41,965 bases of DNA, taken from the IMG/VR virus record IMGVR_UViG_3300049491_000565, positions 1-41,965 of that record, one strand, 5' to 3'. Under the pieces are notes generated by a model. That model did not search any database and had not been told where the DNA came from. It was given only the letters and a program-made list of their open reading frames with translations. This document shows, piece after piece, positions 1 through 41,965 of the stretch. This DNA comes from a virus. Numbering within the stretch: the stretch's first letter is position 1; each line of letters starts with the position of its first letter. Both the position numbers and the translations under genes were made by a program.

Positions 1-74
1 CCCCTCCCCCCCATGGAATTATTGTAATTATGGGAACTATTTATTTTGCTTCAAAAAATGATGCCATGAGTTAG
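1..74. other. Left edge, non-coding
   Basis: The window opens with a C-rich tract (12 bases, one T among C) followed by AT-rich sequence. No gene, hairpin or convincing promoter was seen here. Confidence 0.4.
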
Positions 75-83
75 ATGGTTTTT

Positions 84-329
84 ATGACAAATACAAACCT
101 AGAAGCAGCTCGTTCTTTTTATGAACAAGAAAAAGAATACGCCGAATTAATTACCTTGCTCGACACTTTTTTCTTTTATCATCAAAGTCATAAAAAAGTG
201 CCTTCCGAATCCGGCGCTAAGTCTCTTCAAACGGCTACTGAAGAACTCCATAATTGTTTTAAAAAAATAAGAACAAGGGAACTTTTTCAACAGATTAACT
301 TTTTAAACCACGGCTTTGATGACATTTGA
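84..329 (+). CDS. Small hypothetical protein
   Basis: This encodes an acidic/aromatic-rich protein of about 81 residues with no recognised domain and no signal peptide or membrane segment. Two starts are possible: ATG at 75 or ATG at 84. Neither has a good ribosome binding site; 84 was chosen because it gives the more conventional MTNTN start. It lies 37 nt before the methyltransferase gene on the same strand. It is weakly supported, and its codon use (many A/T-ending codons) differs from the C-ending codons of the next genes. Confidence 0.45.
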   Translation: MTNTNLEAARSFYEQEKEYAELITLLDTFFFYHQSHKKVPSESGAKSLQTATEELHNCFKKIRTRELFQQINFLNHGFDDI

Positions 330-353
330 CCTAGACAAGTAAAACCAATCAGC

Positions 354-359
354 TAGCTT
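354..359 (+). promoter_or_regulatory. -10-like TAGCTT, 7 nt before GTG start
   Basis: The hexamer TAGCTT ends 7 nt before the GTG at 367, and no Shine-Dalgarno sequence precedes that codon. It fits the TAnnnT-to-start pattern seen at nine other genes in the window. A TTGACC at 326-331 is too far away (22 nt) to be a normal -35. Confidence 0.35.
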
Positions 360-366
360 CAAGCCC

Positions 367-1587
367 GTGACCAATTCAGACATCAACATCAAATGGATCG
401 AGACCAAGCTCCTCAAGCCGAACCCCAAGAACAACAACAAGCACTCTAAAGAACAAATAGACCGCCTTGCTAAAATCCTCGCCTACCAAGGCTTTCGCAC
501 CCCCATAGTCGTCGATAAAGATATGACCATCTGGTCTGGTCACGGACGCTTAGAGGCCGCAAAACAACTCGGCCTAAAGAAAGTCCCAGTCTCCGTCCAA
601 GAATTCACAGACGAAACCCAAGCCTACACCTACCTCGTATCAGATAACGCCATTGCCCTTTGGGCTGAACTAGACCTCTCCGCCATCAACGCCCAAACCC
701 TAGATCTAGGCCCATTCGACACCGACCTCCTTGGCTTAGAGAATTGGTCTACAATCGCCGAAGATAAATACGAGGGCAAAGACCTAGACGCTCTCCCCAA
801 CATGAACACCAACGAACGTGGCGTGAAACTCGGCGATCTATACGAGTGCGGACCCCATCGCGTAATGTGCGGAAGCTCCCTTGATCTCGATCAAGTAAAA
901 CACTTAATGGATGGCCAACTAGCAGACCTTTGGATCGCCGACCCACCCTTTGGCGTCTCCTATGTCGAAAAGAATGCCGCCGTGTGTGGCGGCATTGTGA
1001 AAAACGCGGTCGGGAAAGAAATTAAATCCGACACCCTCTCCGTTGAAGAACTAAAACCCTTCTGGAAATCCTGTGCCGAAGCCGCATACGCTGTCACCAC
1101 AGATAAAGCCTCAAACTATTGGTGCGCATGCCAAGGCTCAGACAAGATGATGATGATGATGATGATGATGATGGATGAGGCAGGATGGAACATTCGCCAC
1201 GAGCTTATCTGGGTTAAACAACAATTCGTCTTCGGCAGAAGCGATTACCACTATCGCCATGAGCCAATCATCTACGGCTGGAAGAAAAAAGGAACGCACG
1301 AATGGTTCGCTGACCGCAAACAAGACTCCGTCTTCGAAATCGATCGTCCCCATAAATCAGACCTACACCCCACGACAAAACCCGTTGAGCTTTTCTCTCG
1401 ATTCATCCAAAACTCCACAGCACCAGGACAACGTGTTTTTGAATCCTTTGGTGGCTCAGGCACAACTCTAATAGCATCCGAAAAGCTCGGAAGAGCATCA
1501 AATACAATGGAACTAGACCCCCATTACGTTGGCATTATCATCCAACGCTGGGAAGACCTCACGGGCCTAAAGTCCAAGAAACTGTAA
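367..1587 (+). CDS. ParB-like domain fused to N-4/N-6 DNA methyltransferase
   Basis: This 406-residue protein is predicted to methylate an exocyclic amine of adenine or cytosine in DNA. Residues 1-95 look like a ParB/sulfiredoxin-type domain (SGHGRLEAAKQLG at 57-69). The methyltransferase follows, with catalytic DPPF at 192-195, HPTTKPVEL at 334-342 and the SAM-binding FGGSGTT at 361-367. Catalytic motif before SAM motif is the beta-class order. ParB-MTase fusions are known in phages and prophages, often next to the terminase, and may protect phage DNA from restriction. The start is GTG with no clear ribosome binding site. An odd feature is a run of nine Met (261-269) encoded by (ATG)9 between the motifs. 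Codons are strongly C-ending, unlike genes beyond about 6 kb. Target specificity cannot be read from the sequence. Confidence 0.93.
   Translation: MTNSDINIKWIETKLLKPNPKNNNKHSKEQIDRLAKILAYQGFRTPIVVDKDMTIWSGHGRLEAAKQLGLKKVPVSVQEFTDETQAYTYLVSDNAIALWAELDLSAINAQTLDLGPFDTDLLGLENWSTIAEDKYEGKDLDALPNMNTNERGVKLGDLYECGPHRVMCGSSLDLDQVKHLMDGQLADLWIADPPFGVSYVEKNAAVCGGIVKNAVGKEIKSDTLSVEELKPFWKSCAEAAYAVTTDKASNYWCACQGSDKMMMMMMMMMDEAGWNIRHELIWVKQQFVFGRSDYHYRHEPIIYGWKKKGTHEWFADRKQDSVFEIDRPHKSDLHPTTKPVELFSRFIQNSTAPGQRVFESFGGSGTTLIASEKLGRASNTMELDPHYVGIIIQRWEDLTGLKSKKL
1147..1173 (+). repeat. (ATG)9 trinucleotide microsatellite inside the methyltransferase
   Basis: There are nine perfect in-frame ATG repeats encoding Met 261-269. 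Length changes would keep the frame but lengthen or shorten a segment just before the conserved EAGWNIR region. Confidence 0.95.
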
Positions 1588-1638
1588 AACATCTCAACAC
1601 CTATGCATCGAATTAACACTCATATCAATTATAAGCCC

Positions 1639-1676
1639 ATCCGAGACTCGTTATTAGCTTTCAATACCCATCGGAT
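1639..1676. promoter_or_regulatory. Inverted repeat ATCCGA...TCGGAT in the 106-nt intergenic gap
   Basis: The arms ATCCGA (1639-1644) and TCGGAT (1671-1676) are separated by 26 nt, just upstream of the -10-like element at 1682. This could be an operator or chance. It is not a terminator, as no T tract follows. Confidence 0.25.
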
Positions 1677-1687
1677 AGCTATATACT
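1659..1687 (+). promoter_or_regulatory. Candidate promoter TTTCAA-17 nt-TATACT
   Basis: TATACT at 1682-1687 is a near-consensus -10, with TTTCAA 17 nt upstream as a moderate -35. The -10 ends 6 nt before the ATG at 1694, so transcription would begin at or next to the start codon. Confidence 0.5.
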
Positions 1688-1693
1688 AAGAGT

Positions 1694-1807
1694 ATGACCA
1701 AACCAAAAACTATCAAAGAAACCGTTCAGAAAATTATCCAAAAGAAAACAGGCGCTCAACCAGGCAAGGTCCGTAGCCTCAAAAAGAAAAGAAAGGAGGG
1801 CAAGTAA
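1694..1807 (+). CDS. Small basic protein (37 aa)
   Basis: This is a 37-residue Lys/Arg-rich protein ending in KKKRKEGK, with no recognised family. It is supported by a near-consensus -10 just upstream and by overlap of its 3' end with the ribosome binding site of the next gene (AAAGGAGG at 1792-1799). Its composition suggests nucleic-acid binding, but that is only inference. It could be mainly a leader for the following small genes. Confidence 0.5.
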   Translation: MTKPKTIKETVQKIIQKKTGAQPGKVRSLKKKRKEGK

Positions 1808-1987
1808 ATGTCCCTTCAACTATCCCACGATGACATCGAGCTGCTCATTAAATCCCTTACTCGCCACATCCGTCTCGTCTGCGACTCCGACGACTTCACC
1901 ATCTCCGTTCGCCAACTAGAATCTATCGCCCGCAAACTTACTGACTACAAATACACCCTCCAAAAGGAATCCAATGAGAAAGATTAA
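1808..1987 (+). CDS. Small hypothetical protein (59 aa)
   Basis: This protein of 59 residues begins immediately after the preceding stop and has a strong ribosome binding site, AAAGGAGG, about 8 nt before its ATG. It is polar, probably helical, and rich in Asp, Ser and Arg, with no known domain. It overlaps the next gene by 14 nt, which supports co-translation in a tight early-type cluster. Confidence 0.6.
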   Translation: MSLQLSHDDIELLIKSLTRHIRLVCDSDDFTISVRQLESIARKLTDYKYTLQKESNEKD

Positions 1988-2180
1988 CTGGTGCGAGCCC
2001 CACCACAACGAACTCGTATTCGATGGCCACATTACCGTCGCCCAAAAAATTGAAGACAACACATGGAGCTGGGAAGTCTTCGGCGAAGATAACGACGGCC
2101 ATCCCACCCTCGATGACGCCCTCCGCGCCGCACGCTCTATGGCCCGCTCCATTCAAGGAGAACCAAATGAAACCGACTAA
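1974..2180 (+). CDS. Small hypothetical protein (68 aa)
   Basis: This 68-residue protein has the pattern W-C-x-P-H-H-N at its N-terminus, then a beta-rich central part and a C-terminal helix (DDALRAARSMARSIQ). The layout, short strands followed by an alanine-rich helix, resembles small double-stranded-RNA-binding-like or HicB-like folds, but no motif is decisive. It overlaps its neighbours by 14 nt on both sides. Codons are C-ending like the upstream genes. Confidence 0.6.
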   Translation: MRKINWCEPHHNELVFDGHITVAQKIEDNTWSWEVFGEDNDGHPTLDDALRAARSMARSIQGEPNETD

Positions 2181-2334
2181 AGAAGAAATATCCAAGATTA
2201 TGTCCTACATCGGCAGTATTAAATCCGATGCCAAAACCAAGTCCTCTCGCGAGAACGGCAAAAAAGGCGGCTACCCCAAAGGCCGGAAACGTAAAAAGAT
2301 TTTGCCACTCTGCCCCAACGATGAAGCAGCATAG
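2167..2334 (+). CDS. Small basic hypothetical protein (55 aa)
   Basis: The ATG at 2167 has AAGGAG 6 nt upstream, which fixes this start over an upstream in-frame one at 2023. The product is a 55-residue protein with a helical N-terminus and a basic Gly/Lys segment (GKKGGYPKGRKRKK). No family was recognised. The basic tail suggests nucleic-acid contact. It is the last gene before the packaging promoter. Confidence 0.55.
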   Translation: MKPTKEEISKIMSYIGSIKSDAKTKSSRENGKKGGYPKGRKRKKILPLCPNDEAA

Positions 2335-2390
2335 CTACATATTCTTTCCCGACTATGCTATCTATGTGCTAGAGGAACACGACCGCCAAA

Positions 2391-2407
2391 AATCGCGATT
2401 AAATCGC
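2391..2407. promoter_or_regulatory. Overlapping palindromes AATCGCGATT / GCGATT-A-AATCGC
   Basis: Three alternating half-sites (AATCGC, GCGATT, AATCGC) make a perfect 10-bp palindrome (2391-2400) overlapping a 13-nt inverted repeat (2395-2407). They sit where a -35 box would be for the -10 at 2425. This is a candidate operator or activator site for the terminase/head operon. Confidence 0.45.
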
Positions 2408-2421
2408 CATCAGACGCGACG

Positions 2422-2430
2422 TGCTATACT
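2422..2430 (+). promoter_or_regulatory. Extended -10 TGCTATACT before terminase
   Basis: TG-C-TATACT is a near-consensus extended -10 element. It ends 6 nt before the ATG at 2437, and there is no ribosome binding site between them. No good -35 is present; the palindromes at 2391-2407 occupy that place. Confidence 0.6.
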
Positions 2431-2436
2431 TTAAAC

Positions 2437-2829
2437 ATGGCCATAGGTAAAAAAACTGGGGGACGAGATTTTAAACCCGGCAACAAATCAAACGGCGGCA
2501 GACGCGCTATAGCCGAAGAGATTCGCCAGATTCGCGCTGACCTCTCTCGCTCTCTCGTCGCGTACGTAAAAAAATATTGGAACCTATCCACCGAAGAAAT
2601 TAAAATTAAAATCGCTGATCCAACACTAACCATGGGCGAACAAATATCGCTGAAGTTTATCTCCAACGCTCGTACGAAATCAGATACCGCATATTTAAAA
2701 ACACTCTCTGATTTGTTTGGCCTCGAAGCTGCTATGAAAATCGACCTCTCATCAAGCGACGGTACAATGTCTCCCGTCAACCAAGACCAAATGAAAGAAA
2801 TCGCGAAGGCGTATCTTGACTCCAAATGA
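2437..2829 (+). CDS. terS: Probable terminase small subunit
   Basis: This 130-residue protein sits directly upstream of, and overlaps by 14 nt, the terminase large subunit, the usual place for TerS, which recognises phage DNA for packaging. Its N-terminus (GRDFKPGNKSNGGRR) resembles the KFKPGN..GRP motif of DUF5681-type phage proteins often found before the large terminase. The rest is helical, with the conserved-looking segment TMGEQISLKFISNARTKSD. The function rests mainly on position. No Shine-Dalgarno sequence is seen; initiation may be leaderless from TATACT at 2425. Confidence 0.65.
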   Translation: MAIGKKTGGRDFKPGNKSNGGRRAIAEEIRQIRADLSRSLVAYVKKYWNLSTEEIKIKIADPTLTMGEQISLKFISNARTKSDTAYLKTLSDLFGLEAAMKIDLSSSDGTMSPVNQDQMKEIAKAYLDSK

Positions 2830-4153
2830 ACGTTTCATAAAACAAGCCTGCACGGAATCTCTGCTCGCTTATTGCAAACTTATTAACGTAAATTACGAAA
2901 CTCCTCCGCACATAAAAACACTCGTGAAAAATCTCACAGCTCTCATCAACGGCGAAATAGAAAACCTTCTAGTGTTGATGCCTCCGCGCGGAGGAAAGTC
3001 TCACCTCGCATCCGAGATTTTCCCATCATGGGTTTTAGGAAAAATGAAAAGCTCTCAGGTTCTTTTCTCTTCCTATAACTCTGAACTTGCCACTGACTTC
3101 GGCAGAAAGGTTCGCACCCTCTGCGAAGATCCTAAATACAAACTCGTCTTCGACACTACGGTCTCAGGAGATTCCTCTGCCAACTCACGCTTTCACCTAT
3201 CAAATAACTCTGCCTATTTCGCTACTGGTATCGGCGGATCTGTCGTCGGTCGAGGTTACGACATCGGAATCTTAGACGACCCCTATAAGAAAATGCAGGA
3301 CTCTCTCTCTGACGTGTACCAAAAGAATCTGCACGAATGGTTCTTCTCAACCTTTCTCACTCGTCGCCTCCCCAAAGCGCGCACCCTCGTTATTCAAACC
3401 ATCTGGAGTCAAAACGATATCGGATACAAACTAATCGATGACCCCAAATGGACCGTTCTAAAAATTCCCGCAATCACTGACGACACTTCTTTTTGGCCCG
3501 ATAGATTTTCTCTAGAATATTTACTTGAATTAAAAAAACACAATCCACGTTCTTTCGAGGCTCTCTACCAGCAATCTCCTCGCGTCGAAGAAGGTAACTT
3601 AATTCAAAAGCAGCACATTAAATTTTACCGCACCCTCCCTCCAAATTTCGATGAGATGATTCAAAGCTGGGATCTAACCTTCGACTCAGGAGAGAAGTCA
3701 GACTTCTGCGTCGGCTCCGTTTACGGTCGTCACGGCTCCAACATTTACCTCGTCGATCAAGTTCGAGGAAGATGGGACGTCCTTGAGCAAATGAAACAAA
3801 TCCAATACCTCACCGCAAAATATCCCAAGACACTAAGAAAGCTTATCGAGAAAGCTGCCAACGGTGCTGCCGTTATCACCATGCTCGAAAGCAAAATAAT
3901 GGGAATCATTCCCGTTAAGCCAAGTAAATCTAAAGTTGATCGTGTTATGTCCGTCCTTCCTCTCTACGAAGCGGGCAACGTTCTCTACCCCGATCCCGAC
4001 ATAGCTCCATGGATCGAAGACCATATCGACGAAGTTTTGACGTTTCCTAACGGAAGAAATGATGATCGCGTTGACGCAGAGAGCCAGAGTTGCGAGCATT
4101 TCGCACAGCACTTGAATTCCTTCATGCGAATCGAGGCTCTCTCCAGCATGTGA
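2816..4153 (+). CDS. terL: Terminase large subunit (ATPase/nuclease)
   Basis: This 445-residue motor protein packages DNA into proheads. The N-terminal ATPase has a Walker A variant PPRGGKS (56-62) and Walker B DIGILDD (149-155). The C-terminal RNase-H-like nuclease has QSWDLTFDS, with the metal-binding Asp near 286, and NGRNDDRVDAESQ near 412-424. Its length is normal for the family. The start is TTG at 2816, preceded by AAGG about 6 nt upstream; the nearby ATG at 2826 is out of frame. It overlaps TerS by 14 nt, and the portal gene follows after 13 nt. Confidence 0.95.
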   Translation: MTPNERFIKQACTESLLAYCKLINVNYETPPHIKTLVKNLTALINGEIENLLVLMPPRGGKSHLASEIFPSWVLGKMKSSQVLFSSYNSELATDFGRKVRTLCEDPKYKLVFDTTVSGDSSANSRFHLSNNSAYFATGIGGSVVGRGYDIGILDDPYKKMQDSLSDVYQKNLHEWFFSTFLTRRLPKARTLVIQTIWSQNDIGYKLIDDPKWTVLKIPAITDDTSFWPDRFSLEYLLELKKHNPRSFEALYQQSPRVEEGNLIQKQHIKFYRTLPPNFDEMIQSWDLTFDSGEKSDFCVGSVYGRHGSNIYLVDQVRGRWDVLEQMKQIQYLTAKYPKTLRKLIEKAANGAAVITMLESKIMGIIPVKPSKSKVDRVMSVLPLYEAGNVLYPDPDIAPWIEDHIDEVLTFPNGRNDDRVDAESQSCEHFAQHLNSFMRIEALSSM

Positions 4154-4159
4154 TACCCT
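4154..4159 (+). promoter_or_regulatory. -10-like TACCCT, 7 nt before portal ATG
   Basis: TACCCT ends 7 nt before the ATG at 4167 and no ribosome binding site is visible. It belongs to the recurrent TAnnnT-before-start series. Confidence 0.35.
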
Positions 4160-4166
4160 TTTATTT

Positions 4167-5516
4167 ATGGCGAAGAACCCTGTACTAACCGTAATCGATG
4201 GCTGGAAGTCTATCCTCACCGGATTCGGTGTCAGCGGGAAAGATAAACTCTACGACTTCCTTACGCAATGGGATCGCCCTATCGAGAACTACCTTGAGAA
4301 CGATTACGCAGGCGATGACGTCACTGGTCGCCTCATCGATGAAATTCCTAACGAAGGCACGCGCTCTTGGACTGAAATCATCGGCGCTACTTCTGAGCAA
4401 GAAAAACTAATCACTAATTTAGAAAATAAATTAGACGTCATCCACAAGCACAGACATGCTTGGGTTTGGTCACGCTTGTACGGCGGTTCCGTTATTCTCA
4501 TCAACACCAACGTCGATTCAGCTGACTTAGCTAAGCCATTGAATCTGAAATCAGAGGGTGGAGAGATAAAAGCCCTCACAGTTCTTCATCGTTTCGAGCT
4601 GCAACCAGACTCTTCTTCAATCACTTCCGACATCGCATCCTCGAACTTCGGTCTCCCGGAATTCTATCAACTCACCTCAAGCGTTGGAAACACTAGCTCG
4701 ATCATCACCAAAATTCACTACTCTCGCCTTATTCGTTTCGACGGCTCTCTTCTTCCTCGTCAAAAGTTTCGCGAAAACAATTACTGGCACGATTCCTTTA
4801 TCACTAAGTGCCGTGAGTCCATTCGCAATTACAACGTTGCCCACATGAGTAGCGTTGCTGCTGCCGTCGATTTCTCAGTTCCTGTTATTAAAATGAAGAA
4901 CCTTGCCGACATCGTTTACGCTGGGAAAAAAGATGTTATCGAATCTCGCGTGCATACAATGAATATGTGCAAATCAATGATGCGCATGATTCTATTAGAT
5001 GAATCAGAAACGCTTGAGTATCTCACTCGCACCGTCACAGGCCTTCCTGAATTAGTCTCCAAAGCAGAAGACCGCCTTGTCATGAGTACGAAAATGCCTC
5101 GCACGAAAATCCTTGGAGAATCTCCCAAGGGACTTCAGGGCGACGGCAAATCAGAAGATCGCCAATGGTACGACCTTGTTTCTCAAGAGCGTGAGCGCGT
5201 AATTGAAAAACCCTATACGAAGTTATTCAACCTATTCCTTGAGCAATTAAAGCTACCCACAACTATTTCCTATAAGTTCAAACCACTATGGCAGCAATCA
5301 GATCAAGAGAAAGCTACAACCTATAAAACTTACGCTGAAGCCGATCAGATTTATTTAGCCAATGGAGTTATCTCTCAGGCAACCGTTCAAGAATCTCGCT
5401 TCGGCGGAGATGAATTCGGTACAGAGATTACTCTCACCGCTTCCGACAAAGATATAGAGCTAGAAGAAGAAACTCCTAAAGAAGAAAAGCCAACACCAAA
5501 TGGCGAGCAATCTTAA
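4167..5516 (+). CDS. Portal protein (DUF1073-like)
   Basis: This 449-residue portal protein would form the dodecameric ring at the capsid vertex through which DNA enters and leaves. It matches the DUF1073-type portal pattern. The N-terminus has YLENDYAGDDVTGRLIDEIP. The middle has RLIRFDGSLLP. The segment TVTGLPELVSKAEDRLVMS is followed by the highly characteristic MPRTKILGESPKGLQGDGKSEDRQWYD region. The C-terminus is acidic (KDIELEEETPKEE). It lies between TerL and the minor head protein, which overlaps it by 17 nt. Confidence 0.9.
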   Translation: MAKNPVLTVIDGWKSILTGFGVSGKDKLYDFLTQWDRPIENYLENDYAGDDVTGRLIDEIPNEGTRSWTEIIGATSEQEKLITNLENKLDVIHKHRHAWVWSRLYGGSVILINTNVDSADLAKPLNLKSEGGEIKALTVLHRFELQPDSSSITSDIASSNFGLPEFYQLTSSVGNTSSIITKIHYSRLIRFDGSLLPRQKFRENNYWHDSFITKCRESIRNYNVAHMSSVAAAVDFSVPVIKMKNLADIVYAGKKDVIESRVHTMNMCKSMMRMILLDESETLEYLTRTVTGLPELVSKAEDRLVMSTKMPRTKILGESPKGLQGDGKSEDRQWYDLVSQERERVIEKPYTKLFNLFLEQLKLPTTISYKFKPLWQQSDQEKATTYKTYAEADQIYLANGVISQATVQESRFGGDEFGTEITLTASDKDIELEEETPKEEKPTPNGEQS

Positions 5517-6339
5517 AACTATCGTCTCCGGATCTAAGCTTATAAATAAAAAAGTTAGAAAGCTTCGTCCGCGTTATTCAGGAGTTGTTCTCTATCCACT
5601 CACTGTCGAAACCCAATACCGACAAGAGATTATAGAAATACTCCGTTACGCGCGCGAGCAGGTAAACTCAATCCTCGTCCCTCAACTTCAATCAATCATC
5701 GACATCTATCAAATGAGTCGGACATTTAAAAAAGACTCAGCATACGATGATCTCACCGAGCTTTTAAATTCTATTCGCACACTCGTACAACGAAAAAATA
5801 CGAAGTCACAAGTAGATCAGCTAGCGCAAAATGCAGCATCAGCGACTAGCATCTTTAATAGGAGGCAAGTGACTGAAGCTTATAAGAGGGGGGTTGGGGT
5901 TGATCCACTTCTCAACGAGCCGTGGTTGGGGGAGGAGCTTCAGTCATTTGCCTTTCTTAATTCTCGCCTCATAACTACCGTTCCCGAGAAGTATCTAGAC
6001 GATATTCAGCAACAGATTTTTGACGGTATGGGACAAGGCCTCAGAGCAAGCGAAATAGCTTCCAACTTAGTTGATGCCTATGGCGTGTCTGAAAGGAGAG
6101 CTGCTCTCATTGCTCGTGACCAAATCGGTAAGCTCAACGGAAACCTAAACATGCTTCGAAATCAATCTCTTGGATCCACTAAGTATGTCTGGCTTACTAT
6201 GGGAGATGACCGCGTTCGTGAAGAGCATCAAGGCTATAACGGAGAAACTTTCGAGTGGGCAAACCCACCTGCTGACGGGAATCCCGGGAGTGCCATCAAC
6301 TGTCGATGCGTCGCGTCGCCTGTCTTCGATGAAGAATAG
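5500..6339 (+). CDS. Minor head protein, phage Mu F / SPP1 gp7-like
   Basis: This 279-residue head morphogenesis protein likely binds the portal during prohead assembly. The C-terminal 80 residues have the Mu-F family signature: RVREEH, then a Gly-Glu-Thr-Phe segment, then GNPGSAINCRC (C-x-C pair) just before the end. The N-terminal 150 residues are helical. It overlaps the portal gene, the usual order in such operons. The start ATG at 5500 lies inside the portal gene without a strong ribosome binding site, so translational coupling is likely. Confidence 0.88.
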   Translation: MASNLKTIVSGSKLINKKVRKLRPRYSGVVLYPLTVETQYRQEIIEILRYAREQVNSILVPQLQSIIDIYQMSRTFKKDSAYDDLTELLNSIRTLVQRKNTKSQVDQLAQNAASATSIFNRRQVTEAYKRGVGVDPLLNEPWLGEELQSFAFLNSRLITTVPEKYLDDIQQQIFDGMGQGLRASEIASNLVDAYGVSERRAALIARDQIGKLNGNLNMLRNQSLGSTKYVWLTMGDDRVREEHQGYNGETFEWANPPADGNPGSAINCRCVASPVFDEE

Positions 6340-6350
6340 AAAAATAATGC

Positions 6351-6356
6351 TACGCT
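6351..6356 (+). promoter_or_regulatory. -10-like TACGCT (TGC-TACGCT), 7 nt before ATG
   Basis: An extended-type TGCTACGCT ends 7 nt before the ATG at 6364. No Shine-Dalgarno sequence is present in the 24-nt gap after the minor head gene. Confidence 0.4.
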
Positions 6357-6363
6357 AGTTTGT

Positions 6364-7542
6364 ATGTCATCTGCGGTTAAACGTTACTCGACTATAAAAA
6401 TCGACAGAGTAACTCTCGACGAATACGGATTCCTTCGCACAGAAGGTAACGCCACCCGCGTAGGCGTATTCCGCTATTTGAAATCCGACGGTTCTATCAT
6501 TCTAGAACTGCGGCACCCGGACGAAGTTTTCAAAGCTGATTCGGTCCGTACTCTTCGTGGTGTACCTGTCACTAATCGCCATCCAACTGAGGGCGTAGTG
6601 AATTCCAAGAACGCTAAAAATTGGCAAGTCGGTTACACTGGCGACGTCAAAGTAGACGACCCGTTCATCAAAGCCGAAGTCACAATCACCTCCGACGAGG
6701 GAATCCAAGCAGTGCAAAATGGTACTCAAGAACTTTCTTGCGGCTACCAATGCGAGCTAGATTACACACCAGGTGAATGGAATGGTCTTCGCTACGATGC
6801 AATTCAGCGAAACATTAGATACAATCATCTTGCTATCGTCGATCAAGGTCGTGCTGGCTCAAGTGTTCGTCTGAAACTTGACGCAGAGGGTGCTATCGAA
6901 GTCGCAGATGACGTTAAAGTTATTAAAGAGGAGAAAATTATGAAAAAAGTAAAACTCGGAACCAAGGAGTTTGAGTGTGACAATGAGCTTGCAGAAGCCA
7001 TCGAAGCTCAAGCTGCACTATCTGAAACCGCTGTTGCTGAAGCAAAAGCTGCTGGTGAAGTTGCTGTTGCCGAAAGCGCTGCTAAAATCGCTGAAGGCGA
7101 AGCTGCTCTTGGCGAAGAAAAAGCTAAGTGCGATGCCCTCCAAGCTAAAGTCGATCATCTTGAAAAAGATAAGAACACTAAGACTGACGCTGACGAAGTT
7201 AAAGCTCTCGTGCGCGAGCGCCTGAAGCTTGAGCGCGTTGCTAGCCTTGTTCTTGACTCAGCTACCACTGAGAAAATGGACACCTTGTCCGATAAAGAAA
7301 TCAAAGTCGCTGTCATTAAAGCTGACCGATCTGATTTCTCTGATGAAGGAAAATCCGATGTCTACATCGATGCTGCTTTCGACCTGGCTGTAGAGTCAGT
7401 TAAGAAGAAAAATCGTGAAGACGTTGGTTCAAAAGTTATTACCGCAACCGACGGTTCCGTGATTACAGCCGACCAAGCTCGTGCGAAATCTATGGAAGAG
7501 TCAAAAAATGCTTGGAAGCAGCCCTTGAGCGCAGCCAAGTAA
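6364..7542 (+). CDS. Prohead protease-scaffold fusion (DUF2213-like)
   Basis: The 392-residue product has an N-terminal DUF2213-type domain (about 1-185), including LRHPDEVFKADSVRTLRGVPVTNRHP split over 49-72, a QELSCGYQCELDY stretch and NHLAIVDQGRAG. Members of this group are taken as prohead proteases. The C-terminal half is an Ala/Glu/Lys-rich coiled coil typical of a scaffold. Position between the minor head protein and the capsid protein supports both roles. A second in-frame start with a much better ribosome binding site lies at 6940, giving a scaffold alone. The catalytic residues of the protease are not established from this sequence. Confidence 0.82.
   Translation: MSSAVKRYSTIKIDRVTLDEYGFLRTEGNATRVGVFRYLKSDGSIILELRHPDEVFKADSVRTLRGVPVTNRHPTEGVVNSKNAKNWQVGYTGDVKVDDPFIKAEVTITSDEGIQAVQNGTQELSCGYQCELDYTPGEWNGLRYDAIQRNIRYNHLAIVDQGRAGSSVRLKLDAEGAIEVADDVKVIKEEKIMKKVKLGTKEFECDNELAEAIEAQAALSETAVAEAKAAGEVAVAESAAKIAEGEAALGEEKAKCDALQAKVDHLEKDKNTKTDADEVKALVRERLKLERVASLVLDSATTEKMDTLSDKEIKVAVIKADRSDFSDEGKSDVYIDAAFDLAVESVKKKNREDVGSKVITATDGSVITADQARAKSMEESKNAWKQPLSAAK
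6940..7542 (+). CDS. Nested scaffolding protein from internal start
   Basis: ATG codon 193 of the protease-scaffold gene is preceded by AAAGAGGAG with a 6-nt spacer, far stronger than the start of the full gene, which has no ribosome binding site. The nested product has 200 residues: a short KKVKLGTKEFECDNEL segment, a long Ala/Glu coiled coil, and a charged C-terminus. The arrangement copies the lambda C/Nu3 design, in which a protease and an independently made scaffold share a frame. Independent translation is an inference from the ribosome binding site. Confidence 0.65.
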   Translation: MKKVKLGTKEFECDNELAEAIEAQAALSETAVAEAKAAGEVAVAESAAKIAEGEAALGEEKAKCDALQAKVDHLEKDKNTKTDADEVKALVRERLKLERVASLVLDSATTEKMDTLSDKEIKVAVIKADRSDFSDEGKSDVYIDAAFDLAVESVKKKNREDVGSKVITATDGSVITADQARAKSMEESKNAWKQPLSAAK

Positions 7543-7572
7543 CATGTACCATAAAAAGAAGGAGACTATAAA

Positions 7573-8067
7573 ATGAGTCAAACATCATACTCAATCGATC
7601 AAGGCGCTGCTAAAGCTGGCGGAGTTTACGACCTTGGTTTTAACGATTTTATTTCTTTAGCTGCACAAGCAACCATCCCTTTCGGTTGTTTCGTATGCAA
7701 AGGAACTGCAGAAGACCAAGTAAAAGTCCCCGCTGCTACTGGCGATGTCACCGACATCACCAAAGCACGAGGATTCGCTGCTGCTACTCAAGCTCATGAA
7801 CAAGTTTCTGGCGCTTCTGTAGATCAGTACGTTCAATACGATACCGTTAGCGTTATGCAACGTGGTCGTATGTGGGTTACTTGTGAAGCTAACTGGACTC
7901 AAGCTTCATCTGTATTCGTTCGTTTCGCTACTGGAACTGGCACTCAATTGGGCGCTGTTCTTGTAAGCGCAGACACTGCAACTGCAGTCGCTCTGCCCGG
8001 TGCTAAATTCTTAAACAGTGGATCAGCTGGGGGCCTCGCGCTCATTCAGTTTGACCTCTTAGGTTAA
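7573..8067 (+). CDS. Structural protein, probable capsid cement/decoration
   Basis: This 164-residue beta-rich protein lies immediately upstream of the major capsid gene. It has a good ribosome binding site (AAGGAG, about 8 nt before the ATG). Small proteins at this place in DUF2213/DUF2184-type phages are capsid cement proteins. The Gly/Ala/Thr-rich sequence with short strands (VQYDTVSVMQRGRMWVTCEA, VFVRFATGTG) fits a small barrel. The role is inferred from position and composition; it could be another minor head protein. Confidence 0.65.
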   Translation: MSQTSYSIDQGAAKAGGVYDLGFNDFISLAAQATIPFGCFVCKGTAEDQVKVPAATGDVTDITKARGFAAATQAHEQVSGASVDQYVQYDTVSVMQRGRMWVTCEANWTQASSVFVRFATGTGTQLGAVLVSADTATAVALPGAKFLNSGSAGGLALIQFDLLG

Positions 8068-8092
8068 TCGGAAGGAATGAGGATTAAATAAT

Positions 8093-9019
8093 ATGAGCGA
8101 CAAATTCAACAAACTCGACGCTGCAGAGAACATCTTCTTTGCTCGTCAATTGGAATATCTCAAGACAAAAACCTACGACATCAAATACGCGAACCTTAAA
8201 GCTCGCTCTTTGATTCCCGTTTCTTTCGAAGCTGGCGCAGGCGCAGAGTTCATTACCTATGAACAATACGACCAAATAGGTATGGCGAAAATTATCTCTA
8301 ACTGGGCTAACGACCTGCCTCGCGCAGACGTTAAAGGAAAGCAATTCATCAGTCCCGTGAAGTCTCTTGGAGCTAGCTACGGCTGGAACCTTCAAGAAGT
8401 TCGCGCTTCTGCTTTTGCTGGTAAATCCTTAGAACAAAGACGTGCTAATGCTGCTAAACGTGCCATTCTCCAAAAAGAGAACAGCATCGCTTTCTTGGGC
8501 GACACTTCTTCTAACCTCAAAGGGTTCATCAACAACTCAAACATCAGTGAGTACACAGTACCCGCTGACGGAACAGCTTCTAGCAAACTTTGGTCTGCTA
8601 AAACTGCTGATCTTATCCTTCGTGACCTTAACGGCTTAGTTAACTCTGTCGTTACTGCGTCTAAAGGTGTTGAGCAGCCCGATACTCTTCTCTTGCCCGT
8701 AGCGAAGTACACTTACATCGCTTCTACTCCTCGCAGTTCTACAAGCGACACCACAATCCTTCAGTACTTCATGATGAACAACCCGTTCATCAAACAAGTT
8801 GATTGGTTGAATGAGCTTTCTGCTGCTGGAGCAGGATCTACTGACCGTATGATTGCATACGTCAAAGACCCTGATCACTTGACTCTTGAAATCCCCCAAG
8901 ATTTTGAACAGCTTCCTGTTCAAGAAAATGGTTTGGAATTCAAAGTTCCCTGTCACTCTCGTTGTGGCGGAGTCCTGATTTACTACCCTCTTAGCGTAGT
9001 ATTCGGAGACGGAATCTAG
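8093..9019 (+). CDS. Major capsid protein (DUF2184-like)
   Basis: This 308-residue protein is predicted to form the icosahedral shell with an HK97-like fold. It resembles DUF2184-type capsid proteins: an N-terminal arm, a region with GAEFITYEQYDQIGMAKIIS (residues 45-64), a helix-rich spine (LEQRRANAAKRAILQKENSIAFLG), and a C-terminal PCHSRCGGVLIYYPLSV stretch. It is the last gene before a strong terminator, as expected for a highly expressed capsid gene. Ribosome binding elements AAGGAA and GAGG lie upstream. It has no N-terminal propeptide; the scaffold is supplied by the preceding gene. Confidence 0.88.
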   Translation: MSDKFNKLDAAENIFFARQLEYLKTKTYDIKYANLKARSLIPVSFEAGAGAEFITYEQYDQIGMAKIISNWANDLPRADVKGKQFISPVKSLGASYGWNLQEVRASAFAGKSLEQRRANAAKRAILQKENSIAFLGDTSSNLKGFINNSNISEYTVPADGTASSKLWSAKTADLILRDLNGLVNSVVTASKGVEQPDTLLLPVAKYTYIASTPRSSTSDTTILQYFMMNNPFIKQVDWLNELSAAGAGSTDRMIAYVKDPDHLTLEIPQDFEQLPVQENGLEFKVPCHSRCGGVLIYYPLSVVFGDGI

Positions 9020-9060
9020 TTTTAAAAACATTACCCTCCTTGGTTATGTTTAAAAAGTTG

Positions 9061-9100
9061 AAGGCGCACCGAGCGGTAAAATGCTCGGAGCGCCTTTTTC
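9061..9100 (+). terminator. Strong intrinsic terminator after capsid gene
   Basis: A 13-bp interrupted stem is followed by a T run. AAGGCGC (9061-9067) pairs with GCGCCTT (9090-9096), and CCGAGC (9069-9074) pairs with GCTCGG (9083-9088), with one A-A mismatch and an 8-nt loop. It ends the head operon. Confidence 0.93.
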
Positions 9101-9115
9101 TTTGTCCAACCTACC

Positions 9116-9124
9116 TGCTATAGT
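9116..9124 (+). promoter_or_regulatory. Extended -10 TGCTATAGT downstream of terminator
   Basis: TG-C-TATAGT lies between the terminator and the AGGAGG-led gene at 9151. It would restart transcription for the neck/tail genes, with a normal leader. The candidate -35 (T-rich, 9095-9100) is weak. This matches the TGCTATACT element before the terminase. Confidence 0.5.
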
Positions 9125-9150
9125 TTTTCCTACTAGGAGGAACCGCAAAT

Positions 9151-9564
9151 ATGATTATCGAAAACCGTGAAATGAGAGTGATTTACTTTGGATCACCCGA
9201 CATCACAAACATGCCTTTGTTCAGACTGGCACCCGGCAATAACGAGGTGTCAAAAAAACATTGGGACTTAGCCGCTAAGGATTCTATTTTTCAGCACAAG
9301 ATTAAGGTAAAGACCTTGGTTGTTCTGACTACGGATGACAAGGCGATTGAGGATATGGAAACACCAAAGGCCGTAGAGGTTATCTCCAACATGTGGGATC
9401 CGTTGAGATTAGCTGAGCTATCTACTTCTTCTAAGAAGCAAATAGCTAAAGTCGCTATGTCTCAGCTTGAGAAGATCAAGAACTACGGCGAGCAGGACGA
9501 AGAGAAAAAACAGAACACGACCTATGAAGACCTTGGACATAATTTAAGTTTGGCAGGAGAATAA
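9151..9564 (+). CDS. Hypothetical protein in head-completion region
   Basis: This 137-residue protein has a strong ribosome binding site (AGGAGG, about 10 nt before the ATG). The N-terminal half is beta-rich. The C-terminal half is a charged helix (SSKKQIAKVAMSQLEKIKNY). It is the first gene after the capsid terminator and precedes the DUF4054-like neck gene. No family was recognised. A structural or head-completion role is inferred only from position. Confidence 0.75.
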   Translation: MIIENREMRVIYFGSPDITNMPLFRLAPGNNEVSKKHWDLAAKDSIFQHKIKVKTLVVLTTDDKAIEDMETPKAVEVISNMWDPLRLAELSTSSKKQIAKVAMSQLEKIKNYGEQDEEKKQNTTYEDLGHNLSLAGE

Positions 9565-9568
9565 ATAT

Positions 9569-9913
9569 ATGGACGCATCTGAATTGAAAGAGTTCGCCCC
9601 GGAACTATCATCACTCTCAGGTGCGTACTTAGATATTTGGATCGAGATGGCTGGACTCATGATTGACGAAGGCGTTTTTGGCACTTCATATGAAATGGCA
9701 CTCAAAGCACTATCCGCGCACTTTGCAGTTCGCGCTGGAGTAATGGGCGGGGCAAATGGGGGAGGCCCAGTTACCTCTGAGCGAGAAGGCGACATAGCGA
9801 TTAGCTATGGATCAAGTGCCGACATGCGAGAGGATAACCTCAACTCAACTGGTTACGGCCAGATGTATTTAGCTATCAGAAATCGGACGGTATCAACGCC
9901 GTTGTGTGTGTGA
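9569..9913 (+). CDS. Head-tail connector protein (DUF4054-like)
   Basis: This 114-residue protein matches the DUF4054-type pattern: an FAPELSSLSGAYLDIWIEMAG-like N-terminal helix region (split at 11-31), a YEMALKALSAHF helix, and a GPVTSEREGDIAISYGSS loop. Such proteins sit at the portal exit as adaptor (neck) proteins. Its place between the capsid and the HK97 gp10-like gene agrees. Its stop overlaps the region just before the next start. Confidence 0.8.
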   Translation: MDASELKEFAPELSSLSGAYLDIWIEMAGLMIDEGVFGTSYEMALKALSAHFAVRAGVMGGANGGGPVTSEREGDIAISYGSSADMREDNLNSTGYGQMYLAIRNRTVSTPLCV

Positions 9914-9914
9914 A

Positions 9915-10364
9915 ATGAGTAAAGGAGTGAAGGTTATAGACCGTGGGTTAAAGCGGATTATAGGTACCGTTAATGCATTAAAAAAAGCCCCTGTAGCAGC
10001 CGTTGGTATTATTGAAAATAAGACTGACCGCAGTGGCGATGAATTAACTAACGCTCAAATCGGAACATTCCATGAATTCGGGACTGGCAACATGCCTGAG
10101 CGATCCTTCTTAAGATCGACCATTGTTGAGAACCAATCCAAAATTAATGAAATGCTCCGAAAAGCTGACCAGCAAATGATTGAGGGGAAACTTTCTCCTG
10201 AGATTGCTGTAGGACGAGTCGGCGCAACTGTAGCTACTTGGGTTAAGAAGAAAATCCTGTCGAATATTCCTCCTCGCACTAAGCCTGAAGGCGGAATAAT
10301 GCTCGTAGATACTGGTCAATTGGTTGGTTCCATTTCATGGGATCTTCGCAAGGATAAAAAATGA
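9915..10364 (+). CDS. HK97 gp10-like / tail completion protein
   Basis: This protein of about 149 residues is likely involved in head-tail joining or tail completion. The signature is NAQIGTFHEFGTGNMPERSFLRSTI, residues spread over about 46-70, as in phage virion morphogenesis and HK97 gp10-type proteins. The C-terminus has PPRTKPEGG..LVDTGQLVGSISW, also typical. An alternative GTG start lies at 9906, overlapping the previous stop, but the ATG at 9915 is preferred. It ends in an ATGA overlap with the next gene. Confidence 0.78.
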   Translation: MSKGVKVIDRGLKRIIGTVNALKKAPVAAVGIIENKTDRSGDELTNAQIGTFHEFGTGNMPERSFLRSTIVENQSKINEMLRKADQQMIEGKLSPEIAVGRVGATVATWVKKKILSNIPPRTKPEGGIMLVDTGQLVGSISWDLRKDKK

Positions 10365-10735
10365 GTCGCGTATCTAGGTTCGACGACCCTCTTGTTTTAA
10401 ACAGGTTCGAAGCTGGACACTACGATAGCGACGGCAGATGGGTAACCCCCTGCTCGGCATCCATTGATATTACCGGATGCATTCAACCTGCTGGCCCTGA
10501 AGACATGCAGCGCCTTCCTGAAGGGTTTCGATCAAAGAAAGCTCTAAGGCTTTACACCGTGTACAATATTCGCACGGCTAATCAAGCTACAGGCACACCA
10601 GCTGATACGTTTGAGTGGGAAGGCGACATCTACGAGATTCAATCCATAGATAAATGGAAGAAACTCATACCGCATTACAAGGCCATAGCTACTCGCATCG
10701 AGCTAGAAGGCGCGGAAGTGAGCGTTAAACAATGA
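10361..10735 (+). CDS. Neck / head-closure protein candidate
   Basis: This 124-residue beta-rich protein has the order found in head-closure proteins: an N-terminal strand region, then GCIQPAGPEDMQRLPEG, then DTFEWEGDIYEIQSIDKWKKLIPHYKAIA (split over about 80-110). It overlaps both neighbours by 4 nt (ATGA). The function is assigned from this pattern and from its place between the gp10-like and neck terminator-like genes. No catalytic residues are expected. Confidence 0.65.
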   Translation: MSRVSRFDDPLVLNRFEAGHYDSDGRWVTPCSASIDITGCIQPAGPEDMQRLPEGFRSKKALRLYTVYNIRTANQATGTPADTFEWEGDIYEIQSIDKWKKLIPHYKAIATRIELEGAEVSVKQ

Positions 10736-11241
10736 CCCTTCTAGAACTAGAAACCTCTCTTCGGGACATCCTTATGACTCTAGTGCCAGCAAGCTTCACC
10801 GTTGTTTGGCAAAATGAGAGCGGAGTAACCCCGAAGCCGCCCTATATTCAATTAAATCTTATAACTAAAAGCGTCAAAATCGGCTCTCGTGATGAGACTC
10901 GATTTATTTCAGGCGATAACTTTCAGCTGATAGGTCAGCGAACAGGCGTGCTTTCTATAAACGCCTATGGAGCAAGCGCTCTAGAGGTGCTTTTCACTAT
11001 GAAGGATAAGCTCCAGCTACAAAGCACGCTCATCCTTCTTCGGGAAAAGGAGATCGCTTTCTTGTCTGATTCAGACGTCAGAGATTTGTCTTTGCTTTTA
11101 GATACAAAAATACAGAAGCGAGCGCAATTCGACCTGACGCTCGGATATACTGTAAGCATCGATGAGGTTGTGGTGCCTATCGAGAGTGTTGAAATTGAGA
11201 ACCAACTTAATGGCGAACAGATCGCTGTTGAGTTACCGTAG
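10732..11241 (+). CDS. Neck terminator protein (gp12-like / LIC_12616-like)
   Basis: This 169-residue protein precedes the sheath gene, the standard place for the tail/neck terminator of this myovirus group. The features fit: an N-terminal helix (LLELETSLRDILMTLVP), a VVWQNESGVTPKPPYIQLNL segment at 25-44, and RTGVLSINAYGASALEVLFTM in the middle. It caps the tail tube and sheath and joins them to the head. Overlap with the previous gene is 4 nt. Confidence 0.75.
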   Translation: MTLLELETSLRDILMTLVPASFTVVWQNESGVTPKPPYIQLNLITKSVKIGSRDETRFISGDNFQLIGQRTGVLSINAYGASALEVLFTMKDKLQLQSTLILLREKEIAFLSDSDVRDLSLLLDTKIQKRAQFDLTLGYTVSIDEVVVPIESVEIENQLNGEQIAVELP

Positions 11242-11261
11242 TATGAAGGAGGCTTATATTT

Positions 11262-12542
11262 ATGCCATTACTAAATGAAATTGTAGACGTTGAGATCACG
11301 CGCGAATCGCGTGGTATTACTCGCGTTGGATTTAATACCCCACTTTTATTGTCGTTTCACTCTCGCTTTGCCGAAGTTGTTCGCACTTACTCTTCCCTTT
11401 CGGGGATGGTGGCTGATGGATTTTTAACTTCAGACAACGCATACAAAATGGCAAATTCTGTTTTCGCTCAGGCTGATTGCCCTGATGAAATTAAAGTCGG
11501 TCGATTAACTACTGCTGTTGCTCAAGTGAATACACTTACTCCAACAGTCGTTAACTCGTTTCTTTATACAGTAACGATTAACGGTATTCTTTATAGCTAC
11601 ACAAGCGATGGTACTGCCACTGCTGCTGAGATTGTAACTGGTATCAACGCTGCGATTAACGCTGGCACAGAGCCTGTTACAGCATCAGGAACCGTAACTG
11701 TTATTCTGACTTCAGATACAGCAGGAGCTGGGTTCTCGTTATCACTCAGCGCAAACTGGGCGAACGTTGCTACAACTCCGAACAATGGAATTGTAGAAGA
11801 CCTCCAGCTTATCTCTGCTGTCGATGATGATTTCTATGCGGTTGTTACTGAAACAGCTAACAAAGATAAAATCCTTGATCTTGCTCGCTATATCGAAGCA
11901 ACTGAAAAGATTTACTTCGCTACTACAGCTGACGCTGCTGTCATTGCAGGAACTGAAGATAACGTTGTCGATAGATTAAACGAACTTGCTTACGATAGAT
12001 CAGTAGCTCTTTACTCTGCTGATGCGAACTTCCCAAGTTGTGCTTGGATCGGTACTCGTTTAGCTCAAGACCCTGGATCAGCTACTTGGATGTTTCCTAC
12101 TCTTGTTGGAATAAATGCAAGCTCGCTCTCTACTACTCAAAGCGGAAACGTTCGTACTCCTTTCGGAAATACCTACGAGACTTTCGCTGGTAGAAACATC
12201 GTTCGTAACGGAACTGTTGCAAGTGGCGAGTATGTTGATGTAATCATTGGTATCGACTATCTCACTCAACGTATCCGCGAGGATGTGTTCGAGGCCTTGG
12301 CTAACGCTAAGAAAATCCCCTACACAGACGCTGGTGTTGCCATCATTGAAAGTGTTCTGAGAGCTAGACTCACAGACGGTATCAACAAAGGCATCTTGGC
12401 ATCGTTCACAATCACTGTTCCTAAAGTCGCTAGCATCTCCAGCGTAGACAAGGCAGCAAGACTCTTGCCTGACGTTGTATTCACCGGAGTATTAGCTGGC
12501 GCAATTCACAAAGTAGAAATCGCTGGACGCGTAAGCGTCTAA
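11262..12542 (+). CDS. Tail sheath protein (DUF3383-like)
   Basis: This 426-residue protein is predicted to form the contractile sheath. It fits DUF3383-type sheath proteins: an N-terminal VDVEITRESRGITRVGFNTPLLL region, a middle beta domain, and a C-terminus with DYLTQRIREDVFEAL, then a helix and an IHKVEIAGRVSV strand that would exchange between subunits. It is followed by the tube gene, as in other contractile tails. The ribosome binding site GGAGG lies before the ATG. Confidence 0.88.
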   Translation: MPLLNEIVDVEITRESRGITRVGFNTPLLLSFHSRFAEVVRTYSSLSGMVADGFLTSDNAYKMANSVFAQADCPDEIKVGRLTTAVAQVNTLTPTVVNSFLYTVTINGILYSYTSDGTATAAEIVTGINAAINAGTEPVTASGTVTVILTSDTAGAGFSLSLSANWANVATTPNNGIVEDLQLISAVDDDFYAVVTETANKDKILDLARYIEATEKIYFATTADAAVIAGTEDNVVDRLNELAYDRSVALYSADANFPSCAWIGTRLAQDPGSATWMFPTLVGINASSLSTTQSGNVRTPFGNTYETFAGRNIVRNGTVASGEYVDVIIGIDYLTQRIREDVFEALANAKKIPYTDAGVAIIESVLRARLTDGINKGILASFTITVPKVASISSVDKAARLLPDVVFTGVLAGAIHKVEIAGRVSV

Positions 12543-12555
12543 GGAGGAATGACAA

Positions 12556-12975
12556 ATGGATACTTATGACCCAAAAGATGTACTCGTAATCGTCGGAGGC
12601 TTTGCTCTTTCTGGCTTTGCTCCTGATACCTTTGTCGAAGTTGTAAGAAACGCTGACGCTATGACTCTCGTAATGGGAGCTGATGGCCAAGGCGTGCGAA
12701 CTAAAAGTGCTGATCGCTCTGGTCGCATTACTATTCGCCTTCTTCAAACCTCAGAAAGTAACGCAATCCTTGACGCATTTGCTAACGCAGATGAGTTAGA
12801 TGGTAGCGGAGCTGTTCCTGCCATGGTGAAAGACAACCGTGGACTTATCCTTCATGCTGCAGAGCAAGCATGGGTAGTTAAGAAACCCTCTAGCGAATTC
12901 GGTGGGAGTGAATCTCAACCTCGCGAATGGGTTCTTGAATCAGATAATATAGCCATGGTTGAAGGCGGTTACTAA
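12556..12975 (+). CDS. Tail tube protein (DUF3277-like)
   Basis: This 139-residue tube protein resembles DUF3277: DPKDVLVIVGGFALSGFAPDTFVEV near the N-terminus, DAMTLVMGADGQGVRTKSADRSGRITIRLLQTS in the middle, and WVVKKPSSEFGG..EPREW toward the end. The sheath-tube order is conserved in contractile tails. It has a good ribosome binding site (AAGGAGG). Confidence 0.88.
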   Translation: MDTYDPKDVLVIVGGFALSGFAPDTFVEVVRNADAMTLVMGADGQGVRTKSADRSGRITIRLLQTSESNAILDAFANADELDGSGAVPAMVKDNRGLILHAAEQAWVVKKPSSEFGGSESQPREWVLESDNIAMVEGGY

Positions 12976-12988
12976 ACTAAGGTAGTCT
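12959..12988 (+). promoter_or_regulatory. Candidate promoter TTGAAG-18 nt-TAGTCT
   Basis: TTGAAG (12959-12964) and TAGTCT (12983-12988) are 18 nt apart. The -10 ends 7 nt before the ATG at 12996, which has no ribosome binding site. It overlaps the 3' end of the tube gene. Confidence 0.45.
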
Positions 12989-12995
12989 CAGGCGT

Positions 12996-13484
12996 ATGAG
13001 GCACACACAAGAAAAAGAAATTGACGGTATTAACTACCAATTCGTTCACTTACCAGCCACAACGGCATTTAAAATTCAGCAGAGGCTTATCGGCATTGTC
13101 GGTAGGCCTCTGGCATCTGCTGTTTCTCAGTTCGACCCCAAGAAGGGAATCGAGTCGACCATAGACATGGAATCCATTGTCGGAGTTTTAGTTGAGAACC
13201 TAGCTGATGAGCGCAACGAAAGTCTGATGAAGGATTTAATTAAAGGCATATCGTTTGATGGGAAAGAAATAAGCGCAATTTTTGACGTTCATTTCGCTGG
13301 CCGTATGGGACATTTATGGAAGGTATTGTTTGAGCAGATTCAATTCCAATACTCGGATGTTTTTCAAGGCCTCGTCGAACGTATCGGACAGGCGGCGGCG
13401 AGCATCAATTCACCTGTCCTGAACACATTATTTGGCCAGCCTGGAGATGCATCCTCAGTAAAATTGCGACCCTCTCGGAAATAG
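12996..13484 (+). CDS. Tail assembly chaperone, short form
   Basis: This 162-residue protein lies between the tube and tape-measure genes, the position of tail assembly chaperones. The sequence is mostly helical after an N-terminal beta hairpin (KEIDGINYQFVHLPATTAFKI). The -1 frame is open across its 3' end and continues for 107 nt beyond the stop, which indicates a frameshifted long form. It would fold or hold the tape measure during tail assembly and is not usually in the virion. Confidence 0.8.
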   Translation: MRHTQEKEIDGINYQFVHLPATTAFKIQQRLIGIVGRPLASAVSQFDPKKGIESTIDMESIVGVLVENLADERNESLMKDLIKGISFDGKEISAIFDVHFAGRMGHLWKVLFEQIQFQYSDVFQGLVERIGQAAASINSPVLNTLFGQPGDASSVKLRPSRK

Positions 13485-13591
13485 AAACTCATTGGAGTAT
13501 CATAGATCTAATGAACGCTAACGAAGCTTTGGACATAGAAGCTGAGATGACGGAGCGACAGAGACAAAGTCAGAAGTCTAAAGGAGGCTAA
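13460..13591 (+). CDS. Tail assembly chaperone -1 frameshift extension
   Basis: Read in the -1 frame, this region encodes KIATLSEIETHWSIIDLMNA, then NEALDIEAEMTERQRQSQKS, then KGG and stop. The W-S-I-x-D-L-M-x-A-N-E-A-L segment resembles the C-terminal extensions of frameshifted tail chaperones. Slippage could occur at A-AAA (13460-13463), where Lys-tRNA can re-pair one base back; the neighbouring codon does not give a full heptamer. Independent initiation at the ATG at 13511 is the alternative. The extension ends just before the tape-measure start. Confidence 0.6.
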   Translation, partial: KIATLSEIETHWSIIDLMNANEALDIEAEMTERQRQSQKSKGG

Positions 13592-13593
13592 GC

Positions 13594-14976
13594 TTGGTAG
13601 TCAGGGAACTAATTACTTTACTGGGTTTTAAAGCTGACGATAAGGCTTTTGCTAAATACGAAGCACAATTCGTGAGCCTTGCTGGAGCTGCCGGAGCCGT
13701 TGCTGCTGCTGTTGGATTGGTGGGCGCAGGAATGATCGCTGCTGCATTTAAGACAGCGAACGTTGGAGACGAAGCTCTTCATGCTTCAAAGAAATTAAAC
13801 ACAACCGTAGACTCCCTGCTCTCACTTCGACATGCAGTTGGTAAATCAAACGTGTCTGCTGAGGAGCTTGGAACGAGTCTAAAATTCTTAGGCAAGAACA
13901 TAGAGGCTGTTCGCCAAGGAAACAAGGGTCAGATTGATTCCTTCAAGAAACTAAACCCATCTATTCTTAAGGTTTTAAAAACTGGAAAGAACGTAGACGT
14001 AGTTTTTTCAGACGTATCAAAAGTATTTCAAAACATGCCAAACGGTACTGCAAAAACAGCTCTAGCAATGGAGTTGTTTGGTCGTGCTGGCGACAATATG
14101 ATTCCTTTTTTAAACGAAGGACCGGAGAAGCTTAGAGAGTTAAGAAAGCAATTTCTTGAACTAGGACTAGGCATGAGTCAGGCAGGCGCAAAGAGAGCAA
14201 GTAAGTTTCAAGAGTCTTTAAAAACTGTTTACGCGGTCATAGGAAGCTTAACTAGATTAATTGGCGACAAAATGATTCAGGTCATGCAGCCAATGATAGA
14301 TGCTTTCTTAGAGTGGTGGAAAGTAAACAAGGAAATTGTAAAAACTAATATCGTAAGCATGCTCAACTCACTTGTTGGATTGTTTGAAATCATTTGGGCA
14401 ATCATTGAACCAGTAGTAAATATTCTTAGCAGTTTCTTTGACATGTTCGGAGGCATCGGGAACGTACTTGCTATGATGGTTAAGCTACTTGCTATATTCC
14501 TAGCGTTTAAGGCACTCGTTGCTTTTATTCCACTTTTAATTTTAGCCCTTATAAATGACATAACAACTTTTGCTACTGGCGGTGAATCAATCATTGGATT
14601 GCTTGTCGATAAAGTAAAAGAATTATTTACTGGATTAGGAACATGGTTCTCTGGTTGGGTACATGTGATTTTAGATCCTCTACTTTGGATATGGGACAAG
14701 ATAATGGCGCTTCCTGGAATGGCTGCACAAGCTGCAAGCTTTTTAAAGAACGCTATGGGGTTTGGGGGAAGCAGTCCTTCGTCATCTCCTACATCTAGTT
14801 CGTCGAATATAACTAATGGCGGAAACGTAAGGGTGAATGCTCCTATACGAGTGTCGGTCCCAGAAGGCACACCTGCTGGAGAGGTCGGAGACTACGTTCA
14901 AAAGGGCGTATCTGATGGTTTGTCTCAAGTGCTACGTCAGGGAAATATTATTCTGACTACAGGGATAGCGAGGTAG
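13594..14976 (+). CDS. Tape measure protein
   Basis: This 460-residue protein sets tail length. The pattern is typical: an N-terminal helix, an Ala/Gly-rich hydrophobic stretch (VGAGMIAAAF), long helices, two or three strongly hydrophobic segments around 245-330, and a Ser/Pro linker near 395-410. By the usual 0.15 nm per residue it implies a tail of about 70 nm. The start is TTG at 13594, set by AAAGGAGG ending 6 nt upstream. It has no lytic domain. Confidence 0.88.
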   Translation: MVVRELITLLGFKADDKAFAKYEAQFVSLAGAAGAVAAAVGLVGAGMIAAAFKTANVGDEALHASKKLNTTVDSLLSLRHAVGKSNVSAEELGTSLKFLGKNIEAVRQGNKGQIDSFKKLNPSILKVLKTGKNVDVVFSDVSKVFQNMPNGTAKTALAMELFGRAGDNMIPFLNEGPEKLRELRKQFLELGLGMSQAGAKRASKFQESLKTVYAVIGSLTRLIGDKMIQVMQPMIDAFLEWWKVNKEIVKTNIVSMLNSLVGLFEIIWAIIEPVVNILSSFFDMFGGIGNVLAMMVKLLAIFLAFKALVAFIPLLILALINDITTFATGGESIIGLLVDKVKELFTGLGTWFSGWVHVILDPLLWIWDKIMALPGMAAQAASFLKNAMGFGGSSPSSSPTSSSSNITNGGNVRVNAPIRVSVPEGTPAGEVGDYVQKGVSDGLSQVLRQGNIILTTGIAR

Positions 14977-14979
14977 AAC

Positions 14980-15762
14980 ATGGCACTTTCAACTATTTTT
15001 GTGGATCACTTTAAAACAAGAGGCGATAAGGTTTTAAAACTTCCCCAGTTTAAAGTAGACAGCTCAGAAGACTCTAAGAATAAAAAACAATTTCTGAACA
15101 ACCAAAGCCTTTGGTACGTCGACGCTTCTGTGAGTGAAACTTATTCTCACGAAGCAGACATGACAGATAACCCTGTTGAAAAAGGGATTGATGTCACTGA
15201 CCATTACAGCCCTCGCCCTGTTGAAATCACAATGAAAATGATGCAATCTGAAACTCCACTAGGAATTCAGAGTCTTCTTGCTGGAGCAAAAGCTGGTATC
15301 GGTCAGTTTGGCGGAAAGCAGATTTTCAATTCAGGTGCTGGTAGAGAGATTGGCGGCATTGCTCCTTCGGTAGCTCGTCTTATAAATAAAGCGTATCATC
15401 CTGAAACAGATGTAAAAACTAGAGTGGCAACCTGCTATGAATTATTCAAAGGCCTTATCGAAGACAAGCAGCGACTAACTATTACAACAGGACTCAGCGT
15501 TTACTCAAATATGATGATCAAGTCTCTTACCGTAAATAGAGACAAAGGAACTGGCGAGGCTTTGGATTTCACAGTGACCTTAAAACAGGTAATAATCATA
15601 CAGAGCGAAACAATTAAACTTCCTCGTATTACTGTAAAAGAAAATAATGATAGGGCCTCCGGCAAAGACAATAAAGGCCAGCAGTCGGCTAAGAAGGTTC
15701 CTGAAAAAAAACAAAGCGTTGGCTTTAAAATATTTCAAATAGCCAAAACGAGGCTTTTATAA
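14980..15762 (+). CDS. Dit-like baseplate/tail protein
   Basis: This 260-residue protein follows the tape measure. It fits the Dit-like tail protein N-terminal domain of contractile phages: SLWYVDASVSETYSHEADMTDNPVEKG spread over about 43-70, then VTDHYSPRPVEITMKM, and TTGLSVYSNMMIKSLTVNRDKGTGEALDFTVTLKQV toward the C-terminus. It would join the tube end to the baseplate hub. The C-terminus is Lys-rich and disordered. It overlaps the next start by 1 nt. Confidence 0.75.
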   Translation: MALSTIFVDHFKTRGDKVLKLPQFKVDSSEDSKNKKQFLNNQSLWYVDASVSETYSHEADMTDNPVEKGIDVTDHYSPRPVEITMKMMQSETPLGIQSLLAGAKAGIGQFGGKQIFNSGAGREIGGIAPSVARLINKAYHPETDVKTRVATCYELFKGLIEDKQRLTITTGLSVYSNMMIKSLTVNRDKGTGEALDFTVTLKQVIIIQSETIKLPRITVKENNDRASGKDNKGQQSAKKVPEKKQSVGFKIFQIAKTRLL

Positions 15763-16103
15763 TGTTTGAAATACCTTTAACAAATGAGTCTTCTTACTTT
15801 GATTTAAACTTCGATCTAGAGGACACACGTTACACCTTAGGGTTCGCATGGAACATTCGCATGAACAAGTGGTTCATGTCTATTTCCACGGCAGACGGCA
15901 CACCTATCCTTATGGGGCAACCTGTATTTGTTAGTTGGGATATGTTCTCAAGATTCAAAGATCAGAGACTCCCTCGGGGTGGGTTTCTGTTCTTTGATTC
16001 GTCGGGAGCAAATCTTGATCCTGAGCGCGATGATCTTGGACAAAGGGTTCAGCTGTTTTATTTTGAAGAGTCCGAAGTTGATGCACTAGCGGAGACTGCA
16101 TAG
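15762..16103 (+). CDS. Baseplate plug protein
   Basis: This 113-residue beta protein matches small baseplate plug proteins (like cyanophage Pam3 gp18): YTLGFAWNIRMNKWFMSIS, then DGTPILMGQPV, then RLPRGGFLFFD. The pattern is R-x-N-x-W followed by a D-G-T-P-I-L turn. Its place between Dit-like and hub-like genes agrees. The coding regions touch on both sides. Confidence 0.7.
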   Translation: MFEIPLTNESSYFDLNFDLEDTRYTLGFAWNIRMNKWFMSISTADGTPILMGQPVFVSWDMFSRFKDQRLPRGGFLFFDSSGANLDPERDDLGQRVQLFYFEESEVDALAETA

Positions 16104-16104
16104 T

Positions 16105-16941
16105 GTGTCTGAGGTTTTATTTAATCGCGCTGCGGAAATTGAATTCACTGCCCCTAATCAAGATAGTCGTATACTTCGCGGTATTAGGATTTCCTTTTCT
16201 GTCGAGAAAACAGAAGAAGACACTCCCAATAGCGCCAAGGTCACCATATATAATTTAAACAACGACACCCGTTCTTACCTTCAACAAAAGGGAGCTGGAG
16301 CTATTCTTTCAGCTGGATATAATTTCAATGCTGATCCTAAAAATGGTTCAGTAAAGGTTCTGTTTAATGGGACGATAAAAAAGCTTCAGAACAAGAAAGA
16401 AAAAACAGGCATACAAACTTCCTTCGAGTTGATTGACGGCATTAGCGCATATACGACTAAAAGAATTGAGAGATCTTATAAGGCGGGCGTAACAGCTGGA
16501 CAGCTCTACAGGGATTTGTCTATTGCTCTTGGGCTTAAGGTTGATTCTGACTCAGCTATAAAGGGACTAGGTACACAGTTTCTTAGAGGCTACGCGATGA
16601 GTGGAATGGTTAAAGATGAGATGACTCGTTTAACAAAAGCTACCGGAATGAAATGGAGTATACAAGACGGCGCTCTACTTGTTTTATTAAAGGATGCTTC
16701 AGACGATAGGGACTCGGTTGTTTTAAAAAACAATACCGGACTTATTGGCATTCCAAATAGAGGTGAAAATGGAGTCTCTGAGTTCACTTCTTTACTAAAT
16801 CCAAAGTTCACTCCGGGACGACGCGTACAGATCGAGTCTGAAAACCTGAATGGTATTTACAGAATAACAAAGCTTCAGCATCAGGGAGACACGCATGGCG
16901 GCCCTTGGTACTCTATCTGTGAGGCGAAGAGGTCAACATGA
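16105..16941 (+). CDS. Baseplate hub protein
   Basis: This 278-residue protein resembles the gpD-like hub family of simple contractile phages: an N-terminal EFTAPNQDSRILRGIRISFSV, a KVTIYNLNNDTR motif, helix AGQLYRDLSIALGL, and a C-terminal GRRVQIESENLNGIYRITKLQHQGD segment. It would form the trimeric hub that receives the spike. The start is GTG directly after the preceding TAG. It overlaps the spike gene by 4 nt. Confidence 0.78.
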   Translation: MSEVLFNRAAEIEFTAPNQDSRILRGIRISFSVEKTEEDTPNSAKVTIYNLNNDTRSYLQQKGAGAILSAGYNFNADPKNGSVKVLFNGTIKKLQNKKEKTGIQTSFELIDGISAYTTKRIERSYKAGVTAGQLYRDLSIALGLKVDSDSAIKGLGTQFLRGYAMSGMVKDEMTRLTKATGMKWSIQDGALLVLLKDASDDRDSVVLKNNTGLIGIPNRGENGVSEFTSLLNPKFTPGRRVQIESENLNGIYRITKLQHQGDTHGGPWYSICEAKRST

Positions 16942-17633
16942 CGGTAGAGGTTTCAAGACTAGTTGATGTCATAAACAACGGAATCGAGAGCAAGCTAATT
17001 GACCTGCATACAGCTATGCCCGCAACAGTGGTTAGCTTCGATGCTTCATCTCAAACCGTAAGCGTTCAGCCAACTTTCAAAAGAGTTTACAATGACGGCA
17101 CTGTACAACTTCTTCCGATTATAAATAACGTACCTGTGGTTTTCCCCTCGGCAGACGGAGGATCGGCTATATTGTCCATGCCTGTAAAGGCAGGAGATCA
17201 CGTTCTATTGGTCTTTGCTCAAAGGGCCTTAGACCAATGGCTTGAGAAAGGATCTCCTCAAGACCCCATAGATCCCCGCAAGTTTAATTTAACCGATGCT
17301 ATTTGCATCCCCGGCATGTTTCCTAAGACCAAGAAGAGCGCGCGCGTAAGCACAAACTCAGTAAGACTTGAGTATCAGGGGGCAAAGATTGAGCTATTCC
17401 CTGACGGAAAAGTGACGGTTGGGGATGGCACAGCTCAATTTGAAATAACATCTAGCGGCAAAATAAAGATAGGGGTTGGCGGTACTGATTTACTTCAGCT
17501 TTTATCGGACACTCTACAGGCCATTTCTGTTTTAACTGTGACGTGCGCTGCTCCAGCGTCTCCTAGTAGCCCTCCAATAAACGTAGCATCTTTCACGGCT
17601 CTGAAGTCGCAAGTCGATTCAATAAAGGGATAG
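16938..17633 (+). CDS. Membrane-puncturing spike protein (Gp138-like)
   Basis: This 231-residue protein has an N-terminal OB-type domain like Gp138: TAMPATVVSFDASSQTVSVQPTF (26-48), then PIINNVPVVFPSADGGSAIL and MPVKAGDHVLLVFAQRALDQWL. A short beta-helix-like segment follows (EYQGAKIELFPDGKVTVGDG). It forms the needle under the hub. No metal-binding apex motif (HxH) was seen, and the C-terminus is Ser/Pro-rich. Confidence 0.85.
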   Translation: MTVEVSRLVDVINNGIESKLIDLHTAMPATVVSFDASSQTVSVQPTFKRVYNDGTVQLLPIINNVPVVFPSADGGSAILSMPVKAGDHVLLVFAQRALDQWLEKGSPQDPIDPRKFNLTDAICIPGMFPKTKKSARVSTNSVRLEYQGAKIELFPDGKVTVGDGTAQFEITSSGKIKIGVGGTDLLQLLSDTLQAISVLTVTCAAPASPSSPPINVASFTALKSQVDSIKG

Positions 17634-17642
17634 GATAAATGT

Positions 17643-17999
17643 ATGAGCGATTTACAGATAGGTAGCGACCAAGATCTTGCTCTAGTAAATGGAGACTTAG
17701 CTCTCTGTACCTTCGAAAATGAAATCCCACAGCTTATTAAACGTCGCCTGAGATTCTTCCAGGGGGAGTGGTTCTTGGATGAATCTTTAGGGGTTCCGTA
17801 CTTCGAGGAAATCCTTGTCAAAAACCCGTCACCTATCGCAGTCGATGGGATATTTAAGAGAACGATTGTCGAAACCCCTGGCGTCATAGACCTATTGAGT
17901 TTTGATATGGACTACGATGGTCCAACGAGAAAATTCACATTAAGCTTTGAAGCTAGAAGCGTTAACGGAACACTAGTGTTCAATGAGGAGATTGTATAA
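17643..17999 (+). CDS. Baseplate wedge protein (gp25/GPW-like)
   Basis: This 118-residue protein follows the spike and precedes baseplate J, as gp25/W does in contractile tails. It shows DLALVNGDLALCTFENEIPQLIKRRL, then FFQGEWFLDESLGVPYFEEILVK, typical of the gp25-like (DUF2634-type) group. It initiates sheath polymerisation. Confidence 0.8.
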   Translation: MSDLQIGSDQDLALVNGDLALCTFENEIPQLIKRRLRFFQGEWFLDESLGVPYFEEILVKNPSPIAVDGIFKRTIVETPGVIDLLSFDMDYDGPTRKFTLSFEARSVNGTLVFNEEIV

Positions 18000-19463
18000 A
18001 TGTCAGGAATCGAAAGCACTGGGTTCGTTAGAAAAACCCTAGCAGAAATTAAAGCAGAGATTGAAGACTCAATCAGATCGAGCCTCGGTAACGCTGTAAA
18101 CCTAGAACCCCCTAGCGTCTTCTCTGTTCTAGTGGGTATTTTCGCTGAGCGTGAAGCTATTCTTTGGGAGCTAGCGGAAAATGCATACAATGCGAGTTAT
18201 CCTGATACGGCGGAGGGGGTTTCTCTTGATAACGCCGTTGCCTATACTGGTATCACCCGACTTGGAGCTACTAAGTCTACTCTCGCTGATCTTCATTTAT
18301 TTGGCACTGCCGGAACCGTAGTTCCAGCGGGGACTCAATTCAGCGTAGACGGAAATACAGCAGCTCAATTTGAGAGCTTAGCTGACGTTACTCTTGTTGC
18401 TGGTGTTGACGAGATTCAAACAGTTACCTTTAGCGCGGTCCCTGTGTCGGGGAGCTTTAGGATTTCTTACAATGGCGAAGAGACTGCTTTAATTCAATTT
18501 AACGCTGTGAACACGGATGTTCAAACTGCATTGAATGACCTCACTGATTTAAGTGCTGTAACTGTTGCTGGAAACTTCACCTCTGGATTCGTTGTTACTT
18601 TTGCCGGAGTGGATGGGAAAATCAATCAACCCATAATGAGTACCAGTGCGAATACTCTGAACGGTGGTATTACAATTACTGTTACTGAAACTACTCCAGG
18701 AGTTCCACAAGGACTTGCTCAATGTGAGTCAGTACTTGAAGGACCCTATCAAGCTTACACTCGCACCCTTACTGTTATCGATACTCCTGTTTCGGGACTC
18801 GATTCTGTTTTGAATTTAACTGATGCTGTAGCGGGGACCGATGTTGAGACTGATCTTGAACTTCGTTTGAGACGAAATGAATCTCTTCAAATTGCAGGGG
18901 CTGCAACGGTGGATGCTATCTACGCGCGCATGCTTAATGTTGATGGCGTAACAGCTGTGAACGTAATTGAGAATAGTTCTGACATAACTGACGGCGACGG
19001 AAGACCTCCTCACTCATTCGAAGTGATTATAACTGGCGGAACTGACGCCGCGATTGCTCAAGAGATATGGGAGGTTAAGCCTGCGGGCGTTGCTACCTAC
19101 GGATCTACTTCGGTGAACATTACTGATACACAGGGATTTGTACACGTCGTAAAATTCTCACGACCTACCGCTGTAGATATATGGGTTGAGTTGGATTTAA
19201 CAGTTGATAGTAACTTCCCAGTAGACGGTGAGAACCAAGTTAAAACTGCTCTGGTGATTAAAGGGTTTGAGACTTTCAGTGTTGGAGATGACGTTATTGT
19301 AATACCGATTCTTATTGGATCATTCTCTTCTATCCCTGGAATCTTAGATGCCGTGATAAGGGTTGGTACTGCGATTAACCCTACACTTGATAACAACATT
19401 CCGATTGCATCTACGCAGATAGCTATCTTCGATGCTGGCAAGGTTGAGGTAACCATTCTCTAA
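18000..19463 (+). CDS. Baseplate J-like protein
   Basis: This 487-residue protein is the main wedge component. The N-terminus has ESTGFVRKTLAEIKAEIEDSIRSSLG and PEP-like spacing before the FAEREAILWELAENAYNASYPDTAEG helices. The C-terminal part has DAVAGTDVETDLELRLRRNESLQIAGAATVDAIYARM, the classical baseplate J pattern. The middle holds a beta-rich insertion (about 95-250). It starts 1 nt after gp25 ends and overlaps the next gene by 1 nt. Confidence 0.9.
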   Translation: MSGIESTGFVRKTLAEIKAEIEDSIRSSLGNAVNLEPPSVFSVLVGIFAEREAILWELAENAYNASYPDTAEGVSLDNAVAYTGITRLGATKSTLADLHLFGTAGTVVPAGTQFSVDGNTAAQFESLADVTLVAGVDEIQTVTFSAVPVSGSFRISYNGEETALIQFNAVNTDVQTALNDLTDLSAVTVAGNFTSGFVVTFAGVDGKINQPIMSTSANTLNGGITITVTETTPGVPQGLAQCESVLEGPYQAYTRTLTVIDTPVSGLDSVLNLTDAVAGTDVETDLELRLRRNESLQIAGAATVDAIYARMLNVDGVTAVNVIENSSDITDGDGRPPHSFEVIITGGTDAAIAQEIWEVKPAGVATYGSTSVNITDTQGFVHVVKFSRPTAVDIWVELDLTVDSNFPVDGENQVKTALVIKGFETFSVGDDVIVIPILIGSFSSIPGILDAVIRVGTAINPTLDNNIPIASTQIAIFDAGKVEVTIL

Positions 19464-22400
19464 TGGCTGACGTAACAGAGATCCTTACGCATGAAGTAGA
19501 CGCACTCGATAGGCTTTTGCAACAAGACAAGGATTCCTTAAAGCTAAGAGGAATAGTTTCCGCATTCATTCAAGAGATACAGGTTTTAGAAACTCTTTTC
19601 ATTGATCTTCGTGACAATAGAAGAATATCAAACGCTACAGGAGCAACGCTTGATAAGATCGGAGCTATCCTTGGGGTGGTTCGCTATATCGGAGAGACCG
19701 ATGAGGCGTACAGGCTTCGTATTCAAACGGGCGTAGTTGAGAACAGATCTAAGGGCACGCCTGAGTCTTTAATAAAATTAGTTCAGCTCATTACTGGAGC
19801 TGACACGGTATCAATGCACGAGGGAGCAATTGCCTCTTTCGAGTTTGATGTTCAAAATCCTGACGTACTTACTCAAGATGAGATAGATGCACTTTACGCA
19901 GCTGTCAGGAGAGCTAAGGCGGCGGGCGTTCGATTCACTGACATCGTAGAATATTTTGGAAGTGATCCATTTACATTCGATGGCGGAGAGTTAGTTTTGC
20001 CCTTAGATACAGCTTGGCAATCGACTTCTATATCTGACAACTCTCAGACGTGGAACCATTTGTGCAGGTCTGAAGAGCTAGGAATATTTGTAGCTTGCGC
20101 TACTGGAGGCACTAATAGAATCGGCGTTTCAGAAGACGGACTCACGTGGGTAGTGTACCCAACCTCAGATGCCACAGCTCAATGGAACGCTATTTGTTGG
20201 TCACCTGAATTAGGATTATTTGTTGTCGTTTCGGCATCAAGTACTACTGATTATTGTGCGACTTCCCCAGATGGCCGTAACTGGACAAGCAGAACCTTAG
20301 CGGGGAAAGCTTGGCGAGACGTTTGCTGGTCTCCTCAATTGAGATTATTTGTTGCGGTCGCTAGTACTGGAACAGGTCGTATAGCCACTTCCCCTGATGG
20401 CATAACTTGGACAATTCGTACCGCTCCAGATGAAGGGTATTTCGGAGTTTGTTGGTCCCCTGAGCTTACGCTTTTCGTAGCGGTAGTTACGACTCCCTCA
20501 ACTGCTGACAAGGCTTTCGTTTATTCTTCAGACGGAATCACTTGGACTAACCCGCTCATTGGAAACGTACCTGCAGGCGCTCCTCAATACAGAAGTGTTG
20601 CATGGTCAAAGGAACTTAGTTTGTTCGTTGCTATGGGGACAAACGCAGGAAGCGATAGCGCTTCTTCTTCCCCCGACGGACAAGTGTGGACGGCTAGAAC
20701 AATGCCAGCCACAACTTGGAACAGGGTTGGTTGGTTCTCAGAGCTTGCTAGCTTTGTAGCTGTAAGCTCAACAGGTTCAGACAGAATTCAGATGAGTTTT
20801 GATGGCATAAACTGGAGCGAGGTTTATAATTCATTCGCCTCAAACAGTTGGCGAGGAATCGCTTATTCGAAAGTACATGGTCGACTGGTGTCTGTAGCAA
20901 GTACCGGAACAAACAAGGGATCGAGGCTTTACCTTAGACAGGTCACAGCTGTTGTAGACGAGATTGGATTGGGCTTTGGTGATTTAATTACTGACGTCTT
21001 CGTATCGCGCACTCCTTCTGTAGATAACCAATGGAGAGATGTGGCGTGGAGTCCTGAGCTTGGATTGTTTGCAGCTGTTGCGATGAGTGGAACACTAACC
21101 CGAGTGATGACAAGTCCCGACGGAATATTTTGGACGACTCGTACAAGTACGGTAAACGAGAACGCGTGGGACGCTATTTGTTGGGCGAACACACTTGGTC
21201 TTTTTGTAGCAACGGCAACTTCATTAACTAACAAAGTCATGACGTCTCCAGATGGTATTACTTGGACCGATCGTGTTATCACGAGTCAAAGCTGGATTGA
21301 TGTTTGCTGGGCAGAAGAACTAGGACTTTTAGTTGCGGTAGCGAATACACAAACTAATAGAGTAGCTACTTCTACTGATGGGATAAACTGGACGAATAGA
21401 ACGCCTCCTTCTGATCAGTCGTTTCGTTGCATAACTTATGCGCCGGAACTTAATCGCTTTGTAGCTCTTGCTTCCGACGCTAAAAACAATATTTATCTTC
21501 AGTCAGCAGACTTCACCAATGCTGCTTGGCAATTAGGTGGGACAGTAAACTATACAAGAACAGCTGACGTTATTGCCGCTCCAGACTCAAGTGTAACGGC
21601 TGACTTATTAGTCCCCACACTTGCTGCAAGTTCTTTTAATACAAGCTGTCCTACTCAAGAGGTAGCTAAGGGAGCTAGTGCCATAGGTTACACGGCTTCA
21701 GTTTACGTAAAAGATAACGGAGCAGGCGGGTGCAGGATTAGACTTTATTTCGACGCTGCTGCAGCCAATGCTCATAACGTAATAGTTGATCTAGTAGCTG
21801 GAACTATTAACAGCACTTTTAGCTCAGGGACTGTATCTGGAGCAACGTCTTCTATTGAGGCTTTAGCGAATGGCTGGTTCAGGATTTCTGTTCGAGGAAC
21901 TTCTGACACGTCCATTATTGTTAGGACTCAGATCTTTGCATACGGAACTGGCGGGGCATCTTTTACTGGAGACGGCGTTCGAGGGATTTATCTTTGGGGC
22001 GCTCAACTTGAAAGCACACTTTTCCTTAGTCAGTATATTCCAACGACAACGACTGCTAGCTACAGGCCATCTACTCAGGTTATTTATTCTTCAGACGGAG
22101 TAAACTGGCTTAATCCAGCAGATGGTCTTGTTCCTATCGATGGAACAAATCCAAACTCTTGGTTTGGGGTAGCGTGGTCACCAGAGCTTGGATTATTTTC
22201 AGCAGTAGCTGGATCAGGAACCAATCGTTGTATGACAAGTCCCGATGGGATAACTTGGACGGCCTTTGCTGTATTGAAAACATGGTCTGATATTGTATGG
22301 GCTCCGGGCGCTATGAAGTTTTTCTCTGTTGCATCAAGTGGAACCGACAGAGCATTAAGCTCTGTGGACGGATCAACATGGGTAGCTATGACGGTACCTG

Positions 22401-22546
22401 TTGCAAAGGCATGGAATGCGATCTGTTTTGCTCCTGAGCTTGGATTACTGGTAGCTGTAGCTTTTGATACTGGACTTACTGTTATGACAAATAAAGCGGA
22501 CTCACCTGAGGGTGGAAAGTTTGCAGGACTACTTTTAGAATCTTAA
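19463..22546 (+). CDS. Baseplate wedge/adhesin with two repeat-built beta-propellers
   Basis: This large protein has 1027 residues. Residues 1-135 resemble DUF2612/gpI-type baseplate proteins that bind J. The rest is built of about 14 repeats of some 40-50 residues: W-x-x-I-C-W-S-P-E-L-G-L-F-V-A-V, then T-S-P-D-G-I-T-W-T-x-R-T. They fall into two groups of seven, suggesting two seven-bladed propellers joined by a linker (about 490-520). The fourth repeat of the second group is split by about 190 residues (NIYLQSADFTNAAW to LWGAQLESTLFLSQY) with a carbohydrate-binding-like jelly-roll character. Cell-surface binding is the likely role. No sialidase catalytic residues were identified. Confidence 0.85.
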   Translation: MADVTEILTHEVDALDRLLQQDKDSLKLRGIVSAFIQEIQVLETLFIDLRDNRRISNATGATLDKIGAILGVVRYIGETDEAYRLRIQTGVVENRSKGTPESLIKLVQLITGADTVSMHEGAIASFEFDVQNPDVLTQDEIDALYAAVRRAKAAGVRFTDIVEYFGSDPFTFDGGELVLPLDTAWQSTSISDNSQTWNHLCRSEELGIFVACATGGTNRIGVSEDGLTWVVYPTSDATAQWNAICWSPELGLFVVVSASSTTDYCATSPDGRNWTSRTLAGKAWRDVCWSPQLRLFVAVASTGTGRIATSPDGITWTIRTAPDEGYFGVCWSPELTLFVAVVTTPSTADKAFVYSSDGITWTNPLIGNVPAGAPQYRSVAWSKELSLFVAMGTNAGSDSASSSPDGQVWTARTMPATTWNRVGWFSELASFVAVSSTGSDRIQMSFDGINWSEVYNSFASNSWRGIAYSKVHGRLVSVASTGTNKGSRLYLRQVTAVVDEIGLGFGDLITDVFVSRTPSVDNQWRDVAWSPELGLFAAVAMSGTLTRVMTSPDGIFWTTRTSTVNENAWDAICWANTLGLFVATATSLTNKVMTSPDGITWTDRVITSQSWIDVCWAEELGLLVAVANTQTNRVATSTDGINWTNRTPPSDQSFRCITYAPELNRFVALASDAKNNIYLQSADFTNAAWQLGGTVNYTRTADVIAAPDSSVTADLLVPTLAASSFNTSCPTQEVAKGASAIGYTASVYVKDNGAGGCRIRLYFDAAAANAHNVIVDLVAGTINSTFSSGTVSGATSSIEALANGWFRISVRGTSDTSIIVRTQIFAYGTGGASFTGDGVRGIYLWGAQLESTLFLSQYIPTTTTASYRPSTQVIYSSDGVNWLNPADGLVPIDGTNPNSWFGVAWSPELGLFSAVAGSGTNRCMTSPDGITWTAFAVLKTWSDIVWAPGAMKFFSVASSGTDRALSSVDGSTWVAMTVPVAKAWNAICFAPELGLLVAVAFDTGLTVMTNKADSPEGGKFAGLLLES

Positions 22547-22564
22547 TATGAGGGTGATAAATAT

Positions 22565-23197
22565 ATGACAACCAAACCAACGCTACAGCCGAAGTGGACC
22601 TTCACAAACCCAAGCCAATCAACCGTGAGTGTTGAGCCAGACGCATCGAAAAAGATTACTGGATGGGTTCCTGGCGAAAAGCCGCCCGCTCAACAGATGA
22701 ACTGGTTGTTTCAAAACTTAAGTGATTGGGTAGCGCACTTAAACAACGTCGGTATTTTAGAGTGGGACGCAGCTACGACTTATCAGTTAGGGAGTTTTGT
22801 AAGTGATTTAGCTGGTAATTTTTATGTAAGTATTTCTGCATCTAACTTAAACTTTGTTGTTACGAATACAGCGAAGTGGAGGAAAATTACATCTGGTAAA
22901 AACGTCGTAATTGTAGATCCCTCATCGACACCAACAATTACGCTTACACAGGCCGATAGCGGTAAAACTTATATTATAAGATCTTCGCTTGGAGCGGTTT
23001 TGTTTAACCTACCTACAGCTGTTTTAAACTTTTCTTTTTCTGTAAAAGATGGAGACGGACAGTTTTCTACAAATGCATGCACACTAGACCCCCCTGGGGC
23101 TGTACAAGTCGAAGGCTTGGCTGCCAACTATTTGCTTGAAGCTGATTTTGGTGACTGGAGCTTCTTCTGTGACGGAACTAATTATTTTAAAGGATAA
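22565..23197 (+). CDS. Tail fibre-type protein
   Basis: This 210-residue protein begins with a baseplate-attachment-like N-terminus (KKITGWVPGEKPPAQQMNWL, residues 29-48), common in short phage fibres. A beta-rich stretch follows (TSGKNVVIVDPSSTPTITLT). The GTGATAA-type ribosome binding site is modest (GAGGGTGA). It sits between two propeller proteins and may be the fibre stem or adaptor. Confidence 0.7.
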   Translation: MTTKPTLQPKWTFTNPSQSTVSVEPDASKKITGWVPGEKPPAQQMNWLFQNLSDWVAHLNNVGILEWDAATTYQLGSFVSDLAGNFYVSISASNLNFVVTNTAKWRKITSGKNVVIVDPSSTPTITLTQADSGKTYIIRSSLGAVLFNLPTAVLNFSFSVKDGDGQFSTNACTLDPPGAVQVEGLAANYLLEADFGDWSFFCDGTNYFKG

Positions 23198-23200
23198 ATC

Positions 23201-24679
23201 ATGGGAAATAATGTTGTAAGAAAAATCTTAACTGGAAACTCTACGATGACGGTCCCCGCTGGCGTTAAAAGAATAGATGTTTTTTCTATCAGAAAAAACA
23301 ATTCATTTATGTATAGCGGAGATACGCAGAACACTATTCTATCTAGAAAAACAACTGGTGAAGTATGGGGATGGGGGGTTGGGAACTTGGGCCAGCTTGG
23401 GAATAACGCCACATTAACCACATCTTCTCCTGTACAGGTTGCTGGTGGACATCTGTTTGCAGAGGTTGTTTCTGAAACAACATGCTCAACTGGGCGCAGG
23501 TACGACGGAGTTATTATGTCTTGGGGCTCTGGTCCTAACGGTGTTTTAGGAAACAATACAACAACTGGAGTTTCGTCCCCCGTTATTGTGGCAGGCTCAA
23601 ATACTTATAGAGCACTAGTTGGATACGGACAAACTCGGTTAGCGTTAGCAAACAATGGAGCTGCGTATGGATGGGGATTAAATACGTCTGGGCAACTTGG
23701 GATTAATTCTTTAACATCTGTTTCATCTCCAACAATTGTTGCTGGTGGGCATTTGTTTAATAAAATTTATACGAGAATAAATACGTCTGCGGGGATAAAG
23801 GCAGATGGTTCAGCGTATACGTGGGGGACTGGAGCCTCTGGAGAACTGGGAAATAATACTCAGACATCAACTTCGTCTCCCGTGTTAGTAGCGGGAGCAA
23901 AGCAATTTGTAAAATTAGAAAACATACTTGGAACAATGGGCGGACTGACGAAATCGGGTGACATCTATACGTGGGGTGCGGGCAACGTAGGGCAGCTCGG
24001 AAACAATACACTCACAGGGGTTTCTTCGCCAGTTTTAGTCGCTGGAGGCCATAAGTTTACTGATTTTGTAGCGCATAAAAGTGCAATTTCATTTTACGCA
24101 AAAAGAACCGACGGAGTTTGGATGTCGTGGGGACAAGGTACTGGTGGTGTTCTTGGAAATAATTCAACATCTAACTTTTCTTCTCCGGTTGTAGTTGTTG
24201 GGTCACACTTGTTTGTAAAACTAACAAGCGACGAAACTGAGCAATCAGTTTACGCTCTTAAAAATGACGGGACAATTTGGTCTTGGGGAAACAATGGCAA
24301 CGGAAACCTTGGGAATAATTCCTTGACGAACACGTCTTCACCCGTTCAGGCAGCTGGCCCGCAGTCTTTTATAGACGTGTATGGTGGAAGCTCTAAGTTT
24401 TTTGCAAGAACAGCTGGCGGTGTTATTTTTTCAGCTGGATCGGGTAGCAACGGAGCGTTAGGAAACAACTCAACAACAACCGCTTCCTCTCCCGTTCAAG
24501 TTGCCGGACAAACCTTTGCCGACAACGCGTTGCAAAATGATATAAGTTTTTTACCAAGAACACAGGTTATCGTTACGCCAGGAAATACAGTTTCTTACAC
24601 AACCGGATTGATCGGTAGTTTTGCTGGTCAAATACTCTCTTCAGAATTAGAAGCAATTCTAATTGAGTATGAAAGCTAA
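23201..24679 (+). CDS. RCC1-repeat (beta-propeller) fibre protein
   Basis: This 492-residue protein has eight repeats of about 50 residues, each with W-S/T-W-G-x-G-x-x-G-x-L-G-N-N, then SSPVxVAGGHLF, the signature of RCC1-type repeats. They would make a seven- or eight-bladed propeller. The N- and C-termini (VPAGVKRIDV; TPGNTVSYTTGLIGSFAGQIL) are beta-rich as in fibre tips. The codons are A/T-rich compared with the baseplate genes. A host-receptor role is inferred from its position right after a fibre gene. Confidence 0.85.
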   Translation: MGNNVVRKILTGNSTMTVPAGVKRIDVFSIRKNNSFMYSGDTQNTILSRKTTGEVWGWGVGNLGQLGNNATLTTSSPVQVAGGHLFAEVVSETTCSTGRRYDGVIMSWGSGPNGVLGNNTTTGVSSPVIVAGSNTYRALVGYGQTRLALANNGAAYGWGLNTSGQLGINSLTSVSSPTIVAGGHLFNKIYTRINTSAGIKADGSAYTWGTGASGELGNNTQTSTSSPVLVAGAKQFVKLENILGTMGGLTKSGDIYTWGAGNVGQLGNNTLTGVSSPVLVAGGHKFTDFVAHKSAISFYAKRTDGVWMSWGQGTGGVLGNNSTSNFSSPVVVVGSHLFVKLTSDETEQSVYALKNDGTIWSWGNNGNGNLGNNSLTNTSSPVQAAGPQSFIDVYGGSSKFFARTAGGVIFSAGSGSNGALGNNSTTTASSPVQVAGQTFADNALQNDISFLPRTQVIVTPGNTVSYTTGLIGSFAGQILSSELEAILIEYES

Positions 24680-26195
24680 TCGAACAGCACTTGTAACGAT
24701 TGTTATTGGAGAGAAGTATGAAAGGCTTGCTGAAGTTTCGCATCCACTGTTAAAAAAATATGCAGAGAAAACTGGCTCTGACTTTATTGTTTGGAAAGAC
24801 TTCGATGGCCATAGTTTACCTGCTTATAAAAAGCTAGACATTTACGGTTTATTAAAAGAATACGACCGTGTTCTTTTTATAGATACCGATGTGATTATTC
24901 GTAACGACTGTCCGAATCTTTTCGAGCTAGTTCCAGAAACATACTTTGGAGCGTTTAACGAGTTTCCTTTTACCGACAGACATGAAGCGATGATGTCTAT
25001 GTGTCAGGACCGCGAATGGCTTCAAAAAAAGATTTATTTTAATTCAGGAGTTTTTGTTTGCTCGGCTTCGCACAGAAGTATTTTCAGGCATGGGATTGAG
25101 CCAAACAATTTTTATGAGCAGACACTTTTAAACTTTCGACTACACGCTCTAGCGATTCCTTTTTTTGACATTGGATATAAGTTCAATCGCATGACATGTT
25201 TAGATATTTTCGGTGTTGATAGATTTGATTCTTTTATTATGCACTACGCCGGATGCCCACTTGAGACAGATGCGTTTGTAGAGCAAATGCGCTCTGACTC
25301 AAAGATCTGGGCGGACATAAAAGACCACTACCCCCGAAAAATCCATTTTGATGCAAACGGAGGATTAGGAGATCAGGTTTGTGTAGAGCCAGTGATTAGA
25401 TATTTAAAAGAAACTATCTACAAAAAAGACGTTGTTAAAGTTACAACAAATTATCCTGATCTCTTTAAACATTTAAGAGTTGAGATTTTTGATAAAACAA
25501 AAGACCTCTGTGACACAAGAGGTAACTTCTCTGTAAATCTTCCACCTAATCATGCGGGCTATCTCTTAAATAACCACATTCTTACTCACCCTGTTGAGGC
25601 TGCATCGCTAGCTGCTTTTAAGGGACAAATGCCCCCTAATTGTAAGAAGATAGTTTTAGGTCACTACCCGATAACTGAGGAACTTTCTTTATTGGTTAAA
25701 GATGCCGTACTCGTGCATCCTGGAAGGAGCTGGCCGACGAAAACTTTTCCAAAAGAATTTTGGCTTGATGTAATTAAGTGCATTCAGGAAACCGGGAAAA
25801 AAGTTGTCTTGATAGGAAAAGAAGTGGGAGAAGAGTTTGGAGTTGTTGACTTAGGTAAGCATAAGATCCCATCTTTAATAAATAAATTAACCCTTAACGA
25901 GCTTATTGGAGTTATTTCTGAAGCAAAAGGAGGGTTGGTGTCTAACGATTCTTCCCCAATCCATATAGCCGGGGCATTTGACAATCCTATTCATTTAATA
26001 ACTATCGCAAAAGCTGACTTTAGAATTCTTCCATTTAGATACGGAGGTCAAACCTATAAGGCATTTAGTTACGGAAGATTAATTGATTTTCCATTTGATC
26101 CCAATTCGATTTATGAGATTAGAGTAGATAGAGCTTCTTCGGAGGTCATTAAAGCGCACTTACCTAATCCAAGTGAAATAGCAAGAAACATATGA
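24669..26195 (+). CDS. Two-domain glycosyltransferase (GT-A plus GT9-like)
   Basis: This 508-residue protein joins two domains. Residues 1-220 are a GT-A nucleotide-sugar transferase-like domain with a DTD (72-74) in RVLFIDTDVIIRNDC and an NSGVFV motif. Residues about 225-505 resemble heptosyltransferase-type GT9: GGLGDQV near the start, VHPGRSWPTKTFP, then VSNDSSPIHIAGAF. It could glycosylate the virion fibre or remodel host surface sugars; the context (after the fibre gene) slightly favours the first. ATG 24669 is used rather than TTG 24663; both overlap the previous gene. Confidence 0.8.
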   Translation: MKANRTALVTIVIGEKYERLAEVSHPLLKKYAEKTGSDFIVWKDFDGHSLPAYKKLDIYGLLKEYDRVLFIDTDVIIRNDCPNLFELVPETYFGAFNEFPFTDRHEAMMSMCQDREWLQKKIYFNSGVFVCSASHRSIFRHGIEPNNFYEQTLLNFRLHALAIPFFDIGYKFNRMTCLDIFGVDRFDSFIMHYAGCPLETDAFVEQMRSDSKIWADIKDHYPRKIHFDANGGLGDQVCVEPVIRYLKETIYKKDVVKVTTNYPDLFKHLRVEIFDKTKDLCDTRGNFSVNLPPNHAGYLLNNHILTHPVEAASLAAFKGQMPPNCKKIVLGHYPITEELSLLVKDAVLVHPGRSWPTKTFPKEFWLDVIKCIQETGKKVVLIGKEVGEEFGVVDLGKHKIPSLINKLTLNELIGVISEAKGGLVSNDSSPIHIAGAFDNPIHLITIAKADFRILPFRYGGQTYKAFSYGRLIDFPFDPNSIYEIRVDRASSEVIKAHLPNPSEIARNI

Positions 26196-26380
26196 CCAAA
26201 GAGGACGACGAGAAATACAACAAGCTGTATCCAGAGTTGGCTATACGCATAGTGAAGTTTACTAGGGATAGGGGTCGTCCTCCGACCGAAGAAGAAGAAA
26301 CAAAGCTACTAGAACAAATTATTGACGATGACTCGCGGGGTAAACTGAAGGCGTACAAGCCTTGCGGAAAAGCTAATTAG
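26192..26380 (+). CDS. Small charged hypothetical protein (62 aa)
   Basis: This is a highly charged 62-residue protein (many Glu, Asp, Lys) that starts in an ATGA overlap with the glycosyltransferase. No family was recognised. No membrane segment is seen. Confidence 0.55.
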   Translation: MTKEDDEKYNKLYPELAIRIVKFTRDRGRPPTEEEETKLLEQIIDDDSRGKLKAYKPCGKAN

Positions 26381-26391
26381 CCCTGTAGCAT
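26362..26391 (+). promoter_or_regulatory. Candidate promoter TTGCGG-18 nt-TAGCAT
   Basis: TTGCGG (26362-26367) and TAGCAT (26386-26391) are 18 nt apart. The -10 ends 7 nt before the ATG at 26399, a gene with only a weak ribosome binding site. It probably drives the lysis cluster. Confidence 0.5.
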
Positions 26392-26398
26392 CTGAGAT

Positions 26399-27040
26399 AT
26401 GAGGAACCCTTTATTATACTTTATTTTGTTTTTCCCTTGGGCTATTGCTAATGCGTCGATCGCAACAAGTGACTTGTCAGCGTGCAGAAAGCCTGTTCTA
26501 AACCGTGGAGTTATTCCCGAGAGTACCTTAAGAGAGTTTATCGATTGGGCAAAGTCTGCTCCAGATGAAGTCTTCACTGTTAATTCTAAATACGATGTGT
26601 ACTCAAGCGTTGTTGGAGAGCTTGGTCCATATAGGGGTCTCACGCATAGACGCGCGGTAATGGTCGACGTACTTCGTGTACTTGGAGGTTTTGAGTCTAG
26701 CTGGGATTACAGTGAGGGCATTGATGTCAATAACGGATCGTCTGCTCAAAGCAAGTGCAACGAAGAAGCTGGGATATTTCAAACGAGTGCCAATTCCATG
26801 ACGTTCGATAGATCGTTAAAAACGCTGTTTATCGATCAATGTTCAGGTCTGAGCGGAAAAACCGACTGTATTCGATTCATCAACTGTTCAAAGAATAACC
26901 CCAAGCACCTCTTCGTGATTGAATACACCGCTAGGCTTATTCGATTTACGGTTAATCATCATGGGCCATTGAAGCGTCGCGAAATTCACAAGTGGTTACG
27001 TCGCGATTGTGTATCTGCCGTAGAGAAACTCTTGCTATGA
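26399..27040 (+). CDS. Secreted lysozyme/lytic transglycosylase-like endolysin
   Basis: This 213-residue protein has a signal peptide (hydrophobic core at 5-18, ending IANAS). The mature part has GGFESSWDYSEG, with a candidate catalytic Glu at 99, and EEAGIFQTSANSM (122-134), the E-S...G-x-x-Q-x-S arrangement of lysozyme-superfamily transglycosylases. It would cleave peptidoglycan glycan strands. Six Cys suggest periplasmic disulfides. Sec export rather than a holin would release it, or a holin may act in addition. Confidence 0.72.
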   Translation: MRNPLLYFILFFPWAIANASIATSDLSACRKPVLNRGVIPESTLREFIDWAKSAPDEVFTVNSKYDVYSSVVGELGPYRGLTHRRAVMVDVLRVLGGFESSWDYSEGIDVNNGSSAQSKCNEEAGIFQTSANSMTFDRSLKTLFIDQCSGLSGKTDCIRFINCSKNNPKHLFVIEYTARLIRFTVNHHGPLKRREIHKWLRRDCVSAVEKLLL

Positions 27041-27041
27041 T
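27036..27041 (+). promoter_or_regulatory. -10-like TATGAT (TGC-TATGAT), 5 nt before ATG
   Basis: An extended -10-type TGCTATGAT overlaps the end of the endolysin gene and ends 5 nt before the ATG at 27047. It is the closest spacing in the series. Confidence 0.4.
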
Positions 27042-27046
27042 GAGGT

Positions 27047-27493
27047 ATGAAGATAGAAATTTCGGTCGAGGAGATTTTAGCAGCTCTAGGGTTGTTACTT
27101 GTTCCCTCTCCGGTATCGTATTTACTTAAGAAAGGTAAAAATAAAATGAGCGAAGAAGTTGTTAATGAAGGAACTGAGATTGGAATTAAACACACACAGG
27201 AGATGGCTGACTTGGTAGTGGCTATCGTACAAGGCTTTCATGCTGCAAGAGCAGACGGCAAATGGGACGTTGCTGACCTGCCGCATGTATTGCCTGCGTT
27301 CGCAAAGCTTGGTCCAGCACTTGAAGGCTTTAGCTCTTTAGGTGCGGAGTTGAAAGACTTGGACGCTGAAGAGATCAAAGCACTTGCTGCTAGCATGTTG
27401 CCTAACCTTGGCATTCCCGATGGCAAGATCAAGACTTACGTAGAAGAAGGCTTTGCTGTATTGGCCGCTGTTTACAAAATTATACGTGCTTAA
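27047..27493 (+). CDS. Hypothetical protein with N-terminal hydrophobic segment, possible second start
   Basis: This 148-residue protein has a hydrophobic stretch at 9-27 (EILAALGLLLVPSPVSYLL), then a Lys-rich segment and a helical, Ala/Leu/Glu-rich domain. A second ATG (27146, MSEEVV) preceded by AAAGG about 10 nt upstream would give a 115-residue soluble form without the hydrophobic part. Its place between the endolysin and lysis-type genes suggests a holin-related or regulatory role, but no family was recognised. Confidence 0.6.
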   Translation: MKIEISVEEILAALGLLLVPSPVSYLLKKGKNKMSEEVVNEGTEIGIKHTQEMADLVVAIVQGFHAARADGKWDVADLPHVLPAFAKLGPALEGFSSLGAELKDLDAEEIKALAASMLPNLGIPDGKIKTYVEEGFAVLAAVYKIIRA

Positions 27494-27966
27494 TGATAAA
27501 AAGAAGGGGGCCGTGTCTTGAGGAAAGATTTTGGCCAAGAGTTAACAAAGACACTCTAAATGGGTGTTGGATTTGGCTTGGCGCAAGTGCCCCTTCAGGA
27601 CACGGAAGGATAGGAAATCATAATAAGGTTTACCAAACCCACAGGGTATCATGGGAGCTTGAATATGGATCAATCCCAGCGGGACTGTGTGTTCTTCATA
27701 AGTGTGACAATCCTAGATGCGTTAACCCTGAACATCTTTTTCTAGGAACACAAATAGAAAACTTAAAAGATATGGATCAAAAAAAACGTAGGAGAGTTGG
27801 CGTTGGAATAAGAAATGCGAACGCTAAATTAAACAATGAAAGTGTCATGGAAATAAGAGAAAAATACTCAAGTGGCTCATTTACTAAAACTGCACTATCA
27901 GAAAAATATGGAGTATCTCAGTCAACCATTAGACAGGTAGTGGAAAGAAAGACTTGGAGGCTTTAA
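27493..27966 (+). CDS. HNH endonuclease, homing type
   Basis: This 157-residue protein has an N-terminal NUMOD/HNH-type fold: GCWIWLGASAPSGHGRI, then THRVSWELEYGSIPAGLCVLHKCDNPRCVNPEHLFLGT (HNH_3 style, about 50-88). A C-terminal helix-turn-helix (FTKTALSEKYGVSQSTIRQVVER) would bind DNA. It is a mobile gene that spreads by cutting alleles without it. It starts inside the stop of the preceding gene (TAATG). Codons are A/T-rich relative to neighbours. Confidence 0.9.
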   Translation: MIKRRGPCLEERFWPRVNKDTLNGCWIWLGASAPSGHGRIGNHNKVYQTHRVSWELEYGSIPAGLCVLHKCDNPRCVNPEHLFLGTQIENLKDMDQKKRRRVGVGIRNANAKLNNESVMEIREKYSSGSFTKTALSEKYGVSQSTIRQVVERKTWRL

Positions 27967-28200
27967 ATGGAATTTCTAATGGGATGGGGCAATCTACTTG
28001 CCGAAGTAGCCGCCTACATAGGACTCAAGAAACTAAGAGAGCATTCGGACCAATACACAAAGCTAGAACTAGAGCTTAAGAAGGAATTCGAGAAGCCGTA
28101 TGCTGAGAGAGATGACCTAAAATTCGTATCCATTAAAAGAGAGCTAGCGATTATTCGAGCTGCCTTTGAAAGGGACATGAAACTTGGTGCCGACAAATGA
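27967..28200 (+). CDS. Small helical protein, possible spanin/holin-related
   Basis: This 77-residue protein has a weakly hydrophobic N-terminus (MEFLMGWGNLLAEVAAYIGL) then a charged coiled coil (DQYTKLELELKKEFEK). It overlaps the downstream lipoprotein by 4 nt (ATGA). Inner-membrane/lipoprotein pairs in a lysis cluster can be spanins, but the hydrophobic segment is short, so this is only a suggestion. Confidence 0.55.
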   Translation: MEFLMGWGNLLAEVAAYIGLKKLREHSDQYTKLELELKKEFEKPYAERDDLKFVSIKRELAIIRAAFERDMKLGADK

Positions 28201-28643
28201 TAAGGTTGCTGCTGGGGGTTCTCTTTCTAGTGGCGTGTTCCTCACTAACTGTTGTGGATAGAGGACCCCTCTTTAACCTACTGCTTCGTCCGTATCCGGG
28301 GGAGGTGGGCAAATTAGTGAATCAACGATGCACGGAGTACACCTTCTTTAAATGCGTAAAGTTTGACCGTCTAGGATGGGATTTACGAGTGAAAGAAGAG
28401 CGTCAGCAATTAATCGATTTAAAGTTTGTATGCGATGTCGGAGGTCAAAGATTTGGCGTATGTGCTGACAAGGCTGCTCTTTGTCAGGTGACGACCTACA
28501 AGAAGACGTTTCTTGGAATTAAGGTTAAGACCTACACGGCAGTCATCAAGGAAATAAGCTTAGTGGATAAGTACGATCAATTACTCAATGCGAACACTTA
28601 TTGCGCAGCGCAAGAATCTGATCTGGGAAAAGAAATGTTCTAG
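28197..28643 (+). CDS. Lipoprotein
   Basis: This 148-residue protein has an N-terminal signal of type II: hydrophobic IRLLLGVLFLVAC then SS, with a lipobox LVAC (Cys 14). The mature part has several more Cys (RCTEY, KCVKF, VCDV, VCAD, LCQV, YCAA) and probably disulfides. It is coupled to the small helical protein upstream. It could be the outer-membrane spanin partner or a superinfection-exclusion lipoprotein. No family was recognised. Confidence 0.7.
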   Translation: MIRLLLGVLFLVACSSLTVVDRGPLFNLLLRPYPGEVGKLVNQRCTEYTFFKCVKFDRLGWDLRVKEERQQLIDLKFVCDVGGQRFGVCADKAALCQVTTYKKTFLGIKVKTYTAVIKEISLVDKYDQLLNANTYCAAQESDLGKEMF

Positions 28644-28652
28644 TCTAGGTAG

Positions 28653-28658
28653 TACACT
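28653..28658 (+). promoter_or_regulatory. -10-like TACACT, 6 nt before ATG
   Basis: TACACT lies in the 21-nt gap before the second fibre cluster, ending 6 nt before the ATG at 28665. No ribosome binding site is present. Confidence 0.4.
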
Positions 28659-28664
28659 GATCTC

Positions 28665-30875
28665 ATGGCTACAGCTGCTAATAAGACAAAGATTCCACCT
28701 GGCGGAACACTAGGCCAGGTTCTCACTAAAAACTCATCTACTAATTTTGATTACAGTTGGACGAGTCCTGCTGGTGCGGTGTCTTCTGTCTTTGGTCGTA
28801 CTGGCGCTGTAGTTGCTCAGAGTGGTGATTATTCCACGTCTCTTGTAACTGAGGGGACTAATCTTTATTGGACTCAGGCAAGATTCGATACGGCGTTCGC
28901 AGCAAAATCAACGAGTGGATTAGCTGAAGGGTCGAATCTTTATTTCACGGATGCTCGCGCACGCACGGCTGTTATTGCGTCTTCAATTATTAACGGAGAC
29001 CTTACTCACGCACCCGATGGTAACTCTGTATTTGATGCTTTAAATAGCAAGGTGGATCTTTTCGCTGGAGACCCTAACGCTATTGTTTTCTCAGGGCCAT
29101 CTAGCGACATTCAAACAGAAGCAAACTTTACATGGAACGGATCAGCGATGAACGTTCCCGGTACCATTACTGCAACGAACCTTAGTGGCACGAACACTGG
29201 AAACCAAACAGCAGCAACAGTGCCAAATACCCCTGCTGGGAATATCGCAGCTACAACTGTACAAGCGGCATTAAACGAATTGGATGCTGAAAAGGTTATT
29301 GGAAACACAGCCATTACTGGATCGACGAAAACTAAAATCACATACGACGCTAAGGGATTGGTAACGTCGGGTGCTGATGCAGCTGTTGCAGACATAACTG
29401 GACTACAGACGTTACTTGACGGCAAGTGGTCACAGGCTGGTGACACGATTGCAAGTGGAACTAAAACCATAGGCAATACAAACGCTGGCACTGCTGTAAT
29501 TGAGGCACGAGTAAACAATTTTAAGTGGGGGAAGTTTAGTAATACAGAGAGACTTTTTTACGACACTAACGGAAACAATCCTGTCGTTGATTTTAATTTA
29601 CTTACACTTAATCAAAGTGATGGGACGGCAAAGGTTCTTTGGTCCGCTGGGATATTAAACAATAGTAGCGGCACTCCTTCGGTTAACTGGGAAGATTCAA
29701 CTTTCTACAATCCTCAATCGGCAACAGTTGCTTTAGATTTAAACAATCTTCAATTTTTTGATGAGAATTCAAATACGTCACTTGATTTCTCAAGTAGTGG
29801 AGGCGAGCCAAGAACGTTGCTTGATTTTGCTTCAGGACCCTCTATTCGATGGCACAACAGAGAGCTGATAGATTACGCAGGCGTCACAGCTTTAAACTAT
29901 GAGAATGGTTCTTCTTCTGCGAGGTGCATGTTCGACCATAACGGATTTAGGTCAATAAGCTGGGGGGAAAGCGGTAGATATTTACAAGCATCGTCTGGGT
30001 TTACCGCACATGACTGGGAAAGCGGATATATTTATGACACAACGGACGGATCATATTCGGCTCAATTTATTCAACGTTATTTATATTACCCAGGCACTAA
30101 CAGTTATGCGATAGATTGGGGAACAGGTGTTTGGTATTCACCAAGCTTTGAACAACGCATTGTTATCAATGATACAGGTAGCGATAGTTATCTTGCTGGT
30201 GATTTTGGTGCGTCGCTTGTTTCTTGGAGGTCCGACAGTGGAAATATGCGTCTTGGGTTTTTTGGTGTAGCCGCCGTTATTCAACCTTCAATTGTAGACG
30301 CAATAACCGGACTAGAAACTCTTGGGCTTTTTCAAACAGGTGGTAGTAACTATTATTCTATGGCTAGGTTCGCTGGACTGTCTCAATATCTAATCCCATT
30401 TGGAACAGCTGCAACAGCGTTTGGATCAAACTCAAACTTTAACTTTGACTTCAACAACGTGAGATTCACACTAGGCAGCGCACAGGGCGGCAACAACATT
30501 GCCAAAGGAAACTTTGTTGCGACCTCCGCAGCCGATGTTGTTTCTAGATTTGTTGGAACCACTTCCCAGTCTGGTGATTTGTCGAGATGGTGTAACTCCG
30601 CAAACACAACTTTATCCTTGGTGACGTCTGCTGGTAAGTTTTCTATTGGAACGGCCTCAGCCCCTACTGCTTTATTGATGTTAGGTGCTGGGACGACAGC
30701 AGCAAGTACTGCTCCCCTAAAATTTAATAACGGGCCATTGAATACAACGTCTGAAGCCGGATCAATGGAGTTTAGGGACGAGAAATATTATCTCACGCCA
30801 ACAACAAACGCGTCAACGCGCAGGTTTCCTATAGCGTCCGATAACAACCCTCTAGGAATGCAGGTATTTTCATGA
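28665..30875 (+). CDS. Large tail fibre protein
   Basis: This 736-residue protein is Ser/Thr/Asn/Gly-rich with no catalytic motif. The N-terminus has the fibre-type repeat TEGTNLYWTQARFDTAFAAKS / AEGSNLYFTDARARTAVIA and a collagen-free stalk. The later part is beta-helix-like. The C-terminal STAPLKFNNGPLN..GSMEFRDEKYYLTPT resembles segments near fibre chaperone domains. It is the likely long fibre of a second adhesin cluster (28.6-32.8 kb). Confidence 0.8.
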   Translation: MATAANKTKIPPGGTLGQVLTKNSSTNFDYSWTSPAGAVSSVFGRTGAVVAQSGDYSTSLVTEGTNLYWTQARFDTAFAAKSTSGLAEGSNLYFTDARARTAVIASSIINGDLTHAPDGNSVFDALNSKVDLFAGDPNAIVFSGPSSDIQTEANFTWNGSAMNVPGTITATNLSGTNTGNQTAATVPNTPAGNIAATTVQAALNELDAEKVIGNTAITGSTKTKITYDAKGLVTSGADAAVADITGLQTLLDGKWSQAGDTIASGTKTIGNTNAGTAVIEARVNNFKWGKFSNTERLFYDTNGNNPVVDFNLLTLNQSDGTAKVLWSAGILNNSSGTPSVNWEDSTFYNPQSATVALDLNNLQFFDENSNTSLDFSSSGGEPRTLLDFASGPSIRWHNRELIDYAGVTALNYENGSSSARCMFDHNGFRSISWGESGRYLQASSGFTAHDWESGYIYDTTDGSYSAQFIQRYLYYPGTNSYAIDWGTGVWYSPSFEQRIVINDTGSDSYLAGDFGASLVSWRSDSGNMRLGFFGVAAVIQPSIVDAITGLETLGLFQTGGSNYYSMARFAGLSQYLIPFGTAATAFGSNSNFNFDFNNVRFTLGSAQGGNNIAKGNFVATSAADVVSRFVGTTSQSGDLSRWCNSANTTLSLVTSAGKFSIGTASAPTALLMLGAGTTAASTAPLKFNNGPLNTTSEAGSMEFRDEKYYLTPTTNASTRRFPIASDNNPLGMQVFS

Positions 30876-30905
30876 TTAAAATAAGGGAAAGAATCGAGGC
30901 ATAAA

Positions 30906-31259
30906 ATGGCACAGCTATTTACTAAGGCAAAATTATCGGGGTCTACAAACGGAAAAAATATAAAAGTTGTAGCCACAGCAACCGCTGGAACACTGATCCA
31001 CACAGCGGTAACTGGAACTTCTAGCTTAGATGAGATTTGGCTGTGGGCGTATAACGGCCATACTGCCGATGTTGTATTGACTTTAGAATGGGGCGGGGTT
31101 GCAGTCCCCGATGATCAAACGATTGTAACTATTCCATTTAAACAGGGGCGTTTTTTAATTGTTGACGGAAAACTTTTAAATAACTCACTTATCGTTAGAG
31201 CTTTTGCAAGTGTAGCTAACGTCGTCATTATTGACGGATACGTGAATGGGATCGTGTAA
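30906..31259 (+). CDS. Small beta-rich fibre-associated protein
   Basis: This 117-residue beta-rich protein follows the fibre gene and resembles small jelly-roll-like accessory proteins found in fibre clusters (SSLDEIWLWAYNGHTADVVLTLEWGG). It has a GAGG element upstream. The function is not established. Confidence 0.6.
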   Translation: MAQLFTKAKLSGSTNGKNIKVVATATAGTLIHTAVTGTSSLDEIWLWAYNGHTADVVLTLEWGGVAVPDDQTIVTIPFKQGRFLIVDGKLLNNSLIVRAFASVANVVIIDGYVNGIV

Positions 31260-31681
31260 TGGGCAGAAGGACAACAAGCAATACTCTTATCGGTGGCGCG
31301 CTGCCAATTGCGATGGGAGGAACTGGACAAATAAATGGGCACGCCATTGGGTATGGTCCTACTCCAGGGATTGCGGCGGGAGCAGGCGCAGGAACTGGGC
31401 CCAGTGTTTCTGTCACAGGAACAGACTCGGCTGGTGAGATTTCAGTTACTACAGGAACAACGCCGACGGCAGGGGCAACTGTCTTCACAGTTACTTTTAA
31501 TAAACCTTTTGCCACAACTCCTTATGTTGTTTTCTCTAGAAGCAATGCGAATGCTGCCCTATTGAACGGAACTACAATGGTATTTGTTACACCTTCTACA
31601 ACTACTTTTATATTTACAGCTGGATCTGCTGCCTTAACGGCATCTACCCAGTATAAATGGTCCTACCATACAGTTGGTTAA
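31259..31681 (+). CDS. Fibre tip-type protein
   Basis: This 140-residue Gly/Thr/Ala-rich protein starts at ATG 31259 inside the preceding TAA. The N-terminus (LIGGALPIAMGGTGQ) and the C-terminal TVTFNKPFATTPYVVFSRSNANAAL resemble fibre C-terminal domains. It may be a fibre tip encoded separately from the shaft. Confidence 0.65.
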   Translation: MGRRTTSNTLIGGALPIAMGGTGQINGHAIGYGPTPGIAAGAGAGTGPSVSVTGTDSAGEISVTTGTTPTAGATVFTVTFNKPFATTPYVVFSRSNANAALLNGTTMVFVTPSTTTFIFTAGSAALTASTQYKWSYHTVG

Positions 31682-31694
31682 TAAGGAGAGTAAA

Positions 31695-31877
31695 ATGGCA
31701 ATAGTATATTCAAAAACAGCAGATGGAAAACTAATGGTAACGGACTCTAAAATAGTTGAAGAAAAGCACGATCTTCGACAACTTCGTAAACACAAGCAAA
31801 TGCTTAAGGCTAAGCTAGATGAGATTAACATTTTGATTGATGAAGCTGTAAAATTAGGAGCAACAGATGAGCCATAA
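31695..31877 (+). CDS. Small coiled-coil protein (60 aa)
   Basis: The ATG at 31695 with AAGGAG upstream (9 nt spacing) is preferred over an in-frame start at 31674. The 60-residue product has a charged helix (LRQLRKHKQMLKAKLDEINILIDEAVK). It may be a fibre assembly factor or chaperone. Evidence is weak beyond the ribosome binding site. Confidence 0.65.
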   Translation: MAIVYSKTADGKLMVTDSKIVEEKHDLRQLRKHKQMLKAKLDEINILIDEAVKLGATDEP

Positions 31878-32040
31878 AAAAGAAGAGATCGCAAACGCAT
31901 TACAAAGACTTTTAAGCATCGCTTTGCAGTCACCAATGTCTGAGAAAGAGCATGTTGAAAATAGAAAAGCAGCTAACTTGCTGGCTATAGAACTTGGTCT
32001 TATAGAGGCACCTAAAGAAGAAGAACCTAAAAGTGAGTAG
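31867..32040 (+). CDS. Small helical protein (57 aa)
   Basis: This protein of 57 residues overlaps the previous gene by 11 nt and has an amphipathic charged sequence. It has two helices (HKKEEIANALQRLLSIAL; HVENRKAANLLAIELGL) and no recognised family. The overlap with both neighbours supports expression. Confidence 0.6.
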   Translation: MSHKKEEIANALQRLLSIALQSPMSEKEHVENRKAANLLAIELGLIEAPKEEEPKSE

Positions 32041-32452
32041 CTTAGCTGTTGGTGGAGCTATTCCACTTTCATTGCAATTACCGAATGGGGAGTCTAATAA
32101 ATTCCCCAGAGCGATTATATATAATGCAGATAGAACTGTGTTCGCTGGACCGATTGACCTAAGTCATAATGCTCTTGGCGAATACAAAGCTGCTGCAACT
32201 TACTCGATGCCATCTCAGGATTTTATCGTTGTTCAGTATATTGTTTACACGGATGCCGGACACACGACAGAGGACACCGACACATCAAACGGTAGAGTGT
32301 CTGTAGAATTTACTCGTCAATCAGATCCTTCTCAGATCAATAGAGCTGTAGAACTTGAAGCTGAGTTTCAATCTATTCAATTAGAAGTTGAATTTCAAAA
32401 CGTACAATTAGACGCCAACATCGCTCATGTTGAGCTAAACTCGGTTCCATAG
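32033..32452 (+). CDS. Fibre-cluster structural protein
   Basis: This 139-residue protein starts at GTG 32033. It has a beta-rich N-terminal domain (LSLQLPNGESNKFPRAIIYNAD...FIVVQYIVYTDAGHT) and a C-terminal repeated stretch of VELEAEFQSIQLEVEFQNVQLD, a short alternating pattern likely to form a coiled or beta segment. Such modules occur in virion accessory proteins. The function is uncertain. Confidence 0.62.
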   Translation: MSSLAVGGAIPLSLQLPNGESNKFPRAIIYNADRTVFAGPIDLSHNALGEYKAAATYSMPSQDFIVVQYIVYTDAGHTTEDTDTSNGRVSVEFTRQSDPSQINRAVELEAEFQSIQLEVEFQNVQLDANIAHVELNSVP

Positions 32453-32460
32453 GAGGATTC

Positions 32461-32784
32461 ATGGGAGCTTATTCATTCGTAAAAGGTTCAGACGTTACAA
32501 TCACTGTTCAGGTAAAAGATAAGGATACTAAGGTTCCTTACGCTTTAACTGGATTTACTTCAGCTACTCTTTTCATTAAGAAAGATGACAACACTTACCT
32601 CTCAGCAACGGGGACTCTAGTTTCTTCTGATTTAGGCAAGTTATCGTTTACTATCAATGAAACCGATTCCGACACGTTGAGAGCTGGAACTAAGTTAGAT
32701 ATTCAGCTGACGGTAAACCAAGGAAGTACAAAGACTAATTTCTTGATTAACGAAATGCTCTCAATATATGAGAACCTTGCATGA
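32461..32784 (+). CDS. Ig-like/BppU-like domain protein
   Basis: This 107-residue protein has the pattern FVKGSDVTITVQVKDKDTKVPYALTGFTSATLFIKK, a beta-sandwich N-terminal module of baseplate upper (BppU-like) proteins, with a second strand set after it. It has a good ribosome binding site (AGGAGG) and overlaps the next gene by 4 nt. Confidence 0.65.
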   Translation: MGAYSFVKGSDVTITVQVKDKDTKVPYALTGFTSATLFIKKDDNTYLSATGTLVSSDLGKLSFTINETDSDTLRAGTKLDIQLTVNQGSTKTNFLINEMLSIYENLA

Positions 32785-33359
32785 GTAAGCTTCTTCCTCC
32801 GTCTAAGCCAAATCAAACGGCTGGCTGGGTTGATAAAATTATTAACCGCTTTCAGCTTTCACTAGAGGGCTGTCAGTTCGTTATCGTGTGTGTCAGGGGA
32901 TACTACAACGAGTCTATGGGCGAGAGTCGCTATAACGATCGAGGTATTTACGACGACGCATTTTTTATTCGTAACCTAAAAACAGGTCTATTTGCTCCAT
33001 TCAACGGAAACGCTGACCCCGCGCTTTACCGTGAGGGCATAGCTTCTGTTCAAGAGGATCAAGTCGTTTGGTACAAGAAGGGTAGACACGGACTGGGGAA
33101 ACCCACCGAGCATTGGGCACTAAGGCAAGCTCGTCCATTGAAAGTTAAACGAGATAACGGAAAGGGCGGATATACGTACCATGCTCCTTCCTGGCCATGG
33201 ACAAACCTCCACAGAGGCGGATCCAAGGGCACATCAAGCATTGGATGCTTGACCGTGCCACCTAGTCAGTGGGACTCCTTCTTGGCCCTTGCGTACGTGC
33301 AATTAAAAGAATCCAACCAAGCTGAGGTGCCGTGTGTTCTCGTTGAGTTGGCTGGCTGA
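32781..33359 (+). CDS. YkuD-like (L,D-transpeptidase-fold) enzyme
   Basis: This 192-residue protein ends with NLHRGGSKGTSSIGCLTVPP (142-161): His 144, Ser 152/153 and Cys 156 fit the H-x(n)-S-x-G-C pattern of YkuD domains, which form or cleave peptidoglycan cross-links. The rest has short strands and no signal peptide. In a phage it could be an endolysin or an enzyme altering the peptidoglycan of infected cells. The next gene, a membrane protein, overlaps or is 46 nt downstream. Confidence 0.7.
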   Translation: MSKLLPPSKPNQTAGWVDKIINRFQLSLEGCQFVIVCVRGYYNESMGESRYNDRGIYDDAFFIRNLKTGLFAPFNGNADPALYREGIASVQEDQVVWYKKGRHGLGKPTEHWALRQARPLKVKRDNGKGGYTYHAPSWPWTNLHRGGSKGTSSIGCLTVPPSQWDSFLALAYVQLKESNQAEVPCVLVELAG

Positions 33360-33393
33360 CACAATAAGTCATAATCTTTTAGATCAACGGATA

Positions 33394-33399
33394 TACCCT
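33394..33399 (+). promoter_or_regulatory. -10-like TACCCT, 6 nt before ATG
   Basis: TACCCT ends 6 nt before the ATG at 33406, supporting that start over the GTG at 33334. No ribosome binding site is visible. Confidence 0.4.
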
Positions 33400-33405
33400 A
33401 AACTA

Positions 33406-33720
33406 ATGTTGGAATACTCAAGTGAATTCCTAATGAACGCTGCTCTAGCGGCAGTGGGTTCTTTAATAGTTTTACTGCTTGGAGTACTGGCATTTTTTCT
33501 TATGCGTTTAATTAGTCAACTAGATACCACCACGAAAACAGTGGATAACTTGTCTCTAAAGTTTGCCGTATATATCGGGCAAGAAAATAAACATAAAGAA
33601 GAGATTGCTGAGTTTAAAAATAAAGTGAGTCTTATTAATCGAAGGCTTATTGCTATGAGGTTTAAAGCGGAAAGTGCTGGATGGAAATTCAAGGCTGAAG
33701 AGTGGGACGTTAATAACTAG
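33406..33720 (+). CDS. Single-TM membrane protein with coiled coil
   Basis: From the ATG at 33406 this is a 104-residue protein with one strong transmembrane segment (NAALAAVGSLIVLLLGVLAF) and a long charged coiled coil after it. The layout fits an inner-membrane spanin or holin-like lysis protein. A GTG start at 33334 would add 24 residues and overlap the YkuD-like gene. Its TAG stop shares the CTAG palindrome with the stop of the convergent gene at 33717. Confidence 0.72.
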   Translation: MLEYSSEFLMNAALAAVGSLIVLLLGVLAFFLMRLISQLDTTTKTVDNLSLKFAVYIGQENKHKEEIAEFKNKVSLINRRLIAMRFKAESAGWKFKAEEWDVNN

Positions 33721-33935
33721 TTCTCATCCATAGCATTTTCGATCTCTTCTGTGAGAGTATTCTCGATGTAATGCTCTGTACATTTACCGTCTTTGTCTCC
33801 GAAATCACTTACGCTTAATCTATTCTCTAGCTCTTTGTTCTTTGGGTTCATGAGATTTAAATACCTCAAGCACGAAAGTTTTTTATCACATAATAGTCCA
33901 GTACAGAAGGTAAAGTCTTTTGGGAGTGTCCTCAT
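33717..33935 (-). CDS. Small Cys-containing hypothetical protein
   Basis: This 72-residue protein has four Cys (FCTGLLC, SCLRY, KCTEHY) and an acidic C-terminus (TEEIENAMDEN). It is the last gene of the minus-strand operon. No family was recognised. Its stop CTAG is shared with the convergent plus-strand gene. Confidence 0.5.
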   Translation of the reverse strand: MRTLPKDFTFCTGLLCDKKLSCLRYLNLMNPKNKELENRLSVSDFGDKDGKCTEHYIENTLTEEIENAMDEN

Positions 33936-33940
33936 AGGAT

Positions 33941-34156
33941 TTACTCTATATCAGTTTTAAAGAATTCATATTCACGTCTCTTATTGGTCAAGAAAGTGAC
34001 GGAGTCGTTTGGAGCTGCGATCTTAAGCCAAAACGGCATTTCAATTTCATAAGTTAAAAGTATTTGCCTGATCTTATATGCGGGGACCTTTATACACATT
34101 GGTTGCGGAAGCTTAAATCTTTGAACAGCTGCCGTCATGATTTCTTCAGGAGTCAC
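33941..34156 (-). CDS. Small hypothetical protein (71 aa)
   Basis: This 71-residue protein starts at GTG 34156, which overlaps by GTGA the stop of the small upstream ORF at 34153-34260. The sequence is amphipathic, with YEIEMPFWLKIAAPND in the middle. No family was recognised. The chain of overlaps supports translation. Confidence 0.55.
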   Translation of the reverse strand: MTPEEIMTAAVQRFKLPQPMCIKVPAYKIRQILLTYEIEMPFWLKIAAPNDSVTFLTNKRREYEFFKTDIE

Positions 34157-34260
34157 GCTGGCTTCTTTTCAATGGGTGGTATTGGTTTAGGTTTTACGAG
34201 AAGGTTTCTGACGCGAACTACGACAACACCTTCCCAGTTATGTTTCTTGCGTTTAATCAC
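34153..34260 (-). CDS. Small basic peptide (35 aa)
   Basis: A GTG at 34260 overlaps the patatin stop (GTGA, 4 nt), and a TGA at 34153-34155 overlaps the next GTG in the same way. The product is a 35-residue protein rich in Lys, Arg, Val and Pro. The double 4-nt coupling is the main evidence for it. Confidence 0.45.
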   Translation of the reverse strand: MIKRKKHNWEGVVVVRVRNLLVKPKPIPPIEKKPA

Positions 34261-35057
34261 AATGCTTTCAGCATAGCGTATACACTTCGCATACGCTCAA
34301 ATTCTAGAACCCCAATATAGTTGTTTTTAGGAACATGAAGCCTGGCGTTAATTTCACGGTAGACTTTCCCACGAGCAAGCGGCTGTTTTACGAGTTGATT
34401 TTTAAGTCCACACACAGCTAAGTCGTTGCGAGCGATCTCAAGGTTAAGGGCATCGAGACACCTCAGTGCCATTTCGATTTTAGATCCGGGTTGTGTTTCT
34501 GCTGGCGGATCATCGGCTGAACACATGAAGACTTCGATTTCAGAAGCACCTAGATCAATAGGGAACTTAAGAGGGGTTCCTTCAGTAATGCCACCATCTA
34601 TATACGGTCCAACTGGTTCAACAAGAAGTGGAATGCACGCTGTGGCTGCTTGCCAGTAGGCATCGGTTCCTTCGTGAAAGTAAACGGTTCTATGCTCACG
34701 GATATTATAGGCACAAACGAAATAAGGAATAGCCGCTGGCTTTTCGTCTTTGATTGTCTGGATGAGTTTCTGCAAGGGCTTAGCGTTCCAAAGACCAAGC
34801 TTTCCCCAGCCGAAACCAAAGTTACTTGAGAACAGGTCTTTGCGTTTTTGAATTTTAAGAATCTCTTCACGAGCGCCACGAATGTGAAAGTGCGAGATAA
34901 GGATGGCAAGTAGTCCTCCGGCAGAGGTACCGACAATCAGGTCCGGCATTTGACCGCCGTTATCGAGGTGACGCTCGATAAGATCAAGCTGCTGAATTAT
35001 ACGGGCACCGCCGCCTGAACACACCCACGCTGTTTTAGTTTCTACTTCAGAAGCCAT
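34257..35057 (-). CDS. Patatin-like phospholipase
   Basis: This 266-residue acyl hydrolase is predicted to cut membrane phospholipids. The patatin motifs are all present: oxyanion GGGAR at 15-19, catalytic Ser 45 in GTSAGG (43-48), and catalytic Asp 154 in DGG. ATG 35057 (AGGAA about 8 nt upstream) is chosen over an upstream in-frame start (35099) that lacks a ribosome binding site. No signal peptide or secretion domain was seen, so it should act in the cytoplasm or at the inner membrane. Patatin effectors also occur in anti-phage CBASS systems, but no cyclase gene is nearby. The 5' end overlaps a tiny membrane-peptide ORF. Confidence 0.9.
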   Translation of the reverse strand: MASEVETKTAWVCSGGGARIIQQLDLIERHLDNGGQMPDLIVGTSAGGLLAILISHFHIRGAREEILKIQKRKDLFSSNFGFGWGKLGLWNAKPLQKLIQTIKDEKPAAIPYFVCAYNIREHRTVYFHEGTDAYWQAATACIPLLVEPVGPYIDGGITEGTPLKFPIDLGASEIEVFMCSADDPPAETQPGSKIEMALRCLDALNLEIARNDLAVCGLKNQLVKQPLARGKVYREINARLHVPKNNYIGVLEFERMRSVYAMLKAL

Positions 35058-35122
35058 ATCGTTATTCCTAAGGCTAATGCGAAAAAGGCGAAAATCCAAT
35101 CGTCGTTCAGGTCTTCATTCAT
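35042..35122 (-). CDS. Micro-ORF, 26-residue single-TM peptide
   Basis: ATG 35122 to TAG 35042 encodes an N-terminal MNEDLNDD and then a hydrophobic stretch (WIFAFFALALGITIWLLK), a clean membrane segment with a Lys end. It overlaps the start of the patatin gene by 16 nt and the end of the upstream gene by 8 nt, so it would be translated just before the patatin. No homologue is known to me. It could be a membrane partner, a holin-like peptide, or chance. Confidence 0.45.
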   Translation of the reverse strand: MNEDLNDDWIFAFFALALGITIWLLK

Positions 35123-35318
35123 CTTTGTTCTCAATGGGAGCATGAATCCAATGGTTAAGTCGAACGTGATCTTTGACGCTAGAGAATTTGTTAATATCAA
35201 ATTCATCTTTGGCACTAGTTACAAATTCAATAAACCATTGGTAAACTTCATCGGCGGAAACTTGGTAGTTTTTGGACCGCTTAAAAGATTCAAATTCTTC
35301 ATGTGTCGGTAGTTTCAT
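35115..35318 (-). CDS. Small hypothetical protein (67 aa)
   Basis: This 67-residue hydrophilic protein is helical (EEFESFKRSKNYQVSADEVYQWFIEFVTSAKDEFD). It follows the cysteine protease stop after 2 nt. No family was recognised. Confidence 0.55.
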   Translation of the reverse strand: MKLPTHEEFESFKRSKNYQVSADEVYQWFIEFVTSAKDEFDINKFSSVKDHVRLNHWIHAPIENKDE

Positions 35319-35320
35319 TT

Positions 35321-35893
35321 TTAATTCTCTAAACTAATTAACTGGTGCCAAGCGAGATTGCCGACAACATAAGAACTGTCCATAGCTTTCGTAGCTCCAA
35401 TAAGAGGATCGTACACTGCTATGTATTCCTTGCCGTTTACTTTGTATGTTCCAATGGCTACAACTTCATGCCCACTGTTTTCAGCTGTGCCAGAACGCCA
35501 CGAGTGGGCAATGCCAACAGCTTTACCTGACTTTACCTGATCAACTACTTCTTTAAACGTAGGTGATAGATCAACCTTAGCCTTGATGCCGTAAGCAATA
35601 GCAGCTTCATCAACAAATGCTGGTTGATTACATTTAACTGAATTGTTTTTGCAGCAGTCTAGTTTTTTTACCTTGCTTACGATCTCACACTGAGAGGGAA
35701 GCTTTTCTATTTTAGCTGATACGATCAAGCGTCCGGACGCAGCCCAGCACCATTGTGATCGTTCCTGTTTTTGTTCTTTCAAATTAGGAACCCATACAAG
35801 TGATCCTGCATCTGCTTTATCTGTGCCCGGAAGTTTCTTTGAAAATCCCCAAGCGTTTAAACTGATGAACGTTAGTAGCAATAAATTTCTCAT
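35321..35893 (-). CDS. Secreted papain-like cysteine protease (C39/CA clan)
   Basis: This 190-residue protein has a Sec signal peptide (RNLLLLTFISLNAWG) and a papain-like core: QWCWAAS with catalytic Cys 49, then SGHEVVAIG with His 142, then AVYDPL with Asp 162. Extra Cys pairs (CC at 80-81; C69, C88) suggest disulfides. A periplasmic peptidase is predicted. Substrates are unknown. It has a good ribosome binding site (AGGGAG). The N-terminal part, through ADAGSLVWVPNLKEQKQ, is repeated in the short ORF at 38152-38343. Confidence 0.85.
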   Translation of the reverse strand: MRNLLLLTFISLNAWGFSKKLPGTDKADAGSLVWVPNLKEQKQERSQWCWAASGRLIVSAKIEKLPSQCEIVSKVKKLDCCKNNSVKCNQPAFVDEAAIAYGIKAKVDLSPTFKEVVDQVKSGKAVGIAHSWRSGTAENSGHEVVAIGTYKVNGKEYIAVYDPLIGATKAMDSSYVVGNLAWHQLISLEN

Positions 35894-35904
35894 AATTTCT
35901 CCCT

Positions 35905-36720
35905 CTATAAAACGATCTTAAATTCAGATTTTAATACTTGTTCTTTATAGGTCAGATCACAGCTAACTGTTTGACCTGCCTTTAAGTATAGCTCTTGGTT
36001 TTCTTCAGCGACACGCTTTAGTTTGGTTAATCTACTCATACCTATAATCTTGGCTATAAATTTTTTAAATTTTGTAGTTCGGAAAGCACAGCCAGCGGGT
36101 GTTCCTGTAAGCAGAAAAGTTCCTTCTGGAATAACATCTAGTCCGTAATGTTCCATGAAGGCTAGTATTAGTTCTCGCGGGCTAAATATCATGTCGTCAG
36201 GAACAAAACAGTGTTGTCTATAGTTACCGTTAACTTTGGTGCGAAGATAAATACTTGGCCATTCAGTTGCACATAGGTCAAGGCGAATTGATTCTCGGCT
36301 AATGGGCAAGAAGTTCCTGAAGCTTTTAGACTTACTCCAGTAATCAAGCTTGTTTTTCTGTCTCTCTCCAAGAACCTGAACACTGCGAAGGGTTAGATCA
36401 TTTGCAACGAACATAGAAATGTTTCTATATTCTTTCCAATTCTCTGCCTCCCACTTCATGAGTCTTTCGTTAAACATAAGTGCAATTTCTATTTCGTAAT
36501 CTATAAGAAGTGGGATCGGATTTCCGACTTGTTTTGGTAAGTCAAAATCTAAATGATAAAGAACTCTCACTATTTCTTCATTGGTTGGTATTTTAACAGA
36601 TGAGGAAACGTTTAGATTTGTATCTTTTTTAAAGAACACTGGAATCTTTGGCACATCCTCCCCAGATTGTTTAACATGTGAGTAATAAGTCATTCCTGCT
36701 GCATAAATATTGTAGATCAT
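35905..36720 (-). CDS. Fumarylacetoacetate hydrolase-family protein
   Basis: This 271-residue protein matches the FAH fold. It has His in TYYSHVKQSGED (about 15) and the metal-binding E-x-E at 76-78 (LIDYEIEIAL). An Asp at 108 lies in VANDLTLRSVQ, then YWSKSKSFRNFLP, and the C-terminal LLTGTPAG loop is present. These residues bind Mg2+ in hydrolases or decarboxylases of diketo-acids. The family is very unusual in phages. Its substrate cannot be inferred. Codons are like its neighbours. It starts in an ATGA overlap with the upstream gene. Confidence 0.83.
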   Translation of the reverse strand: MIYNIYAAGMTYYSHVKQSGEDVPKIPVFFKKDTNLNVSSSVKIPTNEEIVRVLYHLDFDLPKQVGNPIPLLIDYEIEIALMFNERLMKWEAENWKEYRNISMFVANDLTLRSVQVLGERQKNKLDYWSKSKSFRNFLPISRESIRLDLCATEWPSIYLRTKVNGNYRQHCFVPDDMIFSPRELILAFMEHYGLDVIPEGTFLLTGTPAGCAFRTTKFKKFIAKIIGMSRLTKLKRVAEENQELYLKAGQTVSCDLTYKEQVLKSEFKIVL

Positions 36721-36956
36721 AATTCCCCAATCTTCACAGCGCCGATTCTTTTCACTCCTTTTGCTGTAACAACACGCCCATGATTTGTGTCGTATGGAGC
36801 TTCTAATAAAAACCCGATCTCAGTGTACGCATTGTACGTAATCATTATTCGCGATTGATCGGAGTCTGGGCAGTCGTCTGATGAGCATTCAAATTGGTAC
36901 ACGGGGGTTGCTAGAAAGATATGGTTTCCGCACTTGGACATGAAGACATCCGTCAT
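36717..36956 (-). CDS. Small hypothetical protein (79 aa)
   Basis: This 79-residue protein has four Cys/His in its first half (SKCGNHIFL, FECSSDDC) and a beta-rich remainder. The arrangement could bind a metal but does not match a known finger. It overlaps both neighbours by 4 nt (ATGA). Confidence 0.55.
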   Translation of the reverse strand: MTDVFMSKCGNHIFLATPVYQFECSSDDCPDSDQSRIMITYNAYTEIGFLLEAPYDTNHGRVVTAKGVKRIGAVKIGEL

Positions 36957-37131
36957 TTCTTATCTCCCATCATTCCCTTTAGGATAGCCCACTCAATTCC
37001 TTTTAAATAAAACTCATACGCTAAGTGCATCAGCACTCGCTTATTAGCAGCGTTATTAGATGCGTCCATATCTAAGACAACTCCTTGTATGTACTTCTTG
37101 TATTTCTTTTCAAACTCAGCGCTGTCGTTGC

Positions 37132-37135
<4 letters not shown>
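36953..37135 (-). CDS. Small helical protein (60 aa)
   Basis: This 60-residue helical protein has the segment AANKRVLMHLAYEFYLKGIEWAIL. It lies between the repeat protein and the Cys-containing small protein and overlaps both by 4 nt. No family was recognised. Confidence 0.55.
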
Positions 37136-37962
<827 letters not shown>

Positions 37963-37963
37963 T

Positions 37964-38155
37964 TTAAAGATTTCTCCAAATGTATTTTGTGACAGCGCCC
38001 AACAGTAAAGGTAAGTACAATGGCCATAAAAAGAATATAATTACAGACAGGAGCCCTTGTTCTGTATCTATATCTTTCATAGTAAAACCAACAAAGAACA
38101 AATATGCGAACAGGAACATCGCGCTGATTGTAAAGTAAGTTATTGCGTAATTCAT
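37964..38155 (-). CDS. Two-TM membrane protein
   Basis: From ATG 38155 this 63-residue protein has two transmembrane segments (ITYFTISAMFLFAYLFFVGF; LLSVIIFFLWPLYLPLLLG) and a KYIWRNL tail. ATG 38155 overlaps the stop of the truncated paralogue by ATGA, which favours it over a longer start at 38212. A small hairpin membrane protein could be a holin-like or exclusion protein. Confidence 0.62.
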   Translation of the reverse strand: MNYAITYFTISAMFLFAYLFFVGFTMKDIDTEQGLLSVIIFFLWPLYLPLLLGAVTKYIWRNL

Positions 38156-38343
38156 TTGACCCACTTTCTTTTCTGGGGCGTGGGGGGCGTTAACCGCCTC
38201 AACATCGTCCAATTCTGTTGTTTTTCCTCTTTTAAATTAGGCACCATTACAAGTGTGCCCGCATCCGCTTGGCTTGGCGTCGGTAGCTTTGAGCTGAATG
38301 CGTGTGCTGTAGAAATTGTGATTAGAAATAATAGTGTTTTCAT
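38152..38343 (-). CDS. Truncated paralogue of the secreted protease (signal peptide plus stub)
   Basis: This 63-residue ORF repeats the first part of the protease at 35321-35893. It has a signal peptide (LLFLITISTAHAF), then SSKLPTPSQADAGTLVMVPN, then LKEEKQ, against FSKKLPGTDKADAGSLVWVPN, LKEQKQ. Identity stops at residue 42, just before the catalytic Cys, and the rest (QNWTMLRRLTPPTPQKRKWVK) is unrelated. It has a good ribosome binding site (AAGGAGAC). Its TGA overlaps the start of the membrane protein by 4 nt. It may be a decayed copy or a small secreted peptide. Confidence 0.7.
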   Translation of the reverse strand: MKTLLFLITISTAHAFSSKLPTPSQADAGTLVMVPNLKEEKQQNWTMLRRLTPPTPQKRKWVK

Positions 38344-38370
38344 TTTGTCTCCTTATTGAAAGCGCAATCG

Positions 38371-38625
38371 TTAACCGGAACCGGAACCGGAACCGGAACC
38401 GTCACCGGAACCGTCACCGGAACCGTCACCGGAACCGGAACCGTCACCGTAACCGTCACCGTAACCGTAACCGTAACCGGAACCGTAACCGTAACCGTAA
38501 CCGTAACCGTAACCGGAACCGTAACCGGAACCGTAACCGTAACCGTAACCGGAACCGTAACCGTCACCGGAACCGGAACCGTAACCGTCACCGTAACCGG
38601 AATTTACATTTGTTTTGGAAGACAT
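38371..38625 (-). CDS. Gly-Tyr/Ser/Asp dipeptide-repeat protein
   Basis: This 84-residue protein starts with MSSKTNVNS at ATG 38625, preceded by GGAAGG about 6 nt upstream, and continues as Gly-X dipeptides, where X is Tyr, Ser or Asp, to the end. The codon pairs are GGT + TAC, TCC or GAC. The upstream in-frame start (38721) would overlap the next gene and is rejected. It would be unstructured or form beta-sheets or condensates. The function is unknown. Confidence 0.7.
   Translation of the reverse strand: MSSKTNVNSGYGDGYGSGSGDGYGSGYGYGYGSGYGSGYGYGYGYGYGSGYGYGYGDGYGDGSGSGDGSGDGSGDGSGSGSGSG
38374..38598 (-). repeat. Hexanucleotide array GGT(TAC/TCC/GAC)
   Basis: This is a 225-nt array of 6-nt units encoding 75 residues of Gly-X. 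Each unit differs from the others only by one or two bases. Opposite-strand ORFs here are artefacts of the repeat. Confidence 0.95.
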
Positions 38626-38626
38626 G

Positions 38627-39166
38627 TTACACCTTCCAGATTTTAACTTCTTGAATAGACTTCTTAGCTTTTTCAGAAACATCAAGAATCTCAATCGCTT
38701 GTAGAAGCTCAACACACTCAACTTCTTCGGGAAATTTACATGTTTCAGGACTACTTGTGCCGCTCATTGCAAGCTGTGAAAGTGACGCCGCACCCGTCCA
38801 ATAAAATATTCGACGTGCTTTAAGCATCACAACCTCTTGGCCATTGCGTGATTTTAAGTATCCTGCAAACACTCCTGCAGATTGTGTGCGAACAATTTTA
38901 TACTCAAGCCCATTAAGAGATTCGGCCTTTTGTGTGAGCGTACCCTTCGGCACATAAGTAACTCCATTAATATTTAGTTCTACTGTTTCGTTCATTTTCT
39001 TCTTACCTTTCTTTTTTGTTTTTATTTTGGGTTTACCCTTTTTCATTAGATAGCGACTAACTTCAGCCTTTGTCGTTTTCTTTTGCTTAGCTATTCGATT
39101 AATTCTATTTAAGAAAGATATAGGTAGCCTCAGATTAGTTGGCATTGTTTTTTCTATGGCTTTCAT
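38627..39166 (-). CDS. RHH plus DUF6948-like protein
   Basis: This 179-residue protein has an N-terminal ribbon-helix-helix-like part (MPTNLRLPISFLNRINRIAK, TTKAEVSRYLMKKG, about 8-45), a Lys-rich linker (KPKIKTKKKGKKK) and a C-terminal domain with IVRTQSAGVFAGYLKSRNGQ, EVVMLKARRIFYWTGAASLS, QLAMSG. This pattern is found in phage proteins of the DUF6948 type. An internal ATG at 38995 has AAAGG about 9 nt upstream and could produce the C-terminal domain alone. It may be a regulator; that is inference. Confidence 0.75.
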   Translation of the reverse strand: MKAIEKTMPTNLRLPISFLNRINRIAKQKKTTKAEVSRYLMKKGKPKIKTKKKGKKKMNETVELNINGVTYVPKGTLTQKAESLNGLEYKIVRTQSAGVFAGYLKSRNGQEVVMLKARRIFYWTGAASLSQLAMSGTSSPETCKFPEEVECVELLQAIEILDVSEKAKKSIQEVKIWKV

Positions 39167-39450
39167 TTGCTCTCTTTCAATAGTTCACGATAAATATCGC
39201 CGATTCTGTTATTAAGAGAATTAAATGGAAACTCTTTAACCCAGTTATATAGTAAAAGCTTGGCCTCAATTTCGATGAGACCACGTAATTTAATTTCATC
39301 AAGTTGAATAAACTTACACAACATAAACACCTGCCGTTGCCAGAACGCCATTGTTTCATCACTGCTAAGTAGATAACCCGATCCTGAGCTGAAATGCTTG
39401 CAGTCTTTATAGATTTCATAGATGCGTTTCTTTAATTCTTCGTCAGTCAT
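39163..39450 (-). CDS. Hypothetical helical protein (95 aa)
   Basis: ATG 39450, with GGGGA about 9 nt upstream, is used; a TTG at 39456 is the alternative. The product is helical and charged, with no recognised family. It overlaps the RHH gene by 4 nt (ATGA). Confidence 0.6.
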   Translation of the reverse strand: MTDEELKKRIYEIYKDCKHFSSGSGYLLSSDETMAFWQRQVFMLCKFIQLDEIKLRGLIEIEAKLLLYNWVKEFPFNSLNNRIGDIYRELLKESK

Positions 39451-39452
39451 TA

Positions 39453-39698
39453 TCAATGTCCCCGATCTCTTTCTTCTTTTTCAAACTTCGCCTTGTCTTT
39501 CGCATCTTGTACATCCGCCCAATGAAAATCTTGTGCGGCATCCTCGCGCGCAAGCTTCATAAACTCTGTCGCTTCATCAATGTTGGTAAATGTATCCTCA
39601 AGAAGTCGCCCGTTAAATTCAATCGTGAAGATTCCTGTTTCGGGATTAGAAACGACCCTCCAACTTGTACACAAAACACACATCGTAAGAGTTGACAT
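39453..39698 (-). CDS. Small hypothetical protein (81 aa)
   Basis: This is the first gene of the left-going operon; it starts inside the direct-repeat operator at 39688. The 81-residue protein has a beta-rich N-terminus (SWRVVSNPETGIFTIEFNG) and a charged helix (AKFEKEERDRGH). No family was recognised. A second ATG at codon 6 is possible. Confidence 0.6.
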   Translation of the reverse strand: MSTLTMCVLCTSWRVVSNPETGIFTIEFNGRLLEDTFTNIDEATEFMKLAREDAAQDFHWADVQDAKDKAKFEKEERDRGH

Positions 39699-39716
39699 AA
39701 CACCAGAGTTGACATA
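39688..39716. promoter_or_regulatory. Direct-repeat operator AGAGTTGACATA x2
   Basis: AGAGTTGACATA occurs at 39688-39699 and 39705-39716, 17 nt apart. The first copy carries the -35 of the plus-strand promoter and also the start codon of the minus-strand gene. Occupation by a regulator would affect both directions. Confidence 0.6.
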
Positions 39717-39720
39717 CTTT
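39692..39720 (+). promoter_or_regulatory. Promoter TTGACA-17 nt-TACTTT
   Basis: A consensus -35 TTGACA (39692-39697) and a -10 TACTTT (39715-39720) have ideal 17-nt spacing. They drive the Cro-like gene at 39730, with the -10 ending 9 nt before the ATG. Confidence 0.65.
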
Positions 39721-39729
39721 CAACCGCAA

Positions 39730-39945
39730 ATGAACATCAAGGACATTGATTCTTTTATAAAGAAACAAGGCATTACTCGAACAGATTTCGCTAAGCTTAT
39801 TGGCGTTTGTAAATCAGCTGTATCTAAATGGGAAGAGAGAGGCTCTGTCTCGAAGCGTCAACGGCCAAGGATTCGAGCGCTAATGCTGCTTCCCGCACGC
39901 TCCGTACAACAAAGACTAAAGCGCCAAGCTCCTGAGCTTTTCTAA
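39730..39945 (+). CDS. Cro/CI-type HTH regulator
   Basis: This 71-residue protein has a helix-turn-helix (DSFIKKQGITRTDFAKLIGV, then CKSAVSKWEERG) of the XRE/Cro type, then a basic C-terminus. It is the only plus-strand gene in the right part. It has a consensus promoter with a duplicated TTGACA-bearing repeat, so it may repress itself and the left operon. Its 3' end overlaps the nuclease gene (opposite strand) by 122 nt. A longer in-frame start (39580) runs through the opposite gene and is rejected. Confidence 0.75.
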   Translation: MNIKDIDSFIKKQGITRTDFAKLIGVCKSAVSKWEERGSVSKRQRPRIRALMLLPARSVQQRLKRQAPELF

Positions 39946-40234
39946 TAAAGCTTTCTTGAGCCTGACTCGTCTTTCCCTTTTCACTCTTAATCTCAAACGC
40001 AATAAACCTACCGCCCTTTAAAATTCCAAGAACGTCCGGCACACCGTTAATAGCAAATGGATTTGACTGCTTGCGGAAAGTTTTCCCATCAAAAAACCCC
40101 CCCGTGGTATTCTTCCAAAAAAAACCCAAGCCTGTTCCGTTCAAGTATTTTAAAATGTCAAACTCCGTCTGTGACTCGGACGAAGATGTCTTCTGGCATG
40201 TAATTAAGGGACTTAACTTTCGGGAATTTACCAT
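39824..40234 (-). CDS. VRR-NUC domain nuclease
   Basis: This nuclease of about 136 residues has the VRR-NUC pattern: SESQTEFDILKYLN, then NGVPDVLGIL (Asp 67), then FIAFEIKSEKGKTSQAQ (E81, K83). These are structure-specific nucleases of phage replication or recombination. ATG 40234 is used; a GTG at 40246 is the alternative, and both lie inside the helicase gene (77-89 nt overlap). Homopolymer runs (poly-C and poly-A on the plus strand near 40087-40125) occur in its N-terminal part. Confidence 0.85.
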   Translation of the reverse strand: MVNSRKLSPLITCQKTSSSESQTEFDILKYLNGTGLGFFWKNTTGGFFDGKTFRKQSNPFAINGVPDVLGILKGGRFIAFEIKSEKGKTSQAQESFIRKAQELGALVFVVRSVREAALALESLAVDASRQSLSLPI

Positions 40235-41723
40235 CGTATTCAACACTAATCGTTACAGGTTTTTTTTCAACTAAGAGATCATTCGCTGCCGCATAACATT
40301 CTGTGTGAGAACTAAAGTCCCAACCAGTTAATTCTTTAAGCCTGGTTCTTCCCTTGCCCCAGCTATATGGATGCTCAGAAAAGTATTCGGAAAAATGCGT
40401 GATTCCGCACGTATAATCAACTCTCACGCATTTGTTTCCTTTAGCAGATACGTGTGCCCCAAACGAAACATCGTCTACCCAATATCTTTTAGGCTCAGAT
40501 TTTATCATTTCACCCTGATGCGGTTTCTTTTTTAAATTCTTTTCAAGATCTCTTTGATCCCACTCATGTCCGCAGTCACCGCACGATGTTGCGTTAAGTG
40601 GCAGCATCGTAAAACATCCTGGACAAATCTTTATATCAACCTCTAGAGGTATTTTGTCGAACTTCTTTCCTTGCCCTTTAATAAGCGGATCATTCGGACT
40701 TCCTAAATTTATTATGACCTCTCCGTAATCAAGAAATAAACAATCCCTTTTCCCAGGCGCATTCCTAAGCCCGCGCCCAATGGTCTGAACGTAAAGCTTC
40801 GCACTTCGGGTAGGTCTAAGCATTACAATGGAATCAACAGCTGGGAAATCATACCCTTCGGTTAGCATCATAACGCTAACCATGTGTCTCACGTCACCTT
40901 TTTCGAAGGCGTCTCTATTTCCAAATTTTTGTGCGTCTGTTTGCTTACTGTGCAATAGCGAAGCGCGCTCGAAGCGAGCAATCTCTTCTAAGACCATCTC
41001 TGCGTGTTCAATCGACACACACACCCAAATACACTTCTTTCTTTGAGTTAATCTTGAGAGCGCATCTTGTACCTGTACGCTAGCCTTCCCTCTATCAGTA
41101 ACGAGATCGTTTAAGTCCCTTAGCATAAAGTCTCCCCCGTGCATGCGAAGGTTGTCTGTTTTAAAAGCAGCTGGAAGACTTTTTGACGTAGGAGGAACTA
41201 AGAAACCATCTGAAATCATTGTGCTTAAAGTTTTAAAATAATCTTTCTTTGGGAAAAACTTATCAGCACCAAATATATATCCTCGGTTGTTATATGGAGT
41301 CGCAGTGAAACCAATAATCTTTGCGTCAGGATGGATCTTTAAAAAACGATCATACATCCCATCTTCTTCTCCAATGCCGTGAGCTTCGTCGACGATAATA
41401 AGTTTTAAATCTTTAAATTGTTTTTTAAAACAGCTCTGAATAGAGGCAATTGTCACCGTTCCCGTTGAATCCTTTACGCCAAGAGCAGCAGAATAAATAG
41501 ATGGTGTGAGATCAAAAAACCGCTCTGCGAATTGAGAACAAAGAACCTCTCTGTTTAAAAGAACACACGACCTCACTCCAAGGTCTCGTGCGCGTTTCAT
41601 AAGATGATAAATAATCAAGCTCTTACCGCTGCCCGTTGGTAGAACACAAAGCTGTTTATTTTTTAGCTTAAGGCCATTCCAAAGAACTTGGATGGCCTCA
41701 TTTTGATGCGGGTATAAAATCAT
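40158..41723 (-). CDS. SF2 DEAD/DEAH helicase
   Basis: This 521-residue helicase has PTGSGKS (29-35, Walker A), DEAH (112-115), GFTATPY (138-144) and QTIGRGLR (313-320, motif VI). A zinc-binding C-x2-C...C-x2-C (C367, C370, C381, C384) follows the motor domains. It resembles the UvrB/RecG-like phage ATPase group. It should unwind DNA in replication or recombination. It overlaps the DUF669-like gene upstream by 4 nt and the nuclease downstream. Confidence 0.93.
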   Translation of the reverse strand: MILYPHQNEAIQVLWNGLKLKNKQLCVLPTGSGKSLIIYHLMKRARDLGVRSCVLLNREVLCSQFAERFFDLTPSIYSAALGVKDSTGTVTIASIQSCFKKQFKDLKLIIVDEAHGIGEEDGMYDRFLKIHPDAKIIGFTATPYNNRGYIFGADKFFPKKDYFKTLSTMISDGFLVPPTSKSLPAAFKTDNLRMHGGDFMLRDLNDLVTDRGKASVQVQDALSRLTQRKKCIWVCVSIEHAEMVLEEIARFERASLLHSKQTDAQKFGNRDAFEKGDVRHMVSVMMLTEGYDFPAVDSIVMLRPTRSAKLYVQTIGRGLRNAPGKRDCLFLDYGEVIINLGSPNDPLIKGQGKKFDKIPLEVDIKICPGCFTMLPLNATSCGDCGHEWDQRDLEKNLKKKPHQGEMIKSEPKRYWVDDVSFGAHVSAKGNKCVRVDYTCGITHFSEYFSEHPYSWGKGRTRLKELTGWDFSSHTECYAAANDLLVEKKPVTISVEYDGKFPKVKSLNYMPEDIFVRVTDGV

Positions 41724-41965
41724 CCGAAAGGATTTGCGAGAGCAGCGTCAAGTCCTGAATCTGCTTCCGTAGTTCCAGCCGATTTAAAATTAGTAATTCT
41801 TGCTTGCGACCCGTAGTTATCGGTCTCTTCAACTTTAACTTTTATCTTGCAACGAAGACCAAACAGCTCGTCAACGCCCTTAAGGTGGTTCGGGTCTTTT
41901 TTGCCAGCAACTTTCATAAAAGTCTTAAGCTGTCCCAATCCGATCTTCACAGCCTGTTCATTAGG
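41720..41965 (-). CDS. DUF669-like protein, 5' part missing at window edge
   Basis: The visible part is the C-terminal 81 or so residues, ending in SGLDAALANPFG. The frame is open to the edge (PNEQAVKIGLGQLKTFMKVA). KLKTF-like, GVDELFGLRCKIKVKVEE and the final acidic/Gly tail match DUF669-type phage proteins (possible single-stranded DNA-binding). A GTG at 41950 could serve as a start, but the in-frame residues before it suggest the gene continues beyond the window. Confidence 0.65.
   Translation of the reverse strand, partial: PNEQAVKIGLGQLKTFMKVAGKKDPNHLKGVDELFGLRCKIKVKVEETDNYGSQARITNFKSAGTTEADSGLDAALANPFG

Follow-up and report, generated by a model that had tools for sequence, protein, structure and literature searches.

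TAnnnT boxes abutting the start codons of ten phage genes as candidate leaderless promoters

Introduction

The cI gene of phage lambda is expressed as a leaderless mRNA from a promoter whose start site coincides with the start codon. Whereas cI is a single repressor gene, a tailed-phage contig from IMG/VR (41,965 bases, 44% G+C), which in its full length is the window analysed here, has ten structural or late-side genes that lack a Shine-Dalgarno (SD) sequence and carry a TAnnnT hexamer directly before the start codon. Are these hexamers the -10 elements of leaderless promoters, and what do they say about the host? The middle and late promoters and leaderless mRNAs of the Thermus thermophilus phage phiYS40 were reportedly first described by Sevostyanova et al. 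in 2007. Most middle and late mRNAs of this phage have been reported as leaderless (PMC3594737). Few phages are documented to express packaging and structural genes from leaderless mRNAs, and in the open literature we found no genome-wide description of leaderless phage expression outside Thermus phages. Among bacteria, TAnnnT about 12 bp upstream is a published signature of leaderless genes (Zheng 2011, PMC3160421), and the TANNNT beside Deinococcus ORFs has been proven by mutation to be the -10 element of leaderless mRNAs, with a distance requirement (PMC12340547).

Results and discussion

Ten hexamers, all previously listed in the earlier note, were recovered from the window, each ending 5–7 nt before a start codon (Table 1). 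The first T of the box lies at -11 to -13 in 10/10 genes, and the fifth position is C in seven of them (TAnnCT). The box is preceded by TG in four genes (2437, 4167, 6364, and 27047), one more than the earlier note had counted. The same note had listed three plausible -35 elements. Three hexamers do reach at least 4/6 matches to TTGACA at a spacing of 15–18 nt (those at 367 and 12996 given in Table 1, and TCGCCA before 2437), but only that of 367, and perhaps that of 12996, is credible. The other seven box genes have no credible -35 by TTGACA match and 15–18 nt spacing, and the absence of a recognisable -35 from 7/10 boxes counts against a promoter. The gene starts are well constrained: nine of the ten are the earliest possible start in frame, the exception being 33406 with two earlier in-frame GTG/TTG codons, and 26399 and 27047 have an in-frame stop no more than 6 nt from the start. 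The 130-aa ORF at 2437, which immediately precedes the terminase large subunit gene, has no family match.

Table 1. TAnnnT boxes and gene arrays of the window
Feature	Position	Strand	Start codon	Gene or remark
TAGCTT	354..359	+	7 nt before GTG 367	ParB/N6-N4 methyltransferase; TAGACA 16 nt upstream of box
TATACT	1682..1687	+	6 nt before ATG 1694	37-aa ORF
TGcTATACT (extended -10)	2425..2430	+	6 nt before ATG 2437	130-aa ORF
TGaTACCCT (extended -10)	4154..4159	+	7 nt before ATG 4167	portal
TGcTACGCT (extended -10)	6351..6356	+	7 nt before ATG 6364	head maturation protease
TAGTCT	12983..12988	+	7 nt before ATG 12996	tail assembly chaperone; TTGAAG 18 nt upstream of box
TAGCAT	26386..26391	+	7 nt before ATG 26399	product without assigned function
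TGcTATGAT (extended -10)	27036..27041	+	5 nt before ATG 27047	box overlaps TGA stop of upstream gene
TACACT	28653..28658	+	6 nt before ATG 28665	736-aa protein
TACCCT	33394..33399	+	6 nt before ATG 33406	104-aa protein, last rightward gene
Rightward genes	367 to 33720	+		ParB/methyltransferase fusion, terminase large subunit, portal, minor head protein, protease, capsid, tail sheath, tail chaperone, tape measure, baseplate proteins
Leftward genes	34257 to right end	-		helicase, DUF6948 protein, fumarylacetoacetate-hydrolase-like protein, C39-like peptidase, patatin

The 46 rightward genes were classed by start as SD-led, SD-less and overlapping or abutting the previous gene, or SD-less and gapped, that is, separated from the preceding gene by at least 5 nt. 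Counted by class, TAnnnT at 5–7 nt precedes the start of all SD-less gapped genes (10/10), of 0/11 SD-less genes overlapping or abutting the previous stop, and of 1/25 SD genes. For these counts, in which the strict SD window and the genes 31695 and 31867 were fixed after the data had been seen, Fisher's test gives p = 2.8e-6; an earlier, looser classification gave 9/10 versus 0/9 and leads to the same conclusion. The box thus behaves as a start signal that replaces SD only where coupling is also absent. That SD genes do not carry the box, as proposed before, holds for 24/25; the single match, TAGGAT of gene 17643, overlaps the gene's own SD. The suggestion that a whole late region might use the boxes does not stand, since they precede only 10/46 rightward genes and the remainder are SD-led or overlapping. 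Start signals hence split cleanly into SD, coupled, and putatively leaderless ones with one borderline case, and this split allows transcription units to be read off the bare sequence.

Less selective counts agree. TAnnnT at 5–7 nt precedes 11/56 of all genes against a background of 4.1% (p = 1.6e-5) and 9/19 SD-less plus-strand genes (p = 2e-8), but only 6/375 (1.6%) of in-frame ATG/GTG/TTG codons within genes and none of the leftward genes examined. Motif discovery over three-base gapped hexamers at 22 positions ranks TAnnnT at 5–7 nt first. When the upstream 40 nt were dinucleotide-shuffled, a mean of 0.8/10 genes had the box, the maximum was six, and none of 20,000 shuffles reached ten. 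The observation of the earlier note is confirmed. With an automatic classification and no hand-picked starts, the window ranks top among viral and prophage loci (6/13 gapped genes, p = 1e-5).

The proposal that a -10 abutting the start yields leaderless mRNA is supported by the spacing, the extended -10 in 4/10 genes, the replacement of SD, and, as described below, the profile of phiYS40 and promoters of distant phages. We consider it very probable that the boxes are -10-only or extended -10 promoters and that leaderless mRNAs head some ten late transcription units; late expression is suggested by the gene content. The box spacing fits a sigma70 -10 element with the A or G of the start codon as +1, and the messages of box genes probably have the start codon at their very 5' end. 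Specifically, we infer that the host's housekeeping RNA polymerase would read the ten TAnnnT boxes as -10 elements, four of them extended (TGnTAnnnT), and open the DNA there, in most cases at sites lacking a -35. Transcription would begin at, or about 1 nt from, the A or G of the start codon, and the resulting mRNA with its 5' AUG or GUG would be loaded by 70S ribosomes or by IF2-assisted subunits without SD. Each box gene (367, 1694, 2437, 4167, 6364, 12996, 26399, 27047, 28665, and 33406) would head a unit, in which downstream genes use SD or coupling to the previous stop, for example 5500 after 4167 and 27493 after 27047. No clear intrinsic terminator was found on the plus strand between the proposed units; read-through messages must therefore also exist, and the units are best seen as nested. 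Sites with both sigma70 boxes are about as frequent in the first 20 kb as in shuffled sequence and rarer than that in the second 20 kb, which counts in favour of this reading.

We compared the window with known leaderless systems. As a positive control, 50 kb of phiYS40 was analysed by the same kind of histogram: 8/17 SD-less genes form a peak at 6–7 nt, in agreement with the window, and the box is found at 5–7 nt in 0/36 SD genes. Both phages place a single -10-like element directly before ORFs with SD-led genes alongside, and in both it abuts many genes, ten in the window. The two differ in that phiYS40 is a 152-kb record with 33% G+C in the tested stretch and a Thermus host, whereas the window has 42 kb and 44% G+C; the phiYS40 type also involves host polymerase, and for phiYS40 there is evidence on IF2/IF3, which shift in the infected host, whereas the window, read from sequence, offers 10/46 rightward box genes. 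The box, its distance, the exclusion of SD, and the position at first genes of units are likewise shared with Deinococcus-Thermus and Actinobacteria (PMC3160421, PMC12340547), where the cases are chromosomal, whereas those of the window are phage packaging, head, tail, and unassigned genes. The box distance agrees with the signature of Zheng 2011, and SD is absent from the same genes. By its start signals the window, an uncultured phage, is a further instance of the phiYS40-type organisation of putative leaderless late promoters, and these signals separate into classes unusually cleanly.

The strongest rival holds that the hexamer is a non-SD translation signal within a long polycistronic late mRNA, and no promoter. 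The genes do form one rightward array without clear terminators, and the box is present exactly where other translation signals are absent; but it resembles a -10 element down to the TG extension, and the Deinococcus box is a promoter by mutation (PMC12340547). Two phage loci bear on this further. In L007, the homologues of the portal gene 4167 and the protease gene 6364 are preceded by TTGACA-16-TATTCT-6-ATG and TTGACA-16-TATCCT-6-ATG, respectively. In L041, a Candidatus Termititenax aidoneus contig, TTGACT-16-TATCTT-6-ATG and TTGACA-16-TACATT-6-ATG precede two genes located after its terminase. L007 and L041, distant in sequence, thus have complete -35/-10 promoters at the window's offset from the start, and a box 16 nt behind TTGACA or TTGACT would be meaningless for translation. 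We consider the translation signal improbable.

Less probable still is a phage-encoded sigma factor or activator that reads the boxes as a private late promoter class, in the manner of T4-type late transcription. A late-type gene set with a -10-like box mostly lacking a -35 would suit it, but the proteins scanned, which are a part of all proteins, include no recognisable sigma factor or activator of transcription. Moreover, T4-type late promoters combine a phage sigma with an extended late box, whereas the boxes of the window are ordinary TAnnnT, and identical ones occur on bacterial chromosomes. Chance, with starts picked to fit a pattern that is weak where upstream DNA is rich in A+T, is hardly credible: although only three bases are fixed and about 4% of positions match in a 3-nt window, the shuffles refute it at p below 1e-4, nearly all starts are the first in frame, and SD genes go without the box.

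Promoter-like sites were also found before other protease homologues. TTGACA lies 34–38 nt before the start in 5/108 non-redundant homologues of the protease 6364 versus 0.1 expected, and the upstream regions suggest a recurrent internal promoter before the head maturation protease gene in distantly related phages. A conserved leaderless promoter at every homologue was rejected, as only a minority has one. The Edwardsiella phage MSW-3 protease gene has a TTGACA-17-TACTAT promoter, but the leader there is about 20 nt long. Among L007, L008, L006, L218, L203, L198, and L202, several have a promoter-like site near the protease start, with TTGACA or TAGGCA 16–17 nt from a -10.

Across the 300-odd viral and prophage loci, few others score comparably with the window, among them L041, L255, L242, and L244. 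In L242 and L244 (27% G+C), the box is hard to separate from base composition. L255 (65% G+C) has TAGAGT, TAGGTT, and TAGACT 6–7 nt before three starts, and this phage contig is probably another leaderless phage.

We then considered whether the trait belongs to the phage lineage or to the host. The pattern is absent from 34 loci whose major capsid protein is 44–66% identical to that of the window, a result that weighs against the promoter reading. Inheritance within the phage lineage was therefore rejected; with the boxes missing from close relatives, the trait looks host-tuned, and it may be so. Chromosomes were surveyed by start-anchored histograms of TAnnnT 5–7 nt before the start. The box occurs at 45 SD-less chromosomal genes versus 11 expected in Candidatus Termititenax (L303-L322) and at 24 versus 5.7 expected in the Margulisbacteria-phylum genome G049 (L364-L373), both with a peak at 6 nt. 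Leaderless genes are apparently widespread on these chromosomes; in the open literature we found no paper naming Termititenax or Margulisbacteria with leaderless genes. The Paceibacterota genome G003 (L399-L403) has 15 versus 3.8 expected and SD in only 8/90 genes, Micrococcus has a small TAnnnT peak from few genes, and the Kluyvera control has none. The earlier note, which named Deinococcus and actinobacteria, took such boxes as a hint at the host. This is supported only in part: the box also occurs in two genomes of the Margulisbacteria phylum and in a Paceibacterota genome, outside the groups named, and so indicates no single phylum.

The major capsid protein was searched against genomes of candidate host phyla. 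Matches came from 2/74 genomes of the Margulisbacteria phylum (47% identity) and 1/296 of the Nocardioides phylum (46%), only weak ones from samples of the Thermomicrobiales, Desulfovibrio, and Caldicoprobacter phyla, and none from 380 Paceibacterota genomes. Host assignment by this protein was abandoned, and codon usage did not discriminate. G049 has 43% G+C, and the capsid of a prophage in it is 47% identical to that of the window. Its boxes share the exact hexamers TATACT, TACACT, TAGTCT, and TATGAT with the window, with C at position 5 in 12/25 and TG in 11/25. These features would partly fit a Margulisbacteria-like host. However, the box is not used by the G049 prophage, SD genes are fewer in G049 than in the window, and the fit is equally good for other phyla in which leaderless genes occur. 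We offer as a tentative and rather doubtful reading that the host is an uncultured lineage, possibly near G049, whose chromosome uses extended -10 leaderless promoters (often TAnnCT), that some ten leaderless late units of the phage, each independent, imitate this host signal, and that the grammar of start signals might mark the hosts of uncultured phages. If host-tuned, such boxes could help to assign hosts to uncultured phages. Gene callers relying on SD alone could misplace starts in such genomes.

Aside from the boxes, the window has several features of its own. Its first 25 kb have no near DNA relative in a near-identity search of 50,697 phage records, and a tRNA search of the window found none. 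The small genes 31695-31877 and 31867-32040, absent from the first gene list, occupy the gap before 32033, so that gene 32033 overlaps its predecessor. Tandem in-frame ATG codons (atgatgatg...) at 1147-1173 within the methyltransferase gene are a possible slippage site. The fumarylacetoacetate-hydrolase-family protein encoded at 35905-36720 on the minus strand is unusual for a phage and may represent an auxiliary metabolic gene.
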